This document shows, piece by piece, positions 1-47,369 of a DNA stretch of 47,369 nucleotides. The stretch's first letter is position 1. Every line of letters begins with the position of its first letter. The position numbers and the translations under genes are program-made. The notes under the pieces are model-generated. The model saw nothing but the letters and a program-made list of their open reading frames with translations. It was not told the DNA's origin and made no database searches. This stretch comes from Dysgonomonas sp. HGC4. GTDB taxonomy: Bacteria; Bacteroidota; Bacteroidia; Bacteroidales; Dysgonomonadaceae. Where the stretch lies: assembly GCF_001261715.1 (NCBI RefSeq), contig NZ_CVRU01000178.1, positions 1 to 47,369 of the forward strand, in the 5' to 3' direction.

Positions 1-46
1 GGATGCTAGCTTCAAAGCTGATTACATCTCCCTTATCTTTTATCAT
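1..46 (-). CDS. possible N-terminal fragment of a divergent gene cut by the window edge
   Basis: Reading leftward from an ATG at 46-44 there are 15 open codons (MIKDKGDVISFEASI) to the edge of the window. A TAnnTTTG-like -7 element (TATATTTG on the minus strand, 98-105) lies upstream, so a gene divergent from tig is plausible. I do not recognise the protein, and 15 codons is too little to assign anything. The call rests only on the open frame plus the promoter-like element. Confidence 0.3.
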   Translation of the reverse strand, partial: MIKDKGDVISFEASI

Positions 47-97
47 ATAACGCCATTTTTACTAGGTATCTGATATATAAGATACCGAATATAGGAG

Positions 98-105
98 CAA
101 ATATA
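98..105 (-). promoter_or_regulatory. candidate -7 promoter element for the leftward gene fragment
   Basis: The minus strand reads TATATTTG, matching the Bacteroidota -7 consensus TAnnTTTG. I see no clear TTTG -33 box at the usual 19-21 base spacing. A small inverted repeat (GGTATC 65-70 / GATACC 81-86) would lie in the leader. Confidence 0.3.
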
Positions 106-283
106 AATATTATTTATTCATTATCTGAGTTTTCGAGGTGATAAAAAAATGATATAAAAATTACAATAATATATTCGCTCTTAAAATCGAAGGCCAAATA
201 GCATCAACAATAATTTAATATTCAACAAATTAATCATATTAACACGGGAATTGGTCATAACTAAAATGAAAATGAGAAATAAA

Positions 284-315
284 TTTGAATATTGGAATAA
301 TATAAACTATTTTTG
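284..315 (+). promoter_or_regulatory. tig promoter (TTTG -33 and TAnnTTTG -7)
   Basis: TTTG at 284-287 is followed, after exactly 20 bases, by TATTTTTG at 308-315. This matches the primary sigma factor consensus of Bacteroidota (TTTG-N19-21-TAnnTTTG). Transcription would begin near 322, leaving a leader of roughly 100 bases before the tig ATG. The rest of 1-283 is AT-rich and holds nothing else I can name. Confidence 0.65.
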
Positions 316-419
316 TGCCACTAAAAAATTTATCTTTATTCTGAGTCTGAAGCAATATAGCTGGATTTAGTAGATCGACCGAATTAATTACATAACAATA
401 TATAAAATACAAGCGAAAG

Positions 420-1793
420 ATGGATACATCTCTTATAAACGTAGATAGCGTAAATGCTATACTTAAGGTAGACGTAAAGAAAGCTGATTATCAAGGAAAA
501 GTCGATGAGGCTATCAAAACTTTTCGCAAAAAGGCGAATGTACCGGGATTCCGTCCGGGAACTGTACCAGTAGGTATGGTTAAAAAAATGCACGGAAAAT
601 CGATCCTTGCCGAAGAAGTAAACAAATTGGTTGGTGAAGGAATCTACAATTACATACAAGAAAACAAACTTAATATATTAGGTGAACCTCTTCCTAACGA
701 AGAAAAACAACAACCTGTTGATTTTTCTAAAGAAGAAGATTTCGAGTTTTTCTTTGATATTGCTCTTGCTCCTGAAGTAAAATTGGCTTTGAGCAAAAAA
801 GACAAAATCACTTATTACAAAATAGCTGTAGAACAAGATTTAGTTGACAAACAAATCGCTTCTTACAAAGCAAACTACGGTAAATACGAAACTGTTGAAG
901 AAGGTGCTAAACCAACTGACCTTCTTAAAGGTGAAGTAGTAGAACTAGAAGGTGGAAAACCTAAAGACGGTGGTATCCGCGTAGAAGGAGCTGTTTTGAT
1001 GCCTTCTTATATGAAAGACGAAGAAGAGCAAGCTAAATTTGCAGATGTAAAAAAAGGTGCAACTATCGTTTTCAACCCAGGTAAAGCTTATGAAGGAAAC
1101 GAAACTGAAATAGCTTCGTTCTTACATATCGAAAAAGATGCAGTAGAATCTATCGCTGCTGAATTTTCATTCACTGTAAACGAAATTACTCGTTACAAAG
1201 AGGCTGATTTAGATCAGGCATTATTCGATAAAGTATTTGGAGAAGGAACTGTTACAACTGAGGCTGATTTTATCGCTAAAGTAAAAGAAACTCTTCAAAC
1301 ACAATTAGCTCCAGATAGCGACTACAAATTCTTATTGGATGCACGTGTATTACTTGAAGAAAAAGCAGGTAATCTTGAATTCCCTGATGCATTCCTTAAA
1401 AGATGGTTAATGGCAACAGGTACTGACAGAACTGCAGAATCTCTTGAAGCTGATTATCCTCAAATCATCAACGATTTGAAATTCCATTTGATTAAAGAAC
1501 AATTAGTGAAAGAAAACGATCTTAAGATCGAAGAAGCTGATGTTCGTGCCGTAGCTCTACAAGCTGCTCGTGTACAATTTGCTCAATACGGAATGATGGG
1601 TATGCCTGATGATGTTCTTGCAAACTATGCAAACGAAATGCTTAAGAACAAAGAAACTTCTCGCAACTTGGTTGACAAAGCAATGGAAGAAAAAATCGTT
1701 GTATGTCTTAAATCTATCGTTGGAGTAGAAGAAAAAGAAATGAGTCTTGACGAATTCAAAAAATTCTTCGAAGGAGAAGCTAACGCTGAATAA
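420..1793 (+). CDS. tig: trigger factor, ribosome-associated chaperone
   Basis: Trigger factor binds beside the ribosomal exit tunnel and shields nascent chains; the family also has a peptidyl-prolyl isomerase domain in many bacteria. The N-terminal ribosome-docking domain is clear: the signature loop reads GFRPGTVP at residues 43-50, the counterpart of GFRxGKVP in other trigger factors. The 457 residues are the usual Bacteroidota length. The middle part (about 150-240) is where an FKBP-type isomerase domain normally sits, but I see no convincing FKBP signature, so isomerase activity is uncertain. The C-terminal part (about 260-440) is helical and charged, as expected for the chaperone arms. 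The start ATG follows an A-rich leader without a strong Shine-Dalgarno, normal for this phylum. The gene heads the tig-clpP-clpX order common in bacteria, linking nascent-chain folding to proteolysis. Confidence 0.95.
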   Translation: MDTSLINVDSVNAILKVDVKKADYQGKVDEAIKTFRKKANVPGFRPGTVPVGMVKKMHGKSILAEEVNKLVGEGIYNYIQENKLNILGEPLPNEEKQQPVDFSKEEDFEFFFDIALAPEVKLALSKKDKITYYKIAVEQDLVDKQIASYKANYGKYETVEEGAKPTDLLKGEVVELEGGKPKDGGIRVEGAVLMPSYMKDEEEQAKFADVKKGATIVFNPGKAYEGNETEIASFLHIEKDAVESIAAEFSFTVNEITRYKEADLDQALFDKVFGEGTVTTEADFIAKVKETLQTQLAPDSDYKFLLDARVLLEEKAGNLEFPDAFLKRWLMATGTDRTAESLEADYPQIINDLKFHLIKEQLVKENDLKIEEADVRAVALQAARVQFAQYGMMGMPDDVLANYANEMLKNKETSRNLVDKAMEEKIVVCLKSIVGVEEKEMSLDEFKKFFEGEANAE

Positions 1794-1839
1794 AGACCCA
1801 TATTCATAATATTGCAATAAAAAAATAAGGTCTATACGA

Positions 1840-1950
1840 AGAGACCTTTGCCTCTAATCTTAAGAAAGACAAAGTTTTTATTTGTTGGTTTCCAATAATT
1901 ATTTATAACTTTGTTTTAGACTAAGCTCCAATGGCAAAGGTCTCTTTTTT
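1840..1950 (+). terminator. long stem-loop ending in a T-tract, terminator or small RNA
   Basis: A perfect 13-bp stem (1840-1852 with 1933-1945) encloses about 80 bases that themselves fold into inner stems, and the 3' arm runs straight into T6. This has the form of an intrinsic terminator on a roughly 110-base structured RNA. No promoter directly upstream of 1840 is convincing, so read-through from tig is the simplest source. Confidence 0.5.
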
Positions 1951-1964
1951 GTTCGCTGCACAAC

Positions 1965-1998
1965 AAGGTCTAAGACCTGTTTATAGCTTCAACAGGTT
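1965..1998 (+). repeat. intergenic hairpin repeat copy upstream of clpP
   Basis: AAGGTCTAAGACCT (1965-1978) is a near-perfect palindrome followed by a T-rich tail containing TTTATAGCTTC. It matches the family of short hairpins found between genes throughout this window, core AAGGT-N5-ACCTT with a tail like TTTATTGCTTT. Confidence 0.7.
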
Positions 1999-2113
1999 AT
2001 TAAGTTATAATTCAAATAACATACAAAATAGTTACTGTAACTTACAACATTAAAAGTTAGGCATAAAATTTGCAGTCTTCTAAGTGAATTAATAATTAAA
2101 GATATAAACAACT

Positions 2114-2779
2114 ATGAATGATTTTAGAAAATACGCAACCAAACATATTGGTTTGAACGGATTGGCTCTCGATCAATACATGGATATAACCAGCAGCTAT
2201 ATTTCACCAACCATCATTGAAGAACGTCAACTTAATGTTGCACAAATGGACGTGTTCTCTCGATTAATGATGGATCGTATCATTTTCCTTGGTACTGGTA
2301 TTGACGATTATACTGCCAATGTTATTCAGGCACAATTACTTTATTTAGATTCTGCCGATTCGGGTAAAGATATTTCTATCTATATCAATTCACCGGGAGG
2401 ATCAGTATATGCCGGATATGGAATATATGACACCATGCAATTTATCAGCAGCGATGTATCTACAATCTGTACAGGCATGGCAGCTTCTATGGCAGCAGTA
2501 CTATTGGTTGCAGGACAAAAAGGCAAACGTTTTGGCTTGAAGCACTCACGTACCATGATACACCAACCTTTAGGTGGTGCACAAGGACAAGCTTCTGATA
2601 TTGAGATCACTGCTCGTGAGATTGCTAAAGTTAAACAAGAATTATATGCTATTATAGCAGATCATTCTGGACAAACTATCGAAAAAGTTGCTCAGGATTC
2701 GGATCGTGACTATTGGATGAATTCTACTGAAGCTAAAGACTACGGTATGATTGACGAAATATTAGTTCGAACAAAATAA
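2114..2779 (+). CDS. clpP: ATP-dependent Clp protease proteolytic subunit
   Basis: ClpP is the barrel-shaped serine protease that degrades substrates unfolded and fed in by ClpX, encoded next. The catalytic triad is complete and spaced as in E. coli: Ser125 (GMAAS, 121-125), His150 (TMIHQP) and Asp199 (DRDYW). The oxyanion-hole glycines are present in SPGGSV (93-98). The 221 residues include an N-terminal extension of about 25 residues, of which some is probably removed as propeptide. The ATG at 2114 lies after an A-rich stretch and about 160 bases beyond the structured tig-clpP gap. Expression may therefore depend on read-through from tig or on its own weak promoter. Confidence 0.96.
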
Positions 2780-2809
2780 TGCATACATATCATTGTGAAT
2801 GACTTAATA

Positions 2810-2840
2810 ATTGGCTGCTTATAATTTATAGGCAGTCAAT
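2810..2840 (+). terminator. candidate weak terminator hairpin after clpP
   Basis: ATTGGCTGC (2810-2818) pairs with GCAGTCAAT (2832-2840) with one G-T wobble and a 13-base AT-rich loop. Only a short, interrupted T-stretch follows, so termination would be partial. Confidence 0.35.
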
Positions 2841-2888
2841 TATTCGTTTGTAGACATAGGCAATAGATAATAAATACATTTCAAAAAC

Positions 2889-2901
2889 AGGTCTGTGACC
2901 T
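2889..2901. repeat. intergenic hairpin repeat copy in the clpX leader
   Basis: AGGTCTGTGACCT is a core palindrome of the dispersed intergenic family, ending 12 bases before the clpX ATG. The T-rich tail is not obvious here. Its closeness to the start codon means a folded RNA hairpin could touch the ribosome-binding region. Confidence 0.6.
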
Positions 2902-2913
2902 CAAATAAAAAAT

Positions 2914-4158
2914 ATGGCTAAAAAAGGAACAAACGATTCTTGTAGTTTCTGTGGACGACCTGATAGCGAGGTTAATTTATTAATCTCAGGGATATCGGCA
3001 CATATATGCGACAAATGCATCGATCAGGCATATCTTATAGTAAAAGATTCTTTAAAATCGGACAAAGGTTTTGGAGATTCACTTGACAGAAAGACGCTGC
3101 CAAATCCAAAACAAATAAAAGAATTCTTGGATCAATACATTATTGGACAAGATGATGCTAAGCGTTACCTGTCGGTTTCGGTATACAATCACTACAAAAG
3201 ATTGTTGCAGGAAGTAGGCGAAGATGATATTGAGATCGAAAAATCTAATATTATCATGGTAGGACCAACCGGAACGGGTAAAACAATGCTGGCACGTACC
3301 ATCGCAAAATTATTACACGTACCATTCGCAATTGTTGATGCAACTGTGTTAACAGAAGCGGGATACGTGGGTGAAGATATCGAAAGTATTTTGACTCGTC
3401 TTTTACAAGCTGCTGACTATGATGTGGCTGCTGCTGAGCGTGGTATTGTATTTATTGATGAAATAGATAAAATTGCCCGTAAAGGAGACAACCCTTCTAT
3501 CACTCGCGATGTAAGCGGCGAAGGTGTACAACAAGGTTTATTAAAATTACTGGAAGGTTCTATCGTGAATGTACCACCTCAGGGAGGCCGTAAACACCCT
3601 GACCAAAAAATGATTGCCGTAAACACCAAAAATATACTTTTTGTTTGCGGAGGTGCTTTTGATGGCATTGAGCGTAAGATAGCACAACGTCTGAATACTC
3701 GTGTAGTTGGATATTCTTCGGCTCTGAAAAATGCTGATATCGACAGAAAAGAACTGTTGAAATATATAACTCCTCAGGATTTAAAATCTTTTGGATTAAT
3801 CCCCGAGATTATAGGTCGTCTGCCTATTCTTACTTACCTGAATGCATTAGATCATTCTGCTTTGAGAAGAATTTTAACAGAGCCTAAAAACTCAATCATC
3901 AAGCAATATCTGAAATTATTTACAATGGATGGTGTTGAACTAACCTTCGATGAGGATGTTTATGAATATATAGTAGATAAAGCCATTGAATACAAATTGG
4001 GAGCCAGAGGGCTTCGTTCGATAGTAGAAACAGTGATGATGGATGCCATGTTTACCATCCCTTCAAGCGAAGAAAAGAGCCTGCATATTACAAAAGACTA
4101 CGCAGTGCAACAGTTGGAAAGCTCGAATCTGGACAGGCTGAAAAATTCTTATGAATAA
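2914..4158 (+). CDS. clpX: ATP-dependent Clp protease ATP-binding subunit ClpX
   Basis: ClpX is the AAA+ unfoldase that recognises tagged proteins, including SsrA-tagged ones made with SmpB (encoded at 9427), and threads them into ClpP. The N-terminal zinc-binding domain has Cys10, Cys13, Cys32 and Cys35. Walker A is GPTGTGKT (117-124), the substrate-gripping pore loop GYVG is at 150-153, and Walker B contains IDEIDK with Asp182-Glu183. The loop that docks on ClpP, IGF in E. coli, appears to read VGY in RVVGYSS, a hydrophobic-aromatic variant. The 414-residue length is normal. The gene follows clpP by 134 bases, probably co-transcribed with it. Confidence 0.96.
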
Positions 4159-4193
4159 TTCTCATTTTTCTATTAAAAAAAAATCTTTTTCTA

Positions 4194-4223
4194 TTGTATT
4201 TTTCACTTAAGAAGCTATCTTCG
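4194..4223 (+). promoter_or_regulatory. candidate recQ promoter
   Basis: TTG at 4194-4196 and TATCTTCG at 4216-4223 are 19 bases apart, close to the Bacteroidota consensus TTTG-N19-21-TAnnTTTG with one mismatch in the -7 box. It sits in the clpX-recQ gap, about 80 bases ahead of the recQ ATG. Confidence 0.45.
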
Positions 4224-4304
4224 TAAGATATAATTACATTTTCAAAAATTACGAGTGTAGGTTATGTCTATTTTTGAGATTCCATTTATGCGATTTAATT
4301 AACT

Positions 4305-6491
4305 ATGTCAAAACGAGAAGATTTATTAATCGAAAATCTAAAAAAGCATTTTGGATTTGATAAGTTCAAGGGTAACCAGGAGGCTATCATTCAGAATGTT
4401 TTAGCGGAAAAAGATACTTTTGTTTTGATGCCAACAGGAGGTGGCAAATCCCTTTGCTATCAGCTTCCTGCAATTTTGATGGAGGGTACAGCTATTATTA
4501 TATCCCCATTGATTGCATTGATGAAAAATCAGGTTGATGCCATGCGCAACTTCAGCGAAGAAGATGGGATAGCTCACTTTTTGAATTCATCCTTAAATAA
4601 AGCTTCCATTGAGTTGGTAAAAGCTGATGTAGTATCGGGCAAAACAAAATTATTATATGTAGCTCCCGAATCTTTAACAAAAGAGGAAAACATCGACTTT
4701 TTGCGACATATCAAGGTATCTTTTTATGCGATAGATGAAGCGCATTGTATATCGGAATGGGGACACGATTTCAGACCCGAGTACAGACGTATCAAACCCA
4801 TAATAATGGAAATCGGGCAACGTCCGCTTGTAGCATTAACAGCTACTGCGACGCCTAAAGTACAGCACGACATCCAGAAGAGTCTGGGTATGTTGGATGC
4901 AAAAATCTACAAATCATCCTTTAATCGGGAAAACCTTTATTACGAAGTTCGACCCAAAACAGAGAAAGTAGATCGGGACATTATCCGCTATATTAAATCT
5001 CAGGCTGGAAAATCAGGGATCGTATATTGTTTAAGTAGAAAAAAAGTAGAAGAATTCGCAGAAATTCTTCGTGCCAATAATATAAATGCACTTGCTTATC
5101 ATGCAGGGTTAGATGCTTCTACTCGCGGAGAGAATCAGGACTCGTTCTTAATGGAAAAAGTGGACGTAATTGTTGCCACTATTGCTTTTGGGATGGGAAT
5201 TGACAAACCCGATGTAAGGTATGTTATCCATTATGATATGCCCAAAAGTCTCGAAGGATATTACCAAGAGACCGGACGTGCAGGACGTGATGGAGGCGAA
5301 GGGCAATGTGTTGCATTCTATTCTTATAAAGATTTGCAAAAACTCGAAAAGTTTATGCAAGGAAAACCTGTAGCCGAACAGGAAATAGGCAAGCAACTTC
5401 TTCTTGAAACTGCAGCTTATGCTGAAACAGCGATGTGTCGTAGAATAGTTCTATTACATTATTTCGGAGAAAAATATAATCAACATAATTGTGGTAATTG
5501 TGACAATTGTATAAACCCTAAAAAACAAGTGGAAGCTCAAGATTTATTATTAACAGCGATAGAAGCTGTGTTAGCATTAAAAGAAAAATTTAAGACCGAG
5601 TATGTGATTAATTTCCTTAGAGGAAAAGAAACATCTGAGATTGAGACCTACGGACATCAAGAGTTGGAAGCATTTGGATCTGGAGAAGAGACAAACGACG
5701 AAACATGGAATGCCGTTATAAAACAGGGGTTAATTGCGGGTTATCTGGACAAGGATATTGAAAACTACGGTTTACTGAAAGTTACAAAAAAAGGAAAAGA
5801 CTTTTTAAAGAAGCCAGTTTCATTCAAAATTGCTCAAGAAGAGGATTTTGATGATGAAAGTGACGATGAGGTAGTTATCAAAGGCGGTGGCGGAAGTTCG
5901 GCTGTCGATCCTGTACTATTCTCGATAATGAAAGACCTTCGTAAGAAGATGTCTAAAAAGCTGAATGTTCCTCCTTATGTAATATTCCAAGATCCTTCGT
6001 TAGAATCGATGGCAACCATCTATCCTACAAGTATCGACGAATTACAAAACATACCGGGTGTAGGAGCAGGTAAAGCAAAAAGATACGGTGCTGAGTTTGT
6101 TGAAATCATCAAAAAGCACGTAGAAGAAAACGAAATTGAACGCCCTGAAGATTTACGTGTTAGAACAGTAGCAAATAAATCGAAATTAAAGGTAGCGATA
6201 GTTCAAAGTATAGACCGTAAGGTGGCTCTTGATGATCTTGCTGAATCGAAAGGCATAGAATTTCCTGAGCTATTGGCTGAACTTGAAGCTATTGTTTATT
6301 CGGGTACTAAAATAAATATCGATTATTTCTTGAATGAAGTGATAGACGAAGACCATATGGCTGACATCTTTGACTATTTTCAGGAAGCCGAGTCGGATGA
6401 TCTCGAAGATGCAATTAATGAACTAGGCATGTTTACCGAAGAAGAAATTCGTCTGGTAAGAATCAAGTTCATTTCCGATATGGCAAATTAA
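4305..6491 (+). CDS. recQ: ATP-dependent DNA helicase RecQ
   Basis: RecQ unwinds DNA 3' to 5' during recombination repair and replication restart. Helicase motif I is TGGGKS (44-49), motif II is DEAH (144-147), followed by the RecQ-specific aromatic-rich loop beginning CISEWGHDF. Motif VI is visible in QETGRAGRDG. A zinc-binding set of cysteines follows (CRRIV, then CGNCDNC), then a winged-helix RQC region. An HRDC domain lies about 540-615, containing the helix-hairpin-helix-like IPGVGAGKAKRYG. At 728 residues it is longer than E. coli RecQ (about 610): roughly 110 acidic, helical residues extend past the HRDC domain, as in one class of Bacteroidota RecQ. The function of this extension is not known to me. 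Confidence 0.93.
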   Translation: MSKREDLLIENLKKHFGFDKFKGNQEAIIQNVLAEKDTFVLMPTGGGKSLCYQLPAILMEGTAIIISPLIALMKNQVDAMRNFSEEDGIAHFLNSSLNKASIELVKADVVSGKTKLLYVAPESLTKEENIDFLRHIKVSFYAIDEAHCISEWGHDFRPEYRRIKPIIMEIGQRPLVALTATATPKVQHDIQKSLGMLDAKIYKSSFNRENLYYEVRPKTEKVDRDIIRYIKSQAGKSGIVYCLSRKKVEEFAEILRANNINALAYHAGLDASTRGENQDSFLMEKVDVIVATIAFGMGIDKPDVRYVIHYDMPKSLEGYYQETGRAGRDGGEGQCVAFYSYKDLQKLEKFMQGKPVAEQEIGKQLLLETAAYAETAMCRRIVLLHYFGEKYNQHNCGNCDNCINPKKQVEAQDLLLTAIEAVLALKEKFKTEYVINFLRGKETSEIETYGHQELEAFGSGEETNDETWNAVIKQGLIAGYLDKDIENYGLLKVTKKGKDFLKKPVSFKIAQEEDFDDESDDEVVIKGGGGSSAVDPVLFSIMKDLRKKMSKKLNVPPYVIFQDPSLESMATIYPTSIDELQNIPGVGAGKAKRYGAEFVEIIKKHVEENEIERPEDLRVRTVANKSKLKVAIVQSIDRKVALDDLAESKGIEFPELLAELEAIVYSGTKINIDYFLNEVIDEDHMADIFDYFQEAESDDLEDAINELGMFTEEEIRLVRIKFISDMAN

Positions 6492-6517
6492 GGTCATTGA
6501 CCTTCTTATTATTACTG
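6490..6517 (+). repeat. intergenic hairpin repeat copy overlapping the recQ stop
   Basis: AAGGTCATTGACCTT (6490-6504) is a perfect palindrome around one base. It begins within the recQ stop codon and is followed by the T-rich tail CTTATTATTACTG. Confidence 0.7.
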
Positions 6518-6618
6518 TTTGATTCATAATTAAGTTCATCTAGGTATTAAATAATATACAACTATTTGTTGTTATATCTTGTAGCGAAAATCTACGATTT
6601 AATTCCCTAAGTCATAAA

Positions 6619-6632
6619 AGGTTTGTGAACCT
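6619..6632 (+). repeat. intergenic hairpin repeat copy in the coaD leader
   Basis: AGGTTTGTGAACCT pairs AGGTT with AACCT around TGTG. It is a core variant of the dispersed family with an inner stem change matched on both arms, 36 bases before the coaD ATG. Confidence 0.6.
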
Positions 6633-6667
6633 AATAATGATACAAACAGTAAGTACAGCAGTAAAAA

Positions 6668-7129
6668 ATGAAGAGAGCTATTTTTCCAGGCACATTCGAC
6701 CCATTTACAATTGGTCATGCATCACTGGTTCGAAGAGGATTAAACGTTGTTGATGAAATTGTTATATCAATTGGAGTTAACGATAGTAAAAGGAGTTATT
6801 TTTCGTTGGAGCAACGAATTCAAATGATAGAAAAGTTGTATGCGGATGAGCCTCGAGTTTCGGTAGGTTCATACGATTCTCTGACTGTTGATTTTGCAAA
6901 CAAAGTAGGTGCAAAATTTATTATCCGAGGAATAAGATCCGTTAATGATTTCGAATATGAGAAAACTATAGCCGACATGAATCGCAATATCTCAGGTATC
7001 GAAACATTAGTACTCTTTACTGAGCCAGAATTAACTCATATTAGCTCTACAATTGTTCGGGAACTTTTGCGCTATAAACACGACGTTAGCAAATTTGTAC
7101 CGGATGGTATTGATTTTAATACAGACTAA
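6668..7129 (+). CDS. coaD: pantetheine-phosphate adenylyltransferase
   Basis: CoaD transfers AMP from ATP to 4'-phosphopantetheine, making dephospho-CoA, the penultimate step of coenzyme A synthesis. The nucleotidyltransferase phosphate-binding motif is clear near the N-terminus: [10 protein letters not shown] at residues 8-17, where TIGH is the (T/H)xGH signature. The C-terminal signature ISSTIVRE corresponds to the ISS(S/T)xVRE motif. The 153 residues match the family's usual 155-165. It lies between two copies of the intergenic hairpin repeat and ends at a good terminator, so it is probably expressed separately from the S41 protease run downstream. Confidence 0.95.
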
Positions 7130-7165
7130 GACAATTGAATTGGAATAAAATAAAACTATCCAAAG

Positions 7166-7196
7166 AGTCAAGTAAGAGCCTTTGCTTGACTTTTTT
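7166..7196 (+). terminator. intrinsic terminator after coaD
   Basis: AGTCAAG (7166-7172) pairs with CTTGACT (7185-7191) across a 12-base loop and runs directly into TTTTTT. This is a standard Rho-independent terminator on the plus strand. Confidence 0.75.
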
Positions 7197-7204
7197 GCAT
7201 AAAT

Positions 7205-7230
7205 AAGGTCGTAGACTTTTTATTACTTTA
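7205..7230 (+). repeat. intergenic hairpin repeat copy with tail, ahead of the S41 protease gene
   Basis: AAGGTCGTAGACTTT (7205-7219) plus TTATTACTTT agrees with both the core and the asymmetric tail of the dispersed family. It lies 9 bases after the coaD terminator T-tract. Confidence 0.65.
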
Positions 7231-7265
7231 GAACTATAACACCTACAACCTGTTATAATTCTAAA
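7227..7265 (+). repeat. strong AT-rich inverted repeat in the S41 protease leader
   Basis: TTTAGAACTATAACA (7227-7241) and TGTTATAATTCTAAA (7251-7265) form a 15-bp stem with one wobble around the loop CCTACAACC. There is no T-tract after it, so it is more likely a leader structure or a protein-binding palindrome than a terminator. It ends 44 bases before the ATG. Confidence 0.55.
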
Positions 7266-7309
7266 TATATATCACTTAATACTTTTATTTACTTAAAAGA
7301 GAACACAGA

Positions 7310-8902
7310 ATGAGAAAGACACTGTTATTGATAATAACCTGTACATTTATTTTTGTTAATACAATTTCGGCACAATACGCCATGAGTCAAGGGACTAAGA
7401 AATTAGCCACGACTATGACTTTAATAGAGAGAATGTATGTTGATACTGTTGACGACGAAAAGTTGGCAGAAGATGCTATCGTAGCCATACTAAAGGAACT
7501 CGATCCTCATTCCTCTTATCTAAGTGCTGAGACTGTAGCAGATATGAATGAACCATTGGAAGGTAATTTCGATGGAATAGGTATATCATTTAACATGATC
7601 TCCGACACGCTGTATGTGATAGAAACAATAGCCGATGGTCCTTCGGAGCGTGTAGGCTTACTTCCTGGCGATCGTATTATAGCTGTGAACGATACCGCCA
7701 TTGCAGGTGTTAATATGAATACACGTGATATAATGAAACGGCTGAAAGGGCCAAAAGGAACTAAGGTGAATATAAAAGTACTTCGCCGAGGTGTTCAAAA
7801 ACCAATAAGCTTTCAGATAATACGTGCAAAGATTCCTATTTACAGTCTGGATGCAGCCTATATGATTGATGATAAAACAGGCTATATCAGATTGAGCCGC
7901 TTTGGAGCAACAACCGTTGCCGAATTTAAAGAGGCACTAGCTAAACTATCATCTCAAGGTTTACAGAACTTGATTCTGGACCTTGAAGGTAATGGCGGAG
8001 GCTATTTAAATGCTGCAACAGAACTTGCTGATGAATTCTTAGATAAGGACAAGCTTATTGTTTATATGGAGGGAACTCATCAGGCTAGAACCAGCGATTC
8101 GACAACTGAAAAAGGGCTATTCGAAAAAGGAAAATTAGTAATTCTGGTTGATGAAGGTTCGGCTTCGGCAAGTGAAATTGTTTCAGGAGCAGTTCAAGAT
8201 TGGGACAGAGGTTTAATAGTTGGTAGACGCACCTTTGGTAAAGGGCTTGTTCAAAGACAGTTTCCCCTACCCGATGGATCGATGATTCGCTTAACTGTTG
8301 CACGTTATTACACACCTACAGGACGTTCTATTCAGAAACCATATACACATGGAGATCAAGATTCTTACAATAAAGATTTGATTGACAGATACAACAGAGG
8401 TGAAATGATGAATGCAGACAGCATACATTTCCCTGATTCTTTGAAATACAAAACACTCGTAAATGAGCGTACTGTATATGGTGGCGGTGGTATTATGCCT
8501 GACTATTTTGTGCCAATAGATACTGCTGAATATACAGAATACAGCGGACGTATAAATGCAATGGGCATTATTTACCGACTGTCATTACAAACAGTGGATG
8601 CTAATAGAAAAGAGCTTCTGAAGAAATATCCGACTATCGAGAAATTCAAAAAAGAATATGAGGTATCGGATGAACTTCTATCAGAAATGATAAAAATGGC
8701 AACCGATGATAAAATCGAATATAAAGAAGATCAATATCTCAGATCTAAAGAACAGTTTAAGCGCAGAATAAAGGCTTTAATTGCGAGAGATCTATTCAAC
8801 ACCGAAGCATACTTCAAGATTATCAATGACGAGAGTGAAATCTTCAAAAAAGGTCTTGAAATTATAAATAGTGATACTGAATACAATAAGTTACTTAAAT
8901 AA
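7310..8902 (+). CDS. S41 family C-terminal processing peptidase with PDZ domain
   Basis: This is an envelope-located serine protease of the CtpA/Tsp family. It has an N-terminal signal peptide (hydrophobic 4-20, cleavage probably after ISA near residue 21). A PDZ domain lies about residues 83-165, including LLPGDRIIAVND. The S41 catalytic domain follows, with a Ser-Lys dyad: Ser286 in GSASASE and Lys311 in FGKG, 25 residues apart as in known family members. About 150 further residues follow the catalytic domain, including a charged helical C-terminus. Known relatives trim or degrade envelope proteins, but the substrate here cannot be read from sequence. The next gene starts 38 bases downstream, so this is probably the first gene of a run reaching metH. 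Confidence 0.92.
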   Translation: MRKTLLLIITCTFIFVNTISAQYAMSQGTKKLATTMTLIERMYVDTVDDEKLAEDAIVAILKELDPHSSYLSAETVADMNEPLEGNFDGIGISFNMISDTLYVIETIADGPSERVGLLPGDRIIAVNDTAIAGVNMNTRDIMKRLKGPKGTKVNIKVLRRGVQKPISFQIIRAKIPIYSLDAAYMIDDKTGYIRLSRFGATTVAEFKEALAKLSSQGLQNLILDLEGNGGGYLNAATELADEFLDKDKLIVYMEGTHQARTSDSTTEKGLFEKGKLVILVDEGSASASEIVSGAVQDWDRGLIVGRRTFGKGLVQRQFPLPDGSMIRLTVARYYTPTGRSIQKPYTHGDQDSYNKDLIDRYNRGEMMNADSIHFPDSLKYKTLVNERTVYGGGGIMPDYFVPIDTAEYTEYSGRINAMGIIYRLSLQTVDANRKELLKKYPTIEKFKKEYEVSDELLSEMIKMATDDKIEYKEDQYLRSKEQFKRRIKALIARDLFNTEAYFKIINDESEIFKKGLEIINSDTEYNKLLK

Positions 8903-8940
8903 GGAGTATCAAGAAAGAAAAGAATAAACATCAATAGATT

Positions 8941-9378
8941 ATGACAGCAAGAAAAGTGTATAAAGAAATTTCGAAAGTTCTGACCGAGGCAATTAATGGT
9001 TTGAACGAAGGGTATACAGGCAGTTCTTTAACTGATATATTTCTTGTTGTCGATAAAGATAGCGGTAGCCTATCCGTTTTTGATGATGAAGAGAATCTAC
9101 TTTCTCAAGTTATAGTAGAGGCTTGGGCATCAGAAGATGATGACCAAGTTATTGCCCGTCAATTAAGAGAGGTTGTGGAACAATTCGATATGGATAATAA
9201 GTTCGACTCTCTGGACGTGTTTAAACCATTCTCGATTAACATTGCTGATGAAAACTTGGTGGTTCTCGAAGAACTATTAGTTATTGAAGATGATTCTATC
9301 ATCAGAATCGAGAATGATTTTCTTAGCCGTATAGATAAAGAATTTGACGACTTTTTAGATAAATTGCTGAAAGAATAA
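8941..9378 (+). CDS. acidic conserved-looking protein of unknown function
   Basis: I do not recognise this 145-residue protein. It is strongly acidic, with many Asp/Glu clusters (for example ASEDDDQ and the C-terminal KEFDDFLDKLLKE). It lacks a signal peptide, membrane segments and cysteines, so it is probably a soluble cytoplasmic protein. The N-terminal half looks alpha/beta with a possible strand pair (DIFLVVDKD, SLSVFDDEE). It sits between the S41 protease and smpB with gaps of 38 and 48 bases, consistent with co-transcription. The coding quality (uniform codon use, ATG start, no overlaps) makes it a real gene, but no function should be inferred. Confidence 0.75.
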   Translation: MTARKVYKEISKVLTEAINGLNEGYTGSSLTDIFLVVDKDSGSLSVFDDEENLLSQVIVEAWASEDDDQVIARQLREVVEQFDMDNKFDSLDVFKPFSINIADENLVVLEELLVIEDDSIIRIENDFLSRIDKEFDDFLDKLLKE

Positions 9379-9426
9379 GCTCTTCGCATCTTATTCACAC
9401 ACAGCTACTCCAAGATAGATTATACG

Positions 9427-9879
9427 ATGAAACAATTAAATATAAATATAAAGAATAAACGAGCAACTTTCGATTATGAGTTACTCGATACTTATACTGC
9501 GGGAATAGTATTAACCGGAACCGAAATTAAATCAATCAGATTAGGTAAAGCCAGTCTGGTTGATACTTTTTGTATATTCGAGAAAGAGGCACTATGGGTA
9601 AGAAACATGAATATTACCGAATATTTTTACGGTTCATACAACAACCACGTAGCTCGTAGAGACCGCAAACTTCTACTCAATAAAAAAGAACTAAAAAAGA
9701 TTCAGCGATCTGTTAAAGAAACAGGCTATACAATTGTTCCTACACGCCTATTTCTTAACGACAGAGGCTTGGCGAAACTTAATATTGCAATTGCACGAGG
9801 TAAAAAGCAATATGACAAACGACAAACTCTAAAAGAAAAAGATGATAAAAGAATGATGGATAGAATAATGAAAAAATAA
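9427..9879 (+). CDS. smpB: SsrA-binding protein SmpB
   Basis: SmpB binds tmRNA (SsrA) and brings it to stalled ribosomes for trans-translation; tagged products are then degraded largely by ClpXP, both of whose genes are in this window. The sequence shows the family's beta-barrel core: [17 protein letters not shown] near the N-terminus, then [15 protein letters not shown] (about 31-45) and [14 protein letters not shown] (about 71-84). The basic C-terminal tail ([18 protein letters not shown]) matches the helix that enters the decoding centre. The 150-residue length is typical. No ssrA RNA gene is visible in the window. The stop is 6 bases before the next start, so translation of the following membrane protein is likely coupled. 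Confidence 0.95.
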
Positions 9880-9885
9880 AGAGGA

Positions 9886-11265
9886 ATGAATTACAATAAA
9901 AAAAAAATAACGGGGGATAATACTAATAAGATTATTCTGGGATTATTTCTTCTTATTTTTTTCATCTTAGTTTTTTTACTAAATCGATTGTATCCTATTC
10001 ATTCAGATGATTGGATGTACTCATTTATTTTCAATGAGACTCCACCCAAACGTATTGAAAGCATACTCGATATATTCGTATCACAGTACAATCATTATCT
10101 GTATTGGGGTGGTCGAAACGTGGTTCATTTCATCGATCAGCTTTTGTTATTATTGAATCCTATTATCAGAGAGATAATCAATAGTATAGCTTATATTCTT
10201 TTCGCATTTATAATATACAGAATAGCCAATAACGGGCGACCAACCAATCCCTTTTTATTTTTGCTGATCAACTTATTGATCTGGTTACTAACACCCGTAT
10301 TTCCTCAAACAGTTATTTGGATTACAGGCAGCAGTAATTATTTATGGGGCACATTAATCATCATTGTATTTCTATCATACTATTATAGCTTTTATTTGAA
10401 CGAAAAAAAGCACAAAGGTGTTTTTAGAAACATTCTGTTTTTGCTCTGTGGAGTTATTGCAGGATGGACAAACGAAAATTCCGCCATTGCACTTATTTTC
10501 ATTCTATTCAACATCCTTCTGTATTTTAAGATAAGAAAGATCAAGATACCTATGTGGGCTACTTATGGCTTTATTGGTGTTTGTATCGGTTGCATCATTA
10601 TGTTGTTAGCACCCGGTAACTTCATCAGATCGAAAGATACACATGCAGCGTTTAATCTAACTGACAAACCCTTCATGGATGTACTAGAGTACAAAGCGCG
10701 AAATATATATTGGATTTATAAATATGTCAATTCAATAGGTATTCTTATTGTAATATATGCATGCTTTACATTCCTCTTCTTTTGTCAGAATAAGGATAGC
10801 AGGAATTACAAAGCATGGTTTGGCTCATTATTGTTTTTTACTGCGGCTCATGTCTCAGCTTTTGCAATGATTGGCTCACCTATATTTCCACTTCGTGCTA
10901 CATTCTGCTTATCAAGTTTTATGATCATATCCATATGCATACTTTATGCTAATATCAGTTTGAGTAATTTGACTCTCAAAATCGGAAATATTTTGATATT
11001 GATCGCGGGAACTACTATCTTCGTATTTACTTACATAGAAAGGTATCAAGTGTTATCCTCTCTTTCTGACAGATATCAGCAAAGAGAATTATATATAGAA
11101 GACCAAAAAGAAATAGGTAATAAGGATATTATATTAAAAGAATCACCGATTATACTGCCTGCCGAATTTGATTTTGAAGATATTTCGGGTGATCCAACAT
11201 CTTGGCGGAATACAATTTGCGCCGACTATTATAAGTTAAATTCAATAAAACGGATCGATCCGTAA
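9886..11265 (+). CDS. polytopic membrane protein, DUF6056-like, first of a tandem pair
   Basis: This 459-residue protein has about ten hydrophobic segments, starting at residues 16-34. Its first external loop carries Asp41-Asp42 in HSDDWMYSF, followed by GGRNVVHFIDQ, WITGSSNYLWGT, AGWTNENSA and LAPGNFIR. These features fit the DUF6056 family of Bacteroidota and Firmicutes. The early acidic pair after the first membrane helix resembles GT-C glycosyltransferases that use lipid-linked sugar donors, so a role in envelope glycosylation is a reasonable inference but unproven. The ATG at 9886 has AGAGG just upstream. Codons 5-8 contain a run of ten A (9898-9907), a possible slippage site. Its paralogue follows directly, and the pair lies between smpB and metH. 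Confidence 0.75.
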   Translation: MNYNKKKITGDNTNKIILGLFLLIFFILVFLLNRLYPIHSDDWMYSFIFNETPPKRIESILDIFVSQYNHYLYWGGRNVVHFIDQLLLLLNPIIREIINSIAYILFAFIIYRIANNGRPTNPFLFLLINLLIWLLTPVFPQTVIWITGSSNYLWGTLIIIVFLSYYYSFYLNEKKHKGVFRNILFLLCGVIAGWTNENSAIALIFILFNILLYFKIRKIKIPMWATYGFIGVCIGCIIMLLAPGNFIRSKDTHAAFNLTDKPFMDVLEYKARNIYWIYKYVNSIGILIVIYACFTFLFFCQNKDSRNYKAWFGSLLFFTAAHVSAFAMIGSPIFPLRATFCLSSFMIISICILYANISLSNLTLKIGNILILIAGTTIFVFTYIERYQVLSSLSDRYQQRELYIEDQKEIGNKDIILKESPIILPAEFDFEDISGDPTSWRNTICADYYKLNSIKRIDP

Positions 11266-11284
11266 GCACATCTAAGATTGACTA

Positions 11285-12691
11285 ATGAAAGAGTATTACG
11301 AAAACTGTATCAGCAAATATCTTAAACTAGATGCTACACTATCTGGTGAAAAGTCAGCTAAATTTATTTTTAGCATACTTCTGCTATTCTTTTTCGTACT
11401 CATTCTATCGCTAAATATTATATATCCTTTATATGCTGACGATTGGGGTTATGTATTTAAAGAAGGAACAAATTTCACTCAAAGGAATAGTGGTATATCC
11501 GATATTCTACATTCGCAGTATAGCCACTATTTTGGGCATGGCGGAAGAACTGTAGTGCATATCATAGCCCAATATCTACTCTTTCTTGGAGGTTATTGGA
11601 CTGATCTCCTTAATAGTGTTGCTTACATTCTATTTACTTTTGTAATATACAAGATCTCTAATATTGATAGAAAGGTTAATCCTTCGTTATTCTTTTTTAT
11701 CAATATCCTAATCTGGTTTTTTCAACCAGCATTTTCTCAAACAATTCTCTGGATAACAGGTAGTGCTAACTACTTATGGGGAACGCTCATTATTATTTCG
11801 TTTCTATATTTCTTTTGTCAATCATTTATAAAAGAAAGCAATAAAAGTTCCGCCTCTAAAACTACTATCTTCTTCTTTGCTGGTATTATTGCAGGATGGA
11901 CTAACGAAAATACAGCTTTAGGCATGATATTTATGATCTGCCTATTGCTTATATATTTAAAAAGAACACATAATCCAATACCGATGTGGATGATAACCGG
12001 ATTGGCAGGAGCAATTATAGGCTTCATCATTATGGCTGCCGCACCCGGTAATTATGTAAGATACGAAGGTATCATCCAAACTAATGAAGTCATACAACAA
12101 TCGAAAATAAAATATTACTTAACAAGGCTACTACCCGTCATAGGTGATTTTTACAAATTTGCGTTACCTCTTGTCATGATATATTCGCTAGCACTAGTCA
12201 CATATATCTATTTCGACAAAAAAAGAAATATAAGAATCATATACCTATCGCTCTGCTTCTGTGCTGCTGGTATTATAGCAGATATGGCAATGATTGCTTC
12301 TCCTGAGTTTCCTTCTAGGGCTTGGTTTGGTATCATTACATTCTTTATTATTGCTATTGGAATTATATATGCCAATCTAAAGACAGAACATATATACCTT
12401 TCAGTTATAAAGACACTTCTAATCTTTTTTGCATCAATCTATTTCTTACTGACATACCAAAAAGGATTTAAAGACTTATATGCTCTTAACGAAGTATTTA
12501 AAAGAAGGGAACAAATTATAGATCAACAACAAAACAAGGCTGAATTCGACTTTGTTACTAAAGAAACAATCAATCCTCAAACAGCTCTACCGATGATAGA
12601 TGAAGTTCCATCGGATAGTGAACACTGGATAAATTACTTCTATATTAAATATCACAAAATCAGATCCTTCAAAATAGAGTCCGAGAAATAA
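11285..12691 (+). CDS. polytopic membrane protein, DUF6056-like, second of a tandem pair
   Basis: This 468-residue protein is clearly homologous along its length to its upstream neighbour. It shares the membrane layout and the motifs ADDWGYVF (Asp52-Asp53), HGGRTVVHI, WITGSANYLWGT, AGWTNENTA and APGNYVR. It has a longer hydrophilic N-terminus (about 25 residues) before the first membrane helix. The two diverge in the loops, so this is an old duplication rather than a recent copy. A GT-C-like glycosyltransferase or related envelope function is inferred from the fold pattern only. Gaps of 19 bases upstream and 15 bases to metH downstream suggest a single transcript, although metH has no obvious functional link to it. 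Confidence 0.75.
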   Translation: MKEYYENCISKYLKLDATLSGEKSAKFIFSILLLFFFVLILSLNIIYPLYADDWGYVFKEGTNFTQRNSGISDILHSQYSHYFGHGGRTVVHIIAQYLLFLGGYWTDLLNSVAYILFTFVIYKISNIDRKVNPSLFFFINILIWFFQPAFSQTILWITGSANYLWGTLIIISFLYFFCQSFIKESNKSSASKTTIFFFAGIIAGWTNENTALGMIFMICLLLIYLKRTHNPIPMWMITGLAGAIIGFIIMAAAPGNYVRYEGIIQTNEVIQQSKIKYYLTRLLPVIGDFYKFALPLVMIYSLALVTYIYFDKKRNIRIIYLSLCFCAAGIIADMAMIASPEFPSRAWFGIITFFIIAIGIIYANLKTEHIYLSVIKTLLIFFASIYFLLTYQKGFKDLYALNEVFKRREQIIDQQQNKAEFDFVTKETINPQTALPMIDEVPSDSEHWINYFYIKYHKIRSFKIESEK

Positions 12692-12706
12692 ATAAGAATA
12701 CTAAGA

Positions 12707-15700
12707 ATGCTACAGATTAAAGATATACTAAAAGAGAGAATACTTATATTAGATGGTGCCATGGGTACCATGATACAACGATATACGCTTACTGAAGAAG
12801 ATTTTAGAGGAGACAGATTCAAAAACTCTACGAATCTCCTTAAAGGCAATAACGATTTATTGTGTCTTACCCGTCCTGATATAATTGAAGCTATACACTG
12901 CGAATACTTAGAAGCAGGAGCAGATATCATAGAGACCAACTCGTTCAATGCAAACTCTATTTCTATGGACGACTATAATATGTCGGACTTAGTAAAAGAA
13001 ATGAATATTGCAGCGGCTCGTCTTGCTCGTAAGGCAGCAGATGAATATACAAAACGTACACCTAATAAGCCTCGCTTTGTGGCAGGATCAATAGGTCCTA
13101 CTAACAAGACTGCATCTATGAGTCCTAAGGTAGAGAACCCAATCTACCGTGCTGTGACCTTTGACGATTTGCATCAAGTATACAAAGAGCAAATAGAAGG
13201 TTTGATTGATGGTGGAGTTGATCTGCTTTTAATAGAAACTATATTTGATACACTGAATGCTAAAGCAGCTCTTTTTGCAGCAGCAGAAGTTCGCAAAGAA
13301 CGAAATATAGAGATGCCAATTATGATTTCGGTAACGTTATCAGACAAAGGCGGACGTACTCTTTCGGGACAAACAACCGGAGCATTTCTTGCATCTGTCA
13401 GCCATATCGATTTCCTCTCAATAGGTCTTAACTGCTCATTCGGGGCATCTGACATGAAACCTTTCCTTAAGGAATTGGGCAGACTTGCACCTACATATGT
13501 ATCGGCATATCCTAATGCAGGTTTACCAAATCAATTTGGAGAATATGATGAGACTCCCGAAATTATGGCTAAGCAGATCAAAGAATATATAGACGAAGGT
13601 CTTGTTAATATTCTTGGTGGATGTTGTGGTACTACCCCCGATCACATAGCGCAATACGTGAGTTTAGTTGAAGGAGCAACTCCTCATAAACCTGCTGAAA
13701 AGCCTAAATATATGTGGCTTTCCGGTTTAGAATTATTGGAAGCTAAACCTGAGATTAATTTTATAAATGTTGGTGAGCGTTGTAATGTAGCCGGTTCTCG
13801 TAAGTTTCTTCGACTTATAAAAGAAGAAAAATACGAAGAAGCACTAACCATTGCCCATAGACAAGTAGAAGATGGCGCTCAGATTCTTGATGTAAACATG
13901 GATGAAGGTCTATTGGATGGAGTCAAAGAAATGACGACCTTCCTCAATCTGGTAGCGTCCGATCCCGATGTATCACGTATTCCCGTAATGGTCGATTCAT
14001 CTAAATGGGAAGTACTTGAAGCAGGTCTTAAATGTCTGCAAGGTAAAGCTGTTGTAAACTCAATCTCGCTGAAAGGTGGAGAGGAAGAGTTTCTTCGTCA
14101 AGCACGTTTGGTTAACCAATACGGAGCAGCCGTAATTATTATGGCATTTGATGAAACAGGACAAGCTGATAGATTCGAGAGACGTATCGAAATATGTGAG
14201 CGTGCTTATAAGTTACTTGTAAATGACGGATTTAATCCGATGAATATAATCTTCGACCCCAACATCTTAGCAATAGCTACGGGGATTGAAGAACATAGAG
14301 GCTATGCGGTTGATTTTCTTAAAACCATTGAATGGATAAAAGCGAATCTACCTCATGCTAAAATCAGTGGAGGTGTTAGCAACCTTTCGTTCTCGTTCCG
14401 CGGGAATGATTATATACGAGAAGCTATGCACTCGGTATTTCTTTACTATGCCATCCAAAAAGGTATGGATATGGGTATTGTGAATCCGGGGCAGTCAGTT
14501 ATATACGACGACATCCCCACAGACCTTAGAAACCTCATAGAAGACGTTATCTTCAACAGAAGAGAAGAAGCTACCGATGAACTTATTGATTACGCTGAGC
14601 GTATCAAGAATGAGAAATCGAACCAACCCGAACAAAAAGTAGAAGAATGGCGTAGCTATGCCTTAGATCAGCGTTTAGAATATGCTCTGATTAAAGGTAT
14701 CAGCGACTTTATGGAAGAAGACTTGGAAGAAGCTCTAAGAGTGTATCCAAAAGCCGTAGATATCATCGATAAACCTCTTATGTCAGGGATGAACAAAGTA
14801 GGAGATCTCTTCGGATCGGGAAAAATGTTTTTACCACAGGTTGTAAAAACCGCACGTACAATGAAACGTGCCGTAGCTATACTTGAACCTACACTTGAGG
14901 CTCAAAAAGATTCAAAATCGGTTTCTAACAGTGCCGGTAAACTTGTTATCGCAACCGTGAAAGGCGATGTTCACGATATTGGTAAAAATATCGTAGCTAT
15001 CATTCTGGCTTGTAACAACTATGAAGTTATCGATCTTGGCGTAATGGTTCCACCGGAAGTAATTATCCAAAAGGTAATAGAAGAGCAACCTGATATATTA
15101 TGTCTTAGTGGACTTATTACTCCATCTTTAGAAGAAATGAGTATTGTTGCTCATGAGATGGAAAAAGCTGGATTTACGATTCCGCTTATGATTGGAGGTG
15201 CTACGACTTCAAAACTGCATACAGCTATAAAAATTGATCCTAAATATAACAACGGTTCGGTAGTATATGTGAAGGATGCTTCACAAGCTCCATCAGCTGT
15301 TGCTAAACTCATCAATCCTGCCTCTAAAGAATCTTTTATCCAAGAGATAAGAGACGAGTATCAGGATCTGAGAGATTCAATGGAGACAAAAAAAGTGGAA
15401 CTTCTTCCACTTGATGAAGCTATAAAGAATTCATTCAAAATTGATTGGGCAAATTATACACCGTCTACTCCTAATAACTTGGGTCGCCATATTATTCCTC
15501 ACATTCCGATAGAAGAGATTCTTCCATATATCGATTGGAAGTTCTTCTTCCACTCCTGGAATCTTTCGGCACGTTATCACACTGTACAGCATTTAGATGG
15601 TTGTCCTAGTTGCGATATTGAATGGCTGAACACTTTCCCCGAGAAAGAGAAAGAAAAGGCTCAAGAGGGTATGAGTTTGTATCGTGATGCTAAGAAAATG

Positions 15701-16399
15701 TTAGATCAACTAATCTTTTCGAAAGCTGAGTACATCAAGGCTGTATATGCTATTCATGAAGCTTATGTAGATAATGAATGTATCTATATCAACAACATTT
15801 GCTTTCCAATGTTACGTCAGCAAAAGAAAAACGACAAAGGGGTATATCTTTCTCTTTGTGATTTTGTTCTACCAAAGAATAGTGGCAAAAAAGATTATGT
15901 AGCAGGATTTACAGCAACAGCAGGTGTAGGTTCTAACGAATTGCTAAGCCAATACGAACATCAGGGAGATGAGTACAATGTATTGCTTTTGAAATCATTA
16001 CTTGACCGTTTGGCTGAAGCCACAACCGAATACCTTCATGCTAAAATTAGAAAAGAATTCTGGGGATTTGCTCCAGATGAAGATATTACAATAGATCAGA
16101 TGTTTACTCTTAAATATCAAGGCATTCGCCCAGCAGTAGGCTACCCTTCTATACCCGATCAGTCTATCAACTTCCTATTGAATACCGATCTTTTACAATC
16201 AACAGAAATAGGTGTTGAACTAACTGAAAATGGTGTTATGCTACCTAATGCTTCGGTGAGTGGGCTAATCTTTGCTCATCCACAATCTAGATATTTCAGT
16301 ATCGGACAGATTTCAGAAGAGCAAGCTGATAATTATATCGAACGCCGAGGAGAAAAAGCTGAGCTAACCAGAAAATTTCTAGCTGCCAATATGATGTAA
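12707..16399 (+). CDS. metH: cobalamin-dependent methionine synthase
   Basis: MetH transfers a methyl group from 5-methyltetrahydrofolate to homocysteine through methylcobalamin, making methionine. All four modules are present in 1230 residues. The homocysteine domain has zinc ligands Cys243 (LNCSFG) and Cys306-Cys307 (GGCCGTTP). The pterin-binding domain starts near [15 protein letters not shown]. The cobalamin domain has the lower axial ligand His756 in DVHDIGKN (754-761). The C-terminal reactivation domain binds S-adenosylmethionine and has [13 protein letters not shown]. Ligand numbering is shifted by three to four residues from E. coli. I see no cobalamin or SAM riboswitch in the 15-base gap before it, so any such control would be further upstream. 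Confidence 0.97.
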
Positions 16400-16423
16400 G
16401 ATCATAAACCTTTTTATTGCCTT
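16398..16423 (+). repeat. degenerate intergenic hairpin repeat copy after metH
   Basis: AAGATCATAAACCTT followed by TTTATTGCCTTG agrees with the core and especially the tail of the dispersed family, with stem mismatches. It overlaps the metH stop codon. A small hairpin TGCCTT/AAGGCA (16418-16432) follows. Confidence 0.5.
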
Positions 16424-16473
16424 GGTAAGGCAGAACTGCATTTGCTAGGTACAAGCAAAAAGGTACAATAATA

Positions 16474-16516
16474 AATAAAGAAGCCGATGAAAATTATTTT
16501 CATCGGCTTCTTTATT
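16474..16516. terminator. bidirectional terminator between metH and yqeY
   Basis: A perfect 20-bp stem (16474-16493 with 16497-16516) around a 3-base loop has A-rich and T-rich ends on both sides. It separates the convergent metH and dcw transcripts and can terminate both. Confidence 0.85.
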
Positions 16517-16528
16517 ATGATAAGAATC

Positions 16529-16548
16529 AAAAGGTTTGTTGACCTTTT
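16529..16548. repeat. intergenic hairpin repeat copy at the yqeY 3' end
   Basis: AAAAGGTTTGTTGACCTTTT pairs AAAAGGT with ACCTTTT around a 6-base loop. It overlaps the yqeY stop codon and is a core member of the dispersed family. Confidence 0.65.
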
Positions 16549-16996
16549 ATGATAATAATTTCTTTACAGTCTCCGAAATTGCTTTTCCCGGAGCTAATCC
16601 TGCTAATTGTTTTGTAGCAGCACCCATTACTTTACCCATATCGGCTGCACTTGTTGCTCCTACAGAAGCTATAATCTCTTTCAATTTAACTTCAAGCTCT
16701 TGTTCTGTGAGTTGCTTTGGTAAATAATGCTCTAGTACAGCTATTTCTTCCAATTCTTTTTCAGCTAACTCAGGACGATCTTGCGACTTGTAAATATCTG
16801 CACTGTCTCTTCTTTGCTTTACCATTTTTTGAAGAATCTTCACAGCAACTTCGTCCGACAATTCACCATCGCTATCTTTAGCTGTTTTTGCTTCAATAAA
16901 CTCTTTTTTCGCTCCGCGTAATGCTTCTAATTTGATCTTATCTTTAGCACGCATTGCATCTTTAATATCTTCACTTACTCTATCAAACAAGTCCAT
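16547..16996 (-). CDS. GatB/YqeY domain protein
   Basis: This 149-residue soluble protein has the YqeY-family pattern: an N-terminal helical part (EDIKDAMRAKDKIKLEALRGAKKEF), then KMVKQRRDSADIY and YLPKQLTEQELE, and an ending with MGKVMGAATKQLAG. The domain resembles the tail of GatB, the amidotransferase subunit that helps correct mischarged tRNA. Stand-alone YqeY proteins have no well-established role. It is the last gene of the dcw run, 29 bases after ftsZ, with one hairpin repeat between the two genes and another on its stop codon, followed by the strong terminator. That placement suggests co-transcription with ftsZ rather than a shared pathway. Confidence 0.88.
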   Translation of the reverse strand: MDLFDRVSEDIKDAMRAKDKIKLEALRGAKKEFIEAKTAKDSDGELSDEVAVKILQKMVKQRRDSADIYKSQDRPELAEKELEEIAVLEHYLPKQLTEQELEVKLKEIIASVGATSAADMGKVMGAATKQLAGLAPGKAISETVKKLLS

Positions 16997-17012
16997 ATAT
17001 GGTTGTATTTTT

Positions 17013-17027
17013 AAGGTCTCAGACCTT
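17013..17027. repeat. intergenic hairpin repeat copy between ftsZ and yqeY
   Basis: AAGGTCTCAGACCTT is a perfect palindrome around one base. It overlaps the ftsZ stop codon by two bases and fills half of the 29-base gap to yqeY. Confidence 0.75.
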
Positions 17028-18318
17028 AGTTAAATAAATCTGTTGATTTTTTAGTTTCGGGCTTATAGTCATTCGGATTGAAATCTTCACCTCTTTTAAA
17101 TACAGGAGTGTTTTCCAATGCTTCAACTATCTTATCATCATCCAGTTCTTCGGTCGATAATATAATAGGACGTGGAGTAAAGAATGATTTAACATCCATA
17201 GTTTTAACTCCGTCTTTCCCGTAATGCTGCTCAATCATAGTATTGATACGGCGTTTTTCTTCCTCTTCTTTGATGAAACGTTCCTCTTCCAAGCGTTGCT
17301 CTTCTTCGGTCATTTCTCTCAGATGATCTCCAATACCTGGTATGCTCGACATTCCAAAACCTGTTGCCAGCAAAGTAATTTTAACCTTACCACCCAAGCT
17401 CTCTTCTGTTGCTGTACCCCATATAACTTCAATCTCAGGACCAAAGCGTTTCATGAATTCAGATACAGATTCCATTTCTTCAACAATAAGTGGAGTTTCT
17501 GCTCCTGCATAAATGTTGAATAGTATCTTTTTTGCTTTAAAGACATCATTGTTATTCAACAATGGCGAATGTAATGCGTTTCTGATAGCTTCCTCTACTC
17601 TGTTTTCTCCTTCGCCCATGCCACTACTCATGATAGCTACACCACCATCTTTAAGGATGGTTTTAACATCGGCAAAGTCGAGATTTATATGCCCGTGTAC
17701 GGTTATAATCTCGGCAATACCTTTTGCTGCAATAGCTAAAGTATCATCAGCTTTGGCAAATGCATTCGGAATCGTAAGATCCGAATATATATCTATCAAA
17801 CGCTCATTGTTGATTACCAATAAGGCATCTACATTCTGAGCAATATCTTCAACACCTCTAAGGGCTTGGATTATCTTTTTACGACCTTCAAACACAAAAG
17901 GTATTGTAACAATACCAACGGTCAGAATATTCATATCTTTTGCAATACGGGCTACAACAGGAGCTGCACCGGTTCCGGTTCCCCCTCCCATACCTGCCGT
18001 AATAAATACCATTTTGGTACCATCAGCCAGAAGTTCCTGTATGTCTTGGCGACTTTCTTCGGCAGCAGATTTTGCTACTTCGGGGCGGTTACCTGCTCCT
18101 AGACCTTCGGTTGTACGTCTACCAAGTTGTACACGGGTTTCAACGGGAGATTCATGCAATGCCTGATTGTCTGTATTACAGAGAGCAAACGATACGTCAT
18201 GTATTCCCTCATTATACATATGATTCACGGCATTTCCACCACCACCACCTACACCAATAACTTTGATGATAGTCTGGGTTTTTCGCGGAAACTGAAATTC
18301 TAATATCTCGTCATTCAT
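17026..18318 (-). CDS. ftsZ: cell division GTPase FtsZ
   Basis: FtsZ polymerises into the Z-ring that scaffolds septum formation. The tubulin signature GGGTGTG is at residues 111-117. The T7 synergy loop NLDFADV (212-218) supplies the catalytic aspartates to the neighbouring subunit. After the globular core (to about 320) comes a charged region rich in Glu/Lys (EEEQRLEEERFIKEEEEK) and a linker. A stretch like the conserved C-terminal peptide that binds FtsA, ENTPVFKR (402-409), lies 21 residues before the end rather than at the very end, followed by a Bacteroidota-type tail. The 430 residues are long for FtsZ for that reason. It lies 120 bases downstream of ftsA with one hairpin repeat in the gap, the standard order. 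Confidence 0.97.
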   Translation of the reverse strand: MNDEILEFQFPRKTQTIIKVIGVGGGGGNAVNHMYNEGIHDVSFALCNTDNQALHESPVETRVQLGRRTTEGLGAGNRPEVAKSAAEESRQDIQELLADGTKMVFITAGMGGGTGTGAAPVVARIAKDMNILTVGIVTIPFVFEGRKKIIQALRGVEDIAQNVDALLVINNERLIDIYSDLTIPNAFAKADDTLAIAAKGIAEIITVHGHINLDFADVKTILKDGGVAIMSSGMGEGENRVEEAIRNALHSPLLNNNDVFKAKKILFNIYAGAETPLIVEEMESVSEFMKRFGPEIEVIWGTATEESLGGKVKITLLATGFGMSSIPGIGDHLREMTEEEQRLEEERFIKEEEEKRRINTMIEQHYGKDGVKTMDVKSFFTPRPIILSTEELDDDKIVEALENTPVFKRGEDFNPNDYKPETKKSTDLFN

Positions 18319-18349
18319 ATAGCGTATCTTCTTTATTTATCACGTTTGT

Positions 18350-18375
18350 AAGGTTGCAGACCTTATATTGCTTTG
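18350..18375 (+). repeat. intergenic hairpin repeat copy with tail in the ftsA-ftsZ gap
   Basis: AAGGTTGCAGACCTT followed by ATATTGCTTTG is one of the best matches to core plus tail. The tail points along the plus strand, opposite to the direction of the surrounding genes. Confidence 0.75.
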
Positions 18376-18438
18376 GTAGGTCTAATATCCCTAATTAGCT
18401 ATTAATTCGAAATTGGAGGACTAAAAGCTGTAGATTAA

Positions 18439-19851
18439 TTAATCTTCATCTTTAAACATAGTTCCACCTAAGTTCTGTATTTTACCGAAGAAATCAAAAA
18501 GACCAGGCGTTTTTTTGTCTTTCACCTTTTTCGCTTTTCTTGGTCTTTCTTCGTATTCCGGCTCTTCGTCTTCGTATTCTTCGTCATCATCATTATCCAC
18601 AGGTGGTTGTTCATGATGTACAGAAGAGTTCTGATTTCTTTCTGAGGCTTCAGAATAACTACCACTCTGTGCTGAATCTAATGGACGTGGACGGTTGATA
18701 TAATCAACTTTAGGAGCTTCTACTTTTTCGCAATTCTCATTTGCAAATAACAATAGTCCTAAACATTGAGCATACGCAGGATTTTGCAATAAATCGGCTG
18801 CATTATTAATATACAATCGTTTTGCTGCTCCTTTTTTAACAGGCATCTGTGCTTTTTCTTCTAAAAACTCAGGTAAACCTGTCAACTGAGAAGCACCTCC
18901 CACTATTATTATACCGGCATCTAATTTGCCTGCATAACCCGATTCTTTTATCTGATTAAGGATGTTTAAAATAATCTCTTCTTCACGAAGTTGGATTACT
19001 TTATTCATCTCCTTTACATCAACTTCAGAATTAGAAGAAGATGTGGCTTGCTTATTTTTATCCTTGCCTACTCTACCATATTTTATTTTATACGATTCGG
19101 CAGCTGTGTCTATAAAACCTAGTTCTTTTACATCTTTAGAAATGGTGCGACCTCCAAATGGTATCACTGCCATGTAACGAAGAAGACCTTCTTTGTATAT
19201 TGATAGTGTAGTTGTACCTGCACCAAAGTCGATAAGAGCACAGCCTGCTTGCTTATCAGTCTCATCCAGAACGATAGCTCCGGCTGCAACGGGTCCAACA
19301 ATAAATCCGGCAATGTCTAACTGATTCTTTTCAGTAATACATTTTATAAGGTTGCTCTTGATATTGGGACGACCTACTATAAGGCGATAACGCCCCTCTA
19401 CTAGAGTTGCAGTTTTACCAATAGGATCATCCTCGGGATGTCCATCCAAAAATATTTCTGGTGCAACAACACTATAATTTGTCAAAAAATCAGGCTTATT
19501 CTGACGAGCTTGTTGTTCCATTTGGTCTATAACCGCAAATGAAACTTCTGACTCATCTATAAGATCTTTTGTTAAAGTATATTCTATTGCCCGCAGAGAT
19601 TTTCCGGCAACCGACACATATATTTTTCCTATTTTACGACCCGACTTGTTTTCCAACAAGTTTACCAACTTCTTTATTTTTCCTGCCGCTTCATCTATAT
19701 TGTAAACCACTCCGTGCTTTACACAATTATCAGATGGGATAGATTCTGATGCGAGAATAGATATTACTCCCTGCTCATTTTTCCGTCCTAACAATCCTAC
19801 AATTTTCGAAGTCCCTAAGTCGATACCGACAATAAAACCTGATTGTTCCAT
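18439..19851 (-). CDS. ftsA: cell division protein FtsA
   Basis: FtsA is an actin-like ATPase that tethers FtsZ filaments to the membrane and recruits later division proteins. The phosphate-1 loop of the actin fold is GIDLGTSKIVG (9-19); the phosphate-2 loop is in ALIDFGAGTTTLSIY, and the adenosine motif is IIIVGGASQLTGLPE. The 470 residues include a long acidic linker near the C-terminus (DNDDDEEYEDEEPEYEERP). It is followed by a basic stretch and a probable amphipathic membrane-targeting helix GLFDFFGKIQNLGGTMF close to the end. The order ftsQ-ftsA-ftsZ is as expected. The upstream gap of 244 bases contains two hairpin repeats and no gene. Confidence 0.95.
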   Translation of the reverse strand: MEQSGFIVGIDLGTSKIVGLLGRKNEQGVISILASESIPSDNCVKHGVVYNIDEAAGKIKKLVNLLENKSGRKIGKIYVSVAGKSLRAIEYTLTKDLIDESEVSFAVIDQMEQQARQNKPDFLTNYSVVAPEIFLDGHPEDDPIGKTATLVEGRYRLIVGRPNIKSNLIKCITEKNQLDIAGFIVGPVAAGAIVLDETDKQAGCALIDFGAGTTTLSIYKEGLLRYMAVIPFGGRTISKDVKELGFIDTAAESYKIKYGRVGKDKNKQATSSSNSEVDVKEMNKVIQLREEEIILNILNQIKESGYAGKLDAGIIIVGGASQLTGLPEFLEEKAQMPVKKGAAKRLYINNAADLLQNPAYAQCLGLLLFANENCEKVEAPKVDYINRPRPLDSAQSGSYSEASERNQNSSVHHEQPPVDNDDDEEYEDEEPEYEERPRKAKKVKDKKTPGLFDFFGKIQNLGGTMFKDED

Positions 19852-19866
19852 ATCTTCTTTCCTATT

Positions 19867-19880
19867 AAGGTCTAAGACCC
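19867..19880. repeat. intergenic hairpin repeat copy upstream of ftsA
   Basis: AAGGTCTAAGACCC matches the core of the dispersed family apart from its last base, followed by ATTATATCATTT on the plus strand. It lies 16 bases before the ftsA start codon on the coding strand. Confidence 0.6.
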
Positions 19881-19990
19881 ATTATATCATTTCCTCTAGC
19901 AAAACAATTCTAGTTTGTTTACTTAGATAGATCTCTAAACTCTTTTATTTACTTATATACATACTAAACGTTCTTTTCACAAAAATATTT

Positions 19991-20017
19991 AAGCTCGTAA
20001 AGCTTTTTATGGCTTTG
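19991..20017 (+). repeat. intergenic hairpin repeat copy with a compensated stem
   Basis: AAGCT (19991-19995) pairs with AGCTT (20001-20005) around CGTAA, followed by TTTATGGCTTTG. Compared with the family core AAGGT-N5-ACCTT, a G-to-C change on the left arm is matched by C-to-G on the right. The tail is conserved. It lies in the 244-base ftsQ-ftsA gap. Confidence 0.6.
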
Positions 20018-20095
20018 ATAAACATAATAACAACAAGCTATTATAATTATCGGCTCTGCCTTTAATATTTTTTGTATCTGTAGTATTTCTTACAT

Positions 20096-20830
20096 TCAAC
20101 GCTTTGTGCCTACAACTTGTTTGTCGTATTTCAAATTTATTTTTGTATACCTGTTCCAGCCCGTACCGGGTAAAGCTTCGGTATAGAATTTTTTCAGCCG
20201 ATCTAGCTTAGCATCAACATCTTCTAACTTTCCCATCAGTACTTCGTGATTCCCAATTCGGGTTATCAAGATAACTTCGTCTTTCGGTTGAACCACAATT
20301 TGTTCGATCTGAGCATTCCAAAATTCGTTCTTTGACAAAAATAGTGCAAATTTATATAAATCTGTCTTTGCAAACTCATCTTTTATTTCCCCAGTTGCAA
20401 TTGGTAGGTACGCTGTATTATGAATAGAGAGGGGCATTTTCTCCCCATCTTTATCAATATAGTAACTTTGTTCACCCGATGGCATAACCCTGAGAATAGG
20501 GATTCGCTCAATAATTACGGCTCTTATACCACCTCCGCTAGTTAAGAAAACCTCGGCAGATTTAATCAATTTATTAGACAACAAGGCTTCTTGTATAGCT
20601 AAAGTATTAACTTCTTTTAGCTGCTTTCCATAAGGATTTAACCCTCGCGAGTCTATATCTTTCTCCAGGTCAGACACCTGTATAAAACGGTCAGTATCTT
20701 CATTGTTTACCACAATCTCAAATTGGTTGCATACTTTATCTTGTGGCTTTTTCTCGAAAAAGAAAGCCGCAAAAATCAGGTAACCACCCAATAAACACAA
20801 TCCGATAATAACTAATATTTTCTTTACCAT
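20096..20830 (-). CDS. ftsQ: cell division protein FtsQ
   Basis: FtsQ is a single-pass inner-membrane protein that, with FtsL and FtsB, connects the Z-ring to septal peptidoglycan synthesis. The 244 residues have one N-terminal membrane helix (about 5-26) and a large periplasmic part beginning with FEKKPQDKVCNQFEIVV. That part resembles a POTRA domain (VSDLEKDIDSRGLNPYGKQLKEVN) followed by a beta domain ending in WNRYTKINLKYDKQVV. Sequence conservation in FtsQ is low, so the name rests on topology, length and the position between murC and ftsA. Its leader holds a hairpin repeat and a second recurring element (20865-20898). Confidence 0.88.
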   Translation of the reverse strand: MVKKILVIIGLCLLGGYLIFAAFFFEKKPQDKVCNQFEIVVNNEDTDRFIQVSDLEKDIDSRGLNPYGKQLKEVNTLAIQEALLSNKLIKSAEVFLTSGGGIRAVIIERIPILRVMPSGEQSYYIDKDGEKMPLSIHNTAYLPIATGEIKDEFAKTDLYKFALFLSKNEFWNAQIEQIVVQPKDEVILITRIGNHEVLMGKLEDVDAKLDRLKKFYTEALPGTGWNRYTKINLKYDKQVVGTKR

Positions 20831-20840
20831 TCAGTATTTT

Positions 20841-20855
20841 AAAGTCTCAGACTTT
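20841..20855. repeat. intergenic hairpin repeat copy in the ftsQ leader
   Basis: AAAGTCTCAGACTTT is a perfect palindrome around one base. Relative to the family core, G-to-A on the left arm is matched by C-to-T on the right, keeping pairing. It ends about 10 bases from the ftsQ ATG. Confidence 0.65.
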
Positions 20856-20864
20856 TTTCAATAT

Positions 20865-20898
20865 TAAGTAACATTAAAATATTTATTGCTACATTTTT
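20865..20898 (-). repeat. recurrent leader element, ftsQ copy
   Basis: On the coding strand it reads GCAATAAATATTTTAATG, then TTACTTA. Nearly the same sequence precedes ftsW (24669-24700) and glsB (34341-34366). Here the hairpin repeat lies between the element and the ATG, whereas in the other two the element abuts the start codon. Confidence 0.45.
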
Positions 20899-20943
20899 GT
20901 TTGTAACCAAACTATGTTTTTATTCACTCCTATGTCCTGTAAC

Positions 20944-20958
20944 AAGGTTAGTAGCCTT
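20944..20958. repeat. intergenic hairpin repeat copy at the murC 3' end
   Basis: AAGGTTAGTAGCCTT pairs AAGGT with GCCTT through one T-G wobble. It overlaps the murC stop codon and is followed on the plus strand by ATTTTA. Confidence 0.6.
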
Positions 20959-22330
20959 ATTTTAAACGAGCTTCTAATATATCTTTTATTTCAGGTAACA
21001 GACGATCAATATCTCCGGCTCCAATTGTCAAGAGTACTTCAATATCGTCCTTTTTCTCTAGTATATCTAATAGTTCTTCTTTTTTACACAACGTCTTTTT
21101 GCAGGTTACTTTATCAAAAATAACTATTGAAGTTATACCTTCAATAGGTTTTTCGCGAGCTGGATATATATCTAATAGAATCAATTCATCTAAGAGTGAT
21201 AAACTTCTGGCAAACTCATCTACAAAATCTCGGGTTCGTGTATATAAGTGCGGTTGAAAAACACCCAGCACTTTTTTATCGGGATATAATTCTTTGACAG
21301 AAGATATACTTGCCGACAATTCATCGGGATGATGCGCATAATCATCTATCATTACCAGATTATCAGATTTGAGAAGAAAATCAAAACGACGTTTTGCTCC
21401 TTGAAAGGTAGCCATTGCACGGCGTAATTCTTCATCCGTCGTTCCATTTAACCAAGCCAGCGCCATAGAACCTATTCCGTTTTCGATATTAATTCGAACA
21501 GGAACTCCCAATTCTATATTTTTAATAGAGCCTTTAGGTGTCACAAAATCGAAACGAATAGTACCTCCACCTACTTTTATATTCTCTGCATGAAAGTCTC
21601 CTCTATCAATAGAATATGTATATAGTCTGACTCCTTCAACCAGTTTAGGTGACAATTTTATATTGTGCTTCATCACTAAAGCCCCTCCGGGTTGGATTAG
21701 GCTTGTGAATTTTTCAAAGCTTTTCAAATACTCGGCTTCTGTTCCATATATATCCAGGTGATCGGGATCAACCGAAGTTATCAAAGCCATATAAGGATGC
21801 AGCCAATGGAAAGAACGATCGTACTCGTCAGCTTCAACCACTGTAAATTCACTTGTATCGGACAACATGAGATTACTTCCGTAATTCTTAAGTATTCCTC
21901 CCAGAAAAGCATTACAATCGAGATGAGAGCCTTTCAGAATATGAGCAAGCATACTCGAAGTAGTTGTCTTGCCATGAGTACCTGCACAACATAAAGCTTT
22001 ACTGCTTTTAGTTATCAAGCCTAAAACCTGAGCTCGTTTTTTAAGATCGAAATTATTTTGTTGGAAATATTGTAACTCAGCACTATCACTGGGTAAAGCT
22101 GGGGTATAAACAACTAAAGTTGAATCTTTATCTATAAAATCAGTTGGAATATTATTTGTATTATCATCGTAATGAATACTTGCTCCTTCTTGCACAAGAG
22201 TCTGAGTCAACAAAGTTTCGGCTCTATCATATCCTGCCACTTTTTTACCTTTCGATAAAAAATAACGAGCCAAGTTACTCATACCAATACCACCTATTCC
22301 TAAAAAATATACTGATTTTATATTTTCCAT
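20957..22330 (-). CDS. murC: UDP-N-acetylmuramate--L-alanine ligase
   Basis: MurC adds L-alanine to UDP-MurNAc, the first amino acid of the peptidoglycan stem peptide, using ATP in the cytoplasm. The UDP-binding Rossmann-like start is FLGIGGIGMSNLARY (from residue 9), and the Mur-ligase ATP loop is GTHGKTTT (117-124). EADEYDRSFHWLHP and the ADP-contact region DDYAHHPDE are also present. The 457-residue length is standard. It follows murG by 5 bases, a tightly coupled pair. A gap of 126 bases to ftsQ downstream holds a hairpin repeat on the stop codon and the leader element of ftsQ. Confidence 0.96.
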   Translation of the reverse strand: MENIKSVYFLGIGGIGMSNLARYFLSKGKKVAGYDRAETLLTQTLVQEGASIHYDDNTNNIPTDFIDKDSTLVVYTPALPSDSAELQYFQQNNFDLKKRAQVLGLITKSSKALCCAGTHGKTTTSSMLAHILKGSHLDCNAFLGGILKNYGSNLMLSDTSEFTVVEADEYDRSFHWLHPYMALITSVDPDHLDIYGTEAEYLKSFEKFTSLIQPGGALVMKHNIKLSPKLVEGVRLYTYSIDRGDFHAENIKVGGGTIRFDFVTPKGSIKNIELGVPVRINIENGIGSMALAWLNGTTDEELRRAMATFQGAKRRFDFLLKSDNLVMIDDYAHHPDELSASISSVKELYPDKKVLGVFQPHLYTRTRDFVDEFARSLSLLDELILLDIYPAREKPIEGITSIVIFDKVTCKKTLCKKEELLDILEKKDDIEVLLTIGAGDIDRLLPEIKDILEARLK

Positions 22331-22335
22331 AATTT

Positions 22336-23451
22336 CTATTTACCTTCTTTATTAACCAGTTTTTCTATTTCGTCAACTATATGATCTGCCGCATTAGGAT
22401 GCGCCATTGTCTTTATATTTTTTGCTAACATAGCAAGCATACTGTCATCTTTCACTATCTGTAACGCACTACCTAGAAGTTTGGACGTCGCATCTTCATC
22501 TTTAATCATTATAGCAGCATTTTTATCAACCAATGCCATTGCATTTTTAGTTTGATGATCTTCAGCTACATTCGGAGATGGTACCAAAATTGTAGGTTTT
22601 CCCAATATACTAAGTTCCGATATAGAACCTGCTCCTGCTCTCGAAACCACAATATCGGCAGCCTTATATGCCAAATCCATTCTATTTATAAAATCATATA
22701 AATGAATATCTTTTGCCTGAGGTTTATCCGACATTTCTATTGTCAAATCATATTGGTAACGTTCGCCACATTGCCAAAGAATCTGCACCCCTGAATTATC
22801 TAAAAGAGATAAATTTCTCATTATACTCTGGTTCAAAGTGCGTGCGCCGAGACTTCCTCCCAAAACAAGAATAGTTCTTTTCATGGGGTCAAGCTTGAAG
22901 AAACGATACGCTTCTTCTTTCGAAACGTCCGAAAGCAAATCCTGACGACAAGGGTTACCCGTCAATACTATTTTATCTTTTGGAAAGAATGCTTCCATCC
23001 CTTCGTAAGCTACACAAATTTTAGAAGCTTTTTTAGCCAATAATTTATTAGTTACCCCGGCATATGAGTTTTGCTCCTGAATAAGAGTCGGTATACCTCT
23101 TCTTGAAGCTACTTTTAACAATGGACCACTTGCATAGCCTCCTACACCAATTGCTATATCGGGATTAAATTTCTTTACAACACTGTTTGCCTTAAAAAGA
23201 CTTGTTATCAGTTTCTTTACAACTGCTATATTTTTAAATAATTCTTTTCTATTGAAACCTGCTACCGGAAGACCTACAATGTCATAACCAGCTTTTGGAA
23301 CGCGGGTCATTTCCATTCTATCTTCTGCACCTACAAAAAGAATAGCTACATCGGGATAACGCAATTTGATAGCATTGGCAATAGATATGGCAGGAAAAAT
23401 ATGACCTCCCGTACCTCCTCCACTTATAATAACTCTCATCGGCTGTTTCAT
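22336..23451 (-). CDS. murG: undecaprenyl-diphospho-muramoylpentapeptide N-acetylglucosaminyltransferase
   Basis: MurG adds GlcNAc to lipid I, giving lipid II on the inner face of the membrane. The first glycine-rich loop is SGGGTGGHIFPA, with His17 in the catalytic pocket. A second loop, GGYASGP, and the donor-binding GGSLGARTLNQ are present. The UDP-GlcNAc-binding segment contains SRAGAGSISELSILGKPTILVPSP. The 371 residues match the GT28 family. It is 13 bases downstream of ftsW and 5 bases upstream of murC, so the three are probably translated from one message and supply lipid II to the FtsW/FtsI synthase. Confidence 0.96.
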   Translation of the reverse strand: MKQPMRVIISGGGTGGHIFPAISIANAIKLRYPDVAILFVGAEDRMEMTRVPKAGYDIVGLPVAGFNRKELFKNIAVVKKLITSLFKANSVVKKFNPDIAIGVGGYASGPLLKVASRRGIPTLIQEQNSYAGVTNKLLAKKASKICVAYEGMEAFFPKDKIVLTGNPCRQDLLSDVSKEEAYRFFKLDPMKRTILVLGGSLGARTLNQSIMRNLSLLDNSGVQILWQCGERYQYDLTIEMSDKPQAKDIHLYDFINRMDLAYKAADIVVSRAGAGSISELSILGKPTILVPSPNVAEDHQTKNAMALVDKNAAIMIKDEDATSKLLGSALQIVKDDSMLAMLAKNIKTMAHPNAADHIVDEIEKLVNKEGK

Positions 23452-23464
23452 AGATCGTTTTATT

Positions 23465-24667
23465 TTACTCGTATTCTACATTTGCAATATCTTCATCTAC
23501 ATCTTCATGTTGATCTTCTTTTGCATTTGAACAAGCTAATATTATTCCAAAATAAATACACGTTATGATGGTAGACGTCCCTCCCCTACTGATAAGCGGC
23601 AGAGGTTGCCCCGTAACGGGTATCAAATTTACGGCAACAGCCATATTGGCTAATGCTTGTACTGTTATAATCAATCCCGCACCCAATAAGAGATAGCGGG
23701 GAAATAATTTCTCACATTTAGAAGCCAAAACTCCCGTACGAATCATTAAGGCTACATATAAAAGTAATGTAAACAGACCACCAAGTAACCCCATTTCTTC
23801 GAGAATTATGGCGAAAATAAAGTCGGAATATGCTTGTGGCAAAAAGTCTCGCTCATTACCACTACCGGGCAATCCTATAATTTCGCCATTAGCTATCGCA
23901 ATCTTTGCATGCGAAACCTGATAGTTGTCATCTGTTATCTTATATTCTTCGGGCGATGAGATATTGCTATCTTCCTGCTCTGCCGAATGTCGATCGATAC
24001 GATTTTGCCATGTAGCAAAACGATCAGGCAAATAATCTCTTGCCGTAGATTTAGGTATGAGAGTTAAAGAACCGACCAATATGACCAGAGCACTAACACC
24101 GCACAAAGCTATCAATCCTAACTTCTTAAAGCTAACCTGACCGATAAACATCATCAAATAACAAACTCCAAAAAGCAAACAAGCAGTCGATAAGTTTTCT
24201 GTGATAATAAGGGCACAGGTAACTAATATACCACCCATTAATATTTTAAATAGAAACGATTCGTTATCAGGTTTAAGTTTACTCAGGAAGAAAGCTACAA
24301 AACCAACCAAAGCTAACTTAGCAAACTCCGAAGGCTGTATGGTAAAAGCTCCTACCCCCAACCAACGTTGCGCGCCATTGACATCCGTACCGATAAACAT
24401 AGTCATTACCAGCAATATCCACGATATAGGCAACAATAGCAATAATGCTGCAAAATAGCGTGTAGGCACTCTTTGAAGGAACATTACAGACCCAAACCCA
24501 ATCAGAAGGAATACTGCATGACGCAAAATAGGCCCCCAGTGATTGTGTTGGCGATAAACAATGGTACTGGAAGCACTAAATACCTCCAATAGTGAAATGA
24601 TGCATAAGGCTATAAATATGCACCAGATTGTTTTATCCCCTTTAAATATTCGCTCAAAGACGTTCAT
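23465..24667 (-). CDS. ftsW: septal peptidoglycan polymerase FtsW (SEDS family)
   Basis: FtsW is the SEDS glycosyltransferase that polymerises lipid II at the septum together with the class B PBP encoded upstream (ftsI). The 400 residues contain about ten membrane helices. Family motifs visible are GAQRWLGVGAFTIQPSEFAK (about residues 94-113) and, near the C-terminus, PVTGQPLPLISRGGTST. A hydrophilic loop of about 55 residues (206-260, including RFATWQNRIDRHSAEQEDSN) corresponds to the large extracytoplasmic loop. The position between murD and murG separates FtsW from its relative RodA. The leader contains the recurrent element that also precedes ftsQ and glsB. Confidence 0.94.
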   Translation of the reverse strand: MNVFERIFKGDKTIWCIFIALCIISLLEVFSASSTIVYRQHNHWGPILRHAVFLLIGFGSVMFLQRVPTRYFAALLLLLPISWILLVMTMFIGTDVNGAQRWLGVGAFTIQPSEFAKLALVGFVAFFLSKLKPDNESFLFKILMGGILVTCALIITENLSTACLLFGVCYLMMFIGQVSFKKLGLIALCGVSALVILVGSLTLIPKSTARDYLPDRFATWQNRIDRHSAEQEDSNISSPEEYKITDDNYQVSHAKIAIANGEIIGLPGSGNERDFLPQAYSDFIFAIILEEMGLLGGLFTLLLYVALMIRTGVLASKCEKLFPRYLLLGAGLIITVQALANMAVAVNLIPVTGQPLPLISRGGTSTIITCIYFGIILACSNAKEDQHEDVDEDIANVEYE

Positions 24668-24668
24668 A

Positions 24669-24700
24669 TAAGTAGCATTAAATATTTATTGCTCTATTTT
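24669..24700 (-). repeat. recurrent leader element, ftsW copy
   Basis: On the coding strand the sequence reads AGAGCAATAAATATTTAATG, then CTACTTA, ending one base before the ftsW ATG. It matches the elements ahead of ftsQ and glsB at most positions. Confidence 0.45.
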
Positions 24701-24731
24701 ATAATTATACCTATCATCGTTTCCATGTATC

Positions 24732-24757
24732 AAAGCAATAAAAAGGCATGAGACCTA
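24732..24757 (-). repeat. intergenic hairpin repeat copy with tail, at the murD 3' end
   Basis: On the minus strand AGGTCTCATGCCT is followed by TTTTATTGCTTTG, a full core-plus-tail match in the same direction as the genes. It begins directly after the murD stop codon and so resembles a weak terminator. Confidence 0.65.
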
Positions 24758-26092
24758 TTAGAGTTTTCTGACCCAATACTTAAACTGGTCGCCTCTGTCT
24801 TCATAACTTTTAAACAAATCGAAACTTGCACAGCAGGGTGATAAAAGAACAGAATCTCCTTCTCCTGACAATGAATAAGCTTTTGTTACAGCTTCTTCCA
24901 TAGAACCTGCATCAACAATAGTTTCGATCTTTCCATCGAAAAATCTATGCAGCTTCGAATTATCTACTCCCAAGAAAACCAGAGCATGAACTTTTGTTTT
25001 TACAAGCTCCTCTATTTCCTGATAGTCGTTTCCTTTATCTTTTCCACCCAATATAAGTACAACTTTTGTTTTCATGCTCTTCAAAGCATACCAACAAGAA
25101 TTGACATTAGTAGCTTTAGAGTCATTTATAAATTGTATCCCCTTTACGGTAGCTACTTTTTCTAAACGATGCTCTACACCTTTAAAATCACTCAATGACA
25201 ATCTTATCTTCTCATCTTTAATATCTAAAAGTTTGGCTGCAATAGCCGAAGCTAGAGAATTATATAAGTTGTGAGTACCCGTTAAAGCCAATAAATCTTG
25301 CTCCATGGTGAATACTGATTTTGATGTATTAATTACTATCTGATCATTATCTGCATATGCTGATACATTGTCAGCTTTATGCTCCGAGAACGTAAACACC
25401 CTAGCTTTAGGCTGTTTCTTTGCCACTTCCTTTGTTACAACCGGATCTTCTGCCCAATATATAAAAGCATCTTTCGGTGTTTGATTTTGAGTAATACGCA
25501 TCTTTGCATCTACATACTTCTGAAAATCATGATCGTACCGATCCAAATGATCGGGTGTTATATTGAGTAATATAGCGATATCTGCTTTAAAATCGTACAT
25601 ATTATCTAACTGAAAACTACTAAGCTCCAATACATAATAGTCGTAACTATTATCAGCAACCTGCCTTGCAAAACTTTTTCCGATATTACCTCCCAGACCA
25701 ACATTCAGTCCGGCAGATTTTAGTACATGATAAAGCAAACTTGTTGTAGTTGTTTTACCATTGCTACCCGTTATGCATATTTTTGTTGCATTGGTATATC
25801 TACCTGCAAATTCTATTTCCGAGATAATAGATATTCCTTTAGCTTTTGCCTGCAGAAGTAGAGGCACACTATCGGGAATACCTGGACTTTTAATTATCTC
25901 ATCTGCTGAAAGTATATTCTCTTCGGTATGACCTTTTTCTTCGAAAGGAATATTCCGTTCTGTCAATTCAGTTTTGTATTTATCCTGCAAAGCTCCATTA
26001 TCGGACAAAAAGACTTCAAATCCTTTTGCCAGAGCCAGTATAGCCGAACCTACTCCACTTTCGCCTCCTCCGAGTATTACTATCTTTTTCAT
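24758..26092 (-). CDS. murD: UDP-N-acetylmuramoylalanine--D-glutamate ligase
   Basis: MurD adds D-glutamate to UDP-MurNAc-L-alanine. The N-terminal UDP-binding domain begins VILGGGESGVGSA. The ATP loop is GSNGKTTT (109-116), and the central domain contains LNITPDHLDRYDHDFQKYVDAK, where the Mur-ligase His and Asp contact substrate and magnesium. The C-terminal domain includes NDSKATNVNSCWYALKSM and LILGGKDKGNDY, typical of MurD. The 444 residues are standard. It follows mraY by 89 bases and is separated from ftsW by 90 bases that hold a hairpin repeat and the ftsW leader element. All motifs look intact. Confidence 0.96.
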   Translation of the reverse strand: MKKIVILGGGESGVGSAILALAKGFEVFLSDNGALQDKYKTELTERNIPFEEKGHTEENILSADEIIKSPGIPDSVPLLLQAKAKGISIISEIEFAGRYTNATKICITGSNGKTTTTSLLYHVLKSAGLNVGLGGNIGKSFARQVADNSYDYYVLELSSFQLDNMYDFKADIAILLNITPDHLDRYDHDFQKYVDAKMRITQNQTPKDAFIYWAEDPVVTKEVAKKQPKARVFTFSEHKADNVSAYADNDQIVINTSKSVFTMEQDLLALTGTHNLYNSLASAIAAKLLDIKDEKIRLSLSDFKGVEHRLEKVATVKGIQFINDSKATNVNSCWYALKSMKTKVVLILGGKDKGNDYQEIEELVKTKVHALVFLGVDNSKLHRFFDGKIETIVDAGSMEEAVTKAYSLSGEGDSVLLSPCCASFDLFKSYEDRGDQFKYWVRKL

Positions 26093-26181
26093 TTAACTTA
26101 AGTCTCTAATTATTAAGAAACAGAAAACATTAATCCCTTCTACTATTGTCGTTTAGTTGCGATATAATTCGCTCCAACTTT

Positions 26182-27444
26182 TTATCGCATTTTCAATGTA
26201 GCTAAAGTAATAGCTGCCAGTATAATTCCAATAATCCAAAAACGAACTACAATTTTAGATTCAGGTACCGGGTTAAATGGTTTTTGTATAAGTGCTTGTA
26301 TTCCCGAATTACCCGATTTTTGAAAGTGATGGTGTAAAGGTGTCATTTTGAAAACACGACGTCCTTCTCCATATTTCTTCTTCGTAAATTTGAAATAGAA
26401 TACCTGAATCATTACCGACAAGCTCTCCACAAAGAAAACTCCGCAAAGTATAGGTAATAATAGCTCCTTATGTATAATAACAGCAAATACACCTATAATA
26501 CCCCCCAAAGTTAAGCTACCTGTATCTCCCATAAATACCTGAGCAGGAAAGGAGTTATACCAAAGAAAACCAATGGTAGCACCTATAAAGGCGGAAGCAA
26601 ATACAACCAGTTCTTCACTACCGGGAATAAACATTATATTCAGATAGGAGGCAAACTCAACGTGCCCCGATACATAAGCTAAGATACCAAGCGTTACACC
26701 TATAATGGCCGAACTACCCGCCGCCAAACCATCGAGACCATCGGTTAGATTGGCTCCGTTTGACACTGCAGTAACAATGAATATTACGATGAATACAAAT
26801 AATATCCATGCAGCAGGAGTTGAATAATCGCCTAAGAAGGACACAAACGATTCATAATCCAAGTTATTATTTTTCAGAAAAGGAATAGTTGTCTGAGTTG
26901 ATTTCACACCCTCTACCGTATAAGTAACTCTTTCGATTACATTATCTTGATTACGAATTTCAGTATTTTCTCTAACTATTACTGTTGGGCTCAAATATAA
27001 AGTCAATCCAACGATTAAGCCAAGGCCTACTTGAGCAATAATCTTAAATTTGCCATGCAAACCCTCTTTATCCTTTTTAAAGACCTTTATATAATCGTCT
27101 AAAAAGCCTAACGATCCTAACCACAATGTTGTTATCAGCATCAATATAATATAGGTATTTTCGAGACGTGCCAATAATATGACAGGAACTATAATAGCAA
27201 TGATAATAATGATCCCTCCCATAGTAGGAGTACCTTTCTTACTAAGCTGTCCTTCGAGCCCCAAATTACGTACAGTTTCACCTATTTGCAGCATCTGCAA
27301 CTTATCGATAATCCGCCGACCTATAACCGTAGATATTATCAGAGAAAGTATAATAGTTATAACTGCTCTAAAAGATACATATTTAAACATCCCTGCACCG
27401 GGAAAGTCTAAGGAATCCAAATAGTTAAATAGATAGTATAGCAT
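26182..27444 (-). CDS. mraY: phospho-N-acetylmuramoyl-pentapeptide transferase
   Basis: MraY moves phospho-MurNAc-pentapeptide from UDP onto undecaprenyl phosphate, making lipid I. The polytopic protein carries the family motifs GTPTMGG (71-77), the acidic pair Asp116-Asp117 (FLDDYIK), [12 protein letters not shown] (232-243) and the HHHF cluster in [10 protein letters not shown]. At 420 residues it is about 60 longer than the E. coli enzyme. The extra length is mainly a hydrophilic insertion at about 152-210 between two membrane helices, predicted to face the periplasm, which I understand is usual for Bacteroidota MraY. It lies 56 bases after murE; there is no murF between them, unlike the gammaproteobacterial cluster. 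Confidence 0.96.
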
Positions 27445-27500
27445 TATATAATTTAATTTTATCGCCTATATCAGGTAGTTTATAATTTCTTAATTTAGGA

Positions 27501-28961
27501 TTACAATCCAAGTATATTTTTGACAATTTCTTTATCATCAAAATGATGTTTCACGCCTTTTACATCTTGATAATCTTCGTGTCCTTTGCCTGCAATAAGT
27601 ATCACATCTCCGGGTTTTGCAAAAGTACAAGCTGTTTTTATTGCCTGTTCTCTATCTACAATACACAAAGCTTTTTTCATCTGTACAGGATCTAAACCTG
27701 CAACCATATCATCAACGATAGATTGAGGCTCTTCGAATCGGGGATTATCCGATGTTAGAATCACCTGATCGCTTAATGTTACCGCCTCACGAGCCATTAT
27801 AGGGCGTTTAGTTTTATCTCTATTGCCACCGCAACCTACTACGGTAATCACACGACCACCTCCTTCTAAGACATCATGAATAGCTCCAAGCACATTAACA
27901 AGTGCATCGGGTGTATGCGCATAATCTACAATTGCAGTAAAACCATCTTTGGAACGAATAGTTTCAAAACGGCCTGCAACCGATTTCAAAGTACTCAACA
28001 CTATCAAGATTTTCTCTAGATCTTCACCTAGCAATACGGATGCACCATATACTGCTAATAGGTTGTAGACATTGAATACTCCTACAAACTGAACCTCTAG
28101 TTCTCTACCGTTTATTTCGATAGCAGTACCATCGAAATGCTTTTCGATAACACGAGCTTTAAAATCGGCAAGAGTTCGCAGCGAATATGTATATTTCTTG
28201 GCTTTGGTATTTTGTAACATAACCAAACCATTCTTGTCATCTACATTTGTCAACGCAAAAGCGGTAGCTGGCAGATTATCAAAAAAAGCTTTTTTCGCTT
28301 TTAAATAATCCTGCATAGTACCGTGATAATCTAAATGATCTTGAGTCAAATTAGTGAATACACCTCCTTTAAACTCTAAGCCACTGATTCGTTTTTGGTG
28401 AATGGCGTGCGAACTAACTTCCATGAAAGCATATTCACAACCTGCTTCAACCATCTTAGCCAGAAATTCATTCAATGAAATAGGGTCTGGCGTGGTATGA
28501 GTTGCCGGAAACTGATCGTCGTTTACATAATTGCAAACCGTAGAAAGCAATCCTGCTCCATATCCTAATTTACGAAAAACATTATACAGAAGAGTTGCAG
28601 TAGTAGTTTTGCCATTTGTACCGGTAACACCAACCAGATTCAATTTCTGAGAAGGGTTGCCATACCATGCCGAAGCTATTTTTCCAATGGCATCTGCCGC
28701 ATCTTTTACCTTTATATAAGTAACAGATGAGTTAGATGTATCAGTATCTTCGTCATGAATAATAACTTTTGCTCCCAACTCTATTGCTTTCGCAATAAAA
28801 TCATGTCCATCCACTTGAACACCTTTCAGTGCTATAAACGCATAACCCGTGGTTACTTTGCGTGAATCGGAAGTAATACCTGTTACATTTACATCTTTAA
28901 TGCCTAGTATTTCTACTATATCTTCCGATTTTATGTTTGATATCAAAGCCTGCAATTCCAT
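27501..28961 (-). CDS. murE: UDP-N-acetylmuramoyl-L-alanyl-D-glutamate--2,6-diaminopimelate ligase
   Basis: MurE adds the third stem-peptide residue. The ATP loop is TGTNGKTTT (113-121), and the central substrate region contains [18 protein letters not shown] and [17 protein letters not shown]. The residue-selecting motif reads DNPR (405-408 in [10 protein letters not shown]). In characterised enzymes this motif recognises meso-diaminopimelate rather than lysine, so the cell wall is predicted to be of the mDAP type. The 486 residues match the family. It is 37 bases downstream of the PBP gene. No frameshifts or missing motifs were seen. Confidence 0.96.
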
Positions 28962-28998
28962 ATCCTGTATTTTGTTAAGTCCTCAATTATTAATTGCT

Positions 28999-31206
28999 TT
29001 ATTTTAGCCCAAGTGTTACTTGCGAACCTTTAATTACTCTGCTTCCTGCCGGAACAGATTGAGATGTAACAGTTCCGTATCCTTGTAAGACCACCCTTAA
29101 ACCTGCTCTTTCAAGAAGAAACAAAGCATCTTTAGCACCCATTCCGCGAACATCGGGTACTAATCCGTTCTGAACTACATTTTTACTTAATTCTATCTTA
29201 TTTTGCAATGTACTAGCCATTACCCATTCAGCTTCACCAACAGGAAGCGTAAAAGGAATATTCAACTGAGTAAACACTGTTTGCATATCTTTTAAAGACC
29301 CATTTTTAACATAAGGCATCATCGTCATCACTGAATCGGGCTTACATTGATCTGGGGCAACAAAAACATTACGTGCATATACCTCCTCAGCTATACGCTT
29401 GAAAACTCCTCCCGGCATAAGCCCTCCCGAAGGAATACCTCTAGGACGTCTGATACCTACAAAGCAAGTATATAAAGGTTTATCTGCCGGAAAATATCCA
29501 CAAAACGACACAAAGTGTCCGTTAGCATAATTACCACCACTTGCAATTTGAGCTGTACCCGTTTTTCCTGCAATTTGAAACGATTTCGATGCAACAGCTT
29601 TACCCGTTCCTTCATTTACAACACCCACAAGCATTGCTTTTATCTCTTCTAAAGTTTTAGGAGAACACAGAGAGGGATTAATTACCTCTGTTTCGAACTT
29701 CTCCTGAACATCTCCATCCTTTATAAATGCCTTAGTGAGAAAAGGTTTTATCATTTTACCACCATTAGCAATACCATTATAAAACATGAGTATATAAATA
29801 GGTGGAATTTGAGTTTCGTATCCGAATGACATCCAAGGAAGCGTAGTTTTTGACCAATAACTCGATTTATCATTTGGATGACGAATAACAGCGGTACCTT
29901 CTTTTCCACTCAATGGTACATCCCATTCTATCTTTTTCGTAATTCCTAAATCATATAAACGTTGAACGTATTTCTCCGGATTATTTTCATACCCCTTCAA
30001 AATAGTTTTTGCAATAACAATATTAGATGATATATACATACCCTCTGCTACTGTCAAATCTCCTCTATCCTGACCCTTTTGCCAGTAGTGATCTCGTATC
30101 CAGCTTTTACCGTATTGATACAAACCGTTTCCCACATGAAATTTTTCATTGGGAGTAACAACTCCATCCTCTAAAGCAATCATTACAGAAAGCGTCTTAA
30201 AGGTTGACCCCGGTTCGTTCATATACGAAAACGCATTTGGATTACCCTCTGCATATACACCATCCGAAATCCGGTCAAGGTTAGAAATTGCTTTGATTTC
30301 ACCCGTTGCAACCTCCATTATAATAGCTGTACCCGATTCGGCATCCGTTTCTACCAATTTTGCATACAATGCACGTTCGGTTATATCCTGAATATCCACA
30401 TCAAGAGTTGTTTTTACATCCCAACCATCTTCGGCAGGAACTTCAACTATATCAATCCAACGTCCTTGTACTTTTTGACGGCTCTTCACACCGGGTTTAC
30501 CTCTCAATATAGAATCGTATTTCATTTCGATACCACTCGCCCCGCCTTTTGCCATATCTTTATAGATAGAACCAACGGTACGTCCGGCAAGTCTGCCAAA
30601 AGGTTTAGCACGCATTGTTCTCTCCTCTACAATCAAGCCCGTTTTGTTTGAGCGTTGATTCAAGAATGGATAAGTACGCAGTTCTTTTAATTCCAAGTAG
30701 TCTATATCTCGTTTTATGATTCGAACATAACGACTTTTCAACTTCACTTGCTTATCAGAACCACTTGCTTTGTTACGTTCTATTTCGGCTAACTCTCTAC
30801 GGCTTAATTCCCAGCCATTCAGAATAACATTTTTATATTGAGCAGCCGTTCTGTCAGGAAACTTTTTAGATAACCTAACCGACAAATCTCCTACATATTT
30901 CATTAAGGTATCTTTTCGTATACCTTCCGACATAAAATCCATATACACCCCATAAAGAGGTTCACTTGTTGCTAACAAACGACCGTCGGCAGCATAAATA
31001 TTACCTCTATTGGGCTTAATCTCTCTATCTTTTTTCACAGTCTCTTTGAGACCTAATGCGCGCCACTGTTCGCCTTCTACAAACATTATGCGAATGATAT
31101 AACCGAAGATTACAATAAAAACAGTCAAAAAAAGAATCACTATCAACCCATATCGATTGATTATCGCATTCTTCTTTTTTCTGATATTATTCGCATCTTT
31201 TGACAT
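28999..31206 (-). CDS. ftsI: penicillin-binding protein, FtsI-type transpeptidase with PASTA domain
   Basis: This is the class B PBP that cross-links septal peptidoglycan alongside FtsW. A single membrane helix (about 18-40) anchors it, followed by a pedestal domain (KPNRGNIYAADGRLLATSEP) and the transpeptidase domain. Active-site motifs are STFK with nucleophile Ser334, SSN (393-395) and KTG (548-550). A C-terminal PASTA domain (about 670-735: VPDVRGMGAKDALFLLERAG) is present. This makes the protein 735 residues and closer in layout to SpoVD/PBP2x types than to E. coli FtsI, which lacks PASTA. It is 27 bases downstream of the small FtsL-like gene. Confidence 0.94.
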   Translation of the reverse strand: MSKDANNIRKKKNAIINRYGLIVILFLTVFIVIFGYIIRIMFVEGEQWRALGLKETVKKDREIKPNRGNIYAADGRLLATSEPLYGVYMDFMSEGIRKDTLMKYVGDLSVRLSKKFPDRTAAQYKNVILNGWELSRRELAEIERNKASGSDKQVKLKSRYVRIIKRDIDYLELKELRTYPFLNQRSNKTGLIVEERTMRAKPFGRLAGRTVGSIYKDMAKGGASGIEMKYDSILRGKPGVKSRQKVQGRWIDIVEVPAEDGWDVKTTLDVDIQDITERALYAKLVETDAESGTAIIMEVATGEIKAISNLDRISDGVYAEGNPNAFSYMNEPGSTFKTLSVMIALEDGVVTPNEKFHVGNGLYQYGKSWIRDHYWQKGQDRGDLTVAEGMYISSNIVIAKTILKGYENNPEKYVQRLYDLGITKKIEWDVPLSGKEGTAVIRHPNDKSSYWSKTTLPWMSFGYETQIPPIYILMFYNGIANGGKMIKPFLTKAFIKDGDVQEKFETEVINPSLCSPKTLEEIKAMLVGVVNEGTGKAVASKSFQIAGKTGTAQIASGGNYANGHFVSFCGYFPADKPLYTCFVGIRRPRGIPSGGLMPGGVFKRIAEEVYARNVFVAPDQCKPDSVMTMMPYVKNGSLKDMQTVFTQLNIPFTLPVGEAEWVMASTLQNKIELSKNVVQNGLVPDVRGMGAKDALFLLERAGLRVVLQGYGTVTSQSVPAGSRVIKGSQVTLGLK

Positions 31207-31233
31207 GCTTATACTAATATATATGTGTTGTTT

Positions 31234-31572
31234 TTATTTCTGTTTACCTAATTTAAAAGCCGGAACGGAAGGTGTCATCAGCTTAAGATCATTCTGATCG
31301 ATAAGAGTTTGCACCTGAGTTTGTCTGCTTATACCCGTCAAATCCGAAGAGATAGTTAACGACTCGTATTTAACATCTTTCAGTTCTCTTTTTAAAGATT
31401 CTATCTCAGCCATTTTCGAGATACAACTGTAACGATTGCTGATATACAACACCATAATAATAAAAACGACAAGCATAAAGCGGGTATTCTTCAAGAAGAA
31501 ATCTTCAGTGAGAATAGTCCCACCTAATACGTGCATTATATTTTTCTTTATATCCTTGAGCTTCACACGCAT
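31234..31572 (-). CDS. ftsL: FtsL-like cell division protein
   Basis: A 112-residue bitopic protein: a short cytoplasmic part, one membrane helix (about residues 31-47), and a periplasmic stretch with a predicted coiled coil (IESLKRELKDVKYESLTIS, about 57-75). This architecture, and its position between rsmH and the FtsI-type PBP, match FtsL, which pairs with FtsB and FtsQ to activate FtsW/FtsI. FtsL sequences diverge very fast, so the name depends on topology and context. The start ATG at 31572 is supported by lack of overlap with rsmH; the 35-base gap contains a hairpin repeat copy. Confidence 0.8.
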   Translation of the reverse strand: MRVKLKDIKKNIMHVLGGTILTEDFFLKNTRFMLVVFIIMVLYISNRYSCISKMAEIESLKRELKDVKYESLTISSDLTGISRQTQVQTLIDQNDLKLMTPSVPAFKLGKQK

Positions 31573-31584
31573 GTTCTAATTTAT

Positions 31585-31597
31585 AGGTTTACAACCT
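31585..31597. repeat. intergenic hairpin repeat copy between rsmH and ftsL
   Basis: AGGTTTACAACCT pairs AGGTT with AACCT around TAC. The inner stem position differs from the consensus on both arms at once, keeping pairing. It fills the short rsmH-ftsL gap, followed on the plus strand by CGTTTCAATCTTATTT. Confidence 0.6.
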
Positions 31598-31607
31598 CGT
31601 TTCAATC

Positions 31608-32543
31608 TTATTTCTTTTCTGCAATTCTCAGCTTAGCACTTCTTGATCGGGGATTAGCATCCTGCTCTTCGGGAGATGGAGTTATAACTCTATTATTCAC
31701 CAATACAAAGGGAGTATTTACATTTCCGTAAAAATCTTTATCTACCTCTCCTTCGAAATTACCGGTCTTAAAGAAATTCTTAACCAACCTATCTTCTAAC
31801 GAATGATATGTGATAACCGACAAACGTCCGCCTGGAGTTAAAACGCTTAAAGCCTGAGTCAACATATCCTTTAAAGTCTGCATCTCCTGATTCACTTCAA
31901 TACGCAGAGCCTGAAAAGCCTGAGCCAATATCTTTTTCTCTTTAACCCCTTTTGCATACGGAGCCAATATCGCCAATAAATCTTTTACTTTTTCGAATGG
32001 CTTTTCTTTGCGTTGACGAGCTATTGCCGCAGCAATTTGTCTCGAAGGTTTCAATTCTCCATATAGATAGAGAACATTCGCAATATCTTCTTCCGCATAC
32101 TCATTCAATATCTTTGCAGCTGTAAGATTCGACTTCTGATTCATTCTCATATCAAGATCACCTTCTTCGAAACGAAAAGAGAAACCGCGCTCGCTATCGT
32201 CAAAGTGGTGAGAAGATACGCCCAAATCAGCAAGAACAGAATTTACCTCTGTTACATTATGATATTTTAGAAACGTTTTTAGAAAACAAAAATTACTGCG
32301 AATAAAAGTTTGTCTTTTATCATCAGTAATATTATGTATTGCATCTTCATCCTGATCGAAAACATATAAGTGACCATCGGAACCTAGTCGAGATAAAATT
32401 TCCCGAGAATGCCCTCCTCCACCAAATGTTACATCCACACAAATATCATTTGCCTGAATATTCATACCATCTACACTTTCTTTTAACAGAACAGGCACAT
32501 GATAACCATCAGCCGTTACAACCGTATTTTTATTTTTTGCCAT
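31608..32543 (-). CDS. rsmH: 16S rRNA (cytosine(1402)-N4)-methyltransferase RsmH
   Basis: RsmH (MraW) methylates N4 of C1402 in the 16S rRNA P-site region using SAM. The SAM-binding motif is VDVTFGGGGHSREIL near the N-terminus; further family blocks are LADLGVSSHHFDDSERGFSFR, GDLDMRMN, FQALRIEVNQE and SVITYHSLEDR. I place the start at ATG 32543, which directly follows the mraZ stop and has GGAG about 8 bases upstream. A GTG 15 bases further upstream (32558) is in frame but would overlap mraZ. With the ATG the protein has 311 residues. It is the second gene of the dcw cluster, translationally coupled to mraZ. Confidence 0.94.
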   Translation of the reverse strand: MAKNKNTVVTADGYHVPVLLKESVDGMNIQANDICVDVTFGGGGHSREILSRLGSDGHLYVFDQDEDAIHNITDDKRQTFIRSNFCFLKTFLKYHNVTEVNSVLADLGVSSHHFDDSERGFSFRFEEGDLDMRMNQKSNLTAAKILNEYAEEDIANVLYLYGELKPSRQIAAAIARQRKEKPFEKVKDLLAILAPYAKGVKEKKILAQAFQALRIEVNQEMQTLKDMLTQALSVLTPGGRLSVITYHSLEDRLVKNFFKTGNFEGEVDKDFYGNVNTPFVLVNNRVITPSPEEQDANPRSRSAKLRIAEKK

Positions 32544-32544
32544 A

Positions 32545-32994
32545 TCAATCTTCTCCACTCATTATACGTTGAATCTCAACTCCAAAATCTTCGGGAGCAA
32601 CCAGAGTTTCATTCAATTGATTTTTACCCCAAATTTCTATCGTATTGTCGACACCAAGGAATTGTATTTCAGAACCAACACCTATCATTTGCAAATAACG
32701 CTTCGGTATAAGAATACGACCACTGGCATCAATTTCTAAACGCTCGGCATCTACCACAAACTGACGAAACAGTTGCTGTTGGGCTTTATCCCAACGACTC
32801 AATCGCAAACGCAGCTTCTGAACCTCAGCATCCCAAACTTCCACTGGATACAAAACAAGACAATCTTGGAAAATATCTTTACGCAGAATAAGCACAGATT
32901 GGGCTTCTGCTTGCAAAACCTTCCGGAAATTCGCAGGCACAAACACACGCATTTTTGCGTCAATCTTTGCATCTATACTACCTAAAAACTGCAT
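32545..32994 (-). CDS. mraZ: transcriptional regulator MraZ
   Basis: MraZ is a DNA-binding protein with two SpoVT/AbrB-type swapped-hairpin domains and in studied bacteria controls its own dcw operon. Both repeats are visible: IDAKMRVFVPANFRK (about 11-25) and IDASGRILIPKRYLQ (about 88-102). The 149 residues match the family. It is the first gene of the cluster. The upstream region carries two tandem AAAGTGG units (33118-33134), the sort of site MraZ recognises, next to a -7-like element, so autoregulation is likely. The stop codon is one base before the rsmH ATG. Confidence 0.94.
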   Translation of the reverse strand: MQFLGSIDAKIDAKMRVFVPANFRKVLQAEAQSVLILRKDIFQDCLVLYPVEVWDAEVQKLRLRLSRWDKAQQQLFRQFVVDAERLEIDASGRILIPKRYLQMIGVGSEIQFLGVDNTIEIWGKNQLNETLVAPEDFGVEIQRIMSGED

Positions 32995-33100
32995 TCTATC
33001 CTAAGTTTAGACATTTCAATTTGTTAATATTCCAAACAGAAACGCTGTGATTACATTCTAAAACATTGCTTACACACCTTGTATTCTATACAATAGTGCG

Positions 33101-33108
33101 TAAAGGTA
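33101..33108 (-). promoter_or_regulatory. candidate -7 element of the dcw operon promoter
   Basis: The minus strand reads TACCTTTA, one mismatch from TAnnTTTG. No clear TTTG sits 19-21 bases upstream; that space is occupied by the MraZ box, which suggests direct interference with, or replacement of, -33 recognition. The leader to the mraZ ATG would be about 100 bases. Confidence 0.4.
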
Positions 33109-33117
33109 TAAAATTAT

Positions 33118-33134
33118 CCACTTTCCCCCACTTT
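33118..33134 (-). promoter_or_regulatory. MraZ box, two AAAGTGG units
   Basis: The plus strand reads CCACTTTCCCCCACTTT, that is, two AAAGTGG units on the coding strand separated by three G and spaced 10 bases centre to centre. Tandem AAAGTG(T/G)-N3 units are the reported MraZ sites of Mollicutes, and TGGG repeats those of E. coli. Location just upstream of mraZ makes this the probable operator of the dcw operon. Confidence 0.65.
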
Positions 33135-33326
33135 TAAACACAAAGTTTTAATAAAAAGTTTTCAACACACCCATTTCTATAAAAATCAACCCATTAGAGT
33201 TAACAAAAAACAGATAAAACAAATTACTTAAAACAATCTTAAAATATAAAAATGAGAATAAATAGGACTACTAAACCGTGACTTTGTATAAAAAAAATTA
33301 TCTTTACAGTTTTGGAAAATCAGAAC

Positions 33327-33355
33327 AAGGTCACAGACCTCTTTATTGCTTTAAG
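33327..33355 (+). repeat. intergenic hairpin repeat copy with tail upstream of glsA
   Basis: AAGGTCACAGACCT followed by CTTTATTGCTTTAAG is one of the clearest core-plus-tail copies, in the same direction as glsA. Confidence 0.75.
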
Positions 33356-33415
33356 AGTATTTAAAAACAGAGAAATAGAGTTAGTAAACCAATAATAAAC
33401 GGTAGGATTTCTACT

Positions 33416-34276
33416 GTGCCCGGAAAAGTAATGGATGAAGTAAAAGATAATGCTCCGAACTTAATTGATTTGGACAAGGTGTTTATAGATAAGGCTCCCA
33501 AGCTCTATGCCAAGACACCTACTTTTGCTCTAAACTACATAAAAAAGAAAATACACCTTGAAGAGCTAAACGAGATATTGACTATCTATGCAGATAAATA
33601 TGGGGTCGATTTTATGGATTCCGTTGTTCAGTATTTCGATTTACATTTAAATATCAAAGGCTTAGAAAATATACCGAATGACAATCGATATATTTTTGTT
33701 TCCAATCATCCTTTAGGTGGGCTCGATGGTATTTGCTTATCGTCTATCATCGGAAATAAATTCGATAAAAAGATAAAATATCTGGTTAACGATGTTTTGT
33801 ATTTTATAAAAAATCTGAGACCGATATTTATTCCGATCAATAAATACGGAGCGCAAGCCAAAGAAAAGGCTGCATTATTGAACGAAGCCTATGCTTCGGA
33901 CGATCAGATCATTACATTTCCGGCAGGATTATGTTCCCGCAAAATAAACGGGAGAATATATGATCTTAAATGGCAGAAGTCTTTTATACAGAAAGCCATA
34001 CAAACCAAGAGGGATGTTGTTCCTGTGTATTTTGAAGCGAAAAACTCAAATTTCTTTTATAGATTTGCAAATATTAGAAAGAAACTAGGGGTGAAATTTA
34101 ACATCGAAACATTTTTTCTACCCGATGAAATGTTCAAAAATAAGCATCAGACATTTTCTGTTACTTTTGGAGATCCCATACCGTGGGAATCTTTTGATGA
34201 AACAAAAACTCATCAACAATGGGCAGAAAAAGTAAAAGATATAACATACAGTCTAGCCTCAAGTAATAAGCAATAA
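33416..34276 (+). CDS. glsA: lyso-glycine lipid O-acyltransferase (PlsC-like)
   Basis: This 286-residue protein belongs to the PlsC/OlsA acyltransferase group. The catalytic block reads NHPLGGLDG (97-105), with His98 and Asp104 five residues apart rather than the four of classical PlsC. The phosphate/acyl-binding block is FPAGLCSR (168-175). The next gene is an OlsB-like N-acyltransferase. In Bacteroides thetaiotaomicron the equivalent neighbours GlsB and GlsA make N-acyl glycine and then its diacylated glycine lipid, so the same role is inferred here. The start used is GTG at 33416, with GGTAGGA upstream; an in-frame ATG at 33431 is an alternative. Substrate assignment rests on the gene pair, not on motifs alone. 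Confidence 0.8.
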   Translation: MPGKVMDEVKDNAPNLIDLDKVFIDKAPKLYAKTPTFALNYIKKKIHLEELNEILTIYADKYGVDFMDSVVQYFDLHLNIKGLENIPNDNRYIFVSNHPLGGLDGICLSSIIGNKFDKKIKYLVNDVLYFIKNLRPIFIPINKYGAQAKEKAALLNEAYASDDQIITFPAGLCSRKINGRIYDLKWQKSFIQKAIQTKRDVVPVYFEAKNSNFFYRFANIRKKLGVKFNIETFFLPDEMFKNKHQTFSVTFGDPIPWESFDETKTHQQWAEKVKDITYSLASSNKQ

Positions 34277-34287
34277 GGTCATACACC
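34275..34287 (+). repeat. degenerate intergenic hairpin repeat copy after glsA
   Basis: AAGGTCATACACC keeps the left arm and part of the right arm of the dispersed family and begins at the glsA stop codon. The tail is lost, so this may be a decayed copy. Confidence 0.35.
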
Positions 34288-34340
34288 ACGCTCCTACTCA
34301 GGTTAGAAGAATAACGAAAAATCGTTACAAATATAAAATA

Positions 34341-34366
34341 CAGAAATAAATATTTGACGTTACTTA
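34341..34366 (+). repeat. recurrent leader element, glsB copy
   Basis: CAGAAATAAATATTTGACG followed by TTACTTA lies four bases before the glsB ATG. It matches the elements preceding ftsW and ftsQ in the same sense relative to the gene. Confidence 0.45.
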
Positions 34367-34370
34367 AAAT

Positions 34371-35390
34371 ATGGAAAGTATTATTCCGGCAATTGATAAG
34401 AAACTTTTAAAAGCTGAGCTTACAAGAGATAAATTCTTACGTAAGACCAACAAAGCCAATAATGAGATTTACATTATCACGCATCACAATTCTCCGAATG
34501 TAATGCGCGAGATCGCCCGTTTGCGCGAAATTGCTTTCCGTTATTATGGTGGAGGTACAGGCAAAGAAATAGATATAGACGAATATGATATGATGGATAA
34601 CCCCTACAAACAACTGATTGTATGGAATCCTGAAGCCGAAGAAATATTAGGCGGTTACCGTTTTATCTGTGGTCCTGATATCAAATTTGATGAGCACGGA
34701 GAGCCCGAATTGGCAACCTCTCATCTTTTTCACTTTTCACCTAAATTTATCAACGAATATTTACCCTACACTATTGAACTGGGACGTTCGTTCGTTTCAC
34801 TCGAATACCAAAGTACACGTGCAGGATCGAAAGGAATTTTTGCTCTTGACAACCTTTGGGATGGATTGGGAGCCCTATCGGTAGCTGAACCTACGATGAG
34901 ATATTTCTTCGGAAAGGTTACCATGTATGACACCTATGATGCTAAGGCTAGAGATATGATTTTATATTTCATGTTTAAGCACTTCCCCGACCCCGACAAG
35001 TTAGTATATCCTAAGAAGAGTCTACATATCACTACCGAAACTAAAGTTTTAAAGAAACTTTTTATTGAAGACGATCTCAAAAGTGATTATAAAATATTGA
35101 ATACAGCTGTACGCAGATTAGGAATCAATATTCCACCTCTTGTAAATGCTTACATGGGTCTTTCTCCACAGATGAAAGTGTTTGGAACAGCCGTAAATGA
35201 CTTGTTTGGAAACGTAGAAGAAACAGGAATACTTATCGACAAAGACGAAATTCTGGAAGAAAAGCGTAAACGACATATAGAGTCGTATATACTCGATAAA
35301 CCCTCTAAACGTTTCTTAAAAAGATTACGACAAATGATCAACTGGAATTGGAGTTCGTACCGTACAAAAACCACAAAAAGAACAAAATAG
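34371..35390 (+). CDS. glsB: glycine N-acyltransferase, OlsB-like GNAT family
   Basis: This 339-residue protein resembles OlsB/hemolysin-type GNAT acyltransferases, which move a 3-hydroxy-fatty acyl group onto an amino acid. Recognisable parts are REIARLREIAFRYYGGGTGKEIDIDEYD (about 44-71), LIVWNPEAEEILGGYRF with the acyl-donor-binding strands, and ELGRSFVSLEYQ (about 137-148). A C-terminal extension (about 240-339) ends in a basic tail. Beside glsA it is predicted to carry out the first step of glycine-lipid formation, as GlsB does in Bacteroides thetaiotaomicron. Its upstream gap of 94 bases has the recurrent leader element and no clear promoter, so it may be co-transcribed with glsA. Confidence 0.8.
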   Translation: MESIIPAIDKKLLKAELTRDKFLRKTNKANNEIYIITHHNSPNVMREIARLREIAFRYYGGGTGKEIDIDEYDMMDNPYKQLIVWNPEAEEILGGYRFICGPDIKFDEHGEPELATSHLFHFSPKFINEYLPYTIELGRSFVSLEYQSTRAGSKGIFALDNLWDGLGALSVAEPTMRYFFGKVTMYDTYDAKARDMILYFMFKHFPDPDKLVYPKKSLHITTETKVLKKLFIEDDLKSDYKILNTAVRRLGINIPPLVNAYMGLSPQMKVFGTAVNDLFGNVEETGILIDKDEILEEKRKRHIESYILDKPSKRFLKRLRQMINWNWSSYRTKTTKRTK

Positions 35391-35511
35391 CTATACACAT
35401 CAAGCTCTTGAAGCGAGGCTAAAATCCTGCTCCAAACATTGATAAGTATCAACTTAACTTTAATTTTTATAAACTTTAATTTGGACTGGCTTTTCCAAAG
35501 TTGCTTTTTGC

Positions 35512-35519
35512 TATCTTTG
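35512..35519 (+). promoter_or_regulatory. candidate aroA -7 promoter element
   Basis: TATCTTTG is an exact TAnnTTTG match 34 bases before the aroA ATG. A TTTG at 35480-35483 is 28 bases upstream, too far for the normal -33 spacing, so only the -7 half is convincing. Confidence 0.5.
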
Positions 35520-35553
35520 TAATTATTGTAATAAATACATTTTACCAATACTC

Positions 35554-36777
35554 ATGAAATATAAAATAACAGCACCAAAATCTCCGATATATACAAGTAT
35601 TAAACTTCCTGCTTCGAAAAGCATCAGCAACAGAGCTCTTATATTAAAGGCTCTTAGTAACAGCCCTTTTCCTATCGAAAACCTGTCTGATTGCGACGAT
35701 ACTAAAGTGATGTTGGAAGTTTTCAATTCTAAAACAAATACGTTTGATATAGGTGCAGCAGGAACTTCGATGCGTTTTCTTACTGCCTACCTATCAAAAA
35801 TACCGGGAGAATGGGTAATCACCGGAAGTGAGCGGATGCAACAACGACCAATAAATACATTGGTGGAAGCACTTAACACTCTTGGTGCACATATTGAATA
35901 TCTTAAAAATCAGGGATTTCCCCCATTAAAGATCAGAGGTAGTGCATTAGACGGAGGAGACATCTTCTTGTCGGGCGGAATAAGCTCTCAGTTTATTTCG
36001 GCTCTATTAATGATCGCTCCAACAATGGAAAAAGGTTTGACTCTACACCTTGAGGGTGATGTTATTTCGATTCCTTACATAAAGCTAACGCTTCGTATGA
36101 TGGAAAAATTTGGAGTGAAATGCGATTGGGTAGGTAATGTTATCAAAATATTTCCGAATGAATATAAGCCAATCCCATATCTGGTTGAATCAGATTGGTC
36201 GGCAGCTTCCTATTGGTATTCAATCGCAGCATTGAGCAGCGATGCCAAAATTGAATTAAAAGGCTTATTCAAGGAAAGTGGACAAGGCGATTCTAAGGTT
36301 GCCGAATTATTTCAAGACCTAGGTGTTGAAACCGAATTTAAAGAAGACGGCGTTATTCTAACCAAAACTGATAGAATTGCAAAAAAGCTATTCCACAATT
36401 TTATAAATGAGCCCGATCTTGCTCAAACCTTTGTTGTTACCTGCTGTATGATGGGTGTACCTTTCCTTTTCACAGGACTTCAAACTCTTAAGATTAAGGA
36501 AACAGACAGAATAGAAGCTCTAAAAGCTGAAATGAAGAAATTAGGCTATGTTATAACAGACAGCCAAAACAGTATACTTGAATGGGATGGCGAAAGATGC
36601 GAGCCAGAACAAACTCCTGTAATAGCTACTTATGAAGATCATCGCATGGCAATGGCTTTTGCACCGGCCGCTCTTAAATTAGAGAACCTTACAATAGCTG
36701 AGCCTATGGTTGTTACTAAATCTTACCCCTATTTTTGGGAGGATTTAAGTAAAGCCGGATTCTCGGTAGATAAATAA
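35554..36777 (+). CDS. aroA: 3-phosphoshikimate 1-carboxyvinyltransferase (EPSP synthase)
   Basis: AroA joins phosphoenolpyruvate to shikimate-3-phosphate in the pathway to aromatic amino acids. The substrate-binding start is LPASKSISNRALIL (18-31) with Lys22. The glycine-rich block reads GAAGTSMRFL (67-76), where most enzymes have GNAGTAMRPL; the critical glycine before Thr is kept. Near the C-terminus EDHRMAMAF is present. The 407 residues are about 20 fewer than E. coli, a usual Bacteroidota length. It is 7 bases upstream of the small Cys-rich protein gene, so it may lead a three-gene transcript with that gene and the metal permease, though no pathway link is evident. Confidence 0.95.
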   Translation: MKYKITAPKSPIYTSIKLPASKSISNRALILKALSNSPFPIENLSDCDDTKVMLEVFNSKTNTFDIGAAGTSMRFLTAYLSKIPGEWVITGSERMQQRPINTLVEALNTLGAHIEYLKNQGFPPLKIRGSALDGGDIFLSGGISSQFISALLMIAPTMEKGLTLHLEGDVISIPYIKLTLRMMEKFGVKCDWVGNVIKIFPNEYKPIPYLVESDWSAASYWYSIAALSSDAKIELKGLFKESGQGDSKVAELFQDLGVETEFKEDGVILTKTDRIAKKLFHNFINEPDLAQTFVVTCCMMGVPFLFTGLQTLKIKETDRIEALKAEMKKLGYVITDSQNSILEWDGERCEPEQTPVIATYEDHRMAMAFAPAALKLENLTIAEPMVVTKSYPYFWEDLSKAGFSVDK

Positions 36778-36784
36778 ATAATTA

Positions 36785-37213
36785 ATGGAAATACTCTTTA
36801 TCTTTTTAGGCATTATCATATTCTTTGTGATCGCTCTGTTTGTATGGAACTCATACCAGCGAAAACAAGGAAATACTGAACGTGCTGAAATAGTAAACAG
36901 CGATCCTATAGATGGCACATGTTGCGGACAACATGCCACTTGCGAACAAGACAGTCTTCTGAACTGTTTTGTTGAGGAATCGGACTATTTTGATGATGAG
37001 GAACTTGATAAATACAAAAAATATTCGGAGGAAGACTATACACCTCAAGAAGTGGACGAATTCCGTGAGGTATTCTATACATTGCTTGATGAAGATAAGC
37101 CACGTTGGGTTAGAAGCCTTCAACAACGAGAAATCCCTATTCCGAACGAATTAAAAGACGAGATACTACTTATAATTAACGATTTGCGTAGTACACAAAC
37201 AACCAACGCTTAA
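36785..37213 (+). CDS. small membrane protein with a cysteine-rich motif, function unknown
   Basis: I do not recognise a named family. The 142-residue protein has one N-terminal membrane helix (about 2-22) and then a short basic stretch. A compact Cys/His cluster TCCGQHATCE follows, with Cys46, Cys47, His50 and Cys53, plus Cys61. The rest is acidic and helical, ending in a polar tail. The cluster could hold a metal ion or iron-sulfur centre. Its stop codon abuts the ATG of a metal-type ABC permease with no gap, so translation is almost surely coupled, and a role linked to metal transport is a fair guess. With a signal-anchor start, the side of the membrane for the cluster depends on topology; Lys/Arg after the helix favour a cytoplasmic location. 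Confidence 0.72.
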   Translation: MEILFIFLGIIIFFVIALFVWNSYQRKQGNTERAEIVNSDPIDGTCCGQHATCEQDSLLNCFVEESDYFDDEELDKYKKYSEEDYTPQEVDEFREVFYTLLDEDKPRWVRSLQQREIPIPNELKDEILLIINDLRSTQTTNA

Positions 37214-38044
37214 ATGGACTTTTTCGAACTTTTTCGATACGACTTTTTCATCAATGCTCTTTTAGGAGGATTGTTTGCCAGCATTGCCTGTGGTATAATA
37301 GGTACATATATTGTAATCAAGCGTCTGGTATTTATCAGTGGGGGTATCACACATGCTTCGTTGGGAGGGCTGGGAATAGGTTTCTATTTCGGCTTCAACC
37401 CTATACTTTCGGCAATGGTATTTTCTATCCTATCAGCATTCGGTATCGAATGGTTGTCCGGTAGAAAAGGGGTTCGCGAAGACTCTGCAATAGCCGCGTT
37501 CTGGTCATTCGGGATGGCTATCGGGATTATTTGTATATACCTCAAAGCAGGTTTTGCTCCTAATCTTTCTGAGTATTTGTTTGGTAATATATTGACTATC
37601 ACCACTGCCGACATATATGCCTTTATTGCATTATCAGCAGTATTGGCTGCTATATTTTACTTTTTCAGACGCGAGATTCTGTATGTAGCATTCGATTCTG
37701 ATTTTGCTAAGACCCGAAATCTTCCCGTAAAATTTATAGAATATGCAATGATGTTTTTCATCGCTGTATCTATTGTTCTTACTATACGCTTGGTGGGTGT
37801 TGTATTGCTAATGTCTCTATTGACTATGCCTCAAATGACTGCCAATCTATACACAGCCAATTTCTCTAAGATGATTTTTCTTTCTATCGTCTTCGGATTA
37901 GTAGGATGCATTTCTGGACTTATATTATCTGCATTCATCAATGTACCTTCGGGTGCGTTCATTATATTTATTCTGATCGCAATCTACTTTATTTGCAGAT
38001 TAATAAATGTAATATTCAAGATAGATACTCTAACTGCAAAATAA
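37214..38044 (+). CDS. metal ABC transporter permease (ZnuB/TroC family)
   Basis: This 276-residue protein has about eight membrane helices and the ABC-3 family pattern: IGTYIVIKRLVFISGGITHASLGG (about 29-52), EDSAIAAFWSFGMAIG, NILTITTADIY, and LLMSLLTMPQMTA late in the protein. Relatives carry zinc, manganese or iron as the membrane part of an ABC importer. No ATPase or solute-binding protein gene is nearby, so partners must be encoded elsewhere; the metal cannot be decided from sequence. It is fused in translation to the Cys-rich protein upstream. A hairpin repeat starts at its stop codon, and a strong inverted-repeat terminator follows about 85 bases later. Confidence 0.9.
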   Translation: MDFFELFRYDFFINALLGGLFASIACGIIGTYIVIKRLVFISGGITHASLGGLGIGFYFGFNPILSAMVFSILSAFGIEWLSGRKGVREDSAIAAFWSFGMAIGIICIYLKAGFAPNLSEYLFGNILTITTADIYAFIALSAVLAAIFYFFRREILYVAFDSDFAKTRNLPVKFIEYAMMFFIAVSIVLTIRLVGVVLLMSLLTMPQMTANLYTANFSKMIFLSIVFGLVGCISGLILSAFINVPSGAFIIFILIAIYFICRLINVIFKIDTLTAK

Positions 38045-38070
38045 AGGCTACAAACCTTTGTATAGCTTCA
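38043..38070 (+). repeat. intergenic hairpin repeat copy with tail after the ABC permease gene
   Basis: AAAGGCTACAAACCTTTG pairs AAAGG with CCTTT, followed by TATAGCTTCA. The tail is nearly the same as in the copy at 1965-1998. Confidence 0.65.
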
Positions 38071-38129
38071 CTAAATACAAGAGTAATTTATCTTTTTTAT
38101 CTCTCAGCAATAATATTTCATTTTACATA

Positions 38130-38160
38130 AATAAGGGGTGTCCCCAAGACACCCCTTATT
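38130..38160. terminator. bidirectional terminator between convergent genes
   Basis: AATAAGGGGTGTC (38130-38142) and GACACCCCTTATT (38148-38160) form a perfect 13-bp stem around a 5-base loop. It separates the plus-strand permease gene from the minus-strand lipoprotein gene. The flanking T-tracts are short. Confidence 0.7.
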
Positions 38161-38257
38161 CTCACAACCTTGTGCTAAACACTAAAAAAACATAAACACA
38201 ATAAAACTGCTTCCTATAATTACTTTTTGTTTCCTGTCTTGTAATCTATTCCTCTTT

Positions 38258-40147
38258 TCAAGGACGCCCACCGCCTCCACCAGGACCTGTACTAACATTA
38301 CCCACTGTAGTTACCATTGAAGTAGGAGTAAATGTACCGAATGATGTTCCTTTGGTATAAGTTGCGCCGGTATATAATCCGTGGAAATCTGTACCCCCCG
38401 AAACACTACCTCCTGTATAAATTGTATAGGTTGTAGTTGATACCAAATTGGCACTACTAAACAATAAGGTCATCTGACTATACGTTCTTGGCACTTTAAA
38501 GGTAAGGACACGCGTACCATCAGCGGCCGCAATATGTACAAACTGATTAGCCGCTCCCGAACCTCCGTAAATAACCGTACGCTGAGTACTTACGCTCGAT
38601 GTAGGTGTACTGGTAGAACCTCCAACTCCAACTAATGTACCGCCTGTTATTTTGAAGGTGTTATTATCACAATCGAATCCCTCTTCTGGCGCTCCTGCAC
38701 CTGCTGAAACTACTGTTCCACCCGTTATAGTTAAAGTTCCATTAGAATCTATTCCATCGTTTGTTTCGCTATAACAATAAATAGAACCTCCATTTATCTG
38801 AATATGATTGGTGGCATTGATACAATCATCGTAAGCCTCTATCTCGATCTCTCCATTATTTATGGTTAGTGTAGTCTTACTTTCTAAACCCTCTGCCTCT
38901 GTTTTTGAGGTTTTAATAGTTATAGTACCATTATTGATCGTCAGATCACCATCACTTTTTATAGCTTTGGCTGCTGTATCATCTTTTCCATATTTAAATT
39001 GATCTCCTGTAGTTACCACAGATATAGTTCCATTGTCTACTGTCAGAGTTCCATCAATACTGATACCTTTACCTCCTGCTCCTGAACTATTGATAGAAAC
39101 TGTTCCTTTTTTCATCAAGAAGTTCCCTTCTGCTTTTATACCTGCCGACGAGGATATGTCTGCATCATCTGTATCATAATAAGCACTACCGGTAGTTACA
39201 AGAGTTATATCACCATCAACAATTGTAATATCTCCTTTACTTTTTATTGCCTTTGCTCCTTCACCCGTAGTGGTTATATCAAGTGTACCTCCATTGATAG
39301 CTATATAGGGGAGAATCGAAATATCAACTCCTTTGTATGAGGTTTTAATTCCATCTCCTACACTCTTCACTTTTATGCTTCCCCCATTTACTGTAATATA
39401 TCCTTCTTCGCATTCTATACCATCGCCCAATGCTGTAATATCTAATACTCCACCATCTATACGAACATAATCGTTGGCATGAATACCATCTTTAGCAGCA
39501 GTTTTCATTGTTATATTTCCGCCTTTTATTCTTATATAATCATCGCTTACTATTGCATGCTTATTGTATCCATAAACTAAAAGAGTGCCATTTCCATCAA
39601 AATTCAACTGTCCTTCACTGAACAGAGTACCTTTCATATCTTCATCGCCACTTGCTGTATAAGTTGCATTATCGACCAACCTATTAGAAGTACCTCCAAC
39701 CAATACTAAGGATACTTTCTTTCCCGATTGAATATTTATAGCTGCTCCGTCACCATTTATAATACTTACACCATTGAGGCCAACTCCAAATTTATAATCA
39801 CTGTAAATCTTAAAAGAACCATCTTTAGTTGTTCCCGATAATACATAATTCACCTCTGTGTCTGCTATTGTAGATGTTACTATAACATCGCTCCCTGTCT
39901 TTGTTACCACTACACCTTTGTCGACATATGGATTTGTAATCTCGACTGTATTATCCGAATAAGCAATCAATACTGCATTTACAAATGTGGTATCTTTTGT
40001 ATTAGTCACAAAATCTTCATCAACTACAACATTACTTCCATCACCTCCACCAGTTACATCGTCATCGTTATCATCATCACTACTACACGATAGTGCAAAG
40101 ACAGATGCAACACATAAAAAGCTTACTAAAAGTTTGTTTAATCTCAT
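38258..40147 (-). CDS. surface lipoprotein with carbohydrate-binding beta-helix repeats (Cthe_2159-like)
   Basis: A lipoprotein signal (LNKLLVSFLCVASVFALSC) places the lipid-bearing cysteine at residue 21 of the ATG-initiated form. It is followed by SSDDDNDDD, which fits the acidic export signal of Bacteroidota surface lipoproteins. From about residue 150 to 500 the protein is a series of 20-25-residue repeats built on (I/L)TI.(N/G)G.I.(I/V)...G.GI.., such as LTINNGTITIKTS and IQINGGSIYCYSE, typical of a right-handed beta-helix. It resembles the Cthe_2159 family, known to bind acidic sugars and cellulose. The C-terminus is glycine-rich. The start is ATG 40147; two codons upstream a TTG (40153) extends the frame but is less likely. 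Ligand specificity is unknown. Confidence 0.82.
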   Translation of the reverse strand: MRLNKLLVSFLCVASVFALSCSSDDDNDDDVTGGGDGSNVVVDEDFVTNTKDTTFVNAVLIAYSDNTVEITNPYVDKGVVVTKTGSDVIVTSTIADTEVNYVLSGTTKDGSFKIYSDYKFGVGLNGVSIINGDGAAINIQSGKKVSLVLVGGTSNRLVDNATYTASGDEDMKGTLFSEGQLNFDGNGTLLVYGYNKHAIVSDDYIRIKGGNITMKTAAKDGIHANDYVRIDGGVLDITALGDGIECEEGYITVNGGSIKVKSVGDGIKTSYKGVDISILPYIAINGGTLDITTTGEGAKAIKSKGDITIVDGDITLVTTGSAYYDTDDADISSSAGIKAEGNFLMKKGTVSINSSGAGGKGISIDGTLTVDNGTISVVTTGDQFKYGKDDTAAKAIKSDGDLTINNGTITIKTSKTEAEGLESKTTLTINNGEIEIEAYDDCINATNHIQINGGSIYCYSETNDGIDSNGTLTITGGTVVSAGAGAPEEGFDCDNNTFKITGGTLVGVGGSTSTPTSSVSTQRTVIYGGSGAANQFVHIAAADGTRVLTFKVPRTYSQMTLLFSSANLVSTTTYTIYTGGSVSGGTDFHGLYTGATYTKGTSFGTFTPTSMVTTVGNVSTGPGGGGGRP

Positions 40148-40259
40148 ACTCAAATTATGATAAGTGAAGTCTTCCTCCTGTTAATATATTAGCTAGCATA
40201 ACACCTTCTGCTATGAGCCTTATACATTTCATTAAGCAGACTGAGTTCTTTACAGTTTT

Positions 40260-40290
40260 CAATATTATAAGTTTCTTCTAAAACTGGCAA
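40260..40290 (-). promoter_or_regulatory. candidate promoter of the beta-helix lipoprotein gene
   Basis: On the minus strand TTG (40290-40288) is followed after 20 bases by TAATATTG (40267-40260), one mismatch from TAnnTTTG. The leader would be about 105 bases and includes AGGAGG, but that lies about 28 bases before the ATG, too far to be its ribosome site. Confidence 0.4.
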
Positions 40291-40343
40291 CTACATTCTA
40301 CATAAGCAGTAATCTACTCGACCAATTATGCTATTTAACGGAC

Positions 40344-40382
40344 AAAAAAATAGCCTTGCTAGAATTTATCTAACAAGGCTAT
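40344..40382 (-). terminator. intrinsic terminator of the S46 peptidase gene
   Basis: ATAGCCTTG (40350-40358) and CAAGGCTAT (40374-40382) form a 9-bp stem. On the minus strand it is followed by seven T (A-run at 40344-40350 on the plus strand). Confidence 0.8.
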
Positions 40383-40394
40383 CTATATTGTTGA

Positions 40395-40407
40395 AGGTAT
40401 AGTACCT
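40395..40407 (+). repeat. intergenic hairpin repeat copy after the S46 peptidase gene
   Basis: AGGTATAGTACCT is a palindrome around one base, followed by CTCTTTATCTTATT on the plus strand, close to the family tail. It lies 10 bases past the peptidase stop and just before its terminator. Confidence 0.55.
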
Positions 40408-40416
40408 CTCTTTATC

Positions 40417-42540
40417 TTATTTCTGAATAGTAAGCTCCTCAATCAAACGAGGGCAATTCATAATTTTGTCGATAGTATAAAGTACATAACGAATGTCTAC
40501 ACTGATCGTACGTTGTAACTCTGGCTCAAATACTACGTCGCCACTCAAAGCTTCCCAGTTACCATCGAATGCAAGACCGATCAATTCAGCCTTACCGTTA
40601 AATACGGGACTACCTGAGTTACCTCCTGTAATGTCATTATTAGAAAGGAAACCAATAGACATAGAACCTTTTTCATTAGCATATTCGCCCCATTTCTCTG
40701 CACGAAGATTATCTAAGATATAACTTTGTACAGCAAACTCAGGATCGTTAGGATTTTCTTTCTCTAAAATACCTTTACTTGTAGAGTAGTAATCGTATTC
40801 AATTGCATCAGCAGGGCTATAACCGCCTACCGAACCATAGCTAAGACGCTGAGTAAAGTTAGCATCTGGAGAGAATGCTTTATTGGGTTCCATTTCCATT
40901 AAAGCAGCCATGTACTTACGAGCATTTCTATCGATGATAGGATATACGGGCGAAAGATCTTCAACAACCTTCAAACGACCTTCGGCAACCGATCTTGCCA
41001 AAATCAGAGCAGGGTCTTTATCCAATTCTTTTACACCTCCAGCACTTATTGCCGAAATAAGGTTGTCTAGGTTGGTAAATTTACTGTTTTTGAAAACCCA
41101 ATCAGCATATTTATCATAGTCACCTTTAAACTTCTTATCAATAGTTTGATATACACTAGGCAGATATTCAGCAGGAACTCTTTCTCTGTATAGTTTAAGT
41201 AAAGCAGGCATTACTTGTTTATCCAACTCAGGAACATAATCTTTATATGTATCCGTTAGTTTTGCTCTCAGATAAGCCATTAGCTCTTCTTTGTCCGAAA
41301 TATTAGCAATGTTTACACTATTTGCCAAACGTGCTATTTCTATTCCATTGTTGAATGTTTCACCAAAATAGGTTCCTATTTCCACTGGCTTCATTGTGTT
41401 TTTATACACAACTTCAAGACTTGGTAATACATCACCATATTTTTCAGTTGCAGCAGGACTGCTAACTATCCAATCTGCAAGACGAGATTCTAAAGCTTGT
41501 TTAGCTTCTACTACATTCAACTTTTTCAGAGCAGCATTCATTCCCATAGCATTTTTCCAATAATTGGAACTTCTGCTGAATTTCACCGAATACTTGATAC
41601 GTACGGCATCATCTGCATTCATTGCTTTTCTCCAAATATCTTGTTTCACGGTACGAACTTCAATACGTGGAATATTTTCAGATTCCATCATTTGAGTAAT
41701 TCCCCAAGAAGATAAATAACGCTCAGTACTTCCCGGATAACCGATTGTCATTGCATAATCTTTATCCTTGTATCCTTTTATTGAAACAGGCACAGAATAT
41801 TTAGGTTTGTAAGGCACATTGTCTACACTGTAATGCGATGCCTGATTGTCTTTATTAGCATATACTCTAAATACAGAAAAGTCTCCTGTATGACGAGGCC
41901 ATTGCCAGTTATCGGCATCTCCTCCGAATTTACCGATTGAAGATGGTGGAGCAAAAACCATTCTTACATCTTTGAATACTTCGTAAACAACCAAATAGAA
42001 TTTGTTACCAGTATAAAAAGGCACAATACGTGCTGTTAAGAACTCATTGTCTTTGTATTGAGCCAGAATATCGGTTGATATTGAATCTATGATATGATTT
42101 CTTTCTTCTTCAGATGTAGCATCTGTTACACCCACTGTCACCTGATCGGTAACATCTTCTGTCTTTTGAAGAAAAGAAACAGTCAACCCTTCAGTATACA
42201 ACTCTTCGGGTTTCGATTGGCTTACAAACCCATCTTTCAGATAGTCATGCTCTACCGAACTATGTTTTTGAATAGCATCGTATCCACAATGGTGATTGGT
42301 AAAAATCAGACCTTCTTGCGATACAGCTACACCTGTACAACCTCCTCCGAATATAACAACTGCATCTTTTAGAGACGCATTATTTTCGCTATAAATACTA
42401 TCAATAGGGAATGTAAATCCCAGCTCTTTCATACGAGCTGCACTTTGTCTGTTTAGCTCTTTTAACAGCCACATACCCTCATCTGCCTGAACAGAAGCTA
42501 GCGAGAGTAAAACGCCTAGCAATAAAAAGATTTTCTTCAT
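40417..42540 (-). CDS. S46 family dipeptidyl-peptidase, DPP7-type
   Basis: S46 enzymes remove dipeptides from the N-terminus of peptides in the periplasm and support peptide-based nutrition. A signal peptide (1-19, ending VQA) is followed by the chymotrypsin-like fold with His84 in TNHHCG. The nucleophile is Ser644 in GGNSGSPVF. The specificity position soon after reads FDGNWEALSGD: glycine here is the DPP7 pattern (hydrophobic P1), whereas DPP11 enzymes, which prefer Asp/Glu, have arginine (FDRVWE). The 707 residues match the family. The gene has its own terminator and is preceded by a hairpin repeat copy. Specificity is inferred from one subsite and should be regarded as probable. Confidence 0.92.
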   Translation of the reverse strand: MKKIFLLLGVLLSLASVQADEGMWLLKELNRQSAARMKELGFTFPIDSIYSENNASLKDAVVIFGGGCTGVAVSQEGLIFTNHHCGYDAIQKHSSVEHDYLKDGFVSQSKPEELYTEGLTVSFLQKTEDVTDQVTVGVTDATSEEERNHIIDSISTDILAQYKDNEFLTARIVPFYTGNKFYLVVYEVFKDVRMVFAPPSSIGKFGGDADNWQWPRHTGDFSVFRVYANKDNQASHYSVDNVPYKPKYSVPVSIKGYKDKDYAMTIGYPGSTERYLSSWGITQMMESENIPRIEVRTVKQDIWRKAMNADDAVRIKYSVKFSRSSNYWKNAMGMNAALKKLNVVEAKQALESRLADWIVSSPAATEKYGDVLPSLEVVYKNTMKPVEIGTYFGETFNNGIEIARLANSVNIANISDKEELMAYLRAKLTDTYKDYVPELDKQVMPALLKLYRERVPAEYLPSVYQTIDKKFKGDYDKYADWVFKNSKFTNLDNLISAISAGGVKELDKDPALILARSVAEGRLKVVEDLSPVYPIIDRNARKYMAALMEMEPNKAFSPDANFTQRLSYGSVGGYSPADAIEYDYYSTSKGILEKENPNDPEFAVQSYILDNLRAEKWGEYANEKGSMSIGFLSNNDITGGNSGSPVFNGKAELIGLAFDGNWEALSGDVVFEPELQRTISVDIRYVLYTIDKIMNCPRLIEELTIQK

Positions 42541-42556
42541 TTCAATTATTTAAATT

Positions 42557-42570
42557 AAGGTCTAAGACCT
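42557..42570. repeat. intergenic hairpin repeat copy upstream of the S46 peptidase gene
   Basis: AAGGTCTAAGACCT is the same 14-base core as the copy upstream of clpP (1965-1978), followed on the plus strand by ATTGGATTATTT. It lies 17 bases from the peptidase ATG. Confidence 0.7.
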
Positions 42571-42595
42571 ATTGGATTATTTCGAGATACACACT

Positions 42596-42618
42596 AAAAA
42601 AGAATAGTGCTTATTCTT
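42596..42618 (-). terminator. candidate terminator of the flippase gene
   Basis: On the minus strand AAGAATA pairs with TATTCTT around a 5-base loop and runs into a T-stretch. It starts right after the flippase stop codon. The stem is AT-rich, so strength is uncertain. Confidence 0.5.
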
Positions 42619-44112
42619 TTATTTTCGTTTTACTATTTTACCAATAACGGGAATTTCCGATAAGGGTAAATCTCTCTTGATAAGAACAAAAAAGAAAATA
42701 GCGAACAACACTGTATTAAACGCCAAGCGTAATGCTTCTGTATCGAAACGTATATAACAACTTACTCCATAAAGCACAATAGCCAGACCAAAATACAAAC
42801 CTATCGATTTGAAATCGTAAGGCAGTGGTCGGTATTTTCGTTCAAAGTAGTAAGAAAGTAACATCATTATCAAATTACAAATCAATGTAGCCCATGCACT
42901 AGCTATATATCCATAGATAGGTACAAAAACAATATTCAGTACAATAGTTATTACACAACCTGCGATTGAGAATACTGCTCCGAAATAAGTTTTATCGACC
43001 ATCTTGTACCAAAAAGACAAGTTGAAGTAAACCCCAAACAGAATATACCCCATCATTACGATAGAAACCACATTCAACCCCTCATAGAAATCCTTGCCTA
43101 TAAAGTGTTTTATTATATCCATATAAAACATTACCCCAAGAAATATAATCAAGGAGAAAATGATAAAATACTTCATAGCTTCAGTGTAAGCCTTATCGTG
43201 ATTAGCATCTTTGTTTTTAGCAAAAATAAAGGGCTCATAGGCGAAGCGGAAAGCTTGCGTGAACATCATCATAATAATAGCTACCCGCGAACATGCCGAA
43301 TAGATACCCAGTTGACGAAAAGCTTCTACCTTATCATCAAATAAGAATGGATAAATTATTTTATCAACTGTTTGATTCAGCATGCCTGCAATTCCCAATA
43401 TCAATAAAGGGAAGCAATATTTAAGCATACGCTTCAACAGATTGGTATCGATCACGTATTTAAAGCCTCTCAGTTCGGGAATCAAGAGAATAAATGTAAT
43501 TGCCGAACCTATAAGATTGGCTACAAATACATAACCTTCTTTGTATGACGGATTATAAAACCAAGCGATCAATGATGGATTAACAGCATGAATCTTAGGG
43601 CAAATAATCAGGAAAAAGATAGTAAATGCAATGGTTATAAAAATACTCGACAACCGAAGGGTGGCAAATCGAATAGGACGTTTCTTGTATCGTAAATAAG
43701 CAAAGGGAATGGTCATTATAGTATCAATCCCTACCACAATAGCCATTATAGCAATATAATCAGGGTGATGCGAATAATCTAAAAAGTCGGCTATAGGATT
43801 CAAAAAACTAAAACAAAAAACCACAAAAAGAATAGAGGTAAGGGCAATAGACAGAAGAGTTGTAGAATATACCTTCATTGGCTCATCGTCTCCCTTATTC
43901 ATAAAACGAAAAAAGCCGGTCTCCATGCCATATGTAAGAATCACCGCCAGTAAAGCAGTATAGGCATAGACGTTGGTCATTACACCAAATTCGCCGGTGG
44001 TTAACACCCTTGTATAGATTGGCACAAGACACCAACCTATAAATTTCCCCAGGATACTACTCAAACCATAAATGGCGGTATCCTTGGCCAGACTTTTCAT
44101 TCCTCCTGCCAT
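42619..44112 (-). CDS. oligosaccharide flippase (Wzx/MOP superfamily)
   Basis: A 497-residue polytopic protein with roughly fourteen membrane helices and the polysaccharide-transport signature at the start: LAKDTAIYGLSSILGKFIGWCLVPIYTR (about 8-35), followed by GEFGVMTNVYAY. Such proteins move lipid-linked sugars across the inner membrane for surface polysaccharide or O-antigen assembly. No glycosyltransferases or polymerase are adjacent, so this is not part of a visible polysaccharide locus; a lone general envelope flippase is as likely. The leader is very short if the TACCTTTG element at 44132-44139 is its promoter. An in-frame ATG four codons downstream is directly preceded by GGAGGA and is an alternative start. 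Confidence 0.88.
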   Translation of the reverse strand: MAGGMKSLAKDTAIYGLSSILGKFIGWCLVPIYTRVLTTGEFGVMTNVYAYTALLAVILTYGMETGFFRFMNKGDDEPMKVYSTTLLSIALTSILFVVFCFSFLNPIADFLDYSHHPDYIAIMAIVVGIDTIMTIPFAYLRYKKRPIRFATLRLSSIFITIAFTIFFLIICPKIHAVNPSLIAWFYNPSYKEGYVFVANLIGSAITFILLIPELRGFKYVIDTNLLKRMLKYCFPLLILGIAGMLNQTVDKIIYPFLFDDKVEAFRQLGIYSACSRVAIIMMMFTQAFRFAYEPFIFAKNKDANHDKAYTEAMKYFIIFSLIIFLGVMFYMDIIKHFIGKDFYEGLNVVSIVMMGYILFGVYFNLSFWYKMVDKTYFGAVFSIAGCVITIVLNIVFVPIYGYIASAWATLICNLIMMLLSYYFERKYRPLPYDFKSIGLYFGLAIVLYGVSCYIRFDTEALRLAFNTVLFAIFFFVLIKRDLPLSEIPVIGKIVKRK

Positions 44113-44131
44113 CTTTCTGATTTTTCGGATG

Positions 44132-44139
44132 CAAAGGTA
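44132..44139 (-). promoter_or_regulatory. candidate -7 element of the flippase promoter
   Basis: The minus strand reads TACCTTTG, an exact TAnnTTTG match 19 bases before the ATG. No clear -33 TTTG is present at the expected spacing. Confidence 0.5.
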
Positions 44140-44272
44140 ATATAAATCGTATGTATATTATAGTTAATATGAATGAAATACACAACATTTTAGACCTATC
44201 GTTACCCTAACAACTAATGTGTAGACAATTATAAAAATCAAGCTATTAACATCAATTAATGATTTATTCAGC

Positions 44273-44280
44273 TAACTTTG
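44273..44280 (+). promoter_or_regulatory. candidate -7 element of the acyl-CoA synthetase promoter
   Basis: TAACTTTG is an exact TAnnTTTG match, giving a leader of about 118 bases that contains a hairpin repeat. The -33 region has no good TTTG. The 293-base gap to the flippase gene is otherwise AT-rich and featureless. Confidence 0.5.
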
Positions 44281-44367
44281 TGTTATAAAAACTTCAATAA
44301 TACATTTGAGTCGTATATCCGTATCGTTTAATAAGCTTTACTGATGTCTCTTATAGGAATAATAACG

Positions 44368-44380
44368 AGGTCTGAGACCT
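44368..44380. repeat. intergenic hairpin repeat copy in the acyl-CoA synthetase leader
   Basis: AGGTCTGAGACCT is a perfect palindrome around one base, ending 25 bases before the ATG. It is followed by TACC rather than the usual T-rich tail. Confidence 0.65.
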
Positions 44381-44405
44381 TACCACATAAGTAAAAAACA
44401 TAGAG

Positions 44406-46217
44406 ATGAGTTACTATCATTTAGCCGAGCTTGTGCATAAACGAGCAGCCAAATACAAATCGAGTACAGTTCTTAAATACAGAGATGCCAACGAAAAACG
44501 TTGGAAAACAATCTCATGGAATCGTTTTTCAGAATATGTCATGAAAACGGCATGGGCTATGGCTGAGGTTGGAATTGAGGCTCAAGAGAATATAGGAATA
44601 TATTCTCAGAATATGTGTCAGTACTTATATACGGAGTTTGGAGCTTTTGCAAACAGAGCCGTAGTTGTTCCTATATACGCAACAGCATCGCCACATCAAG
44701 TAGAATACATAGTGAACGATGCTCAAATAAAAACGCTATTTGTAGGAGAGCAGTTTCAATATAACAACGCATACAAAGTACAACAGCAGTCGGAAACTCT
44801 GAAAAAGCTGGTTATATTCGATCCAAATGTAAAACTTCATCCCGAAGATCATACATCCGTATATTTCAGTGACTTTATGGCATCCGGAGAAAATTCTGAT
44901 GCAGAAGTAAAGGTTACTGTGAGAATGAAAACAATTCGCGAAACGGATATTGCCTGTATCATCTACACATCAGGTACTACGGGTGAACCTAAAGGAGTTG
45001 TTCTTCTACACTCATCTTTTCTTGAGGTTTTTAGAATCCACGATGAAAGATTACCACAACTATCGAACAGAGATGTATCGATGAACTTCCTTCCATTAGC
45101 ACATATTTTCGAGAAGGCTTGGACATACTATGTTATACATAAAGGTATGACAATCGCAATCAATACAGATGCTAAGGAAATACAAAAATCTATCAAGCAG
45201 GTAAGACCAACAGTCATGTGTAGTGTACCTCGTTTCTGGGAAAAAGTATTTCAAGGCGTTTCCGAAAAGATCGAAAGCTCTAAAGGTTTAATGAAATGGT
45301 TATACACCGATGCGATAAAGACAGGAAAGAAATATAATCTTGACTATAAGAATAACGATATAAAGCCTCCGATTGGCAATGCTATAAAGTTCCACTTTTA
45401 TAACAATACCATATTCCGCATATTAAAGATGGTAATTGGTATCGAAAAAGGAGTATTATTTCCTTGTGCAGGTTCTCCTTTATCTGATGAAATAAACATA
45501 TTCCTCAAATCAGTAAACATACCTATTATAGTGGGTTATGGTCTTACTGAGACTACAGCTACTGTAAGTTTTTACCCTCCCGTTCATTTTAAAATTCATT
45601 CAGTAGGTGCAGTAATGCCGGGTCTGGAAGTAAAAATAGACCCAACAAATGATGAGATTTTGGTTAAAGGTCGTACTGTAATGAAAGAGTATTACAAGAA
45701 ACCAGAAGAAACAGCTAGAGTATTTACCGAAGATGGATTTTTCAGAACCGGAGACTCGGGTAAAATGATAGAAGGTAATGTTATAGTATTGACTGAAAGG
45801 ATCAAAGACCTTTTCAAAACATCAAACGGAAAATACATTGCACCACAAGCCATCGAAACCATTATTGCAAACGATAAGTTTATTGATATGATAGCTGTTA
45901 TTGGCGATGAGGTGAAATTTGTAAGTGCACTCATTGTTCCAAACTACGAAGCTATAGTTAAATGGGCTGAAGAGAACCAAATATTATACAGTAATATGGA
46001 AGATCTGCTACAAAATAAAGATGTAAATTCGATGATATCAGGACGTATCGAAATGCGTCAGGCAGATTTAGCTCCCTACGAAAAAGTAAAACGTTTCACT
46101 CTTCTTCCTGAGCCATTCACTATGGAATCGGGAGAGTTAACAAACACCCTCAAGATAAAGAGAAAAGTTGTAGTTGAAAGATACAAAGACTTGATTGAGA
46201 AAATGTACGCCGAATAA
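44406..46217 (+). CDS. long-chain acyl-CoA synthetase (AMP-forming)
   Basis: This enzyme activates fatty acids to acyl-AMP and then acyl-CoA. The ATP/AMP-binding motif is YTSGTTGEPKG (187-197). The adenylate-binding motif is GYGLTETTATVS, the hinge region has FFRTGDSG, and the C-terminal domain carries KDLFKTSNGKYIAP, the long-chain family signature, with a probable catalytic lysine in LTNTLKIKRK. The 603 residues match long-chain FadD-like ligases of Bacteroidota. Which fatty acids it uses, and whether for degradation or phospholipid recycling, cannot be read from sequence. Three bases separate it from hemW; tight spacing suggests co-transcription without known functional connection. Confidence 0.92.
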   Translation: MSYYHLAELVHKRAAKYKSSTVLKYRDANEKRWKTISWNRFSEYVMKTAWAMAEVGIEAQENIGIYSQNMCQYLYTEFGAFANRAVVVPIYATASPHQVEYIVNDAQIKTLFVGEQFQYNNAYKVQQQSETLKKLVIFDPNVKLHPEDHTSVYFSDFMASGENSDAEVKVTVRMKTIRETDIACIIYTSGTTGEPKGVVLLHSSFLEVFRIHDERLPQLSNRDVSMNFLPLAHIFEKAWTYYVIHKGMTIAINTDAKEIQKSIKQVRPTVMCSVPRFWEKVFQGVSEKIESSKGLMKWLYTDAIKTGKKYNLDYKNNDIKPPIGNAIKFHFYNNTIFRILKMVIGIEKGVLFPCAGSPLSDEINIFLKSVNIPIIVGYGLTETTATVSFYPPVHFKIHSVGAVMPGLEVKIDPTNDEILVKGRTVMKEYYKKPEETARVFTEDGFFRTGDSGKMIEGNVIVLTERIKDLFKTSNGKYIAPQAIETIIANDKFIDMIAVIGDEVKFVSALIVPNYEAIVKWAEENQILYSNMEDLLQNKDVNSMISGRIEMRQADLAPYEKVKRFTLLPEPFTMESGELTNTLKIKRKVVVERYKDLIEKMYAE

Positions 46218-46220
46218 TAA

Positions 46221-47351
46221 ATGGCAGGAATATACATACATGTTCCGTTCTGTAAGACAAGATGCATATACTGCGACTTCTTTACAAGAACCGATATGAA
46301 ACAAAAGAATCCTTATGTATCAGCAATATGTAAGGAAGCTGTTCTCCGTGCCGAATATTTAGGCGGAGAAACTATCGAAACAATTTACTTTGGAGGAGGA
46401 ACACCCTCTCAGCTATCCATCGAAGACTTACAGTCCGTACTCAATACCCTTCGGAATACTTTCGAGATAAGCCCTCAGGCAGAAATTACGCTAGAAGCTA
46501 ACCCCGATGATTTGAATGCTAGTTATCTAGCTCAACTCTTATCTTCGGGATTCAACCGATTGAGCATGGGCGTGCAGAGCTTTGATGATGCACAATTGAA
46601 GTTTCTCAACAGACGACATTCAGCCCAAAGAGCAATAGATGCAGTCAAAATGGCTCAGCAAGCTGGCTTTCAAAATATAAGTATCGACCTCATGTATGGT
46701 CTCCCTGACCTTACAATGGATATTTGGCAAAACACACTTGATAAAGCAATTACCCTGAATATACAACACATATCGTCCTACCACTTAATATATGAGGCAG
46801 GTACTAAACTATATCGTTTACTACAAAAAGGCGATGTAAGATCGGCTGACGAAGAGCTTAGTCTGGATATGTTTTCACTATTAATTGAGAAACTGAAAGA
46901 AGCCGGATTCATACACTACGAAATATCCAATTTCGGTAAGGAAGGGCTTTTCTCTCGTCATAACAGCTCTTATTGGCTCGACAAAAAGTATCTGGGTTTA
47001 GGACCTTCCGCACACTCATTCAACCAGATTAACAGGTGCTGGAATATAGCATCCATACCCAAGTTTATCGAAGGAATAAAAGCCGAAAAGCCGAATATTG
47101 AAGAGGAAATACTGGATACTCAAGCCCGATATAATGATTTCATCTTAACAGGTATGCGTACCATGTGGGGCATCAACATTTCGACTTTGAAAGATAAGTT
47201 TGGAGATAAGCTGCTCGAGTACTGCGAGGCCAATTTGAGAAAGCATCTCGAATCGGGAAATGTAATTCTCGCCGATAACCACTACAAAATAACACCACAA
47301 GGCATCTTTATTTCAGACAGTATCATGAGCGATCTCATGTATGTAGAATAA
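46221..47351 (+). CDS. hemW: radical SAM heme chaperone HemW
   Basis: HemW is a radical SAM protein related to HemN that binds heme and, in studied species, delivers it to respiratory enzymes. The iron-sulfur-binding motif is CKTRCIYCDF with Cys11, Cys15 and Cys18, starting right after IYIHVPF. Other blocks are FGGGTPSQL, EANPDDL, FNRLSMGVQSFDD and SIDLMYGLPDLT. The 376 residues match HemW, not coproporphyrinogen dehydrogenase HemN (about 450), whose additional N-terminal part is absent. It is complete: the stop is at 47349-47351, 18 bases from the window end. It probably shares a transcript with the acyl-CoA synthetase gene. Confidence 0.93.
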   Translation: MAGIYIHVPFCKTRCIYCDFFTRTDMKQKNPYVSAICKEAVLRAEYLGGETIETIYFGGGTPSQLSIEDLQSVLNTLRNTFEISPQAEITLEANPDDLNASYLAQLLSSGFNRLSMGVQSFDDAQLKFLNRRHSAQRAIDAVKMAQQAGFQNISIDLMYGLPDLTMDIWQNTLDKAITLNIQHISSYHLIYEAGTKLYRLLQKGDVRSADEELSLDMFSLLIEKLKEAGFIHYEISNFGKEGLFSRHNSSYWLDKKYLGLGPSAHSFNQINRCWNIASIPKFIEGIKAEKPNIEEEILDTQARYNDFILTGMRTMWGINISTLKDKFGDKLLEYCEANLRKHLESGNVILADNHYKITPQGIFISDSIMSDLMYVE

Positions 47352-47369
47352 AAAAAACAATATAAAAAA

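Follow-up and report, generated by a model that had tools for sequence, protein, structure and literature searches.

The short intergenic hairpins scattered through a 47,369-nucleotide stretch of the Dysgonomonas sp. HGC4 genome (contig NZ_CVRU01000178.1, here called the window) very probably represent, for the most part, old copies of a MITE- or REP-like mobile element that is about 89 bp long and non-autonomous, and whose bias toward stop codons would stem largely from insertion. Copies land on stop codons far above chance, and the receiving gene is apparently unharmed. The most fitting label is a MITE/REP-like family, so far undescribed, with a marked preference for stop codons.

An asymmetric element in the window and the genus

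The first-pass annotation of the window described about twenty hairpins with a common core, several carrying a tail on one side only. The family is real: AAGGTN5ACCTT, with at most one mismatch, occurs 13 times in the window, against a mean of 1.82 and a maximum of 5 in 100 dinucleotide shuffles, and the enrichment is genome-wide, with AAGGTCNNNGACCTT found 94 times in the organism's own genome and the reversed pattern once. The one-sided tail is equally real and longer than first noted, being part of an asymmetric unit of about 89 bp that comprises, from 5' to 3', the hairpin AGGTCTNAGACCT, a T-tract, TATTGCTTTGG and an AT-rich 3' part with a terminal TTACT. TA flanks the element on both sides, and the consensus begins TA-AGGTC, lacking a GTAG or CGTC tag. 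A clear hairpin is present at one end only, and there are no terminal inverted repeats; the ends, TAAGGTCTC and the complemented TAAGTAA, have only TAAG in common.

Searched with a model of the element at a cut-off of 15 bits, the window holds eight copies, and another nine score from 7.7 to 13.7 bits (Table 1 gives the eight and seven of the nine). Reversed sequence gives no match of at least 15 bits and tops out at 10.3 bits, so the lowest-scoring window copies rest on their hairpin and position rather than on score. The remaining sites of the initial list are hairpin-like only. Position 1827 is a hairpin of 7 pairs around an 8-base loop and lacks such a tail, and 24732 falls within the tail of the copy at 24756-24669 on the minus strand.

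Table 1. Element copies in the window, those of at least 15 bits first; the 5' end is the first coordinate on the plus strand and the second on the minus strand
Coordinates	Strand	Description	Score and placement
24669..24756	-	Near-complete, spans the interval separating two minus-strand genes	36.7 bits, model positions 4-94
18349..18437	+	Near-complete, between ftsA and ftsZ (both minus strand)	34.2 bits
7204..7296	+	Near-complete, upstream of S41 peptidase gene	31.1 bits
34274..34367	+	Near-complete	29.9 bits; offset -1
16397..16462	+	5' two thirds, on metH stop TAA 16397-16399	29.6 bits; offset -1
19990..20049	+	Diverged, 5' two thirds	23.2 bits
33327..33353	+	Hairpin and tail only	21.0 bits
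1965..2044	+	Diverged, between trigger factor and clpP genes	16.4 bits
44359..44382	-	Hairpin end only	13.7 bits, under 15-bit cut
19866..19926	+	Probable decayed copy, upstream of ftsA	11.7 bits, under cut
20865..20958	-	Probable decayed full-length copy, end of gene 20957-22330 (minus)	11.3 bits, under cut
17011..17028	.	Hairpin only, overlapping ftsZ stop codon (minus strand)	10.3 bits full model, 15.8 5'-half model
2885..2903	-	Hairpin only, upstream of clpX	9.5 bits, 12.7 5'-half model
6489..6511	+	Hairpin and short tail, overlapping recQ stop TAA 6489-6491	8.6 bits, 13.3 5'-half model
42556..42575	+	Hairpin only	8.3 bits, 12.1 5'-half model

Copies occur in five Dysgonomonas genomes, dispersed in both orientations, and reach 74 per Mb in the evenly spaced stretches sampled from one relative. 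That the hairpins never lie inside a gene, as first claimed, holds generally, with rare and weak exceptions: the midpoints of 2 of 192 copies, both of 16 bits, fall within an open reading frame although the DNA is 84-89% coding. New stretches of genome G001 gave 1 of 73, and in genome G019 two of eight examined loci lay inside crude ORF calls. Lone 5' ends outnumber lone 3' ends by 96 to 9, a ratio obtained with a more informative 5' model and differing cut-offs.

Empty sites and target

The repeat is missing at orthologous positions of other species in 18 comparison rows, of which 10 are too diverged to read and 8 are readable to the base. In five of these eight the two junctions and the empty site all have TA, and the other three depart from that pattern by one substitution. 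Where both flanks matched, 26 copies of genome G002 were checked in G000 (16 present, 8 absent, 2 unclear) and 17 copies of G000 in G002 (15 present, 2 absent). Such empty sites indicate that the element is or was mobile and, together with its two orientations and its presence in five genomes, they bear out the initial suggestion of a REP- or MITE-like repeat; it is small and non-coding, with many dispersed copies and empty sites, as expected of a MITE. The element would insert at a TA dinucleotide and end with TA on both sides; the junctions fit a target-site duplication or, equally well, the insertion of 91 bp on the 3' side of TA with nothing duplicated. Its scarcity inside genes presumably arises through selection. 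In the sampled stretches of one genome, 58 of 90 copies are oriented against the replication fork (p 0.008), and the nine exact at-stop copies of that genome run the other way, seven of them with the fork.

Stop codons, the hairpin and the mover

Among 185 assessable copies, 37 begin on the third base of a stop codon read in the same sense (expected 4.1, p 2e-24), whereas antisense stop codons show no excess (2 of 122 assessable, expected 2.7). New stretches of G001 replicate the finding, with 7 of 69 at a stop against 1.3 expected (P 3e-4), and sense copies as a whole cluster at offsets -1 to +5. By landing on the TA of a stop codon the element would restore TAA with its first A and leave the protein unchanged. 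In the window, the first base of the copy at 34274 completes the stop TAA 34274-34276 of gene 33416-34276, and MetH, whose stop codon carries a copy, is near full length by NCBIfam. The copy next to ftsZ (ftsZ and ftsA were assigned by Pfam) turns its hairpin end to the ftsZ start and is common to D. alginatilytica. Native C-termini were found in 8 of 17 genes scanned, the other nine being uninformative, and in silico excision of at-stop copies regained a stop codon in 14 of 21. The other seven excisions leave TAT or TAC codons 2 to 12 codons ahead of the next stop, and the 3' end is not definable in 16 of the 37 at-stop copies; therefore a native stop is not established for every case.

We suggest that sense insertions strongly favour the TA of stop codons, where the first A would rebuild TAA, and that the bias arises largely at insertion, because it is no rarer in near-consensus copies than in diverged ones (9 of the 31 nearest-consensus copies at stops vs 28 of 161 others, p 0.14, not significant, with nearness to a G002-made consensus serving only as a proxy for age) and because resident at-stop copies do not preserve their stems. 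It is conceivable, though somewhat doubtful, that selection against harm alone produced the enrichment, with sense copies, acting as terminators or frame extensions, surviving only if the gene closes cleanly at the new TAA and the terminating ribosome covers the hairpin. Insertion at an in-frame TA creates TAA at once, whereas in the remaining two frames translation would continue into the element; at seven of the 21 excised sites a tyrosine codon lies just ahead of a stop, and repression of stop-proximal terminators has been measured in E. coli (PMC4824070). At-stop copies are, however, also frequent between convergent genes, where there is no downstream gene to protect and where other TA sites should be equally harmless; of the 15 copies in this class, 7 lie at a distance of -3 from the upstream gene and 11 at no more than 3.

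The 5' end has the form of an intrinsic terminator, a GC-containing stem followed by a T-tract (from the consensus fold and sequence of the forward strand), with the opening 30 nt of the consensus folding at -5.5 kcal/mol, and a terminator scan flags window copies including that at 6490. The first-pass annotation had named an RNA-processing or 3'-end signal among its readings; a hairpin function kept by the host is not supported: between 14 orthologous copies in two species the stem is identical at 132 of 154 positions (0.86) and the rest at 749 of 860 (0.87). Between copies the stem is more conserved than the rest (0.92 vs 0.68), a difference inflated by the model, which detects conserved parts best. 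Stem conservation between copies and not between orthologues argues for a mobility signal over a host signal kept in place. That host selection retained the at-stop hairpin for a 3'-end role, as a terminator, a stabiliser of mRNA or a hairpin that stalls ribosomes, is thus unlikely, even though sense copies concentrate at -1 to +5, E. coli REPs at most 15 nt from stops reportedly affect translation (PMC12306157) and pneumococcal SPRITE repeats have been proposed as co-opted terminators (PMC3049150). Fully paired stems number 16 of 33 at stops (offset -2 to +6) against 40 of 55 in copies classed as "other" (p 0.019), and at-stop stems are no better than those of near-start antisense copies (22 of 34, p 0.11); in E. 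coli, a terminator placed within a few bp of a stop codon was almost fully repressed (PMC4824070). On the insertion reading, the terminal hairpin would be retained because movement requires it; that resident copies do not keep it for service to the host is supported, short of proof.

The enzyme that mobilises the element probably acts in trans. Lone 5' and 3' ends paired up to 6 kb apart in the sampled DNA, as an autonomous parent would leave them, gave three pairs, of which two are nested inserts of 63 bp and the third, 1.5 kb apart, is weak. DDE_3 (PF13358), the transposase domain that a MITE of the IS630/Tc1-mariner type would point to, has no match in five Dysgonomonas genomes or in G019 and two matches in G052; the Y1 family was not found in G000, G003 and G005, and a second Y1 type occurs in G001, G004 and G019. 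Neither transposase is consistently present across genomes, and both were set aside as movers. The RAYT-type transposase that the first-pass annotation had advised looking for is missing as a RayT homologue from four of six Dysgonomonas genomes searched, the window's own genome included (G000, G001, G004 and G005); among 21 genomes it appears only in G002 and G019, with a fragment in G003 and a weak match in G052. That the elements are REPs mobilised by RAYT (TnpA_REP) is accordingly improbable: they are hairpin repeats in intergenic DNA, and D. alginatilytica, the richest in palindromes of the six Dysgonomonas genomes searched, carries a RayT gene, but the flanks of the RayT genes in G002 and G019, read by eye, carry different hairpins, the second Y1 type is present in some genomes, and the untagged unit is asymmetric and 89 bp long. 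A single-strand mechanism, HUH/Y1-like, is our leading guess, because the element lacks terminal repeats, ends in a hairpin and tends to be oriented against the replication fork. Of the traits that mark IS200/IS605-like derivatives, namely no terminal repeats, end hairpins and a strand bias relative to replication, it shows the first, a clear hairpin at one end only and the fork bias in one genome. RelE-type nucleases, which depend on the ribosome, cleave mRNA after the second base of a stop codon, ahead of the third. It would be a long shot to propose a translation-sensing insertion between the same two bases of sense-strand stop codons and of late UA-N codons, perhaps via RNA or an mRNA-coupled step, alongside an ordinary TA-directed mode.

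The first hairpin shows compensatory changes: pair 6-18 (n=62) is GC in 52 copies, UA in 3, CG in 2, GU and UG in 1 each and unpaired in 3. Taking both helices together, 4 of 500 shuffles reached the covariation score and 286 of 500 the number of pairs changed on both sides. A second helix, TATAAC/GTTATA (74.9% of cells paired), had little compensation and was rejected, as was a longer base-paired RNA, since a pairwise scan found no pair outside the first hairpin that stood out. A structured RNA or protein-binding-site family without mobility is most improbable, despite the changes at pair 6-18, given that the empty sites have exact TA junctions, that nothing in Rfam matches the window at the gathering score, that the shuffle control is mixed over two helices and that hairpins at the ends of mobile elements covary too.

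Relation to known repeats

Searches of the open-licence literature gave no description of the repeat among the matches listed, and nothing on intergenic palindromic repeats in Dysgonomonas. The family would add to Bacteroidales a dispersed repeat not described before, present in hundreds of copies in each Dysgonomonas genome. Without RNA evidence, the intergenic hairpins of this genus should not be taken as terminators. The AAGGTCGAAGACCTT repeats of G052, from another Bacteroidales family, have the same stem and a T-rich tail with TTGCTT, and three of eight examined loci lie on a stop codon; their loop and tail differ, and the eight loci score at most 12.8 bits with the Dysgonomonas model.

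Among repeats described elsewhere, ERIC, RUP and Correia/NEMIS are likewise small, intergenic and bounded by TA but have the terminal inverted repeats that the Dysgonomonas element lacks, whereas CIR of Caulobacter and Brucella, also with TA termini and no terminal inverted repeats, exposes a GANTC motif and folds otherwise (PMC2229807, portion available). In Streptococcus pneumoniae, SPRITE is similarly terminator-like and near gene ends but has an 18-bp duplex, and BOX, unlike our element, is modular with terminal repeats; both are set apart here by their description. BOX encodes the stop of 36 genes, with truncation evidence that is not strong, and no report of a phased stop-codon excess for BOX or SPRITE was found in the available part of PMC3049150. 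The GTAG/CGTC REPs, as far as the accessible text of PMC3733652 describes them, are also hairpin repeats, mostly intergenic and near gene 3' ends, and GTAG termini often provide a TAG stop codon; they are 20-40 bp long and tagged, whereas the Dysgonomonas element is 89 bp, untagged and asymmetric, supplies TAA through its TA site and has no RAYT linked to it. The family would offer a clear case of a small mobile element that occupies stop codons, in one orientation, some five to nine times as often as expected at random, so that how REP-like elements come to provide stop codons becomes testable through recent insertions and empty sites.

Anatomy and spread of the element

The intergenic hairpins of the window are the 5' ends of an asymmetric dispersed repeat with definite ends, in which the hairpin is followed by a T-tract and an AT-rich 3' part. 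The first-pass annotation had described a tail on one side of several hairpins; alignment of the tailed copies bears this out and carries the conservation well beyond TTTATTGCTTT. The window belongs to a Dysgonomonas genome: its FtsA is 99% identical to that of D. alginatilytica DSM 100214, a locus in G061, whose matches are those of G002. In D. alginatilytica the consensus is TTA-AGGTCtCAGACCTTTTTATTgCTTTGGcAAGtAtAAcAaC.A.AG.TaGTTATaatt.tAAAatATagCATTAAATAtTT....TTACT-TAaa. The element proper is AGGTC...TTACT (consensus length 89 bp), as defined by the TA found at junctions and in empty sites. The first hairpin shows a compensatory change at one pair, and shuffle controls on both helices combined were mixed.

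The suggested enrichment of the palindrome is confirmed in the window (13 matches when one mismatch is allowed; 100 shuffles averaged 1.82) and genome-wide, where AAGGTCNNNGACCTT occurs 94 times and the reversed pattern once. Counts in five relatives of the same genus are 120, 289, 0, 39 and 141 (reversed-pattern controls 0, 0, 2, 0 and 0), the zero belonging to a genome that is only 62% complete. Elsewhere in the family (31 genomes) the count is 10 in G019, 4 in G023 and 0-2 in each of the rest; outside it (24 genomes from other families) it is 71 in G052 and otherwise 0-2. A 96-column element model built from 29 D. alginatilytica copies found, at 20 bits or more, 52 matches in the own genome (503 kb searched), 62 in D. 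alginatilytica (G002; 374 kb), 17 in G005 and 5 in G004 (80 kb each); these four densities are biased upward, since the stretches came from contigs or places with listed palindromes. In G001, a further Dysgonomonas genome, the model found 11 in 120 kb. A reversed-sequence control gave none at 15 bits (top score 10.3). In evenly spaced G001 stretches the density is 58 in 780 kb, or 74 per Mb. The element is spread across the genus.

A phased excess at stop codons

The claim that the hairpins lie between genes holds broadly, though not without exception: among 192 copies scoring at least 15 bits in five genomes, with genes called by a simple longest-ORF rule, two have their midpoint within an ORF of 90 aa or longer. 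Read in the orientation of the element, 68 copies lie sense and 57 antisense between tandem genes; 37 are in divergent gaps, 15 in convergent ones and 13 at the edges of stretches. In 37 copies (34 distinct, since three duplicate a site counted in the other species) the first base of the element doubles as the third base of a same-sense stop codon (36 TAA, 1 TGA); offsets +1 to +50 combined account for only 21. Were copies placed at random over every non-coding TA, whichever way they point, 4.1 of the 185 with an assessable 5' end would be so placed (p 2e-24). The antisense counterpart, 2 of 122 copies with an assessable 3' end against 2.7 expected, shows no enrichment and no clear depletion. 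The excess recurred, more weakly, in 39 later G001 stretches, with 7 of 69 copies at stops against 1.3 expected, 8 more at offsets 0 to +5, and none of 40 antisense copies at the stop offset. Its size is about five to nine times expectation. At-stop copies also occur at three of eight examined loci each in G019, another member of the family, and G052, from another Bacteroidales family; the G052 palindromes form a repeat of their own, AAGGTC-loop-GACCTT with TTTAATGTTGCTTACGCATTAT as its tail (L078-L092, even numbers).

Scanning of 17 of the 37 at-stop genes for C-terminal completeness gave protein matches that reach, or almost reach, the final residue and the end of the profile in eight (rubrerythrin, xanthine permease, TonB-dependent receptor, aspartate carbamoyltransferase, MetH, HtpG, GldM and ATP synthase A subunit); the other nine were uninformative, three having no match at all. 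Excision of the element in silico, feasible for 21 of the 37, yields a stop at the original position in 14 (TAA in 13, TAG in one whose 3' end is approximate). The other seven acquire a TAT or TAC codon, the next stop lying 2-12 codons downstream. Three of these seven have a flank of TTACTTA-TAA or a close variant, and setting the end two bases further on would restore TAA. Empty sites in relatives bear on three at-stop copies (see table).

Empty sites, insertion and retention

A copy in one species faces a short site in another in 18 comparison rows, eight of which (1, 9, 11, 24, 42, 48, 70 and 128) are readable at base level, the other ten being too diverged or occupied by other sequence. 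Five rows (1, 9, 11, 42 and 128) have TA at each junction as well as in the empty site, and the other three show a single substitution. Rows 1, 11 and 128 are 91 bp longer with the copy than without it, the remaining five 75-95 bp longer; from the junctions, a 2-bp TA duplication and a 91-bp unit ending in TA inserted 3' of TA cannot be told apart. With both flanks matched, 15 of 17 own-genome copies were found in G002, and 16 of 26 G002 copies in the own genome (8 absent, 2 ambiguous). Empty sites for the element exist, and we infer that it has transposed, in the past or at present, via an enzyme acting in trans.

Insertion bias appears to be the chief cause of the stop-codon excess. Conservation among copies is 0.92 in the stem and 0.68 in the rest (122 of 192 copies scorable), the stem value being inflated by a model that preferentially finds good-stem copies. 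Between orthologous copies of the own genome and G002 (14 pairs out of 67 copies tried) the stem is not better kept than the rest: identities are stem 132/154, loop 31/42, tail 152/182, rest 749/860 and flanks 3960/4166. A stem better kept than the rest among copies, and no better kept among orthologues, is as predicted if the constraint lies on movement instead of on copies already in place. Retention of the hairpin for the gene's benefit is spoken against by the less intact stems at stops, where 16 of 33 (-2 to +6) are fully paired versus 40 of 55 "other" copies (p 0.019); the difference from near-start antisense copies (22/34) is not significant (p 0.11). The share of exact at-stop copies does not increase with divergence from the consensus (9/31, 6/42, 9/59 and 13/60, nearest to farthest; p 0.14). 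The near-start antisense class may stem from retention, since its share does rise with divergence (4/31 nearest versus 55/161; p 0.019).

The element enters at TA, lacks terminal repeats and has a single terminal hairpin. The origin and terminus of G001 were located from the GC skew of sampled stretches, which has its minimum at ~1.55 Mb and its maximum at ~3.6 Mb; dnaA, at 0.47 Mb, lies away from the minimum. On this map 58 of 90 copies are oriented against the fork (p 0.008; 60/90 with limits shifted, p 0.002), and coding DNA leans neither way (0.50-0.53 with the fork). The replichores differ (22 to 6 versus 36 to 26), and exact at-stop copies run opposite, 7 of 9 with the fork. This bias, modest and from one genome, favours an insertion process linked to replication and single strands; a single-strand mechanism is the leading candidate. 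Searches for DDE_3 and Y1 proteins did not find the mover: DDE_3 was not found in the five Dysgonomonas genomes searched. Y1 proteins occur patchily, never more than one to a Dysgonomonas genome, and the best element match next to their genes is a poor one (13.4 bits).

Other repeats and known systems

Coordinates of at-stop copies with empty sites and of other repeats and hairpins (L numbers are individual stretches of the genomes compared)
Location	Feature	Remark
L066:1081	At-stop copy	Identical TAA at empty site of relative (L110)
L106:8110	At-stop copy	Identical TAA at empty site of relative (L101)
L106:17688	At-stop copy	Empty site of relative differs
L065:5533-6063	Second dispersed repeat, ~530 bp, inverted ends GAATCAGTAGTTGAAT ... 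ATTCAACTACTGATT	Dozens of partial matches in G001
L047:1960-2390	Leader region, GA-dinucleotide run and ~75-bp block	Block 85-92% identical at many sites in related genomes; possibly phase-variable
L063:19767-19881	Repeated ~110-bp stretch, CAGTGG/CCACTG arms	Many own-genome sites; seemingly related to L047 leader
L068:2729-2853	Element split by palindromic GTAGGGGTGAACC-type repeat	Repeat nested in repeat; halves 63 bp apart (model)
L067:15061-15184	Element split by palindromic GTAGGGGTGAACC-type repeat	As for L068
Window 1827-1950	Inverted repeat GAGACCTTTGCC / GGCAAAGGTCTC, ~100 bases apart, then T run	Trigger factor-clpP gap; not the dispersed element
Window 16474-16516	Terminator-like hairpin of 20 pairs in a convergent gap	Conventional terminator by contrast
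L115:1157-2250	RayT gene of G019	Flanked on both sides by CGGGTTGCAAACCCG hairpins

The RayT locus of G019 is a typical REP/RAYT arrangement, different in type from the Dysgonomonas element. The case for a terminator role of copies directly at stops is weakened by work in E. coli, where terminators so placed were almost fully repressed (PMC4824070). A repeat overlapping a stop codon is already known; as far as literature searches show, what is new is the family, the fact that it lacks terminal repeats, and an excess that has been measured, is oriented and phased, and comes with empty sites.
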